A stretch of DNA of 64,000 bases. Source: Vibrio taketomensis. GTDB lineage: Bacteria > Pseudomonadota > Gammaproteobacteria > Enterobacterales > Vibrionaceae. Each line of letters starts with the position of its first letter. The first letter of the stretch is position 1. Positions 1-64,000 of this stretch are shown piece by piece. The translations under genes were made by a program, and so were the position numbers. The notes under the pieces were generated by a model. It ran no database searches and had not been told where the DNA came from. It saw only the letters and a list, made by a program, of their open reading frames with translations. Where the stretch lies: positions 1,240,001 to 1,304,000 of the forward strand of contig NZ_AP019649.1 of the NCBI RefSeq assembly GCF_009938165.1, read 5' to 3'.

Positions 1-1226
1 TGATCCCTTTGCTCGAAAAATATCTTGGCTTACCTTATGACGTTGCGCTGGCTTACGTGGTCGTTTGTGGTATTGGCTTTATGTTGCCCAATCTATTGGG
101 TGTACCCATGGTGCCGGGGTGGATCACGCCAGCGATTCCGGTGGTGCTGTTGTTTTTGGGTAATTTTGAACCTGGCCCTGAAGCGATTCGAGCATTAGTT
201 GGTTTACAGCTGATTGTCACGGTTATCTTTTTTGTACTCGGTATCACCCGTTTAGGCAGCAAGCTCGTTGATCTTTTCCCTGATTCAATCAAAGCCGGCA
301 TTCTCATTGGTGCGGGTATTGCTGCGCTATCAGGGGAAATCAGTGAGGGTGGCCGCTTAGCGAATACGCCAATTTCACTCATTATTGGTTTTCTTGTCAC
401 GGCTTATGTACTTTTCTCGCTAAATTTCAGGGACTACGTCAATAATCATAAGTGGGCAAAAGTGATTGCCGGTTACGGAATGGTTCCGGGAACGTTGGTG
501 GCAATGGGCGTGGGCTGGATGGTGGCAGAATACCCACTGCCAGATATTCAGTTTGGTGTTTCAGCGCCTGCTTTTGGTGAAATGTTTAACTACCTGCCAT
601 TCACAGTCGGCCTACCAAGTATGGAGATGCTTTGGATGGCAATTCCAACCGCATTGATTGCTTATGTTATCGCGTTTGGTGACATCATTGTTGGTAAGAG
701 TTTGTTGGATCGCGTTGACCACTTACGTCCGGATGAAGTGATCGAAGTTAACGTCGACCGTGTGCACCTTGTTACGGCGCTGCGTAATCTGATTCATTCT
801 TTCTTTGCGCCATACCCAGGGTTAGCTGGGCCACTGTTTACAGGCGCAATGGCAACCATTGCCGAGCGTTATCGTCATGGTCGCAGCGCGATGGACAGTA
901 TCTATAGTGGTGCTGGCGTGTTCTGGATTGTTGGTTTTATCGCACTGTTTGCGCTGCCGCTTATCACATTGTTCAAACCCGTTCTGCCAATCGCGCTTTC
1001 TATCACTTTGTTGATCACGGGTTACCTATGTATTTCAGTAGGCGTTGAGCAAGTACGCAATGCAACGCAAATGGGTGTTGCAGGTACGATGGGCGTTGTT
1101 CTAGCAGTTTACGGTGCAGGTTACGGCTTATTAGCAGGTGTTGCTTTGTACTTCTTAATTGAGTACCGCCGAAAAAGTGCGGAGCCGCAAGAAGTCGAAG
1201 AACCGATTGAAGTTGTTGAAGATTAA
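1..1226 (+). CDS. Multi-span membrane permease (5' end outside window)
   Basis: The open frame runs in from the left edge, so the start is not in the window; a TTG at 9 is only the first possible start codon inside it. The visible ~405 residues are almost all hydrophobic helices (about 10-12 segments) with short loops, ending in an acidic tail (EEPIEVVED). This is the look of a solute permease of the inner membrane, perhaps of the NCS2/SulP-like fold, but I see no motif that fixes the substrate. It lies 53 bp upstream of an acyl-CoA synthetase in the same direction and may be co-transcribed; a stem-loop (CGCCC/GGGCG, 1245-1264) sits between them. Reading frame is intact. Confidence 0.6.
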   Translation, partial: IPLLEKYLGLPYDVALAYVVVCGIGFMLPNLLGVPMVPGWITPAIPVVLLFLGNFEPGPEAIRALVGLQLIVTVIFFVLGITRLGSKLVDLFPDSIKAGILIGAGIAALSGEISEGGRLANTPISLIIGFLVTAYVLFSLNFRDYVNNHKWAKVIAGYGMVPGTLVAMGVGWMVAEYPLPDIQFGVSAPAFGEMFNYLPFTVGLPSMEMLWMAIPTALIAYVIAFGDIIVGKSLLDRVDHLRPDEVIEVNVDRVHLVTALRNLIHSFFAPYPGLAGPLFTGAMATIAERYRHGRSAMDSIYSGAGVFWIVGFIALFALPLITLFKPVLPIALSITLLITGYLCISVGVEQVRNATQMGVAGTMGVVLAVYGAGYGLLAGVALYFLIEYRRKSAEPQEVEEPIEVVED

Positions 1227-1279
1227 TTGGCCACGGAGAAGTTGCGCCCGGTTATTACTGGGCGTTAAGGAAGAAGTCT

Positions 1280-2905
1280 ATGAACAAACATAATATCTAT
1301 AATATCGGTCTAGAAAAGACGCCAGCAAACTATGAAAGTTTAAGCCCGCTTAGTTTTCTTGAACGAGCTGCCAATGTTTACCCAGATTACACCGCGACTG
1401 TGCATGGCGATATCCATAAAACATGGAAAGAAACAGAAACTCGCTGTCGTAAATTAGCGTCTGCGTTATCAAAACAGGGTATCGGTGAGGGTGATACGGT
1501 ATCTGTGATTGCGCCAAATCTGCCAGAGCTGTTTGAAATGCATTTTGGTGTGCCGATGTGTGGAGCGGTTCTGAATGCGATTAACACTCGCTTAGATGCG
1601 GATGCGATCGCGTTTATTTTTCAGCACGCTGAAAGTAAGGTCGTGATTGTTGATAAAGAGTTCACAGCGGTGGTTAAGAAGGCGTTAAAGATGATTGCTC
1701 ATCGCCCGCTGGTGATTTCGATCGACGATCCACTCTTCAATGAGGGGGAGTTAATCAATGAATTGACCTACGAGGAGTTTATTCTTGATGGTGACCCTGA
1801 ATTTGAATACTGGCCACCAAATGATGAATGGCAAGCGATTTCCCTAAATTACACGTCAGGGACGACGGGTAATCCAAAAGGCGTGGTTTATCATCACCGC
1901 GGTGCCCATCTCAACGCCGTGAGCAATGTGATGTCGTGGGGTATGAATGCTCATCCAGTCTATTTGTGGACGCTGCCAATGTTTCACTGTAACGGTTGGT
2001 GTTTCCCTTGGACTATAGCGGCTGTCGCTGGGGTGAGTGTGAGTTTGCGTCATGTGCGTGCAGAGGCAATTTTTGATTCGATCAAAACCAACAAAGTGAC
2101 GCACTTTTGTGCCGCACCAATTGTACTCAATATGATGAACAACGTTGATATCGACCTAAAGGCAGATATTAATCATCAGATTAAAGCCATGACAGCAGGT
2201 GCTGCGCCGCCAGCGACAGTCATTGAAGGTATGGAAGCTCTCGGTATTGAAGTCACTCACGTCTACGGGTTAACGGAAACCTTTGGCCCTTGTGTGGTGT
2301 GTGATTGGCAGCGGAGTTGGGACGGCTTGAACAATACTGAACGTGCTCGTATGAAAGCGCGTCAAGGTGTTCGCGCACCAATGCAAGGTGAGTTAATGGT
2401 TGCCGACCCAATTACATTAAAGCCTGTCGCTAAAGACGGTAAAGAAATGGGTGAGATTTTCCTGCGCGGTAATATTGTCATGAAAGGCTACCTGAAAAAC
2501 CCAAGTACTACCGATGAGTCACTTGCAGAAGGTTGGTTCCATACAGGTGACGTGGCGGTTTGGCACGAAGATAACTACATCGAGATCAAAGATCGTTCCA
2601 AAGACATCATCATCTCTGGTGGTGAAAACATCTCAAGTATTGAGATAGAGGACGTGCTTTATCGACATCCAGATATTGAAGAAGTGGCCGTGATCGCGAT
2701 GTCAGATGAAAAGTGGGGAGAGGTTCCATGTGCGTTCGTTAAAACGAAAGGGGCAGCAGCCTTAACCCAAGATGAGCTGATTGCTTTTTGTCGTAGCCAG
2801 ATGGCGCATTTTAAAGTGCCGAAGAAATTTATCTTTACTGCACTGCCTAAAACGTCGACAGGTAAAGTACAAAAATATGTGTTGCGTGACCGAGTGAACG
2901 AATAG
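1280..2905 (+). CDS. AMP-binding acyl-CoA synthetase
   Basis: 541 residues, the usual length for the ANL superfamily of adenylating enzymes. The P-loop-like motif YTSGTTGNPKG (about residue 190), the YGLTET motif (about 330), the GWFHTGD motif and a C-terminal lysine region (PKTSTGKVQKYVLR) are all present, so the enzyme should activate a carboxylic acid to acyl-AMP and then to the CoA thioester. The overall sequence looks like the medium-chain fatty acid/AlkK-DmdB type group, but the substrate is not readable. A ribosome site AAGGAAG precedes the ATG. A strong terminator follows at 2936-2966. Confidence 0.9.
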   Translation: MNKHNIYNIGLEKTPANYESLSPLSFLERAANVYPDYTATVHGDIHKTWKETETRCRKLASALSKQGIGEGDTVSVIAPNLPELFEMHFGVPMCGAVLNAINTRLDADAIAFIFQHAESKVVIVDKEFTAVVKKALKMIAHRPLVISIDDPLFNEGELINELTYEEFILDGDPEFEYWPPNDEWQAISLNYTSGTTGNPKGVVYHHRGAHLNAVSNVMSWGMNAHPVYLWTLPMFHCNGWCFPWTIAAVAGVSVSLRHVRAEAIFDSIKTNKVTHFCAAPIVLNMMNNVDIDLKADINHQIKAMTAGAAPPATVIEGMEALGIEVTHVYGLTETFGPCVVCDWQRSWDGLNNTERARMKARQGVRAPMQGELMVADPITLKPVAKDGKEMGEIFLRGNIVMKGYLKNPSTTDESLAEGWFHTGDVAVWHEDNYIEIKDRSKDIIISGGENISSIEIEDVLYRHPDIEEVAVIAMSDEKWGEVPCAFVKTKGAAALTQDELIAFCRSQMAHFKVPKKFIFTALPKTSTGKVQKYVLRDRVNE

Positions 2906-2935
2906 CATACAGAGTTGTGTTTTGTCGTTATGTTG

Positions 2936-2966
2936 AGAGTTATCTCGTTGAGATAACTCTTTTTTA
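2936..2966 (+). terminator. Rho-independent terminator after acyl-CoA synthetase
   Basis: Perfect 11-bp stem AGAGTTATCTC / GAGATAACTCT with a GTT loop, followed by a run of T. It ends the acyl-CoA synthetase transcript. The next gene is on the opposite strand and converges on it. Confidence 0.9.
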
Positions 2967-2990
2967 TAATCAGCAGGTAAAAAGCGGCGT

Positions 2991-3371
2991 TCATAATTCA
3001 CATTGTTTACAGCGTGACTTTCCAGTCAGTAAACGTGAGATTTTGTAGCGGTGACGCGCAAACAGGGTGTAGCAGGCGTTAGCGAAGGGTCGAATAAGTG
3101 GCCAGCGCAGCATTTTTAAATAGTGCTTGGTTCCGGTCAATTGCCAAAGATAGACGTTCGCATCAACCGCAAGTCGCAAATTACCCTTGTCATCAATAAC
3201 GTGAAGTAATCTGCGACTCTCTTCTACAGAAATGGAAGGGTGATGCTTCATTGCTTCAGCGTTGAGTACGTTCACAAATTTTGCGTGTGTGCCGAGGTGG
3301 TATTTTAGTGACGTCATCTCTTTCACACAGAGTGGGCATGAAGCGTCGTAGAAAATGGTTACTTTGTTCAA
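2991..3371 (-). CDS. DCC-family (DUF393) thiol-disulfide oxidoreductase-like protein
   Basis: 126 residues. The N-terminus YDASCPLCVKEM carries the D-x-x-C-x-x-C core (DASCPLC) of the DUF393/DCC family, which has a thioredoxin-like fold and is predicted to handle thiols; the physiological partner is unknown for most members. A second cysteine pair near the C-terminus (SRCKQCEL) could bind metal. No signal peptide, so likely cytoplasmic. Confidence 0.8.
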   Translation of the reverse strand: MNKVTIFYDASCPLCVKEMTSLKYHLGTHAKFVNVLNAEAMKHHPSISVEESRRLLHVIDDKGNLRLAVDANVYLWQLTGTKHYLKMLRWPLIRPFANACYTLFARHRYKISRLLTGKSRCKQCEL

Positions 3372-3521
3372 AACATCATTCCTTTCACATACATGCCAGT
3401 TACTTACGCGGCGGGCGCTACTCTGATCAAATAAAGCCCGATTTTAATACTAGCGTGAAGAAAACCAGCGTCGTAGTGACGCTGGCTTACGTGAAACGAA
3501 TGACGGTCACCGATAGTGTCG

Positions 3522-4433
3522 TTAGTGGCTAAAACGGATTCGAGTCGCGTGGTTGCTGTCTAATTTTAGCTGGTCAAAGTTATCAAGCTGATGATGTTTG
3601 ATCAGTGCGCGTAGATTGTCGACGTAAGCTTCGCCACGTGTGGAGTAGTGCGACAAGGCTGCAACCAGTCGGTATCCATTTAAGTTCTGTTGCTCGCGAA
3701 GCTGTTTACGAAGTTGCCACAACTGTTCATAAGCGCGCGTAGTATTGAGGTTGTGGATATAACTTGCTGTACCAGCGTATAGGTTGTCAAACGCGGCAAC
3801 TTTTACGTGACCGCCAGGAGTTGTAAGGTATTTACCACCGTGAGCAGGAAGATGTTCTCCGTATAAACTGTTGCCTTTCACCGCGAAATGACTGGTGCCC
3901 CAACCACTTTCATCAATACCTTGCGCAAGCACCATACCGATCGGAATAATATCGACTTGTAGCAATAGATCTCCGATATTGTTGGTCTTGACGTCATAAG
4001 AATGCATCAGGTTCTCTACCCAAGCTTGTTCAGCTTCTGTCCAAGCGGATTTTGGCTTGCTTTCTAACGCTTTTAACTCATTTCTGACTAATAGAATTTG
4101 GTTATTCACCGCTTTTACTGTTGGCAGCAGTAGGCGGATAAATCCTGTAGTTTTCTCTTCTACTGGCAAATTATTCAAATCATTAGGCAGATTTTCAACA
4201 AAGTAGCTAGGAACAGTTTTGTCAGCAGTAACCAGTTTTAGTTGGTAGTTATGCTGTTTAAAATCAGCAATGAGCTGCTCAGCAGAGCTCAGTTCTTGGA
4301 CTTTAATATGAGGGTAGGGAGCGCTAATTTGTTCCGGAGAGGCAGGCAACGTTGAGGCTGCATGCGTTGAGCATGAAAACAAAAAAAGACATAAGAGCGT
4401 TTTAGCATGTGATTGTAAAAGTGAGGACATCAA
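3522..4433 (-). CDS. bax: Bax-like glucosaminidase-domain protein
   Basis: 303 residues with an N-terminal signal sequence (hydrophobic LLCLFLFSCSTHA). The central segment QGIDESGWGTSHFA...SLYGEH is the signature of the mannosyl-glycoprotein endo-beta-N-acetylglucosaminidase (glucosaminidase) domain, with the catalytic glutamate in DESGWGTS. Such proteins cleave peptidoglycan glycan strands; E. coli Bax is the named relative. The protein should act in the periplasm or at the outer membrane. Single-gene unit, divergent from nupC. Confidence 0.85.
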   Translation of the reverse strand: MMSSLLQSHAKTLLCLFLFSCSTHAASTLPASPEQISAPYPHIKVQELSSAEQLIADFKQHNYQLKLVTADKTVPSYFVENLPNDLNNLPVEEKTTGFIRLLLPTVKAVNNQILLVRNELKALESKPKSAWTEAEQAWVENLMHSYDVKTNNIGDLLLQVDIIPIGMVLAQGIDESGWGTSHFAVKGNSLYGEHLPAHGGKYLTTPGGHVKVAAFDNLYAGTASYIHNLNTTRAYEQLWQLRKQLREQQNLNGYRLVAALSHYSTRGEAYVDNLRALIKHHQLDNFDQLKLDSNHATRIRFSH

Positions 4434-4621
4434 TATCCCTCCTAAAAGTTGTTATAGCCAAGTGACTCAGAGCTTTGATTATATAAGCCTAATTGCATTT
4501 TGTTTGCCATATTATGCGATCAAATCTTAGCTCTAAGATTTCAGTGGCATTGATTTATCGCGGTAAATGGTCATTTTTTTATCGAACGGACGCAATTCCT
4601 CAGTTTTTACGCAAGTGACCA

Positions 4622-4650
4622 TTGTCACATTCTCATAGAGTCACTATACT
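4622..4650 (+). promoter_or_regulatory. Sigma-70 promoter of nupC
   Basis: TTGTCA at 4622-4627 and TATACT at 4645-4650 with exactly 17 bp between them. This near-consensus promoter lies about 220 bp ahead of nupC and implies a long 5' leader. Confidence 0.75.
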
Positions 4651-4656
4651 CCGCGC

Positions 4657-4684
4657 GATTAGGAACGTAATCGTTTTCCTAATC
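4657..4684 (+). promoter_or_regulatory. PurR-like operator in a 28-bp palindrome
   Basis: ACGTAATCGTTTTCCT (4665-4680) differs at one defined position from the PurR consensus ANGCAANCGTTTNCNT. It is embedded in a palindrome with 9-bp arms GATTAGGAA / TTCCTAATC and sits right at the expected transcription start. Repression of a nucleoside uptake gene by PurR fits known biology. The palindrome could also fold as a hairpin at the RNA 5' end. Confidence 0.65.
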
Positions 4685-4699
4685 AGCTTTCAAACGGCT

Positions 4700-4830
4700 G
4701 CAAAATGGATACTTGCCCCAAGGAACAGGGCCCAGCGTAACTGTGAGCGTTTACGGGCCATAAATCCGCTATCGGGCAAGACAACATTTTGCGATGTTGC
4801 CTGCACTCGTGCGCGTCTAATTTTTGGTTC
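4700..4830 (+). ncRNA. Structured nupC leader, candidate cis-regulatory RNA
   Basis: Nested stems are visible: CTTGCCC (4712-4718) with GGGCAAG (4774-4780); inside it GGCCC (4729-4733) with GGGCC (4755-4759); inside that CGTAA with TTACG; then a separate perfect hairpin CAACAT/ATGTTG (4782-4799). This layout resembles an aptamer followed by an expression platform. I do not recognise a described riboswitch class in it. Regulation of nupC is an inference from position. Confidence 0.45.
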
Positions 4831-4876
4831 GCTTTAAATTCAGATAGTTAGCACAGATACATAGCAAGGTAACATA

Positions 4877-6085
4877 ATGCAAATCATCTACAGCTTAGCG
4901 GGCATCTTAGCGATTTTAGCGTGTGCATATGCACTTTCAGATAGTCGTAAAAGCATCAATTGGCGCACAATTCTCGGTGCATTTACTCTTCAAGCAGGTT
5001 TCGCCGCTTTGGTGCTGTACTTTCCGCTTGGCCAGTCTCTATTAGGCGCAATTAGTAACGGTGTTTCAGGCCTTTTGTCGTTTGCTGACGAGGGTATTGG
5101 TTTCGTTTTTGGTGACTTAGCGAAGGGCAACTTCATTTTCGCAATTCGCGTTCTACCGTTGATTGTTTTCCTATCAGCCATTATTTCTCTACTTTATTAC
5201 CTTGGTGTGATGCAAAAGCTAATCTTAGTGATTGGTGGCGGTATTGCGCGTCTTCTGGGTACATCAAAAGTGGAATCGTTGGCCGCAACGAGCAACATCT
5301 TCCTTTCAATGTGCGAAGCTTCGCTGGTGGTACGCCCATTCTTGCCGCAAATGACGCGCTCTGAATTGTTTGCTGTAACGGTTGGCGGCATGGCATCGGT
5401 AGCCGGCTCAGTGTTGGGTGGTTATGCCGCACTAGGCATTGAACTAAAATACCTCATCGCGGCAAGCTTTATGGCAGCGCCGGGCGGTCTTTTGATGGCA
5501 AAAATGATGGTGCCAGAGCGTGAAGTTTCAGCTGCGCAACAAGAGATTAAGCTAGAGAAAAGCACCGATAGCAACATGGTTGACGCATTGGCAACAGGTG
5601 CGATGAATGGTGTAAAAGTTGCGGTTGCGGTCGGTACGATGCTGATTGCGTTTGTCAGTGTGATCGCAATGATCAACGCAGGTTTTGAAGCAGTAGGTGC
5701 TCTATTCGGCATTGAAAACCTGACGCTACAAACGATTTTTGGTTACATCTTTGCACCACTAGCGTTGTTTGCTGGTATCTCAATGGATGACGTGTTTACA
5801 GCGGCGGCGTTGATTGGTCAGAAAACAGTATTGAATGAGTTTGTTGCCTTCCTTGATTTTGTGAGCGTGCGCGATACATTGTCTGCTCACAGCCAAGTGA
5901 TCATTACCTTTGCACTTTGCGGTTTTGCAAACATCGGCTCAATTGCGATTTCACTAGGTTCGATTGGCGCAATGGCTCCAGAGCGTCGTCAAGAAGTTGC
6001 GAAGTTAGGTGTACGTGCAGTTATTGCCGCGACACTTGCAAATATGATGAGCGCTGCGCTAGCTGGTTTGTTTATTGCTCTGTAA
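4877..6085 (+). CDS. nupC: NupC-family concentrative nucleoside transporter
   Basis: 402 residues, standard length for bacterial CNT transporters, with about ten membrane helices. Typical CNT segments are visible: a gating region near residue 100, the ATSNIFLSMCEASLVVRP loop, and the C-terminal FANIGSIAISLGSIGAMAPERR motif, which helps form the nucleoside site. It should import nucleosides by ion symport across the inner membrane. It has its own promoter, a PurR-like operator and a long structured leader, and a terminator directly after. Confidence 0.93.
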   Translation: MQIIYSLAGILAILACAYALSDSRKSINWRTILGAFTLQAGFAALVLYFPLGQSLLGAISNGVSGLLSFADEGIGFVFGDLAKGNFIFAIRVLPLIVFLSAIISLLYYLGVMQKLILVIGGGIARLLGTSKVESLAATSNIFLSMCEASLVVRPFLPQMTRSELFAVTVGGMASVAGSVLGGYAALGIELKYLIAASFMAAPGGLLMAKMMVPEREVSAAQQEIKLEKSTDSNMVDALATGAMNGVKVAVAVGTMLIAFVSVIAMINAGFEAVGALFGIENLTLQTIFGYIFAPLALFAGISMDDVFTAAALIGQKTVLNEFVAFLDFVSVRDTLSAHSQVIITFALCGFANIGSIAISLGSIGAMAPERRQEVAKLGVRAVIAATLANMMSAALAGLFIAL

Positions 6086-6108
6086 TCGTCAGTGCTGATT
6101 CAGCTCAG

Positions 6109-6134
6109 AAGCCCGCCATTGAGCGGGCTTTTTT
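6109..6134 (+). terminator. Rho-independent terminator after nupC
   Basis: AAGCCCGC / GCGGGCTT stem with a six-base loop and a T tract, 24 bp past the nupC stop. Confidence 0.92.
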
Positions 6135-6137
6135 GTA

Positions 6138-6686
6138 TCTGGCGTTTAGGAGATTGAGATAAACAGCGCCTAGGCGCAAATTATCGATATGTTGATTAGA
6201 AAATTTCAGCATCAGAATAGAAAGTCCAACCGCATTTCTCCGAAGACTAAAGGGCAATGAAGTAACGAATAATTATCTCGGTACACAAATTTTACAGATA
6301 GTCCATAGGTTGTGACTCAAAATGGTAAAAATAGAGTAAATAGTTTATTTTTTTGTAAAGAAAGGCTTCAATCCAAAGTATTAGTGAAAATATACAATGT
6401 GAGATCGATATCACGTTATTAAATCAAATTTTTGCGAATAAATTACTTTTGTCAGCATTGATTCCAAAAGTCAAAACTAAATGATATATTTATAAATAAA
6501 CTATATCAAAATTGAGACGGTGCTTACGCAACCAAAAATATATTTTGAATAATTTGTAGGTCAAAGAGTTATTTTTTCAAAAATATCAAACAAGCATTAA
6601 TTGTAACTGCTGATATTCTTCACTCATAATTATCTCGTCAAGGAAAGAGCAAGTCTCTGTTAGTGAAAACAACGTCGAGGTACAAA
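6138..6686. other. AT-rich intergenic region upstream of the Tad operon
   Basis: About 550 bp with no coding signal on either strand. It must contain the promoter of the pilus operon, but I cannot fix -10/-35 boxes with confidence. An imperfect 16-bp palindrome GTGAGATCGATATCAC lies at 6399-6414 and could be a regulator site. Confidence 0.6.
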
Positions 6687-6895
6687 ATGTTAACTAAATT
6701 ATTTATCAATACTCAACTCGCGGTCGAGAAATTTAGAAACGACCAACGTGGTGTAACCGCCATTGAATACGCAATTATTGGTGTTGCTGTATCTGCATTA
6801 GTACTAGCTGTTTTGCATCCGATACTACTGGGTTAAAGAAAGCGCTAACGGATGCTATGGGTTTTATTTCAGATAATATCACGGCCGCAAAGTAA
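6687..6895 (+). CDS. flp: Flp-type prepilin (frame-shifted)
   Basis: The major subunit of the Flp/Tad type IVb pilus. Frame one gives 49 residues with the prepilin cleavage region RGVTAIEYAII (glycine before the cut, glutamate at +5) and the start of the hydrophobic helix, then stops at 6836. If one T is restored in the T-run at 6811-6814, the frame continues as AVFASDTTGLKKALTDAMG... to a stop at 6893-6895, giving a normal ~69-residue Flp. It is the first gene of the operon. The shift is either a base-calling loss or a real off-state; normal Flp sequence beyond it favours error or very recent change. Confidence 0.85.
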
Positions 6896-7340
6896 TGCAG
6901 TACATATAGATGTTAAGCAAAGCTTTTATGTAGGATGGCTATTGTTAGCCATCCTATCTTCAGTGATATATGCAGATATATTGACGAGAACAATATCAAA
7001 TAAATTATGCCTTTCAATACTTTGTGTCAGTTTGCTGATTGGTTTTTCACAGTTCGCTTTATTAAATATTGTTATTGGATGTTTAGTGCTACTCGCTCTA
7101 TATGGATTTTCGATATGGGGTGGGGGAGACAGTAAGTTAGCAATCGCATTTTTGCCTGCAATATCAGAGCAATATCTTTGGTGGTATTTATTGTTCATTG
7201 CTTTTTTAGGCGGAGTGCTTGCGCTGATTTATTTAATATACGGATGTTTTGTTGGAATAGAAAGAGTCAAGCAGAATGGATTACCCTATGGCATGCCTAT
7301 TTGTTTATCCGGCTTATTTTTTATTGCAGCATCAATATAA
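6895..7340 (+). CDS. cpaA: Prepilin peptidase CpaA/TadV
   Basis: A24-type aspartic peptidase that processes Flp prepilin at the membrane. The coding frame (ending TAA at 7338-7340) shows several membrane helices and the two catalytic aspartates in the expected places: one in IYADILTRTISN near the start and one in the GGGDSKL motif (GxGD). The start is not settled: the open frame extends back into flp to an ATG at 6852, while the gene probably begins near 6895-6935; no good start codon and ribosome site are visible there, so a small sequence error is possible. Confidence 0.8.
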
Positions 7341-7349
7341 GGAAAGAAC

Positions 7350-8143
7350 ATGCGTTCAAAAATTATTATGGCCGTGGCCATTGTTGCGATCGTAGCGGGT
7401 CTCTTTGGTCTGTTTTTTCCCAAACAAAACGCTCAGCCTGTCGTTGCTGAATCACAAGAGCTTGCTCCCGTTTTCTTCAAAGCCTATGTGTTATCCCCTG
7501 AGGGGGTTAAGCAAGGAGATCAAGTTAAGCGAAGTGACTTCAAAATCATAAAAATGGCAGAGGAAGAGGCTAATGCCTTGGGTTATGACGCTGATATGTT
7601 ATTTGATTTCGAAGCGGGTTCTGTATACGCCAACAATATTGAGCAAGGAGAGCATGTATTCATCGAGAACCTTGTTCAGCCATCTCAAGCGAAGTATATC
7701 GATTTTATTATCAAACCTGACCATGTGCCGTTTGCGATTGAAGTATCCCCTAGCTCCATTGTTGGTGGCGTAATTAGTTCAGGCAGTTATATCGATATTC
7801 TGGCTTTAACTGGTCAAGATAGCGCGAGTAACGAACTTGGTAATTATGGACGAGAGCAAGTCTCAATCAATCCAGTACTTACACACATCAAAGTCTTAAA
7901 AGTTGAGCAGCCTAAAACTGAGTTGGCACTAAACAGCGAGCAGATTGAACCCAGTTACTTAATTTTGGAATTGAATCGAAAACAAGTCGCTGTGCTGACG
8001 GTTGCTAAGACAATTTCAAAATACATAAAACAATTGGTCATTACCCAATTCATCAATTGCAAGCAGACGCAGGTGATGTACTGCCTGATTTTAAAACCAT
8101 CAAAGAACTAAGAGCAGAAAAATTGCTGTTAATTAATAGCTAA
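7350..8143 (+). CDS. cpaB: CpaB/RcpC pilus assembly protein (frame-shifted near C-terminus)
   Basis: N-terminal membrane anchor (MAVAIVAIVAGLFGLFF), then a SAF-like domain typical of CpaB/RcpC with the linker GEHVFIENLV. The frame breaks at an A-run at 8027-8030; adding one A carries on as TIGHYPIHQLQ...LLLINS to a stop at 8141-8143, giving ~264 residues. Known role of the family: periplasmic partner of the Tad secretin. Ribosome site AAGGAA precedes the ATG. Confidence 0.85.
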
Positions 8144-8155
8144 GGAAGAGCCGTT

Positions 8156-9487
8156 ATGTCCAGTTTTAAAATCACTCTAGGCGTTTTGTTGGCAACGAGT
8201 TTATTTTCCATCATCGCTCACGCATCAGGTTTCATCTATTTAATGGAAGGCGAAGCGAAACCTGTCGTGACGACAACCGATATCGATACGGTATTTATTT
8301 CCGATCCGGAAGTCGCGGATTATCAGGTAATCGATACCAAAAAAATTGTCGTGTTCGGGAAAAAAATGGGCACCACATCGTTGATGTTGTTTGACGAAAA
8401 TGCGCAGACACTAGTCAATCGCAAACTTGTTATTAATCAGAGTTTTGCCGAGATTAGTCAACAAGTTCGCTTACATTTTCCAACCTCTGATGTATCGATA
8501 AGTAATATCGGTGAACAAGTTGTTCTGACTGGTGTTGTTGCTACTGAAGATGAAAAAGATGGCATTAATGATTTAGTCGGTGAATTACTGTCTAAAGACG
8601 TTGAAAAGACGATCCATACTTGGGAAAAAGATGACGGTGATGACGAAATCATTGGCTTTATGACTAAGCGAGAATACAAGGGAATCGTCAACCAAATCGA
8701 AGTAAACACAACCAAGCAAGTAAACGTAAAGCTATCGATTGCTGAGGTATCACAAAGCTTTATGGAAAATTTTGGTGTGCAATATGGTGATGCGGGCCAA
8801 ACGGCTGGCGTCTTTGTGAATCCGATATTAGATTTCAGCGCCGATGATCTACTTGCGACTATTACTGCGGTTGGGGATGACTCAATCGGCCAGGTTCTCG
8901 CTGAACCGAATTTATCCGTTATTTCAGGTGAAAGTGCCTCATTCTTAGTTGGTGGCGAAATCCCCGTGGTGACCATCGTCGATAATGCGACGAATGTGGA
9001 ATACAAAGAGTTCGGTATTCGCTTAGACATGGTTGCTAAAGTGCTTCGTGACGACAAAATTAAACTCTCTCTACAACCTGAAGTGAGCTCTCTCGATACT
9101 CAATATACCGATGAGCGCTACAGTTTACCGGCTCTCAAAACTCGCAGAGCGAAGACCACCATTGAGCTAGGAAATGGGCAAAGTTTTGTCCTAGGTGGCT
9201 TACTGAGCACTGAGGATGTCGAGAGCTTGAGAAAGGTGCCTTATATTGGGGATATTCCTATTCTCGGGTCGCTATTTCGTAACACCGAAACATCCCGTAA
9301 TAAAACCGAACTCGTCATTGTTGCGACCGTCAACTTAGTTCAGCCAATCGCGCCGCATCAGGTTCAATTGCCATCGATGAAACGCACCTCAAACTTATCG
9401 CGACTCTTTTCGATCGATGAAGAGTATTCCCCGGTAGTGACACAACGCGCGCAAGACATTTTGGCAACTGGAGGATTTAAAAAATGA
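8156..9487 (+). CDS. rcpA: Secretin RcpA/CpaC
   Basis: 443 residues with a signal peptide. An N-terminal pilus-assembly domain (VTTTDIDTVFISDPEVADYQ region) is followed by a BON-like segment (QQVRLHFPTSDVSISN) and a C-terminal secretin domain with the hallmark VPYIGDIPILGSLFRN and a GGEIPV strand. It should form the outer-membrane pore of the Flp pilus. Frame intact. It overlaps the next start by four bases (ATGA), implying translational coupling. Confidence 0.92.
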   Translation: MSSFKITLGVLLATSLFSIIAHASGFIYLMEGEAKPVVTTTDIDTVFISDPEVADYQVIDTKKIVVFGKKMGTTSLMLFDENAQTLVNRKLVINQSFAEISQQVRLHFPTSDVSISNIGEQVVLTGVVATEDEKDGINDLVGELLSKDVEKTIHTWEKDDGDDEIIGFMTKREYKGIVNQIEVNTTKQVNVKLSIAEVSQSFMENFGVQYGDAGQTAGVFVNPILDFSADDLLATITAVGDDSIGQVLAEPNLSVISGESASFLVGGEIPVVTIVDNATNVEYKEFGIRLDMVAKVLRDDKIKLSLQPEVSSLDTQYTDERYSLPALKTRRAKTTIELGNGQSFVLGGLLSTEDVESLRKVPYIGDIPILGSLFRNTETSRNKTELVIVATVNLVQPIAPHQVQLPSMKRTSNLSRLFSIDEEYSPVVTQRAQDILATGGFKK

Positions 9488-10002
9488 TTCGATGGACTAT
9501 ATCTCTCGTTGTGGTGGTGTTACTCAATGCATGTACTGTAGTGCCGGAAAACAAGAGTATTGGGGTGGATGTTTATCCTGTTGAACACCAATACTCGATG
9601 ATGTTTGATAGCAAAGGAATGGGTCAAGCCAATCTCGAATGGCAAGAATTGAAACAATCGGCTCGTCATAGTTTGCTCTCACAGCCAGTGACTTTCCTCT
9701 ACGCCAACACGGCAGGAAAAATGGCTGCAAAACGTTGGAGTAATGAGCTTCTCAAACAAGGGGCAAAAGATGCGTTAATCAAAGTCGTTTATAGCGAGCA
9801 GCTTGAAGGCTTTGATGTGCAGATTCAATTTGTTCATTACAGAGTCGTCACGCCACTTTGTCAGCCGAAAAACATCAGTGAGTATGCCTTTGAACAATTG
9901 GGATGTTCGGTGAATAGTAACCTCTGGCAATCAATGGTTGAGCCACAGGCATCGTTGATGAAACCCGCAGCTCCTCCCGCTAAAACTGGCGACGTTTTAT
10001 AG
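9484..10002 (+). CDS. Tad-locus outer-membrane lipoprotein (RcpB/CpaD-like position)
   Basis: 172 residues starting with a lipoprotein signal (lipobox LNAC, cysteine at residue 17). The rest is a small periplasmic domain with a repeated hydrophobic pattern (FLYANTAGKMAAKRW..., DVQIQFVHYRV) resembling CpaD/RcpB-like secretin helpers. Its overlap with the secretin gene supports a role as pilotin or accessory protein. The family assignment rests mainly on position. Confidence 0.7.
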   Translation: MIRWTISLVVVVLLNACTVVPENKSIGVDVYPVEHQYSMMFDSKGMGQANLEWQELKQSARHSLLSQPVTFLYANTAGKMAAKRWSNELLKQGAKDALIKVVYSEQLEGFDVQIQFVHYRVVTPLCQPKNISEYAFEQLGCSVNSNLWQSMVEPQASLMKPAAPPAKTGDVL

Positions 10003-10022
10003 CCTAATCAAGGAAGTGACTT

Positions 10023-11249
10023 ATGTTAGATATATTAGAGTCCCTAAATAAAGTCGAAAAAAAGGCTAAAGAAACACTTACTTTTAATTGCGTTGCATTT
10101 ACTCAAAGTGAGAAATGTCGGGTTTTAATTGAGGAAGCATTTCGCTTTGATGGTTTAGTACCTCCAGTTAGCCTGCCTAATACAGACGCAGATATTCAAG
10201 CGCATGTTCGCCAGAGCGAAATTGAAATCGTATTGGTCGAGCTTAATGATTCTAAAAATGTCACAAAAGATATGCAGCGTATCAGTCATTTACTACCCAA
10301 CCACGCCTCAGTCATTGTCGTGGGGCAAGAGGATGCGATATCGACCATTCGTAATCTGAAAGCGATGGGTTTCTACTATCTTTTCTGGCCAGTGACGAAA
10401 CAAGAGCTACTGGACTTCGTCAAAAACGTATTTGATAACCGAGTACGCTCGAGCGGTTTAGGTAAAAAACGATACGCCAAAAATATCGCAGTTTGGGGGT
10501 GTTCTGGCGGAGTCGGTACGACACTACTTTGTAGCGAGATTGGTTACGGCTTAGCTAAGCAATATCATGCGAAGTGTTTAATCGTTGATCATGACTATTA
10601 CGCAGGAAATATCGATATTCTGCTTAAGTTAGATAACTTTGAGAAAAAGCCAGCCACCATTGCCAGTGTTGATCACGATCTCGATGGCATATACGCCACG
10701 AGTTTAACCAGAAAAGTAAATGATATGCTTTCTGTGTTGTCATTAACATCCGAAACCCATGATGCCCACGAGCTGAAAGAGTACATCAGAACATTAGAAG
10801 CTCTGTTATATGAGCACAATAACTTTGTGATTTCTGATCTCTCCAAGGGTGGGCAGAATAATGCGGATTACCAATATTTGACCGATAAAGTGGATACCAC
10901 CGTGCTGGTGTTCAATTCATCTGTGTCGGGCGTTAGACAGCTTAAAAAAATGCTGCAACATATTGCCTCACACAACCCAAGTTCTCGTCAGATCATTGTG
11001 CTCAACCATATTCGTCCAGCCAAAGCATCATTGCTTACAGCGGTAGAAATAGAGAAGTTTATTGGGCGGTCGATCGATATTGAGATCCCATATGAACAAG
11101 ACATCTTAAAGCACGTTTTGGATGGTGGGTATTTGTATCAGTCCAAACTTTCCGTAGCAGCATCGATTGAAAAGCTGATCAGCATGATTATGGGAGAGAG
11201 TATCGCGCCTAAGAAAAAAACGTTCACCCAATGGCTATTAAGAAAATGA
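10023..11249 (+). CDS. tadZ: TadZ/CpaE pilus localisation ATPase-like protein
   Basis: 408 residues: an N-terminal receiver-like domain (about 1-140) and a ParA/MinD-like domain starting with the deviant Walker A GCSGGVGTTLL (about residue 160). TadZ proteins place the pilus machine at the cell pole. Ribosome site AAGGAAG lies before the ATG. Frame intact. Confidence 0.9.
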   Translation: MLDILESLNKVEKKAKETLTFNCVAFTQSEKCRVLIEEAFRFDGLVPPVSLPNTDADIQAHVRQSEIEIVLVELNDSKNVTKDMQRISHLLPNHASVIVVGQEDAISTIRNLKAMGFYYLFWPVTKQELLDFVKNVFDNRVRSSGLGKKRYAKNIAVWGCSGGVGTTLLCSEIGYGLAKQYHAKCLIVDHDYYAGNIDILLKLDNFEKKPATIASVDHDLDGIYATSLTRKVNDMLSVLSLTSETHDAHELKEYIRTLEALLYEHNNFVISDLSKGGQNNADYQYLTDKVDTTVLVFNSSVSGVRQLKKMLQHIASHNPSSRQIIVLNHIRPAKASLLTAVEIEKFIGRSIDIEIPYEQDILKHVLDGGYLYQSKLSVAASIEKLISMIMGESIAPKKKTFTQWLLRK

Positions 11250-11259
11250 TGGGTAGGGG

Positions 11260-12552
11260 ATGAATATGAATCAAACACAATCTCGCAGTACCTTTATCTC
11301 ATTGCGAAAACAAATATACGATGCACTTGAAGCCGACATCGTGAACAAACTGACGCGTGAACAGCTGACCGATCAGATCTCAACCGCAATAGACGTATTG
11401 ATCGAGCGAAATGAATACTCTGTGGCGACGGTGGTAAGACGTGAATATGTAAAAAACATTATTGATGAACTGTTGGGATTAGGGCCGCTTCAACCGTTGA
11501 TGGATGATGAAAGCATTACTGACATTATGATTAACGGCCATCATAACGTCTACATCGAGCGTAATGGTTTGGTTGAGCGCTCAATGGCCTCTTTTATTGA
11601 TGAGCAGCAGTTATTGCAGATAGCCAAAAGGATTGCGGCGCGAATTGGTCGACGAGTAGATGACTCTTCACCGACGTGTGATGCTCGCTTGGAAGACGGT
11701 AGCCGGGTAAATATCGTGATCCCGCCAATTTCAATCGATGGAACAGCGATTTCCATTCGTAAGTTTAAAAAGCAGAGTATCGATCTCGAGCAGCTTGTGG
11801 GATTTGGCGCGCTAAGTCCTGAGATGGCAAAAATATTAATGATTGCTTCACGCTGTCGCCTCAACATTTTGATCTCTGGCGGTACGGGTTCTGGTAAGAC
11901 AACGCTATTAAACGCTTTATCTCAATTTATCTCGGAGAAAGAACGCATTGTGACCATTGAAGATGCGGCAGAACTCCGATTGCTACAACCCCACGTTGTA
12001 CGCCTAGAGACCAGAACATCAGGTATAGAAGGTACAGGTGCGATTACCCAGCGTGAGTTAGTGATTAACTCGTTACGTATGCGACCTGACCGAATTATTG
12101 TGGGCGAGTGCCGTGGTGGCGAAGCGTTTGAGATGCTGCAGGCAATGAATACGGGTCACGATGGCTCGATGTCGACTCTTCACGCCAATACGCCTCGAGA
12201 TGCGTTGGCTAGGGTTGAAGCTATGGTGATGATGGCGAACAACAATTTACCGCTAGAGGCGATTCGTCGAACAATTGTTAGCGCCATTGACCTTGTAGTC
12301 CAGGTGAGCCGTTTGCATGATGGTTCGCGCAAGATTATGAGCATTTCAGAAGTCGTTGGTCTTGAAGGATCCAACGTTGTAATGGAAGAAATTTTCCGTT
12401 TTGAGCCATCAGTAAGTAATGATGGCGAAGGCAAAGTCAATGGTGAGTACGTTTCTGCAGGTTTGATGAAACGTTCAGTATTGGTTGAAAAAGCTCGCTT
12501 CTTTGGCTTAGAAGGCAATTTGAACTCAGTGTTTGGTTTTGCAAGGGGATAA
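11260..12552 (+). CDS. tadA: TadA/CpaF secretion ATPase
   Basis: 430 residues of the type II/IV secretion ATPase family. Walker A GGTGSGKTTL is near residue 207; the Asp box and His box appear as VTIEDAAELRL and GSMSTLHANTP; Walker B region RPDRIIVGECRG. The enzyme drives Flp pilus polymerisation from the cytoplasmic face. Frame intact. Confidence 0.95.
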   Translation: MNMNQTQSRSTFISLRKQIYDALEADIVNKLTREQLTDQISTAIDVLIERNEYSVATVVRREYVKNIIDELLGLGPLQPLMDDESITDIMINGHHNVYIERNGLVERSMASFIDEQQLLQIAKRIAARIGRRVDDSSPTCDARLEDGSRVNIVIPPISIDGTAISIRKFKKQSIDLEQLVGFGALSPEMAKILMIASRCRLNILISGGTGSGKTTLLNALSQFISEKERIVTIEDAAELRLLQPHVVRLETRTSGIEGTGAITQRELVINSLRMRPDRIIVGECRGGEAFEMLQAMNTGHDGSMSTLHANTPRDALARVEAMVMMANNNLPLEAIRRTIVSAIDLVVQVSRLHDGSRKIMSISEVVGLEGSNVVMEEIFRFEPSVSNDGEGKVNGEYVSAGLMKRSVLVEKARFFGLEGNLNSVFGFARG

Positions 12553-12554
12553 TC

Positions 12555-13473
12555 ATGGCTTGGTTGAGCTTGCTTCTAGGCGGAATACTACTGATTTTTA
12601 TAGCGAGATCTGAAGATAAGAAGAGTGCTGGCCGTTTTTGAATCGACAAAAAAAAGCACAAGTGGTGACGTCGATGGAGCAGGGGAACGCCGTCAACCTA
12701 AACTCACTTAGTGATGAATCCCTATTACAAATCATTACGCGAACATTCTTAAACACCCGCAGACAGCTAGGCTCTGGCGCTTTGCTCAAACTGATTGTCG
12801 TGATGGGTTTGCTTGGCTTGCTATCAATCTATATCAATAAAATTTTGTTCGCGGAAACTCATGGGCAGTCTTGGCCGTCGTTGAATTGATGGGGCTCTAT
12901 TTTGGTTATCAGTGGCTGCAAAAAAGAGAAAAATCCGCTTTTGATACGGAATTTCCCGATGCATTGAATATGCTGACTAGTGCGGTCAGCTCTGGGGAAA
13001 GCTTGATGCATGCGATTTTGTATGTCGGCAGAACACTTGACGGTGAAGTGGGGAAAGAATTTAAGTTGATGGGTGAGCGCTTGCAAATGGGCGAGTCGCC
13101 AGACTCGGTTTTCAGAAAGTCGTGTAAACGATTTCCATATCCTGCGTTTCACTTCTTTGTCATTACGATGCGCGCCAACATGCAACGTGGCGGTCAGTTA
13201 AAAGAAGTCATGACTAGGCTTAATCGATTGATGTTCGATGCTCGCGCTGTAGAGAAGAAAAAGTATGCACTAACGTCAGAGGCGAGAACATCTGCAAAAA
13301 TCGTTGCAGCGATTCCACTTATATTTTTGTTTATGTTGCAGTTTTTAAGTCCTGAAAACTATGAGTTTGTCATGTTTAATCCGAACGGGCGCGCAATTCT
13401 GTATTACGTCCTCGCCAGTGAATTTATTGGTATAGCGATTGTTTGGAAGCTAATGAAAGGGGTAGAAGCATGA
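12555..13473 (+). CDS. tadB: TadB inner-membrane platform protein (two frameshifts)
   Basis: Begins ATG GCT TGG just after tadA and encodes an N-terminal membrane helix, a linker, two more helices and a T2SSF (GspF) domain (DALNMLTSAVSSGESLMHA, PYPAFHFFVITMRANMQRGGQL). The gene is broken at the T-run 12635-12639 and at GGG 12863-12865; restoring one base at each joins three frames into ~306 residues, the normal TadB size. It forms the inner-membrane platform with TadC. Confidence 0.85.
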
Positions 13474-14342
13474 GTATTTTATCCTATGCAAATATTGCGC
13501 TGTGTTTGATTGGCATTGGTTTGCTGGCGTTGGTGCTTTCGCTTCGTCAGCAGAGAAAACAGCAGACGATAAACAAATATTTAGCAGAAGAAAAGTCGAG
13601 TAAGTCTCAGTCTCTCAGTGACTGGCTTGAAGTGATCGTGCCAAAATCTCTATCTGTAAACGAGCAAGAAATCCAACAAAAACTTCATGATGCCGGTAAC
13701 TATTCGTTTAAGTATGCACACTTATATTTACCATTTAAATATGCATTACTCGTGTTTGGTTCGGTAACGATTGGCTTTATTTTTTATGGTTCTTTGTCAT
13801 CGACAGTATTGCTCGCAACCATCGCACTTTGGGTTATCGCGATACTCTTAGTTCCAGATATGATTTTGCAGGCACGTATTAAGGCTTATCAAAATACCAT
13901 TAATCGACAACTCCCTTACCTAATTGATTTACTTGCTGTTTGTGTTCAAACAGGGATGACCATTGAATCTTCGCTAAGTTATTTAGCGAATGAGATGCAG
14001 GGTTTTGACGCTAAATTGGCACAACTGCTTCAGAAAACAAATGAGCGAGCAAACATTGTTGGTTTGGATAAAGCATTAGATGAAGCGCATCTTCATATTC
14101 CGACGCCTGAAATGCGCAGTTTTGTTATGACTCTTAAACAGAGTCTTCGATATGGGTCTTCTATTTATTCAACCCTTACAACACTCTCCGCTGATATTCG
14201 CCAAGTTTCTATGTTAACCACGGAAGAAAAAATAGGGAAACTCGCGGCCAAAATGTCAGTACCACTAATTCTATTTATCATGATGCCGATTGTTATTTTA
14301 ATTGCGGCACCTGGTGTTATGAGGATGCTTTCTGGTGCGTAA
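13470..14342 (+). CDS. tadC: TadC inner-membrane platform protein
   Basis: 290 residues from the ATG at 13470, which overlaps the tadB stop (ATGA). A T2SSF domain is visible (QLPYLIDLLAVCVQTGMTIE; SLRYGSSIYSTLTTL) with flanking membrane helices. Partner of TadB. Frame intact; the open frame extends a few codons further upstream, but the overlapping ATG is the likely start. Confidence 0.9.
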   Translation: MSILSYANIALCLIGIGLLALVLSLRQQRKQQTINKYLAEEKSSKSQSLSDWLEVIVPKSLSVNEQEIQQKLHDAGNYSFKYAHLYLPFKYALLVFGSVTIGFIFYGSLSSTVLLATIALWVIAILLVPDMILQARIKAYQNTINRQLPYLIDLLAVCVQTGMTIESSLSYLANEMQGFDAKLAQLLQKTNERANIVGLDKALDEAHLHIPTPEMRSFVMTLKQSLRYGSSIYSTLTTLSADIRQVSMLTTEEKIGKLAAKMSVPLILFIMMPIVILIAAPGVMRMLSGA

Positions 14343-15170
14343 ATTCATTAATTCAATGTCTAGCGCTTTGGTGCTAGCAACGATGCTCCAAGGATGTGTG
14401 TCACCAAGCAATGGCAACGTGGATCGTTCGGACCAACTCAATCTAGAGACTCAAGAGCGAGTATTGTTGGCATCGAATAATACAGTGGGGTTGATTGAGT
14501 TTTACCAGAATCAACTTAAAGACGCAGAATCTGAGCACTATAGAATCAAACTTGCTGAAGTTTATTTGAAAAAACATGATCCCGAATCGGCGTTATTCGT
14601 TTTGACCCCTTTGACAGGTAAATCACCAAGCAGTGCAGAGAGTACGCTGGTTGCGGCTAAAGCTCACATGGATTTAGGTCAATTCGAGGTTGCGCTAGGT
14701 ATGTTGGAAAATGCCTATGAACAATCCCCGTTAATGGTGAGGTCGCGAATTTATTGGGTGTTGTTTATGCAGAAACAGGTCAATTTAAACAAGCCAGAAC
14801 AATGTTTGACGTGGCGAGAACTCATTTTTATAGCGACCTAAAAATTAAAAATAATTTGGCTTTGCTAGACATACTGGAAGGCAATTATGCCGCTGCATTA
14901 GAGCGCATATCTTCGGTAGCGACTGAACCATCATTAGATAAACAAACTCGAGCTAACTTGTTATTAGTAATGGCAAAAAATGGCCAACGACAACTGGTCA
15001 TGCAAGAGCTTGATGACTCGCTTACAGAAAATCAAAAAATGAGCATTTATCTGGCATTAAAAAATTCGGATTTAAAAACCAGTCGCGGCCAAATGCCAGC
15101 AAGTAACAGCGTAGCGGATACAGGGCAATCGACGATTTTGCCCAATGTGACTCACGAGTTGCACCAATAA
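14335..15170 (+). CDS. tadD: TadD TPR lipoprotein (one frameshift)
   Basis: GTG start overlapping the tadC stop. Lipoprotein signal with lipobox LQGC, then tetratricopeptide-like helices (AEVYLKKHDPESALFVL; AKAHMDLGQFEVALGML). The first frame ends at 14841; the second frame resumes at about 14745 with LLGVVYAETGQFKQARTMF and runs to 15170, so one base is missing around 14735-14750. Reconstructed length is ~278 residues. TadD proteins are needed for pilus assembly, probably as periplasmic scaffolds. Confidence 0.85.
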
Positions 15171-15180
15171 GGAGCTGTTT

Positions 15181-15690
15181 ATGAAAAGGGGCAGAAAACA
15201 AACGGGTGCGGTAGCAATCGAATTTGTAATGGGATTTATGCTGTTTTGGTGGCTATGTATGGCATGGGTGGAAACCAGTTATATGTCTTACATATCGGCG
15301 GTATCAGACCTAGCTGTCAGTGAAGCTTCGCGCGAAACACGACTCGATAATTCAATTGGCGAAGGCGAAACCTATGCGCAGCGTTTTCAGCAAGCACTGA
15401 AAAGCAGTGATTCACTGTGGGCTAAGTTTGTTGATCCAGCAAAAATGAGATTCACAATTCAATATTTAAATTCGCCAAGTGAATTAGAGCTACTCGCTGA
15501 CAACTATTGTGCGCTTGCTGAAGGAGCGACGACCAATGAGTGTGGCGAGTCTCACCATAGTGCGATCGCCGTATATCGCATTAATTATGATTACGAACCA
15601 ATGTTTAATTATTTCCTAAATTCGAGTCAGTTGTTCTCTCGAGAAGTCATTATGATACAGGAATATGAACGTGATGAATTCATCTATTAG
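15181..15690 (+). CDS. tadE: TadE-like pseudopilin
   Basis: 169 residues. N-terminal GAVAIEFVMGFMLFWWLCM has the G/x4-E prepilin-like cleavage pattern and hydrophobic helix of TadE. Minor pseudopilin of the Tad system, processed by the CpaA peptidase. Preceded by ribosome site AAGGAG and overlapping the next gene. Confidence 0.88.
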   Translation: MKRGRKQTGAVAIEFVMGFMLFWWLCMAWVETSYMSYISAVSDLAVSEASRETRLDNSIGEGETYAQRFQQALKSSDSLWAKFVDPAKMRFTIQYLNSPSELELLADNYCALAEGATTNECGESHHSAIAVYRINYDYEPMFNYFLNSSQLFSREVIMIQEYERDEFIY

Positions 15691-16234
15691 CTATAAACGT
15701 AGAGCAAAACAGAAAGGCACTTTTACGATTGAATTCGCTATTGTTGGGCTATTTCTTAGTCTTCTTTTTGTATTTGCCGGAGATATGACGATCAAATTGG
15801 CTCACAAAGGCAAGTTAGATCGGCTGTCATATTCGTTAGTCAATATTCTAAAAGAAAGAACTCAGCTTTATGGTAAAGACTTTAATATTAAACCAGCCGA
15901 AATTGAATCAATCGCCAATATTGCACGCGATTCATTACGGCGAACCGTTCAGCAGTTCGACCAAGCAAGTTTTGGTTATTTGATTGAATCCGTCACTTTC
16001 GATCAAGAACAAAAACCAAGCTATCAATTTTTTAACACAAACGGGGTTGGAGTGAGATGCCAAGCAGCACAATCGCTAAATCAAATGCAGCATCTCTCCA
16101 AAGTGACAACGTGGGGTCGTAGAGCAACACTGTATCGTGTCACACTCTGTTATGAAACCGATAATTGGATTGGTGATTTGCTAGATGTTGATTTTACTAC
16201 GGTTCAGTCTGACGCAGTGATGATTGGGAGGTAA
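15665..16234 (+). CDS. tadF: TadF-like pseudopilin
   Basis: 189 residues, overlapping tadE by 26 bases. KGTFTIEFAIVGLFLSLLFVFAGD gives the same prepilin-like N-terminal pattern as TadE. Assigned to TadF by position and by the TadE-like head with a longer soluble part (KLDRLSYSLVNILKERTQ). Frame intact. Confidence 0.85.
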   Translation: MNVMNSSISYKRRAKQKGTFTIEFAIVGLFLSLLFVFAGDMTIKLAHKGKLDRLSYSLVNILKERTQLYGKDFNIKPAEIESIANIARDSLRRTVQQFDQASFGYLIESVTFDQEQKPSYQFFNTNGVGVRCQAAQSLNQMQHLSKVTTWGRRATLYRVTLCYETDNWIGDLLDVDFTTVQSDAVMIGR

Positions 16235-16236
16235 TT

Positions 16237-17564
16237 ATGAACATGAAACTTAATTATCAAAAAGGTCACGCATCAATACTTTTTGTCATCATCGTACCAG
16301 CATTATTTGGCGTTTTTATGCTCGGTTCGGATGGCGCTAGAGCACTGCAACAAAAAGCGCGGGTTATGGATGCAACAGAAGTTGCTGCGCTTGCTGTCTC
16401 TGCGCATGCCGATGACAATCAACCGGGAAGCACGGTCAATACGACAATCGTGACCGACGTGATGGAAGCCTATTTTCCAGATCTAAAAAGTGGCGATTTA
16501 AAAAACATCAAAATTGTGCGCAAAAACTGTGACCAAATTGCAGACTGCAATTCGGACGGCCACCGATTCTTTCAATATGAAGTCAGTGCCACGATGAAAT
16601 ATGATTCATGGTTCCCCGGCAACGATGCGATTGCAGGATTTGGTGATGAAATTTCTGTGTCAGGTGGTGGCACATCCAGAAAATATCAAAGTGATGCGAT
16701 TGACGTTATGTTAGTCGCCGATTTTCTGGCTCTATGGAAGACGATTGGAAAGGTGGCGATGAGAGAAAATATGAAGATTTGATTGATATAATTAACGATG
16801 TAGCAGAACTCGATAATTTTAACGATCTAAAAATTCCAGATAAAGTGAATACGATTGGTATTGCACCCTATAACCATTATGCTCATAGGTCAAGCGTCTA
16901 AAAGATTGTGATGATAAAATGTAAATAAAAATGGTGTAGGAAATGTGGAACACTTGGTTTTGAATCTAGTAATTCTAAGGAAATTGATTATTCAAACGGT
17001 GATAAGTGCAATTAATATTCCATATTCATTAGATAGTTTTTGTTCGAAGGATAAGTCGAGTACAAAAATGCGAATTTTCACAATGTAGGTTTGACTAAGA
17101 ATATACTTCCTAGTTCGACTAAAGGTACATTTCTTAATGAGATTAAGTATTTTAGGCCAACTGGTGGTACGGCCTCGTATCTTGGCTTGATTGAAGGTAC
17201 AAAGCTGCTTCTCGGCGGCCAAAATGAAAAGCGATTACTAATTATTCTTTCCGATGGAGAGGATTCACCAGGCCACACTCCAGTAAATAAAAAAGGGCCT
17301 CATGGTGGCAGCCCCAGTTATAAGAGTATTGGGGAAAAACTGATGATAAACCATAAACTCTGCGAGTCTATTTTAGGTAAGCTCGAAGAAGATGAGAAAG
17401 AAGCGACCATTTATTTAATTGGCTTTGATTACAAAAAAGGTTCGACCAATAAGGCATTGGATACTTGTGTAGGTGAAGATAATATTTTCTATGCCGAGAA
17501 TAAAGAGCAAATTTTGAATAAAATACTCTCACTCATAGCAGAAGAAATAGGGCATTTAAAATAA
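16237..17564 (+). CDS. tadG: TadG-like von Willebrand factor A protein (several frameshifts)
   Basis: N-terminal hydrophobic head (HASILFVIIVPALFGVFMLGSD) typical of TadG, then a von Willebrand factor A domain. The MIDAS motif DFSGSM appears once a T is restored in the run 16722-16725. The reading frame then shifts several more times between about 16900 and 17090, and the last part (LPSSTKGTFLNEIKYFRPTG, IILSDGED) is open to a stop at 17564. Rebuilt length is ~440 residues. TadG is thought to anchor or adhere at the envelope. Confidence 0.8.
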
Positions 17565-17575
17565 GGAACGTCATT

Positions 17576-18201
17576 ATGAACACTTTTAACAAATGCTTGG
17601 TAAGTATTGGTTCTATCGGCATTTCTTTTACGACACATGCCGATATCAATAATCAGCTAGAGAGGTTATGCACTCAAGCCGATGTGACAACCAAGCAGGT
17701 AGTAAAGATAGGGCCTTCGCAACGCGTCGATTTGTTGCAAGGGGGAATGTTATTGATTGAAAACGACGGAGTACCACCAACCAAAGAACTGTTACTGGCG
17801 GAGTTGGCTACACTGGGCATTGCGCACAATTGTAGAGAGTATTTCGTTTCAAATGGCACGACAAATCAAGCTGATGGGCGAGTGTACTTTGATTTTGATA
17901 GTTACCAATTAACTCCAGCATCAAAACAAATACTCGATAGTTTAATCGATAAAGTTCGTCGTTCTCCCTCTACGATTGTTTTGCAGGACATACCGATTCA
18001 ACGGGAGCGGAGCGCTACAATTTTGCTTTAGGTTTAAAAAGAGCCAATGAAGTGAAAGACCATATGGTTGCGAGCGGCATAGATTCGCAAAAATTAGAGT
18101 CGGTCAGTTTTGGTGAGTTACAACCGATAGCCTCGAATGAAACTCAGGAAGGACGGAAAATGAATCGTAGAGTAGAATTCAAATTAGGTGAAGAGCAATA
18201 A
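17576..18201 (+). CDS. OmpA-domain outer-membrane protein of the Tad locus (one frameshift)
   Basis: Signal peptide, a short unique region, then a C-terminal OmpA/MotB peptidoglycan-binding domain starting VYFDFDSYQLTPASKQ. The frame breaks at GG 17986-17987; adding one G restores GHTDSTGAERYN, the family signature, and continues to EGRKMNRRVEFKLG and a stop at 18199-18201 (~208 residues). It is the last gene of the operon and probably ties the pilus machine to the cell wall. Confidence 0.88.
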
Positions 18202-18229
18202 CGACCTACGACAATGATACTGCATATTC

Positions 18230-18264
18230 AAAGCCTGCTTAGTTTATTTACAGAGCAGGCTTTT
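18230..18264. terminator. Bidirectional terminator between Tad operon and regulator
   Basis: Stem AAAGCCTGCT / AGCAGGCTTT with T-rich flanks on both strands, placed between the convergent ends of the Tad operon and the regulator gene. Confidence 0.9.
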
Positions 18265-18281
18265 CCATTTTTGAAGACTTC

Positions 18282-19283
18282 CTAATAGAAACAACGCATC
18301 GATACATTAGTGAGTGTCATTTCAGCCGCAGCGCTGAAAACCAAACTGCATTGTTCGTCAATATAGAAGACGCGGTTGTGGCGGATAGTCATGGGTTTGT
18401 CTTTACCTAAAGCAATGTACTCACCACCTTTAGACTTATCATATTTGTACTGGTAATGGATGGATTTTGTGCTTATCTCTTCACTAATTAATTTCGAGTA
18501 AATAGCACGAGTTTCTAGGTATTGTTTGTGTAACTTTGTATATGTTGTCCAGCGATAACCGAGTGCTTCGATCTTCCCAAAAAGCTCAACATGTGTATTT
18601 TGACTAATCATGACGAGGATAAGGTTAAGGACGACAAAAAAAGCAATGACTTTTGCTTTATGGGCACTGAAGGAGAAGTTGTTTTTTCATAAGTACATTC
18701 ACTTTTTCCAATCGTGAGTCGAGTTTTACCATCGGCATCGTGTTTTACATGCGGGTATGGGGTGGCATGATGGACCGCTCGAAAGTCAGTTGCGAAGTAG
18801 ATTGCTTTTACTGCTTCATAAGTGTTGTAAGCGGTTAACGCGAGTAATAAACCAACGGTCAAGTGCCATAAAGTCGCTTTAGGTTTCCGTTTTATTTGAC
18901 CATCACTTTTGTGCTTTTCAGGACAAATACTGTCATGGATAACCTCATCGGCGATGACTTCAAAGTGGAGCGAATATCCAACCCCTAACTCATTGACCAA
19001 TATTTTTTTATTACTGTCACCAATCGCTTGGCGAGTACGAATAATGAGTTGAGGTAAACTCTCAGGAGAAGTATGCGTTGTCCCCCAAACACGGGCGATG
19101 ATTTCTTCTTTTTGCAGAACATTTGGGTGAGCATCATAAAGGCATTTCAGCAGCTGATACTGTTTTGGCGTTAGAAAGCGGGTTTTGTTCAGTGCTTTCT
19201 CCACTCTTATTGGGTTTTAATTCTCTGGACTCTACTTCCCATGTAAAGGTACCTAAAATTACGCTGTTAGCTTCTTTTTTCAT
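18282..19283 (-). CDS. ToxR/CadC-type membrane winged-helix regulator (two frameshifts)
   Basis: Starts at an ATG at 19283 (MKKEANSVILGTFTWEVES), then a winged-helix DNA-binding domain (LTPKQYQLLKCLYDAHPNVLQ, EEIIARVWG, LVNELGVGYSL) and a membrane helix LWHLTVGLLLALTAYNTY. A frameshift near 19200 splits the head, and another at the A-run near 18690 splits the C-terminal part; past it a second membrane segment (AFFVVLNLILVMI) and a small soluble domain follow. ToxR-like proteins bind DNA from the membrane. Its convergent position at the end of the Tad operon suggests, but does not prove, control of the pilus. Confidence 0.8.
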
Positions 19284-20509
19284 GGGTGTTGCTCAAAAGG
19301 TGGCATATAAAAAGGACGGTTATTATACATAGTTCGGTATAAATGTGAAGCTTGTCACATATTGTGGTGTTCGAGTGTGTCTGTTTTGCAGTGTTGTCGA
19401 ATAGAGGATCAATCAGATAGCGGATGATTAAATGTCGTTCTAATCAATCATCGTGACGTAAGTGATCAGTGACATTCATTGCATGATTTGAGTGATGTGC
19501 ATAGTGTTGAAAGTGTCAGTTGCTCTGGTATTAAGAACGTCGTTTATTATTGGTTATCCCATTGCGACTAATCAATTTACATAAAGTGTCATTGATTGCA
19601 TATGCAGCTTTCGCCGTTCTATTTCTCATAATATGTAGGACTGGATTGGTTTGATTATAACTAATTGTAAAATAAATAAATTACGTAAAATGTAATCGTG
19701 CGTTTTCTTTTGTAAGTTGAGTATATCGGTGCTAAATCATTAATCTGATGTCGTTTGTTTGGCTAATATATAAAAACAACGTCAATTTGGCTTTGAAATC
19801 AATGTTGCTGTATTTATCAATGTAGATAATTCAACATTCTTCTTCTCATCTCATTGATTTCAGAAATGCGAGTTTGTAACGAGATCAGTTAGCCAAAGCG
19901 CAACTCTCACTGTTAGCTTAAGTTTACAAATTGATACTGCAATCCAGACCGTTGACCATGGCTCTCGTCACCACAATAACAGCCAGATCAGCTCTAAACC
20001 CGATCAAATTAATGTAGTTTAGGAACTCATTTTCCAAAAATTCGCGTTGACTCTATTTCGCATGATGTTTGATTTTCTAGCTGTGCTTTAGCTACTTGAT
20101 CTGTTATCTGTATATACAAAAATCTAGTTAGTGGCTTCATCTCGAACAGGGAGTTTGCTGGGTTCTTTTCTTTGTTAACCATTTTCGATATCGAGGTACT
20201 AGGTCTTCAAATCGTCGCTTAGCGAATAGGATATTAGTAAGCCTAAAATTCTCACTTTTACCCGCAGTGGTTCTTCTAACTACATGAAATAACGTTGTAT
20301 TCCCTTTGATGAGGTTTCTATATGAGAACACTATAAATGAAGGTTCTCGTTTTGAACACGAGGCTACAATCACAAAGAACAATACCATTAAGTGCAATTC
20401 GTTGATTATTGGTGGTTTATGCGACAAAATAGTCCCAAATATAGTGAAGGACTGAAGCGAATTAGTGAGAGTTCAGTCTAATACACTGTTATAAGTATTG
20501 GTAGCTAAT
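19284..20509. other. Long AT-rich non-coding stretch
   Basis: About 1.2 kb without a gene I can support. A minus-strand open frame of 96 codons (20137-20427), rich in Arg/Lys at its C-terminal end (FAKRRFEDLVPRYRKWLTKK), might be a small protein or gene remnant but has no recognisable family. Otherwise no repeats, RNA genes or clear promoters were seen. Confidence 0.5.
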
Positions 20510-21173
20510 ATGGCAAGTAAAATTTATGAATCGCTTGAGGCGATAAAAACGAGTTAAATGTACTTAACTCTTCTGCAAAGAAAAACTGGCCAGATGATAA
20601 GTGGAATTTACTACACAACCATGCTCTGAAGGCATTCGAATTTGAAGTGCAAAGGTTCCATCGGTTAGATGATAAAAGCACAAAGTTCATTACTGCTATA
20701 TCAGTTGTCATTACGGCTTTCTCAGCCTTAGTTAATTGGGTTAGTGGCAATGAGATGTCAACTTTACACCTTATGTATATATACTGTTGGTATTAGTATT
20801 CATTGGCTTATCCGTATCGTGGGTGATGTTCTTTTGTGTCTGAAATGACGACAACGAGTGTTTTAGATATAGAAGATACAATGTTGGAAGACTTCAAAAA
20901 TAACAATATAGCAACAATAAGAATTGGTATTTATAAAGGATTGCAAAACTCGATAAAGGAGCGAAGGGCTAGTTCAGATAAAAGCAAAATTTTTGAACTG
21001 GGGTTATAACTTCACCGCAGCGTCTGGGCTTTGTATGGTATTGTTAATCATAGCAATGTCGGTGAGGTGTTATACCAAAATCATAGTGTTAAACAACCCA
21101 GAGAGGTATTTAAAATGAGCGATCCAAAGATAATACACCGCAAGATAACGATGATGAGCCAAATTTGATGTGA
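20510..21173 (+). CDS. Unknown multi-TM protein (several frameshifts)
   Basis: Starts ATG GCA AGT (20510) and, read across about five one-base shifts, encodes ~220 residues: a helical head (KKNWPDDKWNLLHNHALKAF, FEVQRFHRLDDKSTKF), two membrane helices (TAISVVITAFSALVNW; YILLVLVFIGLSVSWVMFF), a charged helical stretch (SIKERRASSDK), a third membrane helix (AASGLCMVLLIIAM) and an acidic tail ending DNDDEPNLM. Head plus two helices is reminiscent of small effector membrane proteins of nucleotide-signalling defence systems (SLATT/Pycsar-TM like), but I cannot assign a family. The conserved-looking codon frame makes it a real gene. Confidence 0.55.
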
Positions 21174-21747
21174 AGCCAATGGGGTTGGTGTAGCGTTAGA
21201 AGATGATCGTTCTCTTTTGTCCCACTTTCTAGTGATGACGATTAAATACTCTATAACAAAGCATTTAAGAGGATTTTGAAATTTGATTTATCTATCTGTT
21301 TTAATTGTTATTTTTATATGAATTGAGTTTCAACATTAAGGGTAACGGCCGAAATAAATTCACAAAAAGTGATGCGGATCACGTATTTATGTAACGTATT
21401 CAGTCGTAACAAGACTGTTTTCTATCAATTAATAGCTAACCTCTTTCATAGTGTTAAGTGCGACAGAATCGCTTGGTGATCACATTAGCTAGCCAAGAAC
21501 GTTAGCTAATTGGTGGAAATTTCTCACCACGACGAGACGTAGAACCTGCTATTTTGATAAGTTTTTATACTTCATTCAGGTCTAGTGAGCCATCAGCAAA
21601 TAGTGAGCAATCTCATTAAGCTACTACAGTTGGCAGATGATGGGAAGGATGCAAAACATTATGGGGCCCCGTTCTATCCGTATTTGTTTAGTAAGTAACG
21701 TGCTGAAGATTAGGGCTTTCAGTTGTTGCAGCAGAAGCTGATTGTGC
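21174..21747. other. Intergenic region, nothing recognised
   Basis: About 570 bp between two convergent unknown genes. No coding frame, repeat or RNA gene that I can support. Confidence 0.5.
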
Positions 21748-22557
21748 TCAGCGTTGAAAAGGTCTAGCAGCATGCTTCTCTTTCGTGGAATGTGATGGCA
21801 ATTGGATCGCTCTCCCTGAAATGGCTGCTTTCGCTTTGTTGTTACACCAGCTACGAAAATCTTGAAGGGTCTTGTTGTAACGCTTGCCGCTTTCGCAAAT
21901 CAGGTGTTCGGACAGTCTAAATTTCTCAAAACGGTCGCAAAGCTGGCTTTCAACATAGATCGCTTTTGGCATGATATCCATCATCAATGTGATGAACTCA
22001 AGCATGTGTTCGAGGTGACGTTCAGTCGCTTTATCGGCAAACGCGATCGTTATCGATGAGGGCCAACACTTCATTTCTTTGTACCGCCAACTCAGTAATA
22101 AGTGTTGGTGCGATATCTCTGGTCTCAGAAACCAGCATTTTATCCAGCAAAATAATGCGAGCAGACTCAACGGTTCCAAAGTATCTGGATAACTTATCCA
22201 TATAAAAAGGATGTTTTGTGCATCTATATCTTCTGACATGATATCAATGGTTTTCTGTAGCTTTTCGATTTTTCGATAAATACATGGTTTGAACCACGAT
22301 AGCACCGACGATAATAGTGGTCGAAAGGCCAATTGCGGTAAGCTGGTTGGTGTGGCTCGATTGGATGAGTGCGACGAGGTTTCCTGTTTTTCACTCTCCA
22401 AAATCACTTCTTTCAAAGGCATGTTGTACGATGCCTGACTTGCCTGATTGTTTAGTCCAGTAGGCGACGCCATCTCTCAGGGTTACATCTCCATTCTCGA
22501 GACCTTCTCTACCCATGTATAAATATTGTCCAAGTCAAATGTGAATATTTTTTCCAT
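21748..22557 (-). CDS. Unknown membrane-anchored coiled-coil protein (several frameshifts)
   Basis: Begins MEKIFTFDLDNIYTWVEK at 22557 and, across about four shifts, gives ~265 residues. The N-terminal ~60 residues are soluble (GDVTLRDGVAYWTKQSGKSG), then a membrane helix (AIGLSTTIIVGAIVVQTMYL), a heptad-like segment (KIEKLQKTIDIMSEDI) and a long alpha-helical part (LSRYFGTVESARIILLDKM, ERHLEHMLEFITLMMDIMP). I do not recognise a family. It lies 262 bp downstream of a YaaW-like gene on the same strand and looks like the last gene of a small operon. Confidence 0.55.
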
Positions 22558-22819
22558 CAGAAAAGATCCGTTTCAGGTTTAAGCATTTGTTGACGCATCG
22601 CAGCGATTTGCACAACGCAGGGGAGAGTAACTTGATAAGCGGGACCAGTGACTGAAACTAGAGTAACATATGCCGCCAGTGCAATTCAATTGGGCCAGCG
22701 AACACAGGGCAACCCAGCGCCACCAAACATTAAGAAGGTTTTGGTTGACAAAGCACCTTGAGGGCTAAGCAGGCTGGAAGCACAAGAACTGGCGAGGATC
22801 ATACTTACCGAATAATAAG

Positions 22820-23307
22820 TCATTCTGTCGTTGGAGAGTCTAACTGTTTCAAAATTTCTCGAATTGTCTCAGAGCCAGTGTTTGTGGTGTCAAACTTAAG
22901 CTCGTGCGCAATCAATTTGCGTTGTTTTGAATCTAGCTGTTCATACATGCCCTTAAACAGTTTTGAAATGATTTTTCTCTCAATGTTTACAACGCGATCA
23001 TTCTTAAAATCCGCATTAATTTTCTGCTTTTGCACACATCTTTCAATATGTCACGGTAGAGTGTGCCTTTGCCCGTACTACATTGCCACACTGTCACCGC
23101 CATAATATTGAATTTCACTGCGATAGCACGCCAGGCTTTAGTCCAATCACCTTTGGCGGTAACAAACTCTGGGTAACTAGCCAGTGTTCAGCCAATCTCT
23201 TTTACCTTTTGGTTTTGGGTGAGGTACTGCACCAGTACCTCAAGCATATCGTTAGCGTACTGTAATGGGAGCGCAAGATCTTGGTCATCTCTGTAGTTAT
23301 TTGCCAT
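22820..23307 (-). CDS. YaaW/DUF3944-like protein (frameshifts)
   Basis: Start MANNYRDDQDLAL at 23307; rebuilt over about two to three shifts it gives ~160 residues. YRDDQDL plus the region before LVQYLTQNQK matches the DUF3944 head seen in E. coli YaaW, and GKGTLYRDIL, KDVC and KINADFKNDRVVNIERKII match the following YaaW core. The C-terminal third of YaaW (small hydrophobic region) is missing: the protein ends ILKQLDSPTTE. Function of the family is unknown. Neighbours are small unknown genes on the same strand. Confidence 0.65.
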
Positions 23308-23351
23308 TTAGATTATTCTCATTAAAGAGGGGCCTTCAGAGACCTATAATA

Positions 23352-23579
23352 CTATTTATTCATCGGCTTGCGGTGTTTTACAATGAAGCGCTTTTCCATA
23401 GCCAACAGGTTACCAAATTTCCCGTAGTTTTCTTTGATACGATCCTCTAAATCGATATAAATCTACATTTCTAGCACATGCTTAAGTGTTGTGGTACAAA
23501 ACGAGTCAGCTAAAGGCGGTTGGACAATAACGTGGAAATCTTAATTCAGTTGGAGCAAAGGTGGGGAGATTTCAGACAT
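23352..23579 (-). CDS. Small unknown protein (two frameshifts)
   Basis: Starts MSEISPPLLQL at 23579; continues in other frames as DFHVIVQPPLADSFCTTTLK and IYIDLEDRIKENYGKFGN to a stop at 23352 (~75 residues). The amino-acid pattern is plausible coding, but there is no known family. It sits 45 bp upstream of the YaaW-like gene and probably shares its transcript. Confidence 0.45.
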
Positions 23580-23594
23580 TATGATATCCACAGG

Positions 23595-23837
23595 CTAAAC
23601 GTCATCATACTTACCCGAATCAATTTCAGCGAAAAACTTATTGCCTTCCATTAAATCATCTTCTTTGATATCCCAAAACCGAGAACAAATTAGTCTCACT
23701 TTATCTTCTTCCGTAAGCGAATCATTATGCTCTAGGCTTAACGTTATTGGTGTTATATTTGCTAGCTCATCAGCGTGTTTAGTTGAATGGGTCATTCCCG
23801 AAAGAAGTTCTTTTCCTGATGGTCGTATTTTGCTCAT
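23595..23837 (-). CDS. Small unknown acidic protein
   Basis: 80 residues from MSKIRPSGKELLSGM, preceded by a GAAGAG ribosome site; the open frame extends further up but this start is better placed. The sequence is acidic and helical (SLTEEDKVRLICSRFWDIKED, ending EIDSGKYDDV). Frame intact. First of three closely packed minus-strand genes with the YaaW-like protein. Function unknown; a small antitoxin-like or adaptor role is only a guess. Confidence 0.5.
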   Translation of the reverse strand: MSKIRPSGKELLSGMTHSTKHADELANITPITLSLEHNDSLTEEDKVRLICSRFWDIKEDDLMEGNKFFAEIDSGKYDDV

Positions 23838-23882
23838 TTTTCTCTTCTCGGCACATGATGACATTAGATAATATATTGCATC

Positions 23883-23919
23883 GTGAGTTACTAGCAAAAC
23901 GCTACAAACCTCTCAACAA
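23883..23919. repeat. 37-bp repeat, copy 1
   Basis: GTGAGTTACTAGCAAAACGC... matches 27635-27671 at 35 of 37 positions. Copy 2 sits at the truncated end of an IS3-type transposase remnant, so this may be a scar of the same element. Confidence 0.7.
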
Positions 23920-24586
23920 GGTTTGAGGAAAGCTTTTAAACGCTTCTTGACTGATGATCCAATACAGCCCACAGTGCTGACAATGAGCATATAGTGGTAC
24001 TGCCAATTTCATAGTGATATGAGCAACATCAGTTTTATCACACTCTGGGCAATGAAATTGATGAGTGAGTATTTTAGGCAAGGCAGGAAAATTCCGTAGT
24101 TGTCTAAATGCTGAGTATGCAGTTTCTTCAAAATCTTCTAGTTCGCATTTGCTTAATGAAAATCTTCTTCATGGATTAACTTGTTTCTAATCGTCGCTAC
24201 TGCTCTGAGTTCTCTCACAAGTGTAGGCTCCAAAATATCGGATAGTGACGAAGTTTTTCATGAAGTCCTTTGCCTGCCACCTATTTTGGTTAACCGTGTT
24301 TCAAGATCTTTACAGTGTTCGATTACGATCTCATAAGTGCTTTTAGAAGATAGATTTGGAAGTGTATCACTACCATAAGACGATGAGCGACTATACGTAT
24401 GAGAGCTCTTGTTATTTGCGTAAAATTGTATTTGTTAGTTGCATACACAACTTTATAGTAGATACAGGCGGAAATAATGATGGCAACAACACCGACCGTG
24501 GGTTTATTAATCAAAAGTGCTAGTAGAATTACAAAGAAAACAGAAACTAAGAAAGCATGTACTATCTTTTGTATTGCATTAAACAC
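23902..24586 (-). CDS. TM-HEPN (DUF4145-like)-zinc-ribbon protein (frameshifts)
   Basis: Start MFNAIQKIVHAFL at 24586. Rebuilt over three to four shifts, ~228 residues: two membrane helices (HAFLVSVFFVILLALLI; VGVVAIIISACIYYKVVY), a Ser-rich linker, a helical domain with the HEPN-type motif RNKLIH (24171-24190) in the context VRELRAVATIRNKLIHEEDF, and a C-terminal zinc ribbon with two CxxC pairs (FHCPEC; AHCQHCGLYW). HEPN domains with an R-x4-6-H motif are commonly RNases in toxin and defence systems; DUF4145 is the nearest family I recognise. The membrane anchor plus HEPN plus zinc ribbon is unusual. Its 3' end runs into the 37-bp repeat. Confidence 0.6.
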
Positions 24587-25215
24587 TTAAAGTCCCTTTA
24601 GTCATGATTATATGTCTAACACGCATTCTAATTACTATATGTTGGGGATAATGTGTACTATCTCTTAAAGCTACATAAAGCTTTGTTTATAACAAGTAAT
24701 AGCTCGAAAATATGGTCACTTTCTAGTTGTTTGTTAACCCGATTTTGGATCGAGGCTGGAAGTCATACGGTGGGGTAGGTGGCATAACATTCATTTATGG
24801 TCACATCCATTTTGTAAAGTCTGATGATTCTTAAGCACAAAGCAATGCGTTACTTGTCATAAGAAAATACTCCGTTATTCTCGATCTAAAACCAAGGCTG
24901 TCTTCACACAATGAGGTAGATACACATTTAGGACAGTGAATCCTGAGCCGTCAGTGGTTCCAAACTTTATTTTTCAGAGTTGACTTTACTGAATCCTCGC
25001 CATGAACTGATGCCAGTAGTTGTGATTCATCTGAATTACCAAAAGCCAGTCGCATATTTTCCATTTATTTGGCATTCGTAGTTAACATCATGTTTTACGT
25101 GAAAGTTACAATAGAATTGGATTGAAAATGAAGCAAGGCAAAACATTCCTGTATTTAAATATAGAATTTTCTGCCTTATAGCGTTAGGTGTCTGATTACA
25201 CGTAGGGGGTACTAG
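24587..25215. other. Non-coding stretch with a ~100-bp repeat
   Basis: No supported gene. It holds the first copy of a ~100-bp direct repeat (24921-25019). A GCGTTAGG box near 25190 resembles the end of an attC site but no paired half is visible. Confidence 0.5.
24921..25019. repeat. ~100-bp direct repeat, copy 1
   Basis: From TACACATTTAGG to TGCCAGTAG; very similar to 25784-25886 (shared blocks GCCGTCAGTGGTTCCAAACT and CATGAACTGATGCCAGTAG). The two copies bracket a single gene. Confidence 0.8.
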
Positions 25216-25738
25216 ATGATTTCAAATGTAAAGCAGTGGCTCGATGAATTGTCTGTTATTGCAAATAATAAAAGGAAGTAGCTCGCTCTAAGGGCGAAAA
25301 ATTCATTTGGTACAGTTCAAATAAAACCAAGACATTAAAATGAAATTTTCAGAAGAAGGAGAGAAGTTACCTACTAATGGACGGTTATCTTCTCGCTCAA
25401 GTGGGGAAAGCACTGGTCGAGAATGGCTTTATGATTTCACACTTCGGGAGTTTGACAAAGAAAACAATTTTGTCGGTGTTCCTTTAGTTGCAGAGATAGA
25501 GCTTTCAGACTGGCAGCCAAAAGGTTTAGTTTACGATTTCAATAAGTTGCTTCAGAGCGACGCTAAACATAGAGTTTTTGTCTTCCAGCAAAAACAATCT
25601 GATTTTGAAAATATTATGGTTTATCTAGACCGCTCATTTAAAGCATATATTCACAAAACAAGTAGCAAATTTCTCGTTGCATGCTGGCTAACATCTGAAT
25701 ACCGCTTCATCTATAAAGAAATGAGGTCAGAACCATAG
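25216..25738 (+). CDS. Unknown soluble protein between direct repeats (frameshifts near the start)
   Basis: Starts MISNVKQWLDELSVIANN at 25216, shifts once or twice near 25275 and 25335, then is open from 25340 to 25738; ~174 residues. The body is GREWLYDFTLREFDK, VAEIELSDWQPKGL, YDFNKLLQSDAKHRVFVFQQ. The mixture of E-x-E...D and Gln-rich strands is vaguely like nuclease-fold proteins, but I see no firm motif. The gene is flanked by ~100-bp direct repeats. Confidence 0.55.
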
Positions 25739-25783
25739 GAATATCAATGACTAGTGCGTGGCCATATTCAGGAGCGAAGTTTA

Positions 25784-25886
25784 TACACATTTAGGCCCGT
25801 AGATCCCGAAGTGCCGTCAGTGGTTCCAAACTTTACTTTTCAGAATTGACTTTACTGAATCCCTCGTCATGAACTGATGCCAGTAG
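25784..25886. repeat. ~100-bp direct repeat, copy 2
   Basis: Second copy of the repeat at 24921-25019, starting 46 bp after the stop of the gene at 25216-25738. Confidence 0.8.
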
Positions 25887-25940
25887 CATATTTTATCCAC
25901 TTTGATTCGGCCTAAGCCGAACTTAACGAACCATCAGGCC

Positions 25941-26961
25941 CTATACGATTACATCATATGACACGGACCTTGAAAATGCCGCTCTCTTGCGGATGTATCC
26001 CGTAAGCAACATACCCAGTATCATCCAAAGACTTGTAGCACCACCGGCAGAACCTGAATTTGCTTCTTCACCTGTATCTCCTTCATTTATGACAATGAAT
26101 TCTGTTGGAGATAAATGCAGTTTCCTTCATTTCCACCGCTTTGGATTGTGTAAGTACAAATATCATATGGTGAAATGCTAGATTGTGAAATGTAGTACTA
26201 TTCGCAACGTCCACAACCACATCGCCTGTAGCGAACGAAGCGTCAACAGTTTGATCCAGATGGAGACTCTGTACACGTAGCTCAGTGGAGCCTGTTACAT
26301 TGACCGAAGTTGATAGTTCCAGCCATTGACGTTATGTAGGATAAAATTATGAACATAATTTATACGGGAACCGACCATTCGACCGAATCCCCATATCCAC
26401 GGTGAATTCCGTAAGCAACCGTCGCTTCCCAGTAACCTGATCCGCTATCACCACCTTGGAGTATTCCCTGTACCAACATCAAGCACTCGAATTAAACTGT
26501 GCAGGAGGGGTCATAGAGTTCAGTTTCGGTGATGGCTTCTTCCAAAATGCCACTTCCAAACCCCTTGATTGAGATCTTTTCCCTTCGCTGTTCAACGAAT
26601 ATGGTGCAATCAATGATGTCGCATCGACTTTTAATTCGGTAGGTAATGTCCAAATTGAAAAATCTGTTGGAAATATAAAGGCGGAGTCATCAAGTACGAA
26701 CTGATTCTGCACAACAGAAACTTGGTTGGAGACACCTACAATCATTCGTGAATGCCCTCGGTCTCGCTGGGGTTCAGAAAATTATCAGAGCAATGCCCTG
26801 CGGTAAGAACGTATTTTCCACTTACCAGTTGCCCAGTACATGAATAGCCATTAACCGTTTGTACTATGTGTTGGTTATCTGAATGATTTATTGATATTCC
26901 AGATTATAGCGAATACATTCACAGAAATAAGACTAAAAAAAATTGCAAATCTTAGTTTCAT
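25941..26961 (-). CDS. Secreted trypsin-like serine protease with GlyGly-CTERM tail (frameshifts)
   Basis: Start MKLRFAIFFSLISVNVFA (signal peptide) at 26961. Across several shifts the chymotrypsin fold is clear: the histidine motif CTGQLVSGKYVLTAGHC, an aspartate in FPTDFSIWTL, and the serine motif QGGDSGSG. Near the C-terminus SGSAGGATSLWMILGML plus GYIRKR is a GlyGly-CTERM tail: Gly/Ser stretch, membrane helix, basic end. In Vibrio such proteins are exported by type II secretion and cut by rhombosortase. Reconstructed length ~340 residues. Stop at 25941-25943. Confidence 0.75.
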
Positions 26962-27099
26962 TTTGGATTCTCTTCTTGACTATTTGTTTTATTTTATTCC
27001 TGTTGATAAACGGATTAAGGTTCAAAGAGCAAAAATGAGGTTTGATTCTCACTAATTGATGTCCAAATCTCTTGATTTGTAGCAGCGTGATCTGCTCAA

Positions 27100-27632
27100 T
27101 CAGACTGGACACTTCATTAAGCGACATTTTGCTGTTCAAAGTTAACTGGGCTTAGATACCCAAGAGCACTGTGCCTTCTCGTTTGATTATAATCGACCTC
27201 TATATACTCGAAGACCGTTTTATGCATCTCATCTCTGGTCATTATTGGTTCGTATTGAATTGCTTCCACTTTCATCGAATGGAAGAAGCTCTCAACACAA
27301 GCATTGTCCCAACAGTTTCCTTTCCTGCTCATACTTTGTTTTAGATTATCAGCAGTTATGAGATCTCGATAATCTTTCTAGCAATACTGGCTACCACGAT
27401 CACTATGAATAATAACTTCCTTTGGTAAGCCTCGACGGAAAAGAGCCATAGATAATTCATTACAAACCAGTGTTGCCGTCATCTTCGTATCCATCGACCA
27501 ACCGATTACTTGTCGTGAGTAAAGGTCAATGATCACAGCCAAATACAGCCAGCCTTCACTTGTGGCAAGATACGTGATATCTCCCGCCCATTTCTGATTC
27601 GGAGCTGTTACATTAAAGTCCTGAGCTAGCAA
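27100..27632 (-). pseudogene. IS3-family transposase (orfB) remnant
   Basis: The DDE integrase core is visible: [30 protein letters not shown], and CWDNACVESFFHSMKVE with QTRRHSALGYLSPV at the end. The 5' part is missing before the [15 protein letters not shown] region, and an in-frame TAG follows SQYC. No orfA is seen. One IS end may lie near 27100-27116 (TGGACA). Not functional as it stands. Confidence 0.85.
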
Positions 27633-27634
27633 GT

Positions 27635-27671
27635 GTGAGTTACTAGCAAAATGCTATAAACCTCTCAACAA
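27635..27671. repeat. 37-bp repeat, copy 2
   Basis: Matches 23883-23919 with two differences. It begins three bases past the truncated transposase. Confidence 0.7.
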
Positions 27672-27731
27672 TGTGTGGAGCTAATCGTGTTACGTTTCAG
27701 CCGCAAGCCAAATGAAAAAACACCTATGGCT

Positions 27732-28699
27732 CTAATCGTTGTTTTGATGATTCAGCTTTAGATAGGGGATTACGTAGCTGAACAGCGCAGCTTCAATTTC
27801 TGCTACTGTCTCTAGTGAATTTGGCAGTACAGAGCTGATCGGAGCTTCAATGTCGATGACTGAGACACCGCCATCGACTCGGGTTACCAGACTCTGTTTG
27901 ATGGCAGGTTGTACGGTAGGATTGAGCATTCTCACTTTGTCCATAACTTGTATTGCCATGCCTGGCTCTGGTGTTAAGCGAACGAGAAAACGTTCGGGCT
28001 TAATTGGATTGACGTAGATTTGATTAACGAACTTGGCGTTAGGGGTTGTAAAGTAGCGCTCGACGACATCGCCAACATTGACGTTCCAGCCAAGGTTGAT
28101 AGCTGCGGCTGAAGTTTCTAGCCAAAATAGGCTGAAGTTTTCACGCTGTTTTCTTGGTGCTTCTCGTGATAGGTCGCCAATGATTGGGTTTGGCGGCATA
28201 AAGCCCATTTTTCAAATCCTAACTTCAGTTCTTTGACGAGGGGATTTGGGTCTTCTACCAACATGGGATAAAAGTCTCGCCATAGGAAATGTGGTTTGTC
28301 GTATGGCTTAATATACTTTGGATGGGTCAAGACATGCTGAGAAGGGGACTTCCAACTTGAACGGATGTACATAACACCATTTACAGGTAAGTTTAGGTAT
28401 CGCTCCAATTGAGGTGCAAAGTCAGTGTGCTCATTCCCAATCGTTTCCATCGCATCTAATTTGTTTTCGCACAGCAAAATTGAACCATCATCAAAAGTTA
28501 ACGTCATGTCTGGCCGAGCGTTGGGGTAAATATTTTGCGTTTCTACCTTAATGAGACGCCTTTCTGAGCCATTCCCAAAAACGAAACGAACAAATGCTGA
28601 TTTCATCACATCTGAGGCGTTTAAACTGGCAGCAAAGAACTCGGTAAGATGATCTTCTTTTGCCTGAGTGAGTTTTTGTGTATTGATGAAAAGGCTCAT
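27732..28699 (-). CDS. PD-(D/E)XK nuclease-like protein (one frameshift)
   Basis: Start MSLFINTQKLTQAKEDH at 28699; the two frames overlap at about 28118-28208 and join across one shift near 28205 (run of A in FEKMG), giving ~320 residues. The N-terminal domain has the nuclease core PDMTLTFDDGSILLCENKLD (D...ExK), typical of PD-(D/E)XK proteins. The C-terminal half (LFWLETSAAAINLGWNVNVG, EAALFSYVIPYLKLNHQ) is of unknown fold. It lies downstream of a relaxase gene on the same strand, which suggests cargo of a mobile element; defence or DNA processing is inference. Confidence 0.65.
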
Positions 28700-28832
28700 A
28701 CGTAAGCGCTTCGATATTGGTCTGAATGATGTGGTGTAAAGCGTATACTTGATTGAATACACGAGCCAATGAGTGTGTTCAAAATTATGAGATGCGTTGT
28801 TTTCATGATTTTAAATATAAGAGGATAAGGGA

Positions 28833-30179
28833 CTATCTCGCTAGTCCAGAATGGTCATTTCGTTTGCCAAGTTTCAACTCAAGCTGATGTTCAGTGGGAT
28901 TATTAGTCGCAACAATATGTAGCTTCCATCCATTATTAAGGGATTCTTCAAATAGTGTCAGCAAAATGTGGTAGAAAATATCACTCAACAGATTGGCTGC
29001 CTTGTATATCCCTTTCTCTGATTCATACAGGCTGCGAACCATCGCTCTTTCCCACTCATCTCTTAGAAACTTACTATGGTATAGCCAGTAATCAGCTTGT
29101 GCCTGCATGGCTTTTGCGTGTTTTATTAAGCAGACGAGAAGCAAAAACTTATATTGGTTTTGATGATGTGCTTGAATTTGCTTTCTAAACTCATCTGCTT
29201 TGTTTTGTGCGGCTTTTCTAATGATTGTAAACTTTTCCTGTGCACGACGGAGTTTGCTTGAATGTTCTGGCTGGGCAAGAGTTTTATCTAATGCCTCTTT
29301 GTGAAGTATTCCGTTCGAGATCAGCTTTCCGAGGGTGTACTTATTGCCACTTCGTAGTGAAGATGCAGAAAACCGATAGTCATGAAATTGATACACCAGC
29401 CCTTGATATCGAGTCCCGATATTGTTTTGTTTCAGCTTAATTTCAATACCTTCATTAAGTAAAGCAATCTCAAATTGGTGTAGTGAAGCCGAAGGTGGCA
29501 ATCGATTGATGGCCTGTTCAATTTTTCTTTGCATCATTCGTTTAATCGTATGTTCCCTTTTTCCTTTGATATTGGTGTCATAAGTCGAATGATGCTTCAC
29601 TGAACTTATGACCTTCTGCAGCCTAAGTTCGCCCTCTAATTGTCTCATTACTGATTGAGCCTTTAGGTGTGAGCGCCAGTTTGAAATGATTTTTCCCGTA
29701 AATATGTCGGTTGTTGAAGCAATGATGTGTATGTGCTCGTGATCCGTATCGGAGTGCTTAAAGACAATATAACGAGCATTTTTGTAGCCAAGATGTGTCA
29801 TTAGCTTAGTCGCTACTTTTTGCCATTGAGGGCGAGATAAATGCTCATTTTCTGCCAGTGAGACAACAAAATGACGAAACGGTAGCTTGGTATTTGGATT
29901 AGTAAGATGAGCACTTTGAAGTTCACGAATAACGTCATTCCAATCAACTTCTCTTGCATCTCTTTTGCGTGCGGATAAAGGAACAGAGGTGATTTCATTC
30001 GAATGGATGAAGAATGAAGAATCTCCCTGTTGTTTGCTTTGACTGGAAGCGTAGGAAACAAGGGTCGTGATATCATCACCTTGTTTCGCACCGTAGCGAA
30101 CAAGGCGAGTGATATCGTTGATTGATTGGGTGCTCTTTTTGCACTCCAGTTCTTCAAAAATCATTGTGGTTTGTACCAA
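28833..30179 (-). CDS. Relaxase/mobilisation nuclease
   Basis: 448 residues, frame intact. The metal-binding histidine motif HSDTDHEHIHII (about residue 145) with the preceding FRHFVVSLAENEH region marks a relaxase of the MobA/MOBP-MOBQ type, which nicks oriT and pilots the strand into a recipient. The catalytic tyrosine lies in the N-terminal part (candidates in LVRYGAK and LVSYASS). The C-terminal half is helical and basic. It is divergent from an AlpA gene and follows a MobC-like gene on the same strand. Confidence 0.85.
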   Translation of the reverse strand: MVQTTMIFEELECKKSTQSINDITRLVRYGAKQGDDITTLVSYASSQSKQQGDSSFFIHSNEITSVPLSARKRDAREVDWNDVIRELQSAHLTNPNTKLPFRHFVVSLAENEHLSRPQWQKVATKLMTHLGYKNARYIVFKHSDTDHEHIHIIASTTDIFTGKIISNWRSHLKAQSVMRQLEGELRLQKVISSVKHHSTYDTNIKGKREHTIKRMMQRKIEQAINRLPPSASLHQFEIALLNEGIEIKLKQNNIGTRYQGLVYQFHDYRFSASSLRSGNKYTLGKLISNGILHKEALDKTLAQPEHSSKLRRAQEKFTIIRKAAQNKADEFRKQIQAHHQNQYKFLLLVCLIKHAKAMQAQADYWLYHSKFLRDEWERAMVRSLYESEKGIYKAANLLSDIFYHILLTLFEESLNNGWKLHIVATNNPTEHQLELKLGKRNDHSGLAR

Positions 30180-30195
30180 GGAATGATTTTATGAA

Positions 30196-30929
30196 TCAAC
30201 CGTGTTCTTGAGCTAATTTGTCTAGATACAATGTATAAAGACACTGGCTATCAAGATACTTTTCAGCAAGATGGCGAGCTGTTTGTGAATTGTGTGCATC
30301 GACGGCTAAGTTGCGTGTATTCAACAAGGTATTTTTTAGCTCGTTGATGATAGTAGATAAGCGTTGGGGCGCTCTCCTACAACTAAATTGCATTCTTCAA
30401 CGATTAGCGAAAGCTCATCAGCGAGAACTTTTGTTTTTTCCAGATAAACTTGAATCTCAGCAGATTGCGATGGTTTAACATCCAGTTGATGGGTAATCAA
30501 ATCTCGGAGAAATGCGCTGGTTAATGAATAGCGGTAACTGTGCATCACTTCAATAAAATGAAAGTACTGATCCTCAGTTAGGCTGGTTTTAATGGATTTT
30601 ACGTAAAGATCGGTGGTTTGTTTGCGGGGTACCTTAAAGCTATTCATGAATAAATCAATCCAATAGCAGGCTGCCTGTACGTCTGAATCTGAATGTTTAT
30701 CGTTATGGCTCTTGATAGATATACAGTCAGTTAAGAACGTCAAGAAATACCGATGTTCTTCAATTTGGATTGAGGTCTCTGCAGGAGAAGGCAGAAGACT
30801 GGCAAGTTCAAGCTGAATCTCATCTTTAGACTTCATGCAGCAAGTGAACATTCGTTCTAACTCAGATTTATTTTGTCTAGTGACTTTGGATAGGATTTTT
30901 GGTGCTAATTTTTTTGTGTTCATGCTCAA
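30196..30929 (-). CDS. MobC-like mobilisation accessory protein (one frameshift)
   Basis: Starts MSMNTKKLAPKILSKVTRQ at 30929 (or at the next ATG, 30923). The frame breaks near 30370-30375, where GERP joins to QRLSTIINELKNTLLNTRN, and ends at 30196; ~245 residues. A basic head followed by helices and the ELKNTLLNTRNLAV segment resembles accessory proteins that help relaxases bind oriT. It lies 17 bp upstream of the relaxase. Name based on position as much as on sequence. Confidence 0.6.
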
Positions 30930-30979
30930 CCTTTATTTTTGTTTTTATTGGTTTGCCTCGATAACGGCGCAGCCTGTTT

Positions 30980-31040
30980 TCGAAACCTCACGAAGGTGAG
31001 GCACAATATTGAAACTTCCTATTTGGGACAAATAGGGATT
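30980..31040. other. Candidate oriT: two inverted repeats
   Basis: CCTCAC-GAAG-GTGAGG (30986-31001) and CCTATTTG-GGA-CAAATAGG (31018-31036) lie side by side directly upstream of the mobilisation genes, in the gap between them and the divergent AlpA gene. Paired short hairpins beside mob genes are the usual form of oriT. The nic site is not identified. Confidence 0.5.
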
Positions 31041-31350
31041 TGCAATACCAGCTTGTTATCTTATTTATATTTAATACATGCATTCAATATGATGTAAACA
31101 GGTTTTTGAATGAATCTTTATCTTTTCATTCGTGACCAATCTTTCCTCAATAATTAACCTCGTTAAGTTTTACTTTATTTCGCATATGTGTGTATATTTT
31201 ATTTTTAAAATTAATCTAGGCGCTGTGTTGATGTATTAACGCATCAGTGCGCTGTATAGTTTGTGAGCGAAAAAATGCTTGAAATGTGATCTTTGTTGTG
31301 TTTATGATAAGTAAATCTCTAATAAAAAAAATAACAAATGAGAACGCACC

Positions 31351-31653
31351 ATGACCCATTTCACTAATTTAGACATCAGCACCATTGACCTGCGTATAGA
31401 GACAAGAACACAGGTGATGCAACGCATTCCTCTATCTAGAGCGACCCTATATCGTTACGAAGATGAAGGTAAATTTCCTCCTAAGATAAAGCTTGGCGAC
31501 AAGACAGGGGGGTATTTATCTCATGAAATCGATTATTTCATTCTAGCCATCTCCCAAGGTGACGACTTGAGACGTGTTGTAAAATCATTACTTCATTTTC
31601 GGTCGAAAATGATTGAAAGTACGCCATTGTTTCAGATGATAAATTACCAATAA
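31351..31653 (+). CDS. AlpA-family helix-turn-helix regulator
   Basis: 100 residues. RTQVMQRIPLSRATLYRYEDEGKFPPKIKLG is the MerR-like helix-turn-helix of AlpA regulators (small activators of excision and transfer genes in prophages and integrative elements), followed by a short wing (GGYLSHEIDYFI). Divergent from the mobilisation genes; frame intact. Confidence 0.85.
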   Translation: MTHFTNLDISTIDLRIETRTQVMQRIPLSRATLYRYEDEGKFPPKIKLGDKTGGYLSHEIDYFILAISQGDDLRRVVKSLLHFRSKMIESTPLFQMINYQ

Positions 31654-31844
31654 CGATGATTGATTATTAAAATTGCCAATTAAATGCTCGCATTCGATAA
31701 GCGTAACGTAACTAATATTGTTCACATTAGTGGTTGCGTATTATCGATGGTTGGATGTTTATGATTGGTTATATTATGTTTCCTATGGTTTTAATGGCAG
31801 TTAATCATTTAATTATTCATTTTTCGCCTTTCAAAGTTGTAAAG

Positions 31845-32788
31845 TCAGAAAGTGTAACGGTGTTCTAGTGGATTATTATCACAAATGCCAAACAGGCGAG
31901 TTTTAAATGGCAAACCAATGGATTTGATGTCCACCCTGTAGCCACATATGGGACATTTGCCCGTGTATACCTTGATCGACAGTTTTCGAATTCTACCCGT
32001 AGAACTTCCAGGCTCATTCAACTCATATTGAAGTACTGCTGATTTGAGGTTTAGGGGAGCATGACATCTGGTAGCGTGGTAATGTTGTTATTCAATGCGT
32101 CAATCAAGTAGCGAAACCAAATCATAAAGAGAGCAACATAGGTTATGGTGAACGTCGTCATATAGGTTAAGACAATAGGTTCCACTATCTGAAATACAGC
32201 GAGTTGGAAAATGATAGCGAGAGAATAACGACTATTATGGGGCTTAACGTAAATGACACCATTTTCCAGCGGTGTTTAGTCATGTCGATATTTTCTAGCC
32301 AGCGAGTCCAAAGCGGGAGTTTTGGGGCGGATTCAATGTAGTAACGGATTTGGTTTGGTTCAGTCGTGCTACTGTGTTGGGATTGATGATTATCGGCACT
32401 AGCTGCTAAGGGCAGACTTCTTTGGCAAGTAATCGATATATCGCTTGCTTACCTTGCCCTCCTTTACTGGTTTCTTTATCACCATAGGGATGACATTGAT
32501 GCCCAGGTGGGTTGCTGCTTGTACGAGAGATGGATAGAGCTCATCTAATCTAGGCAGTAATTTATTGAACTCCTTGGTGAGTCTGCTGGTGGTATACACT
32601 CCTTCTTTGGCGCTAGTTAACTCCGTCACTCGCTCTGCCAGTTCACTTGATGTTACGTAGCATTCTTCCAGTTTGTCTGCATCTATCGCTGGGCTAGCTG
32701 CAACTAAGTCTATCAGTGCCCTAAACAAGGAGAAGGACGCATTGTTTTTATCGTTGTGTGTATATTGGTGCCAAAATTCATTCGCCAC
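31845..32788 (-). CDS. Unknown protein: helical domain, two TM helices, CxxC ribbon (frameshifts)
   Basis: GTG start at 32788 (ANEFWHQYTHNDKNN). The first 125 residues form a helical domain (FRALIDLVAASPAIDADKLEE, YPSLVQAATHLGINVIP). After a shift at about 32400 come ESAPKLPLWTRWLENIDMTK, membrane helices (SFTLSPIIVVILSLSFS; TITYVALFMIWFRYLI) and a soluble end with a zinc-ribbon-like CPICGYRVDIK and FGICDNNPLEH. About 310 residues in all, stop at 31845-31847. No family recognised. It sits between the mobilisation module and a CoiA-like gene. Confidence 0.55.
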
Positions 32789-32976
32789 TTTAATTGTGGA
32801 TTCTAGCTCCTAATGTTTTTCGCCATGACTTACTATCATCTCAAATATCAACATAGTATTACTGAGTAATATAAGGTAATACTATGTTTAGGTTAGATAT
32901 TTTTCATTATCTCAGCGTTCTTAGAGGGAGTTCCCTAATTTAATACAAACGAAAGACTGAAATATTGGAGTAAACA

Positions 32977-33686
32977 ATGACACACTTAGACAAAAATACG
33001 AGCGCATACGGTCTATCAGACAGCCAACTAATGCATATAGAGCAAGTTGAAAGCGGGTTGAGTTGTAACTGTAATTGCATTGCTTGTGGTGATAGGTTAG
33101 TTGCGAAAAAGGCGAAGTGAAAAGCATCATTTTGCTCATCACTCTATGGATGCAGGGGACTGTAGGGAGAGCACCCTTCATAAAATTTGTAAACACATTT
33201 TAGACATGGAAAGACGGGTCGTTACCCCGAATTTACCGTAGTGTGTTCTCAATTGGATATGGCTCAAATTGAACATACCGAATCAGAAATCATTGCAGCA
33301 CAGGACGCATTTTGTGAGATTGCATTGGAACAGCCGAGGCTGACTTTATTCCTGATGTGACTGCCATTGAGTTTGAGGGCCAGACATTGTTTATCGAAAT
33401 TGTGGTGACAAATGACGTGTCGCAAGAGAAACTGAAGAGGGTTGAGCGTTTAGGTATACCTATGATGGCAATTTACGTCAATGAATTGGATATTATGGAT
33501 GACCTAGACAAACTCACAAAGAGCGTAATTGAACAGGCTCCGAGAAAATGGGTTTACCATCCAGCGATTACACAAATTGAAGCTCGGCTAAAGAGCGATT
33601 TAGACTTTGATATTTCGCTTATCAATGAGCGTATGAGGCTTGCAGTTTTGAAGAGCAAGCGCAATCAGGTTGCGCGCAAGGAATAA
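32977..33686 (+). CDS. CoiA-like nuclease-domain protein (about three frameshifts)
   Basis: Start MTHLDKNTSAYGLSDSQ. The head CNCNCIACGDRLVAKK with HHFAHHSMDAGDCRESTLHK is the zinc-finger plus HHFAH...LHK pattern of CoiA/competence-like proteins. The rest is a PD-(D/E)XK-type core: ADFIPDVTAIEFEGQTLFIE and IVVTNDVSQEKLKRVER. Rebuilt length ~235 residues. CoiA itself acts in competence; chromosomal relatives in mobile elements have no assigned role. Good ribosome site (GGAG) before the ATG. Confidence 0.7.
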
Positions 33687-34284
33687 CGCTAAACAAGGCC
33701 AGACACTCATATTAGGGTTTAACTCAGCATATGGATACTCACGCAAGAAAGGGCGTAATTTCGACTCTCGGCCCTGTTTGTAACCAAGCCTTTACGCTCG
33801 TCATGCACGGCTAACTATACCGTGAGAGCAAACGGGCATGAACCAGAAACTGTGTATTTTGATGAGAGCCTATTGCCACAGCTTTCTCAGATGACGTTTC
33901 CTGCATCGTTGAGCTTGGCCTCAAACCCGTGCTGATGGGGCAGAGCGGTGACAGTGGTTGACGCTATTACGGCTTGCTAGCTTGACTGAGCAAAGCTGAG
34001 ATTTACCTCTGTGCTTATGTTCTGAAAGGATATATCCAGAGGTTATCTAGGGCATGAGAGTGCCCCTATACATAGATGACTTTCTTGGCTTGTCATTTAC
34101 AGTGTATCCATATCGACTACGCCTGTGCTACTTGTTCCGAACAGCTAATTACAGCAATCGTGCCTAAAACGAGTCATTATCTGTTGCTCTTCATTAGGAT
34201 TTAAGAAACGATATTGCGCTCCGTTCTGATAAATCGTAGGAATAAAAAATTATTCGCGCTTGGTGCATCATAGTAAAATAGTGT
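33687..34284. other. Mostly non-coding; possible small gene near 33731
   Basis: About 600 bp. From ATG 33731 two frames give MDTHARKGVISTLGPVCNQ and then YTVRANGHEPETVYFDES and LLPQLSQMTFPASL, which together look like a small real protein (~80 residues) with a frameshift near 33815. No family recognised. Nothing else supported in this stretch. Confidence 0.35.
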
Positions 34285-35070
34285 TCAGGCATCATTGCTG
34301 TCAGATCTTTCATGAAGAGCGCAAACCCATCCTTTGATCATAAGGATGAATTTTTTGTCTTTAAAGTAGGTACCATTGTAGGCATAGACACCCGATAGCA
34401 TCGTTTCATAAGAATTGGAATAGGTTGGCTTTCCATTGATGAGATAGCTCTCATCAATCACAAGTCCGTATTTTCCATTGTTTCGATACATTTCGTTTTC
34501 GTACAAGAAGCCCGAGTTTTCGTCATCAGGATCTACTCTATAAACAGTATCCTGCCAAATAGTTGCTCCAAACGTAGCGAGTCGCTGCTCATTAAGGATA
34601 ATCTTACTCGGAGTAACCCCTTGGTGGCAAGCAATTTGAGGGTATTCTCTTGAATCGTATCAACAGCAATACGCCATGCTTCCATGCCATCAGTGGCGTC
34701 GTCTAATGGTATTCGGACTACCCAACTTGATTGTTTGGCAACATGAGGTGTTTTCGCAATATTGGCAGTCAGGCCACCAGCAATATCAATCATACCTGTA
34801 AAATTACCAGTCATAAGACTCATCACGCCAAAATGACCGAAGCATTTCCAGGAGAGTTTTATAAGATTCTTCAATGTACTCAACATCTGCAAGAGAGTAA
34901 TCCCTTAAAGGTGATTCGTGAGTAGCCCAAAGCACGTGAGTATCTTTAGTCAGATAGGACTGTGAAGCAAGTACATACGCTTTACTGGGTGGCACTTCAG
35001 GTGAAGGAGGTGTCGCACAGCCAACTATCAAAATACTGCTTAAAGAAAGGGGGAAAAGCTGTTTAATCAT
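34285..35070 (-). CDS. Unknown lipoprotein (frameshifts)
   Basis: Start MIKQLFPLSLSSILIVGCAT at 35070: lipoprotein signal with lipobox LIVGC. Read over two shifts (near 34850 and 34590) it yields ~262 residues: VLASQSYLTKDTHVLWATHE, GGLTANIAKTPHVAKQSSW, AWRIAVDTIQENTLKLLATK, YGLVIDESYLINGKPTY. Beta-rich envelope protein with no family I recognise. Isolated; convergent with the small possible gene on its left. Confidence 0.6.
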
Positions 35071-35542
35071 TCGCGTTAACTATCCAAGTTTTCTCAAATT
35101 ATCGACATTGGTGAAGTGTTATTTTGATTAACACGATAAGCGAAATTGCGTCGCCAGCCACACACCTTAAATTCAATTGTCGATATGATTAATATCTCTT
35201 GATTCAAACAGTATTTTTAACCAGATAACGGCATTACCCATGTTGAATAAGGGACTCACCATTTCAACTTTCATTGGCGAATTCTAGCTCACTTTTGCCC
35301 CAAAGTGTGTTAGCACTAACAGTTCAGGCTATTTCGCACGCTGATAACTGGCTTAAAAATCTACGTGGTTGGGTTGCTAATTTTTTGTAACTTGTGACCA
35401 TTTGAGCCACAAAATTGCTTGTATCGGGTAAGTGACTGTATTCATATCATCCTGCCGTATTTTGCGATAAAGTGTTGAATTTAGTGAGACTTGCGCAGTG
35501 AAAGACTCATAAATTTCATTGTGCGCTTTATGGAGATGATAA
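35071..35542. other. Intergenic region
   Basis: About 470 bp between the divergent lipoprotein gene and the large NTPase gene. It should contain their promoters; no other feature recognised. Confidence 0.5.
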
Positions 35543-38500
35543 ATGAGTAATGATGTCAAACAACAGAGCAATCCATTTTCTACTGGAGGTGGTGGTGTTA
35601 ACTTTGAAACTAGAGTTCAAGCTGCTTTTGCATTGTCATTACTAACAAAGTCTTGTGTTCCCTGCTTATCACAGGATATGAGGGCAAAAGAGTTAAAGTT
35701 TCAGAATAAATATGATGGCGTAAATACGGATGACTTTGTTTTAGTAGCGACTGATAAAGCAAGTAACGAAAGCCAGCTTTTGCTCAGATTAAGCATGAAA
35801 TCACTATAAGCGGGCTGTTGATTCAATGTTTGCTGAAGTTATTCATAGTGTGGAATGATTTTCAAAGTACTGACTTTAATGTTGAAAATGATTCAATTGC
35901 ATTAATAACAGGCCCGTTACCCAAACTTGAAGTCAATAATACTCTACCAATATTGGAATGGGCTAAGTATTCGTCAAACTCAGCAGAATTTATTAAGAAA
36001 TCTAAACAAAGGCTTCACTAGTGAAGCAAAAGTTAACAAGCTTAATATATTCAGGTCACAATTAACCGCTGCCAATGGTGGGAATCCTGTTACTGATGAT
36101 GAATTATGGCTTTTCTTAAAAGCGTTTCAGTTAGTTTCATTCGACTTGATGAAAAATACCAGTAGTTGCAAATCTTTTGTGCTCTTTGATTAAATGTCAC
36201 TGGATGAGTCACCATCTCTTGTTTTGTCTAAATTAGTAACTTGTGCTCAAGAATTTAACCAGAATGCAGGAACTCTAACTCAAGATAATGCACCTGAAGA
36301 AGTTAAGTTGCTATTTAATGCGAGAAGTAAAGTAAATTTTGAAAATGATTTCTTAAAGCTTAAAGAGCGTGGTGAACATATATTTAATGGAATATCGAAC
36401 ACTATTAAAGGTTTTCATATAGATAGGGCTGACCAGATAGCAAAAATATCTGAACTGTACAAGGTAAATGACTTTATTTTTGTTACTGGTGCTAGAGGTG
36501 TCGGAAAGTCTGGAGTTGTTAAAGACTTTATCTCAACGAAAGGTAAAGACGTTCCTGTTTTCTATTTAAGAGCTGAAGACTTAGATAAAACCACCTTAAC
36601 GATGTATTTACATCTATCGGAATGAATTCTACGTTAGGTCAGATTGAAGGGTACTTCTCGTTACTTAAAGAAAAATACTTGTTATTGAGTCTCTAGAAAA
36701 AGTTTTAGAGCTAAAGTATCAAGATGCATTTATTGATTTACTTCAATACATAAAAATCAAGGGTTGGACCATAATTGCAACGGGCCGTGATTATGCATAT
36801 CAACAACTTACTTTTAATTATCTTCAACCTAGTGCTATCCAGTTTGACAGTGTGAATTTGGAAGGGCTTACTACGGATCAAGTTGCCCAAGTTAGTGAGC
36901 ATATTCCTGAGTTAACTGGGCTAATATCTAATGACTCGTTAACTGAGTTGCTTAAAGTCCCATTTTTATCGAGATAGCAGTAAGGGCTATTGGTAATGGT
37001 ACAATTTAAATCTGGTGATACTGAAGTTGATTTTAGAAATACTGTCTGGGCAACAGTGATTTCAAAAGAGGCAGATAGAAAATCAGGAATGCCAGATAAG
37101 CGAAGAACAACTTTATCAATATTGCAAAACAACGAGCAAAAAAATGTTGTTTGGTATTAGAGTTAGTGAGTTTGATCCTGAAGTCATTGCTAAATTGGAA
37201 GAGGATCATTTAATCCACCGTGACCAGGGTCTGCCACTATAAGTCCAATGCACGATGTACTAGAGGACTGGGCATTGAAGAATACATTGAGAGCGAGTAC
37301 GTTGAAAACTCGCATGACTTAATTCAATTTTATCAACTATTGGTAATGAACCTGCAATTAGTAGAGCCTTTCGGTTATGGCTATACAGAAAATTGAAATT
37401 TGATGATGCAACCAATGAATTTATTGAAGAAGTCTTGACTACTGATGGTATAGAAAGTTACTGGAAGGATGAAGCTATTGCAGCGATTATGCAACATGGC
37501 TCGCCAGAAGGTTTTCTATATTCTCTTAAGTCTCAGCTTCTAAAGGATGATTGTGCACTTTAGTCCGTTTTGCTTTATTCTCAGAATAGCCTGTCAAAGA
37601 CCAAGCTCACTATATAATGATTTATTGGTTAAAGATGAAAATCAGGATTTTGAAATCTTTGTTTTACAGCCTTATGGTAACGGTTGGGAGGCATTGTTTA
37701 TTTTTATCTATGAGGTTAGCATGACTTGAGTAACACTATGCTTACTCAAGTTGTTGAGGTGATAAATGAATGGTGTGGACTCATTAATATATATGAGGAA
37801 CTACCAAATGCTTCACAAAAGGTTGGTTTGTTATGTTTATGGCTGCTTGAACCAGTTAAAGATTCTTATCGTGATGAAGGGCGAAGAAAGAAAATACTTA
37901 ATGCCTTATTAAAGGTTTCGACAGCAATCAAAGAAAATTTGATGAATTAATGGCTCAGGATGTTTTCATCTCCAAGGTAAAGCCTAGAAGGTTAAGCTAT
38001 GTTGATGAGCTGACTAGTTTAGCGCTTGTAGGCACTAATGTGCCTATGTTATGTAAGCGTGATCCTGACTTTATAGTTAAGCTTTCTTTGCATGAGTGGT
38101 TACTGCAAAAACAGAAGAAGATGAGTTTGGCTATAGCTCTTATGGTCGAATTGATGTTGAAGAATCCTATGGTTTAGATCGAGAACGTGATTTTTTCCCG
38201 CAAGTGGTTCTAAAGGACCTTTAAGTACCTCCTGGAATCAAAACCTAGATTAGCGTTAGATTTTATTATTAAATTATGCATTTAACTGCACAGAAGTATG
38301 CTGAATCTGAGTTTGGCGCTCCTTCTGTGGATGAACAAGAAGAGTACTTTTCTGATGAAACAGTCGCAGCAAGTGGTGTAATTTCAATGATGGAACATTA
38401 GTAAAGCAGTATGCCTCACCTCATCTTTGGGATGGTTACAGAGGTCAGTCAACATTACCATATCTTCTTCAGTGTGCGCTTATGGCGTTAGAAAATTGGT

Positions 38501-40728
38501 TGGTTGAATATGTAGATACGTGTAGTGAAGACAATGAAATAGAATGGATATACGATTACTTGCTGAGGAAAAGTAACTCTGTGATGCCTACTTCTGTTTT
38601 ATCTTCTGTGGCGACAGGTTTCTAATAAAGTAGGAAAAGCAGCATTTTACTGAAAACTCCTGATTTATACCATTTAGATTTAATTCGAATGACGCAAGAA
38701 ATGGGCGAGAATGAATTACACTTTTTAGTTATCAAAGAGATGTAATGACAAAATATACATCGAGGAAAGAAGAAAAGCAGCACTTAGACCTTGGAGAAAA
38801 GAGTCTTTAGAAACCTTATTAACAAGGTTTCAATTCGTAAGTGAGTTAAGAGATGGTGCTTTAAAATTGTTGATGAATTGACAGATGAAGCGATTGCTCG
38901 TAATGAAAAACCTTCGGTATATGGTACACCGAGTTGATACAAGGACTTGGGAAACTGTTGAAGATCAAGATAATGATCGAATATTGCTTCAAAGCTCGTC
39001 TGAGCTTCCTGCAGATTTAAAGCAAGATCAACAAGAGTTTTACGAACAGTATGCAATTGGCAACACTGTAACTAGTTTAAAATTATGGGGTCGAAAATTA
39101 TTCGAAGAGAAGTTGCTCGAAGAAAATATTTCTTCATATCAAGATGCATTAATAGCCGCAAAGAATCACTCAATTCCCTCCAAAAGGTGAAATTCACAAC
39201 TTTGCCGATATGGCGGTTGGTGCAATCACAACTGTTGCTGCTGTTTGTGTTAGAGATGACCTTTGAACTTAAGTGATGGAGATAAAGAGTGGTGTCTAGA
39301 GTTATCCTAGAGTCCATATTTATGCACGCAGATAATATGAATGGAACAACAGCCCGTGATAAGACTGATTATTATGGCTCTGGAGCGTGTGCATTTGTTT
39401 TACCTAAATTATTTGATTTAGAGCTAGATTCAGAACAAGAAAAGTATTTGAAGTTTGCTTTGGCAACAGCATTAACCCATGAGAACCTTAATGTTAGTGC
39501 TTATGCTGCTAAGGGGTAAGGGAATTTCTTGGTCAAGAGACGCTGAATTAGCATCCAGTTGTATAGCTGGAATAGTTGAGTATTCCAGATTACGAAGAGA
39601 AGATAGTGTTGTACGTAGGTTTTATCACCTACAAGGTGATGAGTTGCAAGCAGCTATCGAAAAATGGAATACCCTTATAACAACATTTCGCAATGAATTA
39701 GTTGATGGAAAATTTAAGCTGGTTAACGACATTTCTTTGGAAAGTCATTGTTCATGGTTTCTTCATTTACCAATGTTAATGGTTCCATATTGTACTACGG
39801 ATGATGTTCAGATTCAGTTGGTTAACAGATTAGTTCATTTTGTATTTGATACTGAATATCAAAATTATCGTTCAAGTGGTGATGAAAAATAAATCATGAC
39901 ATTAAAAACAGATGCAAGATTGCCTTTCTGAGCATGTTATTTACTCAAGAAATAATAATTTTATGCCGTTTAAAGAGTTATTAATCTTAGGGTGTTCAAA
40001 AGCCCCAGCTTTATTTACTCTAACACTCTCATATAACGTAGCAGTGGAAAAGAAGATGATTACTACGCAGTCAAGCGCTTTGAGTTTGTTAGCGCCAGAG
40101 GCACATAAGATAGCCATGAATGATGTCAATGACAGTTATGTAGGGTTACAGAATGATTTAAATCAGCTATTACGTGGACTAATGTACGCGGATAGTCCTT
40201 GGCAAGGTCATCCAATGAAGAGCGTGACATGAAGGGTGGAGCACACTATTTATTGGAATTTGCCAATCAATCTGCTGGCAATAGCCACGTTTTGAAGCTT
40301 TAGCGTCTTTAATGTATCACTTTCATAGTGTGTTCTTTGATAAAGGTATTCATCTTCTAGCTTCAAAGTTCATTGTGAACTCAGAACTTATAGGTAAGCA
40401 AATGAATACGGCTTATTACTTAGAAATGTCGATAGGACGATATCTTCAAATAGAAAATAGAGGTGTATTAAATAGGAAAATGTATAATTCATGCCTTGAG
40501 CTACTTAATGGAATTGTAGAAACTGGTTCTGCAAGAGCTTATTATCTACGAGAGCACATGATTAGATCGAGAAAATACGTATTTAGTAATACTAAATTTT
40601 ACTTGCTCAGACTTTATCTTACAGTCATCAAGTGCGTCTTGGTGGCTGTACTTGAGCCCGAATATTTACAATGTAGGTCTTCGATATTTTTCTCATCCAA
40701 CTTAGCAGTTATAGGACAAAAGTCCTAA
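35543..40728 (+). CDS. Avs-like STAND NTPase with N-terminal PD-(D/E)XK nuclease domain (many frameshifts)
   Basis: A ~5.2-kb gene (~1,700 residues) cut into a dozen or more frames. The head NPFSTGGGGVNFETRVQAAF, then QNKYDGVNTDDFVLV and QIKHEI, gives a PD-(D/E)XK (Cap4/Mrr-like) nuclease pattern. Next come ALITGPLPK and ILEWAKYSS, then a Walker A FVTGARGVGKSGVVKDF near 36480-36530, YLRAEDLDK, LLIESLEKVLELKYQDAF and IATGRDYAYQ, as in STAND ATPases. The remaining two thirds are helical repeats up to about 40728. Families of this build (nuclease, STAND ATPase, repeat sensor) are anti-phage Avs-type proteins that sense phage proteins and then degrade DNA. Subtype not assigned. Frame breaks occur throughout, so product is intact only if they are errors. 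Confidence 0.7.
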
Positions 40729-40985
40729 CTCATTTTTGTCCAATAATGCCTTAGGTTTGGGTTGAATCAGTATGCAAGTTTACTAATTCTATTTCATTAT
40801 CTCCTAATCGAATGCTGAGCCAAAGACTGTGACATATTGGGCAATCTGATTGTTCACACAGTCAAAGGCTCGGTGTAGTCATACCAAGATTTTATGATTT
40901 AAGCCTTGGTCTACTGATCAACCTCATCTACATGAACGACTTTAAAGTTGACGATGATTTAAATATGCGAACTTTAAATCCTATT

Positions 40986-41462
40986 TCATCCAAAATCATA
41001 ATTATGTCCTGCAATGGCAGGCCAAACAGCAAGCGCAGATAGTCGAGTGTTACCTGTGTTAATTAATCTGTGAGCGACAAAGCTGGGAATATGGTGCACG
41101 CTACCAGGGAACACTTTCTCGATGGATACTTCTCCTTGCTCTGTTTGCATTAGTAATAAACCTTCACCCTGCGAGCCAAAATAGAATTCAGCTTGTTCTT
41201 TACGTTGGTGAATGTGTCCTCTGGTCATATGGAATTCATCGCCTATCAAACCAGGTTCGATATGGGATACTCCAAAGTTTAGCTCTCCTTCAGCGTGCTG
41301 GTAGCATCTCTACGTGATAGATAATTTGGTCTTGGGCGCTTCTAGCGTTTGGTTTCATCGGAAAATACGCCTTAAGTGCACCAAGCGTAGTTTTTTCTGA
41401 TGATGTCTTCTGCATCAATACGGCCTGTTAAGTAATTGATGCTAGGGGAATAGATAAATTCA
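40986..41462 (-). CDS. Cupin-type glucose-6-phosphate isomerase (frameshifts)
   Basis: Start MNLSIPLASI at 41462; over three shifts it reads GRIDAEDIIRK, TTLGALKAYFPMKPNARSA, FGVSHIEPGL, and then the intact metal site TRGHIHQRKEQAEFYFG and VAHRLINTGNTRL with the end GHNYDFG. This is the cupin phosphoglucose isomerase family (glucose-6-P to fructose-6-P), not the common Pgi. Reconstructed ~158 residues. Last gene of the PTS operon, 2 bp after the epimerase stop. Confidence 0.75.
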
Positions 41463-41463
41463 T

Positions 41464-42583
41464 GTTAATCCTTATTAGCAATTCTGAGTAATTCAGAAAA
41501 GGCTAAAAATAGATGATAAAAGCTGCTAGCAGGAGAATTTTCATTTAACACTTGACCCGAATTATCAACTTGATCGACCCATAATCCTGGTAGTGCTGGG
41601 TTTAAGTAATAAACAAAGATGTGTTCAATCGCTTGGCTGATAGCGGTTCGGCGAGTGTCGCTAGGGTCACGCTCCCAAAGGGCTATGCATGCTTTAAGTA
41701 CTCAGTTTGACACCAAAGCCGCGACGTTGAACGAAGTGGCTCCCCGTTTGCGTATATCTCGTCTCTGACAAGACCGTTATCGTTATGGCCAAATTGTTGT
41801 GCGAAGCGATATAAAGCATTGATCGTTGTATCTACCTTAATACCTGTGAGTTTTTGGTAATGGCAGTAACCAGATCCATTCGTAATGATGACCAGGGTCG
41901 ATGTGGGTACCAGTCTTCGAATTAAGTGATAAATCGGCCTGAAAGAACTCTGCTAAATGATCATTTTGCATGAAATGAGTTTTGAACAATTGATATATTT
42001 GTGTTGCTCGGTCTAACCAAATTGAATTGTCGGTATGCTCGTAGCTAACCATTAATGCTTCGAACAAATGCATGTGAGGGTTTTGCCCTTTGTCGATCTT
42101 GTTGCCTTCAGTTAGAAAAAGCACCTTTTTCAGTATCCCAAAGATGTGTTGAGATACGTTCATAAATGGCTTCCATCGAGGCTAGAGAATGTTCATCAGC
42201 CGTTAGTCTGTAATGCCAAGCAAACCCTAGAAGCGCAAAAGCTTGTTCATATAGATTAATAGAATCATTCTTATTGTCATTTTTTGCAAAGCGCAAAACG
42301 ATAACCCGATGATGGTGATCCAAAGCGTAAAAATCCTTGCTCAATGGCTACGCAAACCTGATTACGTCCATTAATTAGATTGAGTTCAGTGGCATGTGCG
42401 AAAACATATACTTGCCGTGGTTGTACACGAAATCTGAGGAAGTCGTCACTAAACTCTTGTCCGTTAGCAAACAATCCTTCTGAGAAAATACCGTCTTGGA
42501 TAGATTGTGTTTTTGCCATCGAGGTAAGGCATATTGAGTGAGCCAGTGTTGGCAGCGAGCGATTTGAAAGGTCAGGAGTCCAT
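41464..42583 (-). CDS. AGE-family sugar epimerase/isomerase (frameshifts)
   Basis: Start MDSLTFQIARCQHWLTQYAL at 42583 after a frame correction. Family landmarks of N-acylglucosamine 2-epimerase/mannose isomerase proteins follow: RVQPRQVYVFAHATEL, NPHMHLFEALMVSYE, DPGHHYEWIW, and the C-terminal ASSFYHLFLAFSELLR. About 370 residues over four to five shifts. These enzymes interconvert free sugars such as mannose and fructose or glucose. Within this operon it may feed a sugar made inside the cell into the phosphorylated route. Confidence 0.75.
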
Positions 42584-42599
42584 AGTTTACCTTAATAAT

Positions 42600-42620
42600 A
42601 GGGCACTCAACGAGTGCCCT
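42600..42620 (-). promoter_or_regulatory. Intercistronic stem-loop in the PTS operon
   Basis: Perfect 9-bp stem AGGGCACTC / GAGTGCCCT with an AAC loop between the IID gene and the epimerase gene. There is no T-run on the minus strand, so it is more likely an mRNA-processing or partial-termination hairpin that lowers expression of the last two genes. Confidence 0.55.
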
Positions 42621-42631
42621 ATATTGAAAAG

Positions 42632-43471
42632 TTAGAAGAGACCGATAGCAACACCGATGAAAGAAATAACCACAAGCGAAAGCATCGCTTTTACTGGGCT
42701 AAGACCTTTTCGCCATCGCAAACCAAGTGCCTAGCACGACGACTAATGGCAATAGTTTAGGGAAAATTCCGTCGAGCATCATTTGTACGTTGATGTCGAC
42801 ACCGTCTTTGGTTGCAAACTCGAGCCCCGTGCCTAGGTTTACGTAACTAGCAGCAACGCCGCCCATGACAAAGACACCTAATAGTGAAAGTGCTTCACGA
42901 ATTTTGGTTGAACGATGGCTAACCAGCATCTCAACTGAACCCGCACCCATCTTGTAACCTTTCATAAACAACTGGTAAGAACCGATGATAGCGATGGCGT
43001 TAAACACGACGATATAGAAGATTGGACCTAATATGCTGCCACCAGATGCTAATGCCATACCAATACTGAGTAAGATAGGTACCAACATACCTGGAATCAT
43101 GGAATCGCCAATCCCTGCGACTGGCCCATTAAGCCAACCTTGAGCGTGTTGATAGTTTCACCATCAATGGGTTCACCATTCGCCTTTTTCTTCCATGCCC
43201 ACTGCCATCCCACTGATGATAGCGCCAAGCTGTGGCTCGGTGTTGTAGAACGAAGCATGACGTTTCATCGCTTCTTTTCGATCTTCTTGATTGGGGTAAA
43301 GCTTTTAAGAGCGGGCATCATACCCAGACAGAAGCCAAATGAAGCCAAGCGTTCAAAGCTCATTGATGATAGATTGTACATCATCCATGCACGCCAGCAT
43401 TTCGTAAGATCTTTTGTCTAGTGCTACTTTGGTTCGATCTCAGTACCAATTTTGTGGTGTTGTACAGTCAT
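42632..43471 (-). CDS. PTS mannose/fructose/sorbose-family IID component (frameshifts)
   Basis: Start MTVQHHKIGTEIE at 43471. Intact parts show IID features: GPVAGIGDSMIPGMLVPIL, GSILGPIFYIVVFNAI, YQLFMKGYKMGAGSVEML, ending with a membrane helix MLSLVVISFIGVAIGLF. About 280 residues across several shifts. With IIC it forms the membrane channel. It overlaps the IIC stop (TAATG). Confidence 0.8.
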
Positions 43472-44267
43472 TAGAATTCATCCTCGTCATCAGCATGTTG
43501 AACTGGCGCAGCATTAGCTGTTTGTGGTTCTGGTTTGTAGTTGTAATGAAGGAGGGCGAATAGTGCTCCAATCATGACCAAGCCAACCATGTTGAGTTTT
43601 AGAAAACGATACCAACAAAACCGACTAGAAAATAAATTAGCATCGTTGATTCTTTGATGATCTGTTTTAAGAGAATTGCGATACCGACAGCAGGTAAAAT
43701 GCCTCCGAGGACCGTCATAGTATCAATCACCATTGCTGGAAGGCTGGCCATGAACCCTTCAATGTATTGATTACCGAAGTAAACTGCGATGAAGGTCGGA
43801 ATAAAACGCATTAAGAAGTTAGTCGCTTGGGGATAAATGGCGGAGTTCATATAAACGCCTTTTCATCACCAGCTTCTATCGCTATATCTGCCTTGTGGTT
43901 CCAGTACGAGTTGATCACCATCATAAAGTTGAAAATGATGGTACCTGCGATACCGATGGTTGCTGCAATAGCAACTGCAACTTCTACGCCTTGTCCAGAC
44001 ATAACACCTAGTGCCACCGCCGGGAATGCGACAAAATTAAGGTCAGCAGGCATGGATCCTCCAGGTGTTACCATCGCGATATATACTGCCTGTACAGCGA
44101 CACCGACCATAATACCTGTTTGAATATCACCCAAAATAATGCCAACCAACATACCGGATACTAGTGGGCGAGTGATGGTGTACCAACCACCGGTTAAACC
44201 AAGTAGCCATGGGTAGAAAGGGCCCGAGATAACTAAGTATCCCGATAAATACAGCTTCTATAAACAT
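43471..44267 (-). CDS. PTS mannose/fructose/sorbose-family IIC component (frameshifts)
   Basis: Start MFIEAVFIGILSYLGPF at 44267. IIC features: LVGIILGDIQTGIMVGVAVQ, YIAMVTPGGSMPADLNFVAF, MASLPAMVIDTMTVLGGILP. About 265 residues, mostly membrane helices, with a soluble acidic end (HADDEDEF). Two or three frame breaks (near 43600, 43850 and 44160). Confidence 0.82.
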
Positions 44268-44351
44268 AATGTCATCCTTTAGCTCACGTATTCATTACTC
44301 CACTTTTGATGCGAAACATGAATCAAAAGTGGAGGTGGTTTTATTGTTATT

Positions 44352-44830
44352 TCAGTTTTGTAATGCATCTTGCCAGGTGTAGGAGTTGGCATCAGGAACT
44401 AATCTGAAGTCTATGTGGTGCCCGTCTCTGATAGATAGTTAAATGCTGAGATTTCTTCTTGGTTGACGCATTGGTTGCCACCAATCGTCGTTGTGCCCTC
44501 TCGCACTCATTGGGCCAACATTGATTTTATTATTGAGATTCTCAAGACTAATGCCCGCTTCACGAATACGACGTAGAGGATTGAGATTTGCGATGACGAA
44601 GTACTTATCGCTGGCAATCACCTTCGGTAGCTTGCTGACGGCGGTCTCCGTATCAAATAACCAAACTTTAACGTCAGTTACGGCTCCTATCATGACTTGT
44701 GATAGGAGAGGATCGGCTGCGACCGCATCGTCAATAGCTACGATGCCATCGCAAGGGAGTTCTTTGCCCAGCGAGTCATTAGCTGTCCATGAATAACGCG
44801 GTCATCAATTCGCACAAATGAAATAGCCAT
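44352..44830 (-). CDS. PTS mannose/fructose/sorbose-family IIB component (frameshifts)
   Basis: Start MAISFVRIDDRVIHGQLM at 44830; the histidine in DDRVIHGQ is the phosphorylated residue of IIB-Man proteins. The rest (VKVWLFDTETAVSKLPKVIA, INVGPMSARAG, PDANSYTWQDALQN) fits this family; ~158 residues over two to three shifts. Confidence 0.82.
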
Positions 44831-44841
44831 AGTGTTTCTCC

Positions 44842-45261
44842 TTAAAAATCGTCTTCTTGTACTAGCTCTACTGGCTTTGCAACGACAATCGTCTTTAGCG
44901 CTTGCTGTAAAGTCGTTGCAACAAAAGAAGCATCGGTTTCTTCAACAAAGTCTGCCGTCATTAAAAGTGTTGGGAAGTTCACTCGGTTACGCATTCAACC
45001 TTTGATTGAAATCTGGTTGAATGCATATGCAAGCAACGTTGTAAGGCGTGCCGCATTCCAAATCGCATAGCACAACAATGCCATCGACATTAGGTGCAAC
45101 TGTAGTGATTTCATGGTGGAAATCTTTTTAAATTGCTCAATACCTCCTTCTTCAGTGAGACAGATTGCAGTCGTGTTAATTAGTTCGCCAAATACCATTT
45201 TGGCACTACTGATAAGTGCAGTGGCAAATGGACCGTGACTGGCTACGACAAAATGGAGCAT
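44842..45261 (-). CDS. PTS mannose-family IIA component (frameshifts)
   Basis: Start MLHFVVASHGPFATALISSA at 45261, with the phospho-histidine in SHG. Further on, VDGIVVLCDLECGTPYNVA matches IIA-Man. Ends VAKPVELVQEDDF; ~138 residues with two shifts. Follows the isomerase gene directly. Confidence 0.82.
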
Positions 45262-45263
45262 GG

Positions 45264-47014
45264 TTAACCTCTTACAAACGCTTTGATTGTGGCAATTTCT
45301 TTCCTTCGCTCTCGCCATATGGTTGATGATATACGCGTCTACGTGAGCTGGGATAACGAAGGTTTCAGCATAATGAACAACAAATGGCTCAAATTTATTG
45401 TCGGGACTCAAGATAATTGCCTCTTTACCTTCTACTAAGTTCAGAACATTGACGGTTCCCCAGTTTTATGAAGAACAGGTTTGTTGAACCAGTGGCGGCG
45501 CGTTTCGATAAATTCGCGTTCATGAAGACCCGTTTTTCTTCTCCAACCGTCGCCTTCAGCTATGAGGGTAATTGTGTTTACTAAATGCTCTTGACACCAT
45601 TGTGTGTCGCGATCCCATTGAATAACTTCTTTGCCGTGTTCCAAGTGTACCGGTCGTGGCAGTCCATCAAGCCCTAGGCGATCCCAATCCCAAAGCTTGA
45701 ATGTGAAGATATATGGAGTTGCACTGATTTCAAGCACCATAGAGTCGGAACCTGAGCAATGAATAGTGCCTGCTGGGATTAAGAAATGATCATGCTTTTC
45801 GCCGAGAATTGATTGACAAAAGTTCATCATCGAACGATTTTTCACCGCGCTGAGCTGCATACAAGTCATCCATCATTTCATCTGGGTTAATACCAGACTT
45901 AGTGCCAAGATAAACGCATGCTTTATCCCCAGCGTCTAGCATGTAGTAGCTCTCGTCTTGGGTATAATGCATACCAAATTCGTTTTGAATATATTCGGTT
46001 AGAGGATGTACTTGCAGGCTCAGGTGCTGACCTTGCATTGTATCGAGGAAGTCGAATCGAATTGGGAACTCCGCCCCAAAACGTGCATGGACATTGTCGC
46101 CTAATAAAGCTTGTGGTTGGTTAATACCAAGTCTTGCGATGGGATTTCGACAACAACGTCACCGTATTTAAGGAGAAGGCTGTTCTTCAGGAACACAGTC
46201 AAAACACCATGCGTAGTTAGGTTTGTCTTGATCGAGATCACAGACTTCTTTCATCCATTGCCCCCAAACCCCAGGGTCAAAGAAAGGTACAAGTCTAAAT
46301 GGCTGAGTTGTGACTTGTTGTAAACCGGCATTAAACGCAACACCAGTGACCATTTTAGGGTCAAAAGCGGTGTTAGTATCTAAGATAAAATCAACGTCAG
46401 CTAACAGCTTGGTCTTATAGCGGTCGAAGACACGCCATTCGATAAAGAATGAACGCTTGTATTTACGCAGGACATCTTCGTTGTAGTTGTTAGCACCCCA
46501 GTTGCCAAGCTCGCCACTGCGGAAGCGTTGCTGAATTTCCCAACGAGCTAAATCAGCGTAAATAAAGGTATCACCATCGGCGACTAATCAGCACCATGAC
46601 CAATAACAACGATGAAACCTGAATTAGCGTCGCTAATTTTTGTTTAAATCCTTGTAGTTTTCGCTGTCAAAGAACTCTTCCAGTTTGTGTGGAGCAAGAA
46701 CTCCAAACACTCGGTCATCGGTAATGTTGCGCTCTAGCATGGCAAAGATGTGTTCTTCGGAATGTTTCTGCATCATCCATTGAGATCACTAGGTCTGGTG
46801 ATAGCGGTGCTACAAGCTGGTCGAGGAGTTCGTTGTGATTAACACCATGATAGGTATCGACTACCAAAATATGTTTATCTTGGCCCTGAATACGTTGCTT
46901 AATTGTGTTAACTATATGGTTCCAACCGCGAAAAGCATCATGATCAAAGCCTTTCACTGTTACATTCGGAAATTTGTCATAATGGATTGACCAGATAGGA
47001 ATTTCATAAATCAC
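45264..47014 (-). CDS. Class I mannose-6-phosphate isomerase with long N-terminal extra domain (frameshifts)
   Basis: About 580 residues over several shifts, much longer than a plain class I ManA (~390). The C-terminal half has the zinc-site region GQHLSLQVHPLTEYIQNEFG (about residue 330) and later DHFLIPAGTIHCSGSDS, so it should convert mannose-6-P to fructose-6-P. The N-terminal ~250 residues (VTVKGFDHDAFRGWNHI, HILVVDTYHGVNHNELLDQL, DDRVFGVLAPHKLEEFF) look like a P-loop kinase-like fold, but I see no clear Walker A. Start uncertain: a GTG at 47014 heads the frame. First gene of a minus-strand PTS operon. Confidence 0.75.
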
Positions 47015-47068
47015 CTTGAGTTAATCAGTTGTCTACAGTCTAATCACTCAATTAATCAATCGACAAAT

Positions 47069-47187
47069 TGGTTAACGTGTTTAACCACTCGTTTAGCAGT
47101 TATTAACCAATGATTTTATGGTTAATTTTGTGGTTAATCACATAATCATGACTGAAAAAGTCTTTAAATAGGTTAATCGTTTAACCT
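47069..47187. promoter_or_regulatory. LacI-type operator cluster in the divergent promoter region
   Basis: Inverted repeats TGGTTAA-CGTGT-TTAACCA (47069-47087), TTAACCA-N9-TGGTTAA (47103-47125) and AGGTTAA-TCGT-TTAACCT (47170-47187) share the half-site GGTTAA. They lie between the PTS operon and the divergent lacI-type gene, where the regulator would control both. Confidence 0.65.
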
Positions 47188-47248
47188 GATTTTAATCAGA
47201 TAATAAAGGCGCTATAACTAATACTAAATTTATTTACTGGAGCTCAAC

Positions 47249-48243
47249 ATGGCCAAAGCAACCATCGCAGAAGTAGCTAAGCATTGCGGCGTGTCTACCG
47301 CGACAGTGTCCATGGTATTGACGAATAAGGGACGAATTTCAGCGACCACGCGAGAGCGGGTTCTGAAGCCGTAAATGAGCTTGGTTATGTTTACAATCAA
47401 GCTGCGGCTAACTTATGACATAAGCGTAGTAACTTAGTTGGGCTTGTTACCCTGATATTACTAACCCGTTTTTCTCTGAAATGATCGCAGGGCTTAGCCA
47501 TTATCTTGAAGAGCAAGATTCGTTGCTCTTTCTTGCAAATGCAGAGGAGAGCGTAGAGCGTCAAAGTAAGTTTATTGATTCTTTATTGAGTCAAAACGCT
47601 GGTGGCGTAGTTATGTGCCCTGCAATGGAAACTAATTTAGACTTTTAGAGACAGTACAACGTCGTGGATTTCCGATAGTATTGGCTGTACGGCCTATTGG
47701 TGAAGATCAGTTTGATTTTGTAGGAACGAATAACTTTATGGGCTTACAGTTAGCGACGGAGCATCTTATAAAAAAGGTCATAAACACATCGCATTTGTGG
47801 GTGGTTTAGAGATTTCAAAACGCGTTCTCATCGTCCGGTGGCTATATGTCAAAGTTGATGGAACACGGGATTTTATTTAATGAGCGATACATTCGAAGTT
47901 GCTCTGCGAGTCGATCTGAGGGCGCAAAAGTGACAAGGGATTTGTTGGAGCAGCACCCTGAAATTACCGCTATTATTGGCTATCAAGATATTGTTGCTTT
48001 TGGCGTAATGAGAGCAATTAAAGATCTTGGTAAAACAGTGGGTAAAGATATAGCGGTTGTTGGTTTCGATGACGTAGGGAGTCTGCGGACACAAATCCAC
48101 CACTGACTACCATTTCTGTTTCTGCGAGAGAAATAGGTCGAGCTGCAGGAGAGATTATTTTGTCTCGTATGGAGGGTGATAACCAACCATATAAGAGTGT
48201 GGTGTTCCCACCCAAACTAGTGGTGAGACGCTCGTGTGGTTGA
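47249..48243 (+). CDS. LacI-family repressor of the PTS operon (frameshifts)
   Basis: ATG at 47249. The head KATIAEVAKHCGVSTATVSM is the LacI helix-turn-helix, with the hinge (ISATTRERVLKAVNELGYVYN) and the ligand-binding domain (LVGLVTPDITNPFFSEMIAG, GGVVMCPAMETNLDFL, GKDIAVVGFDDVG). Stop at 48241-48243; ~332 residues across about six shifts. Divergent to the PTS operon, which it probably controls through the GGTTAA palindromes. Confidence 0.82.
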
Positions 48244-48450
48244 GTTGAAACTTCTAATGTGGTGAATAACTTGAATTAGTGTGGTTTACCGCTTGAGCCA
48301 TTCCAACATAATCGATTTTAATATAGCTAGGTTAGCTATAACTTATTAAATTAGTAACAGAATTGAAGTAGATATACCCGATTTAGGCCTGCGACGTGGT
48401 TGAATCAGGTGCGTCGTATTAAAAACTACGCACCTTGATAGTATATGTGG

Positions 48451-49215
48451 TCATTTGGCAGGGTTCACTCGTTCGATTAACTGTCTTAGACACATTACTT
48501 TCGTCTTTTTCACCAACGCAGCCTGATTACGAACGTCGTCGATAATACATATGCCACCACCACATTTATGCTTAAATTCTGACGAGTAACAGCGAACTTC
48601 TATATCGATAAAGCGGTCTTGCAGTATTGGCTTCAAAGTCAAAATGGAACTAGCGTGATCGTAATGTATAAAGCAGTAGTCGTTTATCAAAAGGTTCATG
48701 CTCACCAACATCAACTCAGCGGCTGTAGCTGGAATCAATACGATAGAATTATCAAAAATTGGCATATGGCTTAAGTGAAAACCCTCCTCAATTTCAACCA
48801 TTAACGTTGACTTAAGGTGTTTTGGGTTTGAACTAGGTGAGAACATCGCCCGAATCTCAGCAAAGTATTGTTGATAGATGAAGTAGGGCACAGCGATGTC
48901 TGAGCCAATCTCAACATTACGGTCTTTGAGATAATCAGCAAAGGAATAGTCATGAACGCCCAAAAGAGTTTTGAAGTGTTCTAGCCCCCCTAAGACTCGC
49001 TGGATTTGCTTGATACCAATCCCGTGTTCAATTAGATCATGTTCTTTTAGATAAGGCTCTGATCTTAACAATGTCGTTGCGGTGAGTATCAAACCGATGT
49101 CTACGGGAGATAACCCAAAGGCGAAGAAGCGTGACATATCGATTGAGGTTGAATTTGACGTGGCGTCTTCAATTTCTTGAATAATGTTGAGGCGTAAACT
49201 GTCATTCATATACAT
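48451..49215 (-). CDS. Unknown protein next to the integrase
   Basis: 255 residues from the ATG at 49215 (MYMNDSLRLNIIQEIEDA), preceded by a GGAG ribosome site; the open frame continues upstream to 49296 but this start is better. The sequence is soluble and partly helical (LSPVDIGLILTATTLLRSEP, HGIGIKQIQRVLGGLEHFKT). No family recognised. Frame intact, unlike most nearby genes. On the same strand as, and 82 bp after, the integrase. Confidence 0.6.
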   Translation of the reverse strand: MYMNDSLRLNIIQEIEDATSNSTSIDMSRFFAFGLSPVDIGLILTATTLLRSEPYLKEHDLIEHGIGIKQIQRVLGGLEHFKTLLGVHDYSFADYLKDRNVEIGSDIAVPYFIYQQYFAEIRAMFSPSSNPKHLKSTLMVEIEEGFHLSHMPIFDNSIVLIPATAAELMLVSMNLLINDYCFIHYDHASSILTLKPILQDRFIDIEVRCYSSEFKHKCGGGICIIDDVRNQAALVKKTKVMCLRQLIERVNPAK

Positions 49216-49296
49216 AGTATATCTCCTATATAGATATATCTTTTTGGTGAAGTAGGCTGGTGGATAGCTATGAAAATCATCAGCTATTAAGCTCAA

Positions 49297-50628
49297 TTAA
49301 TTTGGTTTATGTTGACCCGCTATGGAGTAGTGATGGCCTGTAGCATCGACAATGAACTGACTCCAAAATGTTAATATTTCAACTCGTTGCTCGAGATATT
49401 TGGCACTGTTGTAAGCTGCGCGGGTCTGGTTTTTGTCTAAGTGTGCTAAGCACATTTCAATAGCATCGGAATTAAATCCTTTCTCGTTAAAAAGCGTACT
49501 TGCGATGCCGCGAAACCCATGGCTAACGAGTCGACCTTTTAGGGATGTATTTCCAAGAGCAGAATTCACTGCCGATGGGCTGATGTGTGGATATTTTGTG
49601 TTAGGCTTATCCGAAGGAAATACGAATTTCTGATGACCTGAAATAGGGCGAATGAACTCTAGAATTGAAACGGTATAGTCGGTAAGTGGCACCAGATGTT
49701 CTCGTTTACTTTTGGTGAAGAATGCAGGGATAGTCCAAAGACGTTTTTCTAAATCAATGTCGCACCAGCGCATTGCTGCTAATTCGTCCGCACGAGAAAT
49801 GGTGTGAAGTTGCATTTCAAATGCACAACGAGTAACTAACTTCATCTGCGTGTTAGACATCGTTTCCATGACATGGCTTAGCTCCATTGGCGCTACCGAT
49901 GGCATATGTGACGGTATTGCTTTAGCGAACACTTCGCGGATGTCAGCAAGGCAATTGCTATGAATGAAACCGCAGTTAATCGCGAACTTCATAACTTGAT
50001 TCGCAAGGGTGCAAGCACGTTTTACATTCTCGAGATTTCCCCTTCTTTGCATAGGACGAATAGCCTCAATGACTTGTAAAGCAGTGATATCTGAAATTGC
50101 AACATCGGCCAAATATGGATATAGGTTGCGTTTGAAAAATAGACGCTTACGATAAGATGTTCTGACCTTGTGGGTAATACGTTCAATATCTTGCTTGTCA
50201 AAAACGGTGCCATTGATACGTGCAATTTTTTGCTCTTCTTCAATGAGCTTTTGGCGCTTGGTGGATTCATTGACTTCTTGGGTTGCCAACATCTCTTCTG
50301 CTACGCTTTTGAACGTTCGATAGTATTGCTGTGCTCGTTCGGTGTTAAGTTGGTCTCGAATTAGGCGAGGATCTTTGCCATTTACTAGGTGTTTGCGGTA
50401 TTCATCGGCTAACTTACGAGCTTGCGCCAGTGTCAGTTGAGGATAAGCGCCTAGTCCAAGCTTTATACGTTTTTTTGTGATAGGGTGGGTATAGATAAAG
50501 AGCCAATTTTTACTGCCATTAGGTCTTATCCTGATGTACAAATTGCCCCCATCTGAAAGCGTGTATTCTTTGTCTGTTGGTTTGGTGTTCTTTATAGTCT
50601 GATTAGACAATAATTCTATTCCAGCCAT
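49297..50628 (-). CDS. int: P4-type tyrosine integrase
   Basis: 443 residues, intact. N-terminal DUF4102 arm-binding domain (KEYTLSDGGNLYIRIRPNG, RIKLGLGAYPQLTLAQAR) and a C-terminal tyrosine recombinase domain with the arginine in SRADELAAMRW, the HGFRGIAST box (H-x-x-R) and a late tyrosine (AAYNSAKYLEQR). This class integrates prophages, satellites and genomic islands, often at tRNA genes, but no tRNA is found here; an attC site starts 184 bp upstream of the gene. Confidence 0.9.
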   Translation of the reverse strand: MAGIELLSNQTIKNTKPTDKEYTLSDGGNLYIRIRPNGSKNWLFIYTHPITKKRIKLGLGAYPQLTLAQARKLADEYRKHLVNGKDPRLIRDQLNTERAQQYYRTFKSVAEEMLATQEVNESTKRQKLIEEEQKIARINGTVFDKQDIERITHKVRTSYRKRLFFKRNLYPYLADVAISDITALQVIEAIRPMQRRGNLENVKRACTLANQVMKFAINCGFIHSNCLADIREVFAKAIPSHMPSVAPMELSHVMETMSNTQMKLVTRCAFEMQLHTISRADELAAMRWCDIDLEKRLWTIPAFFTKSKREHLVPLTDYTVSILEFIRPISGHQKFVFPSDKPNTKYPHISPSAVNSALGNTSLKGRLVSHGFRGIASTLFNEKGFNSDAIEMCLAHLDKNQTRAAYNSAKYLEQRVEILTFWSQFIVDATGHHYSIAGQHKPN

Positions 50629-50811
50629 GTCTTTATCCCCGTTGATTCCTCTCTGTTCCCCTCAACTTAGCAATCAGGAATAGGGGAACGCAAGGGGGCA
50701 TCGGAGCTCTGAGATTGTCTGATGCTGAATGAGATTGTATGAGTCTTAAATTATTTTATATCAATAATTTAGATTAAAAATTGAGACGCAATGAGACGAT
50801 GCGGAAAGCAT

Positions 50812-50933
50812 ATCAAAGCCCTTAAGAGTGATTCGCAACGCGTGGCATTTTGGTGCTAATCGTTGGGTTTCGTGTTTACGGTGCAATGGTTTCGTTTCGT
50901 GGTCGCGTTGCTCACACCTTAATGCGGCGTTAT
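50812..50933 (+). repeat. attC site 1 (Vibrio cassette type)
   Basis: AAGAGTGATTCGCAACGCGTGGC...GTTGCTCACACCTTAATGC and GGCGTTAT close match the Vibrio attC pattern. The 5' box is degenerate (ATCAAA in place of TAACAA), so this site may be damaged or rebuilt. Confidence 0.75.
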
Positions 50934-50954
50934 ATTTAAATAGGAGATATAGAG

Positions 50955-52253
50955 TTGTTTGATGGAATTAGAGGTCAATTGATTCTGATGTTACGATTGT
51001 TGAATCACCAGATCACCCAGTACTGATTTCTCCTCCAGATTCACTAGTTGCAAAGAACGGTAAAATCCTAGCGTGCTATAAGCCACATCATGCTGAGTTA
51101 TCACGACCAAAAAATTTACTATCAAGATTAGCACTTAGTCGCTATGTTACCGACGCATACGCTCCATGTACTAGTTATTAGTGAAACTGCGCGTATAGAT
51201 AAGTTATCTAGATTGTTCTCGTTCTTTGATGAAGTTATTGAATTAAGAGACTTATTAAGTAGTATTCGTTTACTAGACAGAAAAGCGAGTGAACTTACTA
51301 TAGAGAGGGCTAACACAGGCAGGGAAATGCATTACGTTAAGTACAATCTTCTGTATGAGTTATCGTTAAAGCAGCTAAGAGCAGAAGCCAAAGAAGAGCG
51401 AGAGATTGACATTAACCTTGAGCAATTGAAGACGGTTTACTATTCCGATTGGCTAAATCGTCTGGAACTCAGTTCAGTTAATAAAAGATCTTTCGAGTCA
51501 AAACTGTTTTACCAGCTTTCTCGCTCTTACCTTACAATCCCAGACTTTTCAAAATCTAAGAGACGCTTGAGCTCCTAAGAAATATTTGTTTGTCATCTCT
51601 ACAGATTGATTCCAAATATGATGATGGGTTCTATTTGGGTTCTAAAATCGACAGTAAATTAATTTTATCTGACACACTGCCGGGTTATAGGTATGACAGC
51701 CTAAAAGGGTTGAGAAGTGTTTCTTTGCAGGTTAGGCTTAACACATGCTAAAATGACGAGAGCCTAGAGCGTTATACAGATTATCAAAACTACAAAATAG
51801 AGATGGTTGGCATGAGTACAACAAAAAAAGAATCGACACTATAAACGCAATCGTAACTGGTAGCTCAATCGCAAATGAACATGAGTGTAATTTGGTACTT
51901 GGTGAATTTAATGAAGTGTACCGTTGTATGAAGATTTCACAGAAAACAGGAAACACTTACTCCAAGTTCTGCATTCGACACGAGGTTTGGACTCTGCATT
52001 GTCAGCTTTGTGCGTATAAATTCACTACATGTTCAAGTACCAGCGCTAGGTGGATATTTGAAATCCTTAACAGAACACTCCAACCCTGCGCTCAATAGTT
52101 TAAGTCAAGCAGAACGTTATAGGTTTCAAAGAGAAATCGTCAATATTAGAAACAAGTACATGCATGAAGCTGGTTCATTTCAATCAAGAGCAAGTTGTTA
52201 CCAACTTGCTTTCAGAAATGCATGCCTGTTTGAGTAGGGTTGCGGCACTTTAA
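50955..52253 (+). CDS. Cassette gene(s) with a C-terminal HEPN-like domain (frameshifts)
   Basis: Between attC sites 1 and 2. Frames join into ~430 residues: IDSDVTIVESPDHPVLISPP, a segment HVLVISETARIDKLSRLFS, helical ERANTGREMHYVKYNLLYEL and LEQLKTVYYSDWLNRLELSS, then EYNKKRIDTINAIVTGSS, LGGYLKSLTEHSNPALNSLS and finally the HEPN-type motif IRNKYMHEAGSF. It may be one long gene or two; shifts near 51570 and 51750 make this unclear. HEPN motifs often mark RNases. Cassette genes of this kind are frequently defence or toxin-antitoxin genes. Confidence 0.5.
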
Positions 52254-52256
52254 ATA

Positions 52257-52372
52257 TAACAAACAATTTAAGAGGGATTCGGCACGTGGCATTTTTACAA
52301 TGCGTTGGTTTCAGTGGTTAAGGCGGCATGCAAAGGTTTATATTGCATGCCACACCTTAATTGGGCGTTAGG
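52257..52372 (+). repeat. attC site 2
   Basis: TAACAAACAATTTAAGAGGG...CACACCTTAATTGGGCGTTAGG; complete attC with both core boxes. Confidence 0.85.
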
Positions 52373-52401
52373 CTATCTAAATAGAAATCGAGGTAATAAA
52401 T

Positions 52402-53169
52402 TGGACAAAGTTGTTTGGAAATCACCGAATGATGAGGCAATGGTGACAGATTACACCTGTCCGGCATGCAACAAGGGATTGCTTAAGCTATTTAAAGAAG
52501 ATTTGGTCTTAAGAGAGTATGTCCGTTCAAAAGCAAATCACAAGCATGAAGATATGCAAAGTGACTGGGTAGAGTCGTCTGTTCGGAGTTCTTCAGTGTA
52601 ACCATGATTATTGCCTTGAGTATGTGTCTTTTGTGGTGAAGCTCGTGGGATGATATTGAATATATTAGTGATGAAGTACCTGGTGGTTGGGGTTTAGAGT
52701 ATATAGACAAAATCGAAATAAAATACATATATCCTTCACCCAATTTGATTCCATTAAGCTAAGTATCCAGAGTCCATTATCCAACTGTTAAAGGATTCAT
52801 TCTGTTTATATTGGTCTAGCCCAGCATCTTGCGCTAATAAAATGCGAATTATCGTTGAGGAGGTTCTTAATGACCAAAAGTTCCTTTGAGGCATAAGGTA
52901 ACAAAAGGCAACGGAACAATAAAATTCTGTAAAAGTAATACACACCAAAGAATATTGAGATTGGGAAAGAAAAAGGGTTTAGTGAAAGTGCCGAGTATCT
53001 TTAGCAATCAAAGAGATTGGTAATTCAGCAAGTCATGTTTGAATTCAATGATAAAGCAATAATTCCTGCTTATAAGCTTTTAGATAAAGCGCTGAATATG
53101 ATTTACATTGGTTACGATAAAGAGCTTGAGATGCTCAAAGATTTAGCAAAGAGTAAAAAGCTAGCCTAA
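52402..53169 (+). CDS. DUF4145-like cassette protein (frameshifts)
   Basis: TTG start at 52402 (DKVVWKSPNDEAMVTDYTCP). CPACNKGLLKL and later CNHDYCLEYVSF give paired cysteines of a zinc ribbon, then PESIIQLLKDSFCLYWSSP, CANKMRIIVEEVLND and EYLLAIKEIGNSASH... with EFNDKAIIPAYKLLDKALN. This is the DUF4145 pattern (zinc ribbon plus HEPN-like helices). ~255 residues with about five shifts. The stop (TAA 53167-53169) overlaps the start of attC site 3, as in typical cassettes. Confidence 0.7.
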
Positions 53170-53273
53170 CAAACTGTTTAAGACTGATTCGCAACGCGTG
53201 GCATTTTTACTATGCGTTGGTTTTAGTGTTTAAGGTGGTATGCGGCAGCTTCGGTATTGCGTTGCTCACATAT

Positions 53274-54599
53274 ATGGTCTCCCCCTGTTTTGCAAGTCAG
53301 CAGTATGATTAAAAGAGCAGGTTAACTACCATATATACGGCCTGTTTTTGCGGCTATTGCCTTGGCCAAGATGAGGCAGTCGAACACGAAGTCCTAATCA
53401 CCTTATCGACTTTAAAAGCCAGCGTGAGCACAAGGTTTTCAACGTGTAGGATTTATCCTGTTATTCATCTCACTACGTACTTTGCAAAGGGTTGGTGGTG
53501 TATGGTGCTTTATGCCGGTTGATATTCTTCGTTTTTGGTTATAACAGCCCAAGCGATCCGCATGAGTTTGTTTGCGAGAGCGACCGCAGCACGGTTGGAG
53601 CCTCGTCGTTCTTGTAACTCAAGCATCCATTTACTGAGTTTGTCGGACTTGAACTTGGCTCGTCTTAAAGCTGCTCTAGCACCATGAACCAGTAAAGATC
53701 GAATCTAAGTATTACCTCGCTTGGTAATGCCGAGAAGAATGACATTACCACCTGTTGTGTCTTGTTTTGGAACGAGTCCTATCGCCGCAGAAGCATCTCA
53801 CCCCGTTCTAAATTGCTGTCCAGAGCCGAGCCATACGGCGACGGCTTGGCTAGTGAGTGGTCCAAAGCCAGGAATGGACATCAGTCGTTTGGCATTATCA
53901 AATTGCTTAACGGTTTGGTTGAGTTTCTCTTCAAACCATTGGATCTGTTCCTCGATGTATAAATAGCGTTCGTATTGACGTGATAGAAGTTCACGCAATG
54001 TTGGCGATAGTTGGTTTTCACTTTCTTCCAGTATTTCGGGAATGGCTTGCCTAAAAGACGCTTTTCCTTTTGGGATAACGATGCCGTACTCAGCAATTAA
54101 TCCTCGAACTTGATTAATCAAACGGGTTCTTTCGGTAACACATAGTCTGCGCATTCGAATCAATGATTGAATGTCTTGTTGCTCGATGGATTTGTGTGGA
54201 ACGGGGTGGGTGCGTTGATAGAGTGTAAGTTCAGTAATCGCTTCTGCATCGTTATAGTCATTCTTCTGCTTGCGGCGCTGATTTTTGACATGTTGAGGAG
54301 GGTATAGCAGAACATCATGCCCAAAATTTTCGAACTCACGTGCCCAGTAATGAGCACCTGAACACGCTTCCATTGCGATGATACATGGAGTTTGAGTTGC
54401 GACGTAGTTCAGTAGTTTGGTTCGTTGAAGTTTTTACGCCCAATGTTCTTCCTTTATGATTGATTTCAAAAAGAAAGAAAATATTTTTGCTAAGTCGATG
54501 CCGATGATTTTATGCTGAGTCATGGTCTTCTCCTTTTGCTTTAGGACCTAAACACTCCAAGCATGGCTGATGGTCATGTGAAGTGGTAGGGGAGACCAT
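53274..54599 (-). mobile_element. IS110-family (IS1111-type) insertion in attC
   Basis: About 1.33 kb bounded by the inverted repeat ATGGTCTCCCC (53274-53284) / GGGGAGACCAT (54589-54599). Inverted repeats separate the IS1111 subgroup from other IS110 elements. It carries one transposase gene and interrupts an attC site; a subgroup of IS1111 elements is known to target attC. Confidence 0.75.
53510..54523 (-). CDS. IS110-family DEDD transposase (frameshifts)
   Basis: Start MTQHKIIGIDLAK at 54523. IIGIDLAK, AMEACSGAHYWAREF and KNDYNDAEAI supply the DEDD residues of the RuvC-like N-terminal domain; MSIPGFGPLTSQAVAVWLG and SAAIGLVPKQDTTGG (after a shift) form the C-terminal Transposase_20 domain. 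About 338 residues; three or four shifts. Stop at 53510-53512. Confidence 0.82.
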
Positions 54600-54643
54600 C
54601 TCATCACCTTAACAGGGCGTTAGCATTATAAAGGAAGAACAGT

Positions 54644-55220
54644 GACAATTATCGAAGTCAAAACTTAGCATCAGCTTTTCAATCAATTGCATTAGTGCTC
54701 GCTATTTGTATTGGTGGTGGTTGGGCTTTATTCCAATTCTTTCGGTTAGAACGATTGAAAAAGCAAAAGCGGAGTTGAGAAAACTTCAATTGGAAACTAG
54801 ATCCTACGGCATTTTACAAATATCTGTTACCCCAAGAGCAATCTCTTCGTATCCTGGAACTGTGATAGTTGATATTCACATGAAAATATCGGCACGAACG
54901 CCGAAACCATCGATCTAGAAAAGTCTAAGGTTACGTTAGGACCTGTAGGAACAGGCAACTTTAATGCTCTCTCGGTTAAGGCAACAGTTAACGTAATGCA
55001 TCAGGGAGTTGATAATGTTGGTTTTTACGATTCTTCACCCTGGAGAAGAGCAAATAATTAAGTATATTGCTACGGGCTTAAGCCATTCTACTTATTTGGT
55101 GCAAGCGTCGTTTGTTGGCTCTCCTAGTGAAACTGAGTATCAGAGCAACATTGCTAAACAAAGTGGACTGACTAGTTCTCAGGTTATATGGGGTGTACTG
55201 AGTACATTGAAATATAATGC
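54644..55220 (+). CDS. Unknown cassette membrane protein (frameshifts)
   Basis: Begins near GTG 54644 (VTIIEVK) just after attC site 3. Rebuilt frames: a membrane helix (FQSIALVLAICIGGGWALFQ), a charged helix (RLERLKKAKAELRKLQLETR) and a beta-rich part (YGILQISVTPRAISSYPGTV, ETIDLEKSKVTLGPVGTGNF). About 185 residues; start and stop are not certain. No family recognised. Confidence 0.5.
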
Positions 55221-55346
55221 TAACAAGCAATTTAAGAGGGATTCACAACGCTTGGCACTTTTGCTTCTACTTCAGTTTTAGTGTTTATGGCACAATGCTT
55301 TAGGTTTGGGTGGGGGCGTTGTTCACCCCTTAATTGGGAGTTAGGC
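55221..55346 (+). repeat. attC site 4
   Basis: TAACAAGCAATTTAAGAGGGA...TTCACCCCTTAATTGGGAGTTAGGC; complete site, with an A in place of C in the GGGCGTTAG box. Confidence 0.82.
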
Positions 55347-55359
55347 AATAGGGAAAGTT

Positions 55360-55995
55360 ATGAGTGTGGATGTAGACAAAATACTAGATCTGCTGATAGT
55401 TAGCGAAAAGAACAGTAGTGGTATCGGGCGCTATATTTGTGAAACGCGTATTGAAAAGATAACACTAAGTCTCGCCATTTTATGTATTTATCAGCGCCAT
55501 TCCAATAGCTCTTGGAAAAAGAATTAGCTTTGTATATTTTGGCTGGTGCTATTGTTCTTGCTGTTATCTATATGCTGGCATCTATTGTGCCGTTGTTGAC
55601 CTCTTTTTAGTTTTAAACGAGATGCGTTAATTAGTGTCAAAATGAGCATAATTCAAATATAGATTTTGTTGCTCAATTAGCCAACTACGACCTAGACTCA
55701 TTGAATGAAGTAAAGCAGCTTTAGAGCGGCGTGTTATCTTTCTAGTTGACCGCATTGGGTTTATGGTAGGTGCTGTAGATAAATTAGGACTATTTCCTGC
55801 TTTATTTATGCTCTATTTTACTTACACAAAAATTTCTGATAATTCGGTAAGTGTGTTCCAATGGTGGCAATCGCATTCATATGCGGATTGTATATTGGTG
55901 TTCTACTCGCTAAAGCTGTCATCGATTCGTTCCGCGATAAAATACAACTACTAGAATTAGCCATGGCAGATAAATCTAAGTTGAAATTGCCCTAA
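55360..55995 (+). CDS. Unknown cassette membrane protein (frameshifts)
   Basis: ATG 55360 (MSVDVDKILDLLIVSEKNSS). Rebuilt frames: an early membrane segment, ALYILAGAIVLAVIYMLAS, then SNIDFVAQLANYDLDSLNEV, a further pair of membrane helices (LGLFPALFMLYFTYTKI; ICGLYIGVLLAKAVIDSF) and the end LLELAMADKSKLKLP. About 210 residues with four to five shifts. After the stop only TAACACA remains of an attC 5' box, so the array ends here. Confidence 0.55.
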
Positions 55996-56377
55996 CACAT
56001 ATGAGCCTTCTGCCTGTCAATAGGTAATGACCTGTTGGCTGCGCGAGCAGCCAACCTCTTCGAACAACAAAGTTATCTAATTCGCTTTGTCATTTCGATC
56101 ATTGTATTGTTTACGACAAAACATATTGAGGAGCTCTTATTGCGGTCTCACTGCTGCCAACCATTATTGGCTGGGTCAGACTAGTTCCCCTAGAGATTCA
56201 TCGGTTAATCCTGCAGGCGCTCTTCAAAAATGGTTAAACAGTTGTTTTCCAGTTATCTTCAGGCTCAGCCGAGGTGTAAGCAACTTTGCTGTTCGTTGTT
56301 ATGGATGTGCTATGTGCTTTCACGGTTTATTGATAGAGTAGTGTAAAATCAGCAATTTGAGATAACCGGATTTAAAT
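55996..56377. other. Non-coding junction with a strong hairpin
   Basis: Holds the perfect hairpin GTTGGCTGC-GCGA-GCAGCCAAC (56034-56055, a GNRA loop), probably a terminator without T-run. A frame at 56087-56341 has no protein-like composition. This is the right edge of the cassette array against core DNA. Confidence 0.5.
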
Positions 56378-56791
56378 ATGTCTAAGCCTGTTCAGCAACA
56401 AATCGGGAATATAGCTCTCGTCGTTGAAAACTACGACGATGCTATTGCGTTTTATACACAGAAACTTCAATTTGTATTGGTTGAAGATACCGATTTAGGC
56501 GGTGGTAAGCGCTGGGTTCAGGTTTCTCCTCCAAATTCCAATGGTACCAATCTGCTTCTCGCTCAAGCGAGCACAGAGGAGCAAGCTCAAGCCATAGGTA
56601 ATCAAACTGGTGGACGCGTATTCTTGTTCCTACAAACCAATGATTTTTGGAGAGACTACGAGTTAATGAAATCAAATGGTGTCGTGTTTCTGGAAGAGCC
56701 GCGGGAAGAAGAGTACGGTACGGTCGTGGTATTTCAAGATCTGTATGGTAATAAATGGGACTTGTTGCAACTAAGCAGCACAAGTAAATAG
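56378..56791 (+). CDS. VOC/glyoxalase-family protein
   Basis: 137 residues. A single VOC domain: IGNIALVVENYDDAIAFYTQ, LLLAQASTEEQAQAIGNQTG, VVVFQDLYGNKWDLLQL. Metal-dependent enzymes of this fold include glyoxalases and dioxygenases; substrate not readable here. Frame intact, marking the return to core sequence. Confidence 0.85.
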   Translation: MSKPVQQQIGNIALVVENYDDAIAFYTQKLQFVLVEDTDLGGGKRWVQVSPPNSNGTNLLLAQASTEEQAQAIGNQTGGRVFLFLQTNDFWRDYELMKSNGVVFLEEPREEEYGTVVVFQDLYGNKWDLLQLSSTSK

Positions 56792-56909
56792 TGCGCACAT
56801 AAATAGGGGCGATGGCATCAGTAGTCAATTTTTAGCGATTCAGTTCTGCATAACAATGAAATAATACATTACAGTTGGGCGTAGGCTTGATCAGCAAGGA
56901 GTATTTGAG

Positions 56910-57044
56910 ATGGGAACGGTCATAGGCATTGTCATTTTAGCAGCGATAGATTGGTATCTTGTTCGTAAGACAGGATTGCATATCCATCAACTGATTGCTA
57001 AAAAGTACGCTGAGCATTTAAATAACAAAGACCAGCATAAATAG
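56910..57044 (+). CDS. Small unknown membrane-associated protein
   Basis: 44 residues (MGTVIGIVILAAIDWYLVRK...), preceded by AAGGAG. One hydrophobic helix and a basic, His/Lys-rich tail. No family recognised. Confidence 0.55.
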   Translation: MGTVIGIVILAAIDWYLVRKTGLHIHQLIAKKYAEHLNNKDQHK

Positions 57045-57233
57045 GCTTTTTCCGGCAAGAATCTGATTTCTTACTCGTGTTCTCGGATAAGGTTTAGGCT
57101 GAGTAAATTTCGCCAATATCATCGGTAAAAGCATCGGGCTATATTAGTGAAAATACGCAGAAATCAGTTTAAAGCTTGTTAGATCAATCGGCTATAATTG
57201 ACGTCAACAACAAATAAATACTAGTCGTTAGAT

Positions 57234-58193
57234 ATGCCAATCATTACTGCGTTAAAAGGCCATTCAAATAGTGAGTGTGAAAATAGTCCATCATCTTGTT
57301 GGGTAGATGTTGATTTATCAAAGCCAGAAGATCACGAGTGGTTGGTTACGCAAAGTGGATTGTCAGAGGAATTAATCGCTTTCTTGGTGCGAGAGAATTT
57401 TGTTAATCACCGCAACCTGCACGATGGTAGCGTGCTTATCGCTTTGAAAGTCAGTGGTGATCAGTCCACCTTAAATCCTTTAGGGCTTGTTGATTTAAAG
57501 ATCTTTATCGACGCCAATCGAATCATCACCATTCGCTACCATCCAGTAATGGCGATTGAACAGACATACGCTTATCTAAAAAACACACCTCAAAATAGCG
57601 TGACTCATAGTGGTAAGGTGATGGATGTGTTCAGCCACATCGTCAACAACTTGATTGTTCATATCGAAAAAATCACCTTTACCATGTCAGACAGATTAGC
57701 CGTGTTAGAAGATCAGTACTTCGACAATGGGACTGTGTTTGATTCAGCCGTTTTGCTGAAACTAAGAGGTGATATTTGCAAGATCAGACGTATTTTGAAT
57801 GTACTGCGTAACACTTTGCTTATTCGTATAGAGGATGCGATTCTTCCAATAGATAAAGAAGCACGAGTTGGAATGCTGCGCGCATCGAATCACGTTACAT
57901 TGAATATCGATAACCTTGATGATTTAGTCAGCCGCATTGATACACTACAAAATCTTGATAACACGAATCGCGCCGAGGCGATGTCTCAATCCAGTTTTCG
58001 ATTAACTATCGTAGCTACGGTATTTCTTCCACTCACATTTGTTTCTGGCTTGCTGGGTATGAATGTCGGAGGTATCCCGGAGACTGATAGCCCATGGGGA
58101 TTTTGGGCGATAACCGGTGGTATGGTTACCTTAGCGACGGGCTTGTGGGTGTATCTCTACCGTCGATTGCAAACCGCTCGAATGAAACGCTAA
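57234..58193 (+). CDS. zntB: CorA-family transporter, ZntB-like
   Basis: 319 residues. Long cytoplasmic N-terminal part (KISGDQSTLN-like acidic region, HNNLIVHIEKITFTMSDRL-type helix) and two C-terminal membrane helices with the GMN motif in LLGMNVGGIPE. GMNVGGIP is typical of ZntB, a zinc transporter of the CorA superfamily. Frame intact. Confidence 0.85.
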   Translation: MPIITALKGHSNSECENSPSSCWVDVDLSKPEDHEWLVTQSGLSEELIAFLVRENFVNHRNLHDGSVLIALKVSGDQSTLNPLGLVDLKIFIDANRIITIRYHPVMAIEQTYAYLKNTPQNSVTHSGKVMDVFSHIVNNLIVHIEKITFTMSDRLAVLEDQYFDNGTVFDSAVLLKLRGDICKIRRILNVLRNTLLIRIEDAILPIDKEARVGMLRASNHVTLNIDNLDDLVSRIDTLQNLDNTNRAEAMSQSSFRLTIVATVFLPLTFVSGLLGMNVGGIPETDSPWGFWAITGGMVTLATGLWVYLYRRLQTARMKR

Positions 58194-58279
58194 GCCGCTC
58201 TAATCTGGTTAATTTGAGTGTAAAGACAATGCCTGAAAGTAAAGTCATTCAGGCATGTCTCTAGTTATCGGATACCTAT

Positions 58280-59761
58280 TTATAGATAACGAGTTCTCAA
58301 ATGCTCTTGGAAGAACTTGGCATTCAGAGTTTCCCCAGTTGCCTGTTTTACCAATTCATTCGTGTTCAGAAGGCTACCTTTGTTCCAAATGTTATCGCCT
58401 AACCAATTGAAAATAGGTGAGAGGTCACCAGAGTGAATCGCTGCCTCAACATCAACGGTTTGCTTCATCGCTGCCATAAATTGTGCGGCGTACATTGCGC
58501 CTAATGTGTAACTTGGGAAATATCCGAATGCGCCATCTGTCCAATGGATGTCTTGCATGCAACCATTTTTGTAATTGCCTTCCGTTGATAGCCCTAAGTA
58601 TTGCTGCATTTTGGCGTTCCAAAGTTCGGGCACGTCGGTGTGTTTGATGTTGCCATTGATCAGATCGCGTTCAATCTCATAGCGCAAAATAACGTGTGCA
58701 GGGTAGGTGAGTTCGTCCGCGTCTACACGGATAAAATCCTTCTTAACTCGTGTGTACAGTTTCTGAAAATTCTGCTGAGAGAATAGATCTGGATTTGCAT
58801 TGCTGAAGTGTTTGCCAGCAAGTTTCGCTAGGTGTGCAATAAACGCTTCGCTGCGGCCAACTTGCATCTCAAAGAACAAAGATTGAGATTCGTGAATGCC
58901 CATTGATCGAGCTTCACCTGCTGGTGTGCCTGCAAGCAGTTTTGGTAAACCTTGCTCATAACGGGCATGACCGGTTTCATGCACAATGCCCATGAGTGAT
59001 TGCACAAATTCGTTTTCGTCGTAACGCGTGGTGATGCGCACATCACTTGGCACGCCGCCGCAGAATGGATGGACGCTTTCATCTAATCGGCCATGGTTAA
59101 AGTCAAACTGCAGCAGTTTCATTACTTCAAGACCAAGCGCTTTTTGCTTCTCTGCGGCGAACTGTCCGCTTGGTTCAATGAAGTTCTCTGATTTTTGCTT
59201 TTCGATCACTTGGTCGATCATGCTTGGTAGCCAAGTTTTTACGTCAGCAAACAAAGTATCAAGTGATGTGGATGACGTGCCCGGTTCATAGATATCGAGC
59301 ATCGCATCATAAGGCGTTAAGTTATTCGCCTCTGCGCGCAGTTGTGCTTCTTCTTGGGACAGTTTAACCACTTCAGCCCAATTTTTTTCAAAGCCTTGCC
59401 AGTCATTTTCTTTGCGTTGAGTACGCCAGGCGTGCTCACATTTGGAGCCAGCTAGTGATTTTGCTTGCACGAGTTTTTCTGGAAGAAGGTTAGCTTGCTG
59501 CCATTGTCGCTTTAGCTCGCGCAGGCTGGCCGTTTGTTCACTGCTTAATGACTCTTGCTCAGCCTCTGTAAACCAATCCGCTAGTTGAGGCTGCGTATGA
59601 AGTGAATGGATATGAACGGATAATTCAGCCATTGCCTCTGAGCGCGCTTGGTTGCCTCCGGTTGGCATCATTGAAGCTTGGTCCCAACCGCAAATGGCAG
59701 CAAGGTGATTAAAATGAGCGATTTTTTTAGAGTGTGAAACCAGTTTTTCGAATGCGTTCAT
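58280..59761 (-). CDS. M32-family metallocarboxypeptidase
   Basis: 493 residues, normal for the M32 (Taq carboxypeptidase) family. The zinc site is GIVHETGHARYEQG (HExxH) and the IHESQSLFFEMQVGRS motif follows. Cytoplasmic C-terminal exopeptidase. Frame intact. Confidence 0.92.
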   Translation of the reverse strand: MNAFEKLVSHSKKIAHFNHLAAICGWDQASMMPTGGNQARSEAMAELSVHIHSLHTQPQLADWFTEAEQESLSSEQTASLRELKRQWQQANLLPEKLVQAKSLAGSKCEHAWRTQRKENDWQGFEKNWAEVVKLSQEEAQLRAEANNLTPYDAMLDIYEPGTSSTSLDTLFADVKTWLPSMIDQVIEKQKSENFIEPSGQFAAEKQKALGLEVMKLLQFDFNHGRLDESVHPFCGGVPSDVRITTRYDENEFVQSLMGIVHETGHARYEQGLPKLLAGTPAGEARSMGIHESQSLFFEMQVGRSEAFIAHLAKLAGKHFSNANPDLFSQQNFQKLYTRVKKDFIRVDADELTYPAHVILRYEIERDLINGNIKHTDVPELWNAKMQQYLGLSTEGNYKNGCMQDIHWTDGAFGYFPSYTLGAMYAAQFMAAMKQTVDVEAAIHSGDLSPIFNWLGDNIWNKGSLLNTNELVKQATGETLNAKFFQEHLRTRYL

Positions 59762-59881
59762 TGGTTAGCCTTTTGATTCTAAGAACTTTTAGTCTAGCAA
59801 TGAGTTTATGGAAGATAAATCGTTTGTTGCAAAATCAAGATGGCGGTATAAAGAAGCTCTTAACACATGGAAGTTGTATTT

Positions 59882-60499
59882 ATGATCGTCAATTTTGAAG
59901 CATTTATTATCGCTATTACTATTTTAACCTTAACTCCGGGTGTGGATACTGCCTTGGTGATCCGCAATTCGTCTCGTGGCGGCGTGGTTGATGGTGCGAC
60001 TACGAGTCTCGGTATTTGTTTAGGTTTGTTTGTTCATGCTACCTTTTCAGCGGTGGGGATTTCGGCGCTACTCGCGCAATCTGCGCAGTTGTTTGCGGCG
60101 GTTAAAATGGTGGGTGCCGCGTACCTAGTTTGGCTTGGGCTTTCGAGTTTATATGCTTTATATAAAGGGCAGGCAATGCCCACCGAACTAACACTTAAGC
60201 AGCAAAATATCAGTTTTAAGCGTTCGTTAAGAGAAGGGTTTCTTTCTAACGTGTTGAACCCGAAAACCGCAGTTTTTTATCTCGCGTTTTTACCGCAATT
60301 TATTAATCCTGAAGGCAGCGCATTTGCTCAATCACTTTTAATGGCCGCCATTCACTTTGTGATTGCGATGATTTGGCAGTGTGGTTTGGCTGGAGCGCTT
60401 GATACCGCAAAAGGGCTTTTAAAAAGCAGCCGTTTTATGAATTGGATGGAAGCAACAACGGGCGTGGTGCTGGTGGCTTTAGGCGTTGTTGTTTCTTGA
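59882..60499 (+). CDS. LysE-family amino-acid exporter
   Basis: Start chosen at ATG 59882, with GGAAG eight bases upstream; an ATG at 59867 is also open. 205 residues with about six membrane helices and the LysE signature TPGVDTALVIRNSSRGG, plus GFLSNVLNPKTAVFYLAFLP. Exports amino acids or derivatives. Frame intact. Confidence 0.88.
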   Translation: MIVNFEAFIIAITILTLTPGVDTALVIRNSSRGGVVDGATTSLGICLGLFVHATFSAVGISALLAQSAQLFAAVKMVGAAYLVWLGLSSLYALYKGQAMPTELTLKQQNISFKRSLREGFLSNVLNPKTAVFYLAFLPQFINPEGSAFAQSLLMAAIHFVIAMIWQCGLAGALDTAKGLLKSSRFMNWMEATTGVVLVALGVVVS

Positions 60500-60530
60500 C
60501 GATAAATAGAACCAAGAAATTATCGTAATA

Positions 60531-60558
60531 AAAACGCAGCCCTTGAGCTGCGTTTTTA
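60531..60558. terminator. Terminator shared by LysE and AGCS genes
   Basis: AAAACGCAGC / GCTGCGTTTT stem, loop CCTTGA, T-rich on both strands; lies between two convergent genes. Confidence 0.88.
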
Positions 60559-60571
60559 GTGTGCGCTTTGC

Positions 60572-61942
60572 TTATGCGTTTACAGAATTTACCGATTCTG
60601 TTTGTGTGTTAGCGAAGAACAGTTTGGTTTCTTCGATAACCACTTGGCGCAATGCAATTAGACCAATTAGGTTTGGAATTGCCATTAAGCCGTTAACGAT
60701 GTCTGCGATAATCCAAATCATATCTAGGTGAAGGAAAGCACCTGATGCCACTAAGCATACGAAGATGATTTTGTACGGCAGTACGGCTTTAGTACCCATT
60801 AGGAACACGACACAGCGTTCACCGTAGTAGTTCCAACCTAGAATGGTGGTGAAGGCAAAGAACATCAAACCAATTGATACCAGCATTGGACCAAAGGTAT
60901 CCATGTTTAGGCCAACCGCAAAGGCATGGGTCGTCATCGCAGCACCTGCCAGATCGGTTTGCCATGCGCCAGTTAGGATCAAAGCAAGACCAGTCATGGT
61001 ACAGATGATGATGGTGTCGATAAACGTACCCGTCATTGAAATCAAACCTTGTTTCACGCAAGAGTCTGTTTTCGCCGCTGCCGCTGCCATTGGTGCGCTA
61101 CCAAGGCCAGATTCGTTTGAGAATACGCCGCGCGCAATACCCGATTGGATTGCCAGCATAATGCTTGCGCCTAAGAAACCACCGGTTGCTGCAGTTGAAG
61201 TAAACGCAGAGGTGATAACTAGCTCAACAGATGGCAGGAGCTTATCGACATTCATGATGATCACGCTTAAACACGCAAGCACATAGAATAGCGCCATGGT
61301 TGGGACTACTTTACCCGCGACTTTAGCGATCGATTGAATACCACCAAGGGTTACAAACGCCACTAGTAACGTCAGGATGCTAGCTCCGATTTCACGAGAA
61401 ACACCAAATGAAATCTCAGTTGCGTCCAAAATAGCGTTAACTTGTGGGAAAGTACCAATACCAAAGCAAGCCACACCAAGCGCAAAGACTGCAAACATGA
61501 TAGCTAGGGCTTTAGAGCCAACACCGTACTGTAGGTAGTACATTGGGCCGCCGATCATTTCGCCTTTGTCATCTACGCGGCGGTATTTTACCGCGAGTAG
61601 ACATTCTGCGTATTTGGTTGCCATGCCGAATAAGGCTGCTAGCCACATCCAAAATAGTGCACCAGGGCCACCCAATTTGATTGCTGTTGCTACACCAACG
61701 ATATTACCAGTACCAATAGTTGCAGAGAGTGCAGTACACAATGCAGCAAAGCTTGATACGTCGCCTTCTTTTTCAGAATCATCTTTTGCAAAGATCATTT
61801 TGAACGCAGTTGGCAGATATTTGAATTGCACTAAACCTAAACGAAAAGTGAAGTAAACACCGGTACCTACTAGCAAAATAAGTAGTGGTGGGCCCCAAAC
61901 AAAATCGTCAATAGTTTTTAGTAAAGCTTGTAGGTTATCCAT
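60572..61942 (-). CDS. AGCS sodium:alanine/glycine symporter
   Basis: 456 residues of the AGCS family: FVWGPPLLILLVGTGVYFTF, ALSATIGTGNIVGVATAI, FSNESGLGSAPMAAAAAKT. Sodium-driven uptake of alanine or glycine at the inner membrane. A tandem glycine riboswitch lies in its leader, so glycine control is expected. Frame intact. Confidence 0.93.
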   Translation of the reverse strand: MDNLQALLKTIDDFVWGPPLLILLVGTGVYFTFRLGLVQFKYLPTAFKMIFAKDDSEKEGDVSSFAALCTALSATIGTGNIVGVATAIKLGGPGALFWMWLAALFGMATKYAECLLAVKYRRVDDKGEMIGGPMYYLQYGVGSKALAIMFAVFALGVACFGIGTFPQVNAILDATEISFGVSREIGASILTLLVAFVTLGGIQSIAKVAGKVVPTMALFYVLACLSVIIMNVDKLLPSVELVITSAFTSTAATGGFLGASIMLAIQSGIARGVFSNESGLGSAPMAAAAAKTDSCVKQGLISMTGTFIDTIIICTMTGLALILTGAWQTDLAGAAMTTHAFAVGLNMDTFGPMLVSIGLMFFAFTTILGWNYYGERCVVFLMGTKAVLPYKIIFVCLVASGAFLHLDMIWIIADIVNGLMAIPNLIGLIALRQVVIEETKLFFANTQTESVNSVNA

Positions 61943-62059
61943 GATTTCCCTTAATTAATAAAACAATTTAAGGAGAAGAGGGAAGGACTGATAGCCTGAA
62001 AAAGGCGATCAATAAAATGCACGCTTAGCCATAAGCTAAGAAATGGTTATGTAGTCTTT

Positions 62060-62218
62060 CCACTCCTCTGTCCTTTTGCCTGAGAGTTTCACTTCACATT
62101 GATAATCAATGTAAAACTTGCTCCTTCGGCGACCGATTTAACGGTTCTCTCCAGAGGTTCCTCCAACTACAGTCCCCGCTACCTAGGTAGCACCTGAAAG
62201 ATTTACTTCTTCGGTAGG
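62060..62218 (-). ncRNA. Tandem glycine riboswitch
   Basis: On the minus strand the leader holds GGACTGTAGTTGGAGGAACC, CTCTGGAGAGAACCG, CGCCGAAGGAGCAAG, AACTCTCAGGCAAAAGGACA and AGAGGAGTG, the conserved blocks of the two-aptamer glycine riboswitch. It lies ~120 bp upstream of the AGCS gene; a second hairpin follows (GATAGCC/GGCGATC), a probable expression platform. Confidence 0.9.
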
Positions 62219-62501
62219 TTATTTTGCACAAATGTTACCATTTGGTTAATAACCACTCTCCTGCAGTCTTCATCGGAACAATTACTCATATAGTGAGTAA
62301 ATGCTAGTTGATAGCACTGGTCGCTACCAACGTGAGAACTCTATCACTTTTTTTAGACAATTCAACACATTTTTGTGATTGAAATATTTCAATTTGGCAG
62401 GTAGGAAGGTTAACGAGTCTGAAAGGCTTGAAAATAAAAGGCGTGGGTACAAAAAACGCCCAATTAAGGGCGCTTTATGTATGTTTATATTCGTGTGCTA
62501 C

Positions 62502-62840
62502 TTAGAAGTAGTTAGCGTCAACAAGCTCGCTAGAATCAACACTTGTTACTTCTTCACGTGCTTCAAGCCATGCGATAACTTGTGCTTTTTGCTCTTCTGT
62601 CGCGTTTTGGTAGCGTTCTGCTGCACAAATGAAACCTTCGAAAATTTCAAGGCCACCGCCACCGAAACATAGGCCTAGGCTATCGATGTAGTCGATGAAT
62701 TCATCAACAAACACGTCGTAGCGGTCGAAATCAGCGATGTTAGTTTTGCAGCTGATTTCAAAACCAAGCATAGCGAATTCGCCAAGGTACATTTTTTTCA
62801 AAATGCGACGTTTCTTGTTTTCTTGTTTAAATGGTTTCAT
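62502..62840 (-). CDS. yggL: YggL-family (DUF469) protein
   Basis: 112 residues with the YggL pattern: a basic head KRRILKKMYLGEFAMLGFEI, DRYDVFVDEFIDYIDSLGL, a Gly-rich turn CFGGGGLEIFEGFICAAE and an acidic C-terminus. YggL is reported to bind the large ribosomal subunit. Frame intact. Confidence 0.85.
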   Translation of the reverse strand: MKPFKQENKKRRILKKMYLGEFAMLGFEISCKTNIADFDRYDVFVDEFIDYIDSLGLCFGGGGLEIFEGFICAAERYQNATEEQKAQVIAWLEAREEVTSVDSSELVDANYF

Positions 62841-63153
62841 GATTTTGCCTCTAACATGGAATCACATTGGTTATACCCTAAATATCGCGGCTACCCAAAT
62901 ATATTGCCAGTATCTTGCTTTGATTGATGGGGAATTAGCCAATTTTCAGCAATCCGCATCGTCTTAAACATTATCTTAGGTTTTGGCACTACAATTTGAA
63001 TGAGAAAACTACTTGGCTCTGACCTTTTTTATCGAAAAAATGGTATAAAAGAGATGTTTATACCTAAGTGGCGGCTCTCAAAAGCCGAGGTTGCTTAAGT
63101 ATATATTCCTGCTAAGTCAGGTTGTGAGCATGACGTCTCGCTAAGGAGAAGGG
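62841..63153. other. Intergenic region
   Basis: About 310 bp between yggL and the small membrane-protein gene, divergently placed; promoters of both are expected here. No other feature supported. Confidence 0.5.
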
Positions 63154-63312
63154 ATGACAAGATTAATCGCAATTGTATTTTTAATTGCCATAGCGTTTGT
63201 TTTGATTCGTTATCGAACCAATGAAAAACTGCAAAAATATGTCGTTATAACCTTAGTTGGTGGCTTTCTTGTTTACACCGCTAGCCTCATGATTACCGAA
63301 CTTATGCGCTAA
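63154..63312 (+). CDS. Small two-helix membrane protein
   Basis: 52 residues from ATG 63154 with ribosome site AAGGAGAAGG. Two hydrophobic helices (LIAIVFLIAIAFVLI; YVVITLVGGFLVYTASLMI) joined by a basic loop. It lies 15 bp upstream of the next gene and is likely co-transcribed. Function unknown. Confidence 0.7.
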   Translation: MTRLIAIVFLIAIAFVLIRYRTNEKLQKYVVITLVGGFLVYTASLMITELMR

Positions 63313-63327
63313 ACCGTAGGAGCCAAA

Positions 63328-64000
63328 GTGAATAATTCAAACGAAAATGACGTTCGTGATGAAGATGTTGTCGTGATAGAAGAGCGTGATAAGCGTAGCT
63401 ATCTGTATATCGCGGTGGCAGCCGTTTTGGGTTTAGCACTTGGCGGTTTGGTTGGGTCATCAGTTACCGCAAACAAATGGCAAGCAACTTATATTGAATT
63501 GCAGCAACAATATCAGCAAGTTCAACAAGAGAAAGAAAAGGTTGTTGTGAAAGCGGAAGAGCGAGTGGCGAATGTCGATTTTGAAGTCGAGTCAAAGCTA
63601 AAGGCCAAACTGGCTGAATTACAAAAGAATCAACAAGCAGAGTTAGATGCGTTGAACCAACAAATCACGCAGTTACAGCAAGATAAATCTGATCTTTCGG
63701 CGCAAATTGCCGCTAAGAACAACGCAATCAATGATGCAGAAAAGAAAAACAATCAACTTAACCAGCAAGCAGATATGCAGGTTTCTTTGCTCGAGCGTTC
63801 TCGCGAATTATTCCAACGCGAGCTGAAGATTCAACAAGAACTAGAAGCGCTTAATAAAGAACTGACACAATTAGAGCCGAAGTTAGAAATTCTTAAAAAG
63901 AGTAATGCCTATCTTGATGGAACGTCTTGGGATGCAAAATCAGATTCTTGTGACAAACAAGATGAGGCAAGCTCTCGCATTAGCCAAATTAATCAGATGA
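63328..64000 (+). CDS. Membrane-anchored coiled-coil protein (3' end outside window)
   Basis: GTG start at 63328 after TAGGAG. A charged head, one membrane helix (YIAVAAVLGLALGGLVGSS), then a long coiled coil rich in Glu/Gln/Lys (QQQYQQVQQEKEKVVVKAEE and similar). 224 complete codons are visible and the frame continues past the window. Such proteins are sometimes labelled partition proteins, but nothing here supports that. Confidence 0.75.
   Translation, partial: MNNSNENDVRDEDVVVIEERDKRSYLYIAVAAVLGLALGGLVGSSVTANKWQATYIELQQQYQQVQQEKEKVVVKAEERVANVDFEVESKLKAKLAELQKNQQAELDALNQQITQLQQDKSDLSAQIAAKNNAINDAEKKNNQLNQQADMQVSLLERSRELFQRELKIQQELEALNKELTQLEPKLEILKKSNAYLDGTSWDAKSDSCDKQDEASSRISQINQM

What the first reader, a model, noticed from the sequence alone, without database searches (positions are those of the whole stretch)
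6687..55995. Single-base frameshifts pile up in accessory genes but spare the flanking core genes
In flp (6811-6814), cpaB (8027-8030), tadB (12635-12639 and 12863-12865), tadG (16722-16725) and the OmpA gene (17986-17987), restoring exactly one base in a short homopolymer rebuilds a perfect family sequence. tadD behaves the same way, with the base lost near 14745. The same happens dozens of times up to 56 kb, while about 6 kb on the left and 8 kb on the right are clean. Some shifts are insertions (near 41400). Homolog-guided polishing of a homopolymer-poor read set would give this pattern, since accessory genes lack close references. Every broken gene should be read as possibly intact.
Basis: partly seen in the sequence, partly recalled or inferred. 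Interest (0 to 1): 0.7.

Follow-up and report, generated by a model that had tools for sequence, protein, structure and literature searches.

The report
Uncorrected sequencing deletions in variable genes
The many broken genes in this stretch of a Vibrio chromosome are almost certainly errors in the deposited sequence rather than real mutations, because the same kind of missing bases riddles all twelve copies of a ribosomal RNA gene that the cell cannot live without.

Summary
The frameshift cluster is in the file, but it is an assembly artefact. In 40,968-48,054 the window has 56 private deletions and 1 insertion; four relatives have 0-6 and 0-1. In 35.5-40.7 kb it is 51 gaps to 1. Substitutions there still fall mainly on third codon positions, as in intact relatives. 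Decisive: all 12 copies of 23S rRNA in this assembly are 11-87 bases short; 9 of 9 copies in a control genome are 2890 nt. Shortening rises with homopolymer length (0.2% at 1, 22% at 4, 50% at 6); no scored run is longer. Other variable loci of the genome look broken too. Homolog-guided polishing fits but is not shown: pieces with 84-93% identical relatives stay broken, and rRNA, the most conserved DNA, is uncorrected. Corrections: core genes elsewhere break at a low rate (8 of 84); two island pockets keep long frames; no private insertion lies near 41.4 kb; tad homopolymers are not shortened, so the tad shifts are the least certain.

The parts
1..6600 (.). Left core flank: four long genes, all open (one without a family match, acyl-CoA synthetase, bax-like protein, NupC-family transporter)
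   Evidence: Open frames, family matches for three, 0 frame changes in 4 genes
6687..18186 (+). Tad pilus locus, 14 genes, six of them with frame changes (flp, cpaB, tadB, tadD, tadG, OmpA-like); homopolymers mostly not shortened
18200..28100 (.). Left part of the variable stretch with few long frames
   Evidence: ORF coverage at 150 aa or more is 0.23 in 18.2-37.0 kb
28118..30179 (-). Pocket with long open frames: a relaxase-domain protein (448 aa) and a 214-aa frame
   Evidence: Pfam Relaxase
35518..40748 (+). Broken relative of a 1704-aa Avs4-type protein that is intact in relative G050; 51 window-side gaps to 1
40968..48054 (.). Broken mannose/sorbose-type PTS genes with an epimerase-family gene and a 586-aa protein without a family match; 56 private deletions, 1 insertion; intact in G054
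48451..50628 (-). Clean pocket: integrase-domain protein (443 aa) and a 281-aa frame
   Evidence: 0 window-side gaps in 49,295-50,933
53166..54622 (-). IS110-type transposase element, 93% identical to a copy in G084, with 5 window-side single-base gaps and 0 on the other side
56378..61942 (.). Right core flank with long open genes, including a ZntB/CorA-type protein, a RhtB-type exporter and an amino acid carrier

Best explanation
The frameshifts are errors of the deposited consensus. A consensus that drops bases, chiefly in homopolymers, was corrected only where a correcting source matched. Core genes came down to about one break per 12 kb; the variable island and the rRNA operons kept near-raw quality. 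Shown here: the errors sit in functional rRNA, go almost only one way, grow with run length, and leave protein-level selection intact. Inferred: the read type (a long-read method of the nanopore kind) and the nature of the correcting source (related genomes, or short reads or contigs that lacked these regions).
For: All 12 copies of 23S rRNA are 2803-2879 nt against 2890 in 9 of 9 copies of G100 and 2887-2892 in 11 of 11 of G138. Each copy has 10-42 deletion events and 0-2 insertions. Runs of 1 to 6 are shortened in 35 of 16533, 20 of 4723, 26 of 1265, 60 of 277, 29 of 71 and 12 of 24 cases, and no scored run is longer; G100 shows 0. In the island 56 deletions to 1 insertion and 51 to 1. Runs of six are shortened at every scorable site, 2, 3, 3 and 2 against the four relatives, overlapping places. 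Codon positions of substitutions are 117/67/564, like intact relatives. Low ORF coverage recurs: 7 of 39 full 20-kb samples under 0.70, against 0 of 20 in G138 and 0 of 20 in G100.
Against: Core genes are not fully clean (8 of 84), which correction only explains if incomplete. Deletions also occur at single bases, outside homopolymers (35 of 16533 in rRNA; 7 of 2076 in the island). Two rRNA copies carry long gaps (54 and 24 nt) and one has 235 substitutions against about 100, so not all error is homopolymer error. Three codons read stop in the aligned island genes against one in each relative. Low ORF coverage can be natural: one of the seven low samples holds rRNA operons, and three were not identified. 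No reads were available.
Confidence: 0.94

Rival explanations
1. Specific form 1, the first reader's: the correcting source was a set of closely related genomes (homolog-guided polishing), which can act only where such a genome aligns.
For: Tiles present in at least 4 of 6 relatives have mean ORF coverage 0.81 (17 tiles), other tiles 0.47 (43 tiles), p about 1e-4 (three stretches). The O-antigen-like stretch is nearly absent from six relatives and ends at an intact shared gene. The Homopolish authors state limits for rare species, non-coding DNA and mobile elements (section 10 of PMC8011154).
Against: Pieces with relatives 84-93% identical stay broken. rRNA is uncorrected. From about 8-10 errors per kb to 0.084 per kb is about 99% correction, more than the 70-95% in coding DNA that the paper reports. 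The tile test is confounded, because variable DNA has shorter genes anyway.
Confidence: 0.45
2. Specific form 2: the correcting source was short reads or short-read contigs, perhaps of another isolate or with gaps filled by raw long reads, so that repeats and stretches missing from that source stayed raw.
For: rRNA, the classic gap of short-read data, is raw in all 12 copies; core is nearly perfect; clean pockets lie inside the island.
Against: The 40,968-48,054 stretch is not known to be repeated and has G+C up to 0.44, so own short reads should have corrected it; another isolate or missing coverage must be assumed. Tandem Repeats Finder found no arrays in the broken L111.
Confidence: 0.4
3. 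The breaks are real: an island and pilus locus decaying in this strain.
For: The breaks are concentrated in variable DNA, and the Tad locus has about seven of them in 14 genes while its homopolymers are not shortened.
Against: 23S rRNA is hit as well; selection on the proteins is intact; deletions outnumber insertions 56 to 1.
Confidence: 0.04
4. A mutator strain or a programmed slippage of the expression machinery makes or tolerates the shifts.
For: Homopolymer indels are what repair loss gives (recalled).
Against: It would not remove 11-87 bases from every 23S copy with no scored run lengthened. mutS and mutL were not examined.
Confidence: 0.01

Closest known systems
Systematic homopolymer deletion errors of long-read bacterial assemblies (Homopolish paper PMC8011154, passages and section 10; Kastor paper PMC12007338, passages)
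   Same: Deletions dominate, cluster at homopolymers, A/T runs included, and break reading frames; Kastor passages report deletion errors mostly after runs of four to five
   Different: Density here (8-10 per kb in the island) is high, and clean and raw parts alternate within one assembly
Natural pseudogenes in a genomic island
   Same: Many broken genes in variable DNA beside an integrase and a relaxase
   Different: Substitution pattern of living genes, almost no insertions, and essential rRNA equally affected

Membership tests
Homopolymer under-call artefact | Shortening probability rises with run length and lengthening is rare | tested here: met
   23S rRNA, 12 copies; island. In tad it is not seen
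Homopolymer under-call artefact | Hits DNA that cannot be broken in life | tested here: met
   12 of 12 copies of 23S rRNA
Homopolymer under-call artefact | Raw or accurate reads disagree with the consensus | not testable with these tools
   No reads are held
Homolog-guided polishing residue | Errors remain where close homologs are missing | tested here: inconclusive
   Tile association is confounded; density does not follow best identity
Homolog-guided polishing residue | Highly conserved DNA is corrected | tested here: not met
   Core genes are corrected but rRNA is not
Natural pseudogene island | Relaxed selection: substitutions spread over codon positions, nonsense changes | tested here: not met
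   117/67/564 by codon position, 3 stop codons in 1795
Natural pseudogene island | Breaks confined to dispensable DNA | tested here: not met
   rRNA affected; 8 of 84 core genes

The most novel reading that the evidence does not exclude
The Tad pilus locus alone carries real frame changes, so this strain is losing or switching off its pilus, hidden beside an island whose breaks are sequencing errors. In favour: tad homopolymers are intact, yet frame changes are about eight times as dense as in the core.
Probability: 0.13. Interest if true: 0.3.

Novelty: not a real feature. Interest (0 to 1): 0.15.

Why it matters
A genome scored 99.97% complete hides stretches with about one error per 100 bases, because such scores rest on core genes. 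Gene calls for its island, including a defence gene of the Avs4 type, would be wrong, and surveys of pseudogenes or gene loss would count them as real. The spread of 23S rRNA lengths within one genome is a check that needs no reads: 0 nt in G100, 5 nt in G138, 76 nt here.

Tried and rejected
Low G+C dropout of short reads: rejected as sole cause, since noisy 42-46 kb has G+C 0.436-0.439 while 62-64 kb has 0.403. Protein-guided correction alone: not favoured, because genes with close intact relatives stay broken and intergenic core shows no clear surplus of deletions (63 to 48 small gaps in 5.6 kb; coding 169 to 140 in 87.7 kb); not excluded. The run spectrum of the noisy part is depleted at length 6 (18 seen, 30.7 expected) but depends on composition, so pairwise tests are preferred. 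In L111 no run exceeds 5; a natural property of that gene was not excluded. tblastn counts in the island (23 frame changes in 26.6 kb together with tad) undercount, because dense shifts leave pieces too short to match. Paper searches were not built to name this genome and did not; its species is unknown, and the genus is inferred from named neighbours.

Dropped rows: the clean pool leaves out 8 low or doubtful stretches and, the 3.9-kb end piece (31 of 40 kept). Run tables keep only runs whose flanks align. One search used three stretches.

Full report
What the window is. It is G000:C1:1240001-1304000 of a genome with two contigs of 2.96 and 1.34 Mb, completeness 99.97%. The genus, Vibrio, is inferred from named neighbours; the closest tad ATPase found belongs to Vibrio fluminensis (96% identity), whose tad DNA is 76% identical.

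The tad locus. V. fluminensis proteins show frame changes in cpaB, tadB, tadD, tadG and the OmpA-like gene, a late start of the tadB match and an early end of the flp match: 6 of 14 genes. In the pairwise DNA alignment the window has 13 gaps, 11 of them not multiples of three, and V. fluminensis 3, one of them not a multiple of three, in 10.3 kb, intergenic parts included. But 22 of 23 scorable runs of five or more have equal length, so this block is not raw like the island. Two of 3357 aligned codons read stop, and most substitutions are at third positions in broken and intact genes alike, flp least so.

The island. In 40,968-48,054, aligned with four relatives, the window has 37 private deletions of one base, 13 of two, 5 of three and 1 of five, and one insertion. 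The relatives G054, G078, G090 and G075 have 0, 6, 1 and 0 deletions and 0, 0, 0 and 1 insertions. In 35.5-40.7 kb, against G050, there are 51 window-side gaps to 1. Runs of six are shortened at each scorable site (2, 3, 3 and 2 sites, overlapping), runs of five at 4 of 5, 5 of 7, 4 of 6 and 2 of 4; in the comparisons among relatives none of these lengths is shortened. Six genes carry 37 frame-breaking deletions and one insertion, yet substitutions by codon position are 117/67/564, as in intact relatives, for instance 155/62/708 in G075. Proteins under such selection until now are unlikely to have gathered dozens of real frame breaks.

The decisive control. All 12 copies of 23S rRNA in this genome are 2803-2879 nt. 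G100 has 9 of 9 at 2890 and G138 11 of 11 at 2887-2892. Each copy here has 10-42 deletion events and 0-2 insertions; G138 copies have 1-5 and 1-7; G100 copies 0 and 0. Shortening is 0.2, 0.4, 2, 22, 41 and 50% for runs of 1 to 6, and no scored run is longer. Two copies also hold gaps of 54 and 24 nt, and one has 235 substitutions against about 100 in the rest, so error of other kinds is present as well.

Elsewhere in the genome. Of 39 full 20-kb samples, 7 have ORF coverage (150 aa or more) under 0.70, against 0 of 20 in G138 and 0 of 20 in G100. One of the seven holds rRNA operons, which are non-coding. L082 reads like an O-antigen or capsule locus (from its translations; no family search), is nearly absent from six relatives, and ends at an intact gene shared by all six. 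L088 has a broken variable stretch between intact genes. L111 reads like a giant RTX/adhesin-like gene (from translations; no tandem arrays found) without a run above 5. The other three were not identified. Sampled core genes are not perfect: 8 of 84 change frame (95.3 kb), against 0 of 53 in comparisons between G138 and G100; the 7 flank genes of the window show none.

How it most likely arose. A consensus that drops bases was corrected only where a source matched. Error density does not follow the best relative found: 9.8 per kb at 86%, 7.9 at 80-85%, 3.4 at 93%, 0 at 84%, and 0 or 1 gap in 0.55 kb at 86-93%. A tool that needs near-identical genomes would show that; Homopolish by default takes genomes of at least 95% Mash identity and aligns with asm5 (passages). 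The roughly 99% correction of the core and the raw rRNA rather suit short-read data with gaps, or draft references that lack rRNA operons. I cannot decide between them.

What it contains. Relatives show the broken pieces as a mannose/sorbose-type PTS gene set with an epimerase-family gene and a 1704-aa Avs4-type protein (PADLOC, E 1e-173). Relaxase and integrase pockets keep long frames. An IS110-type element and a sequence repeated in many Vibrio genomes (the name attC/VCR is recalled) lie near the right end.

Verdict. Present in the file, not in the organism.

Noticed in passing
window 35518-40748: The broken frames here match a 1704-aa protein of a relative that hits the Avs4 antiphage model (E 1e-173); the assembly would report this defence gene as lost.
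   Followed up: partly
window 55221-55343: A stretch about 123 bases long with up to 98% identity to many copies in other Vibrio genomes, probably an integron attC (VCR-like) site; the name is recalled.
   Followed up: no
window 62058-62164: Glycine riboswitch on the minus strand upstream of the amino acid carrier gene.
   Followed up: no
L144 (G078), 1482-8878: Relative G078 has six private single-base deletions in the shared 7-kb stretch, so its assembly may have a milder form of the same error.
   Followed up: no
L111 (G000:C2:750001-770000): Giant RTX/adhesin-like gene in many frames; no homopolymer longer than 5 in 20 kb where about 13 runs of six are expected.
   Followed up: partly
G138, 23S rRNA copies (L157-L186): Copies differ in length (2887-2892) with shortened and lengthened runs of 5 and 6, perhaps residual errors in that genome as well.
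   Followed up: no
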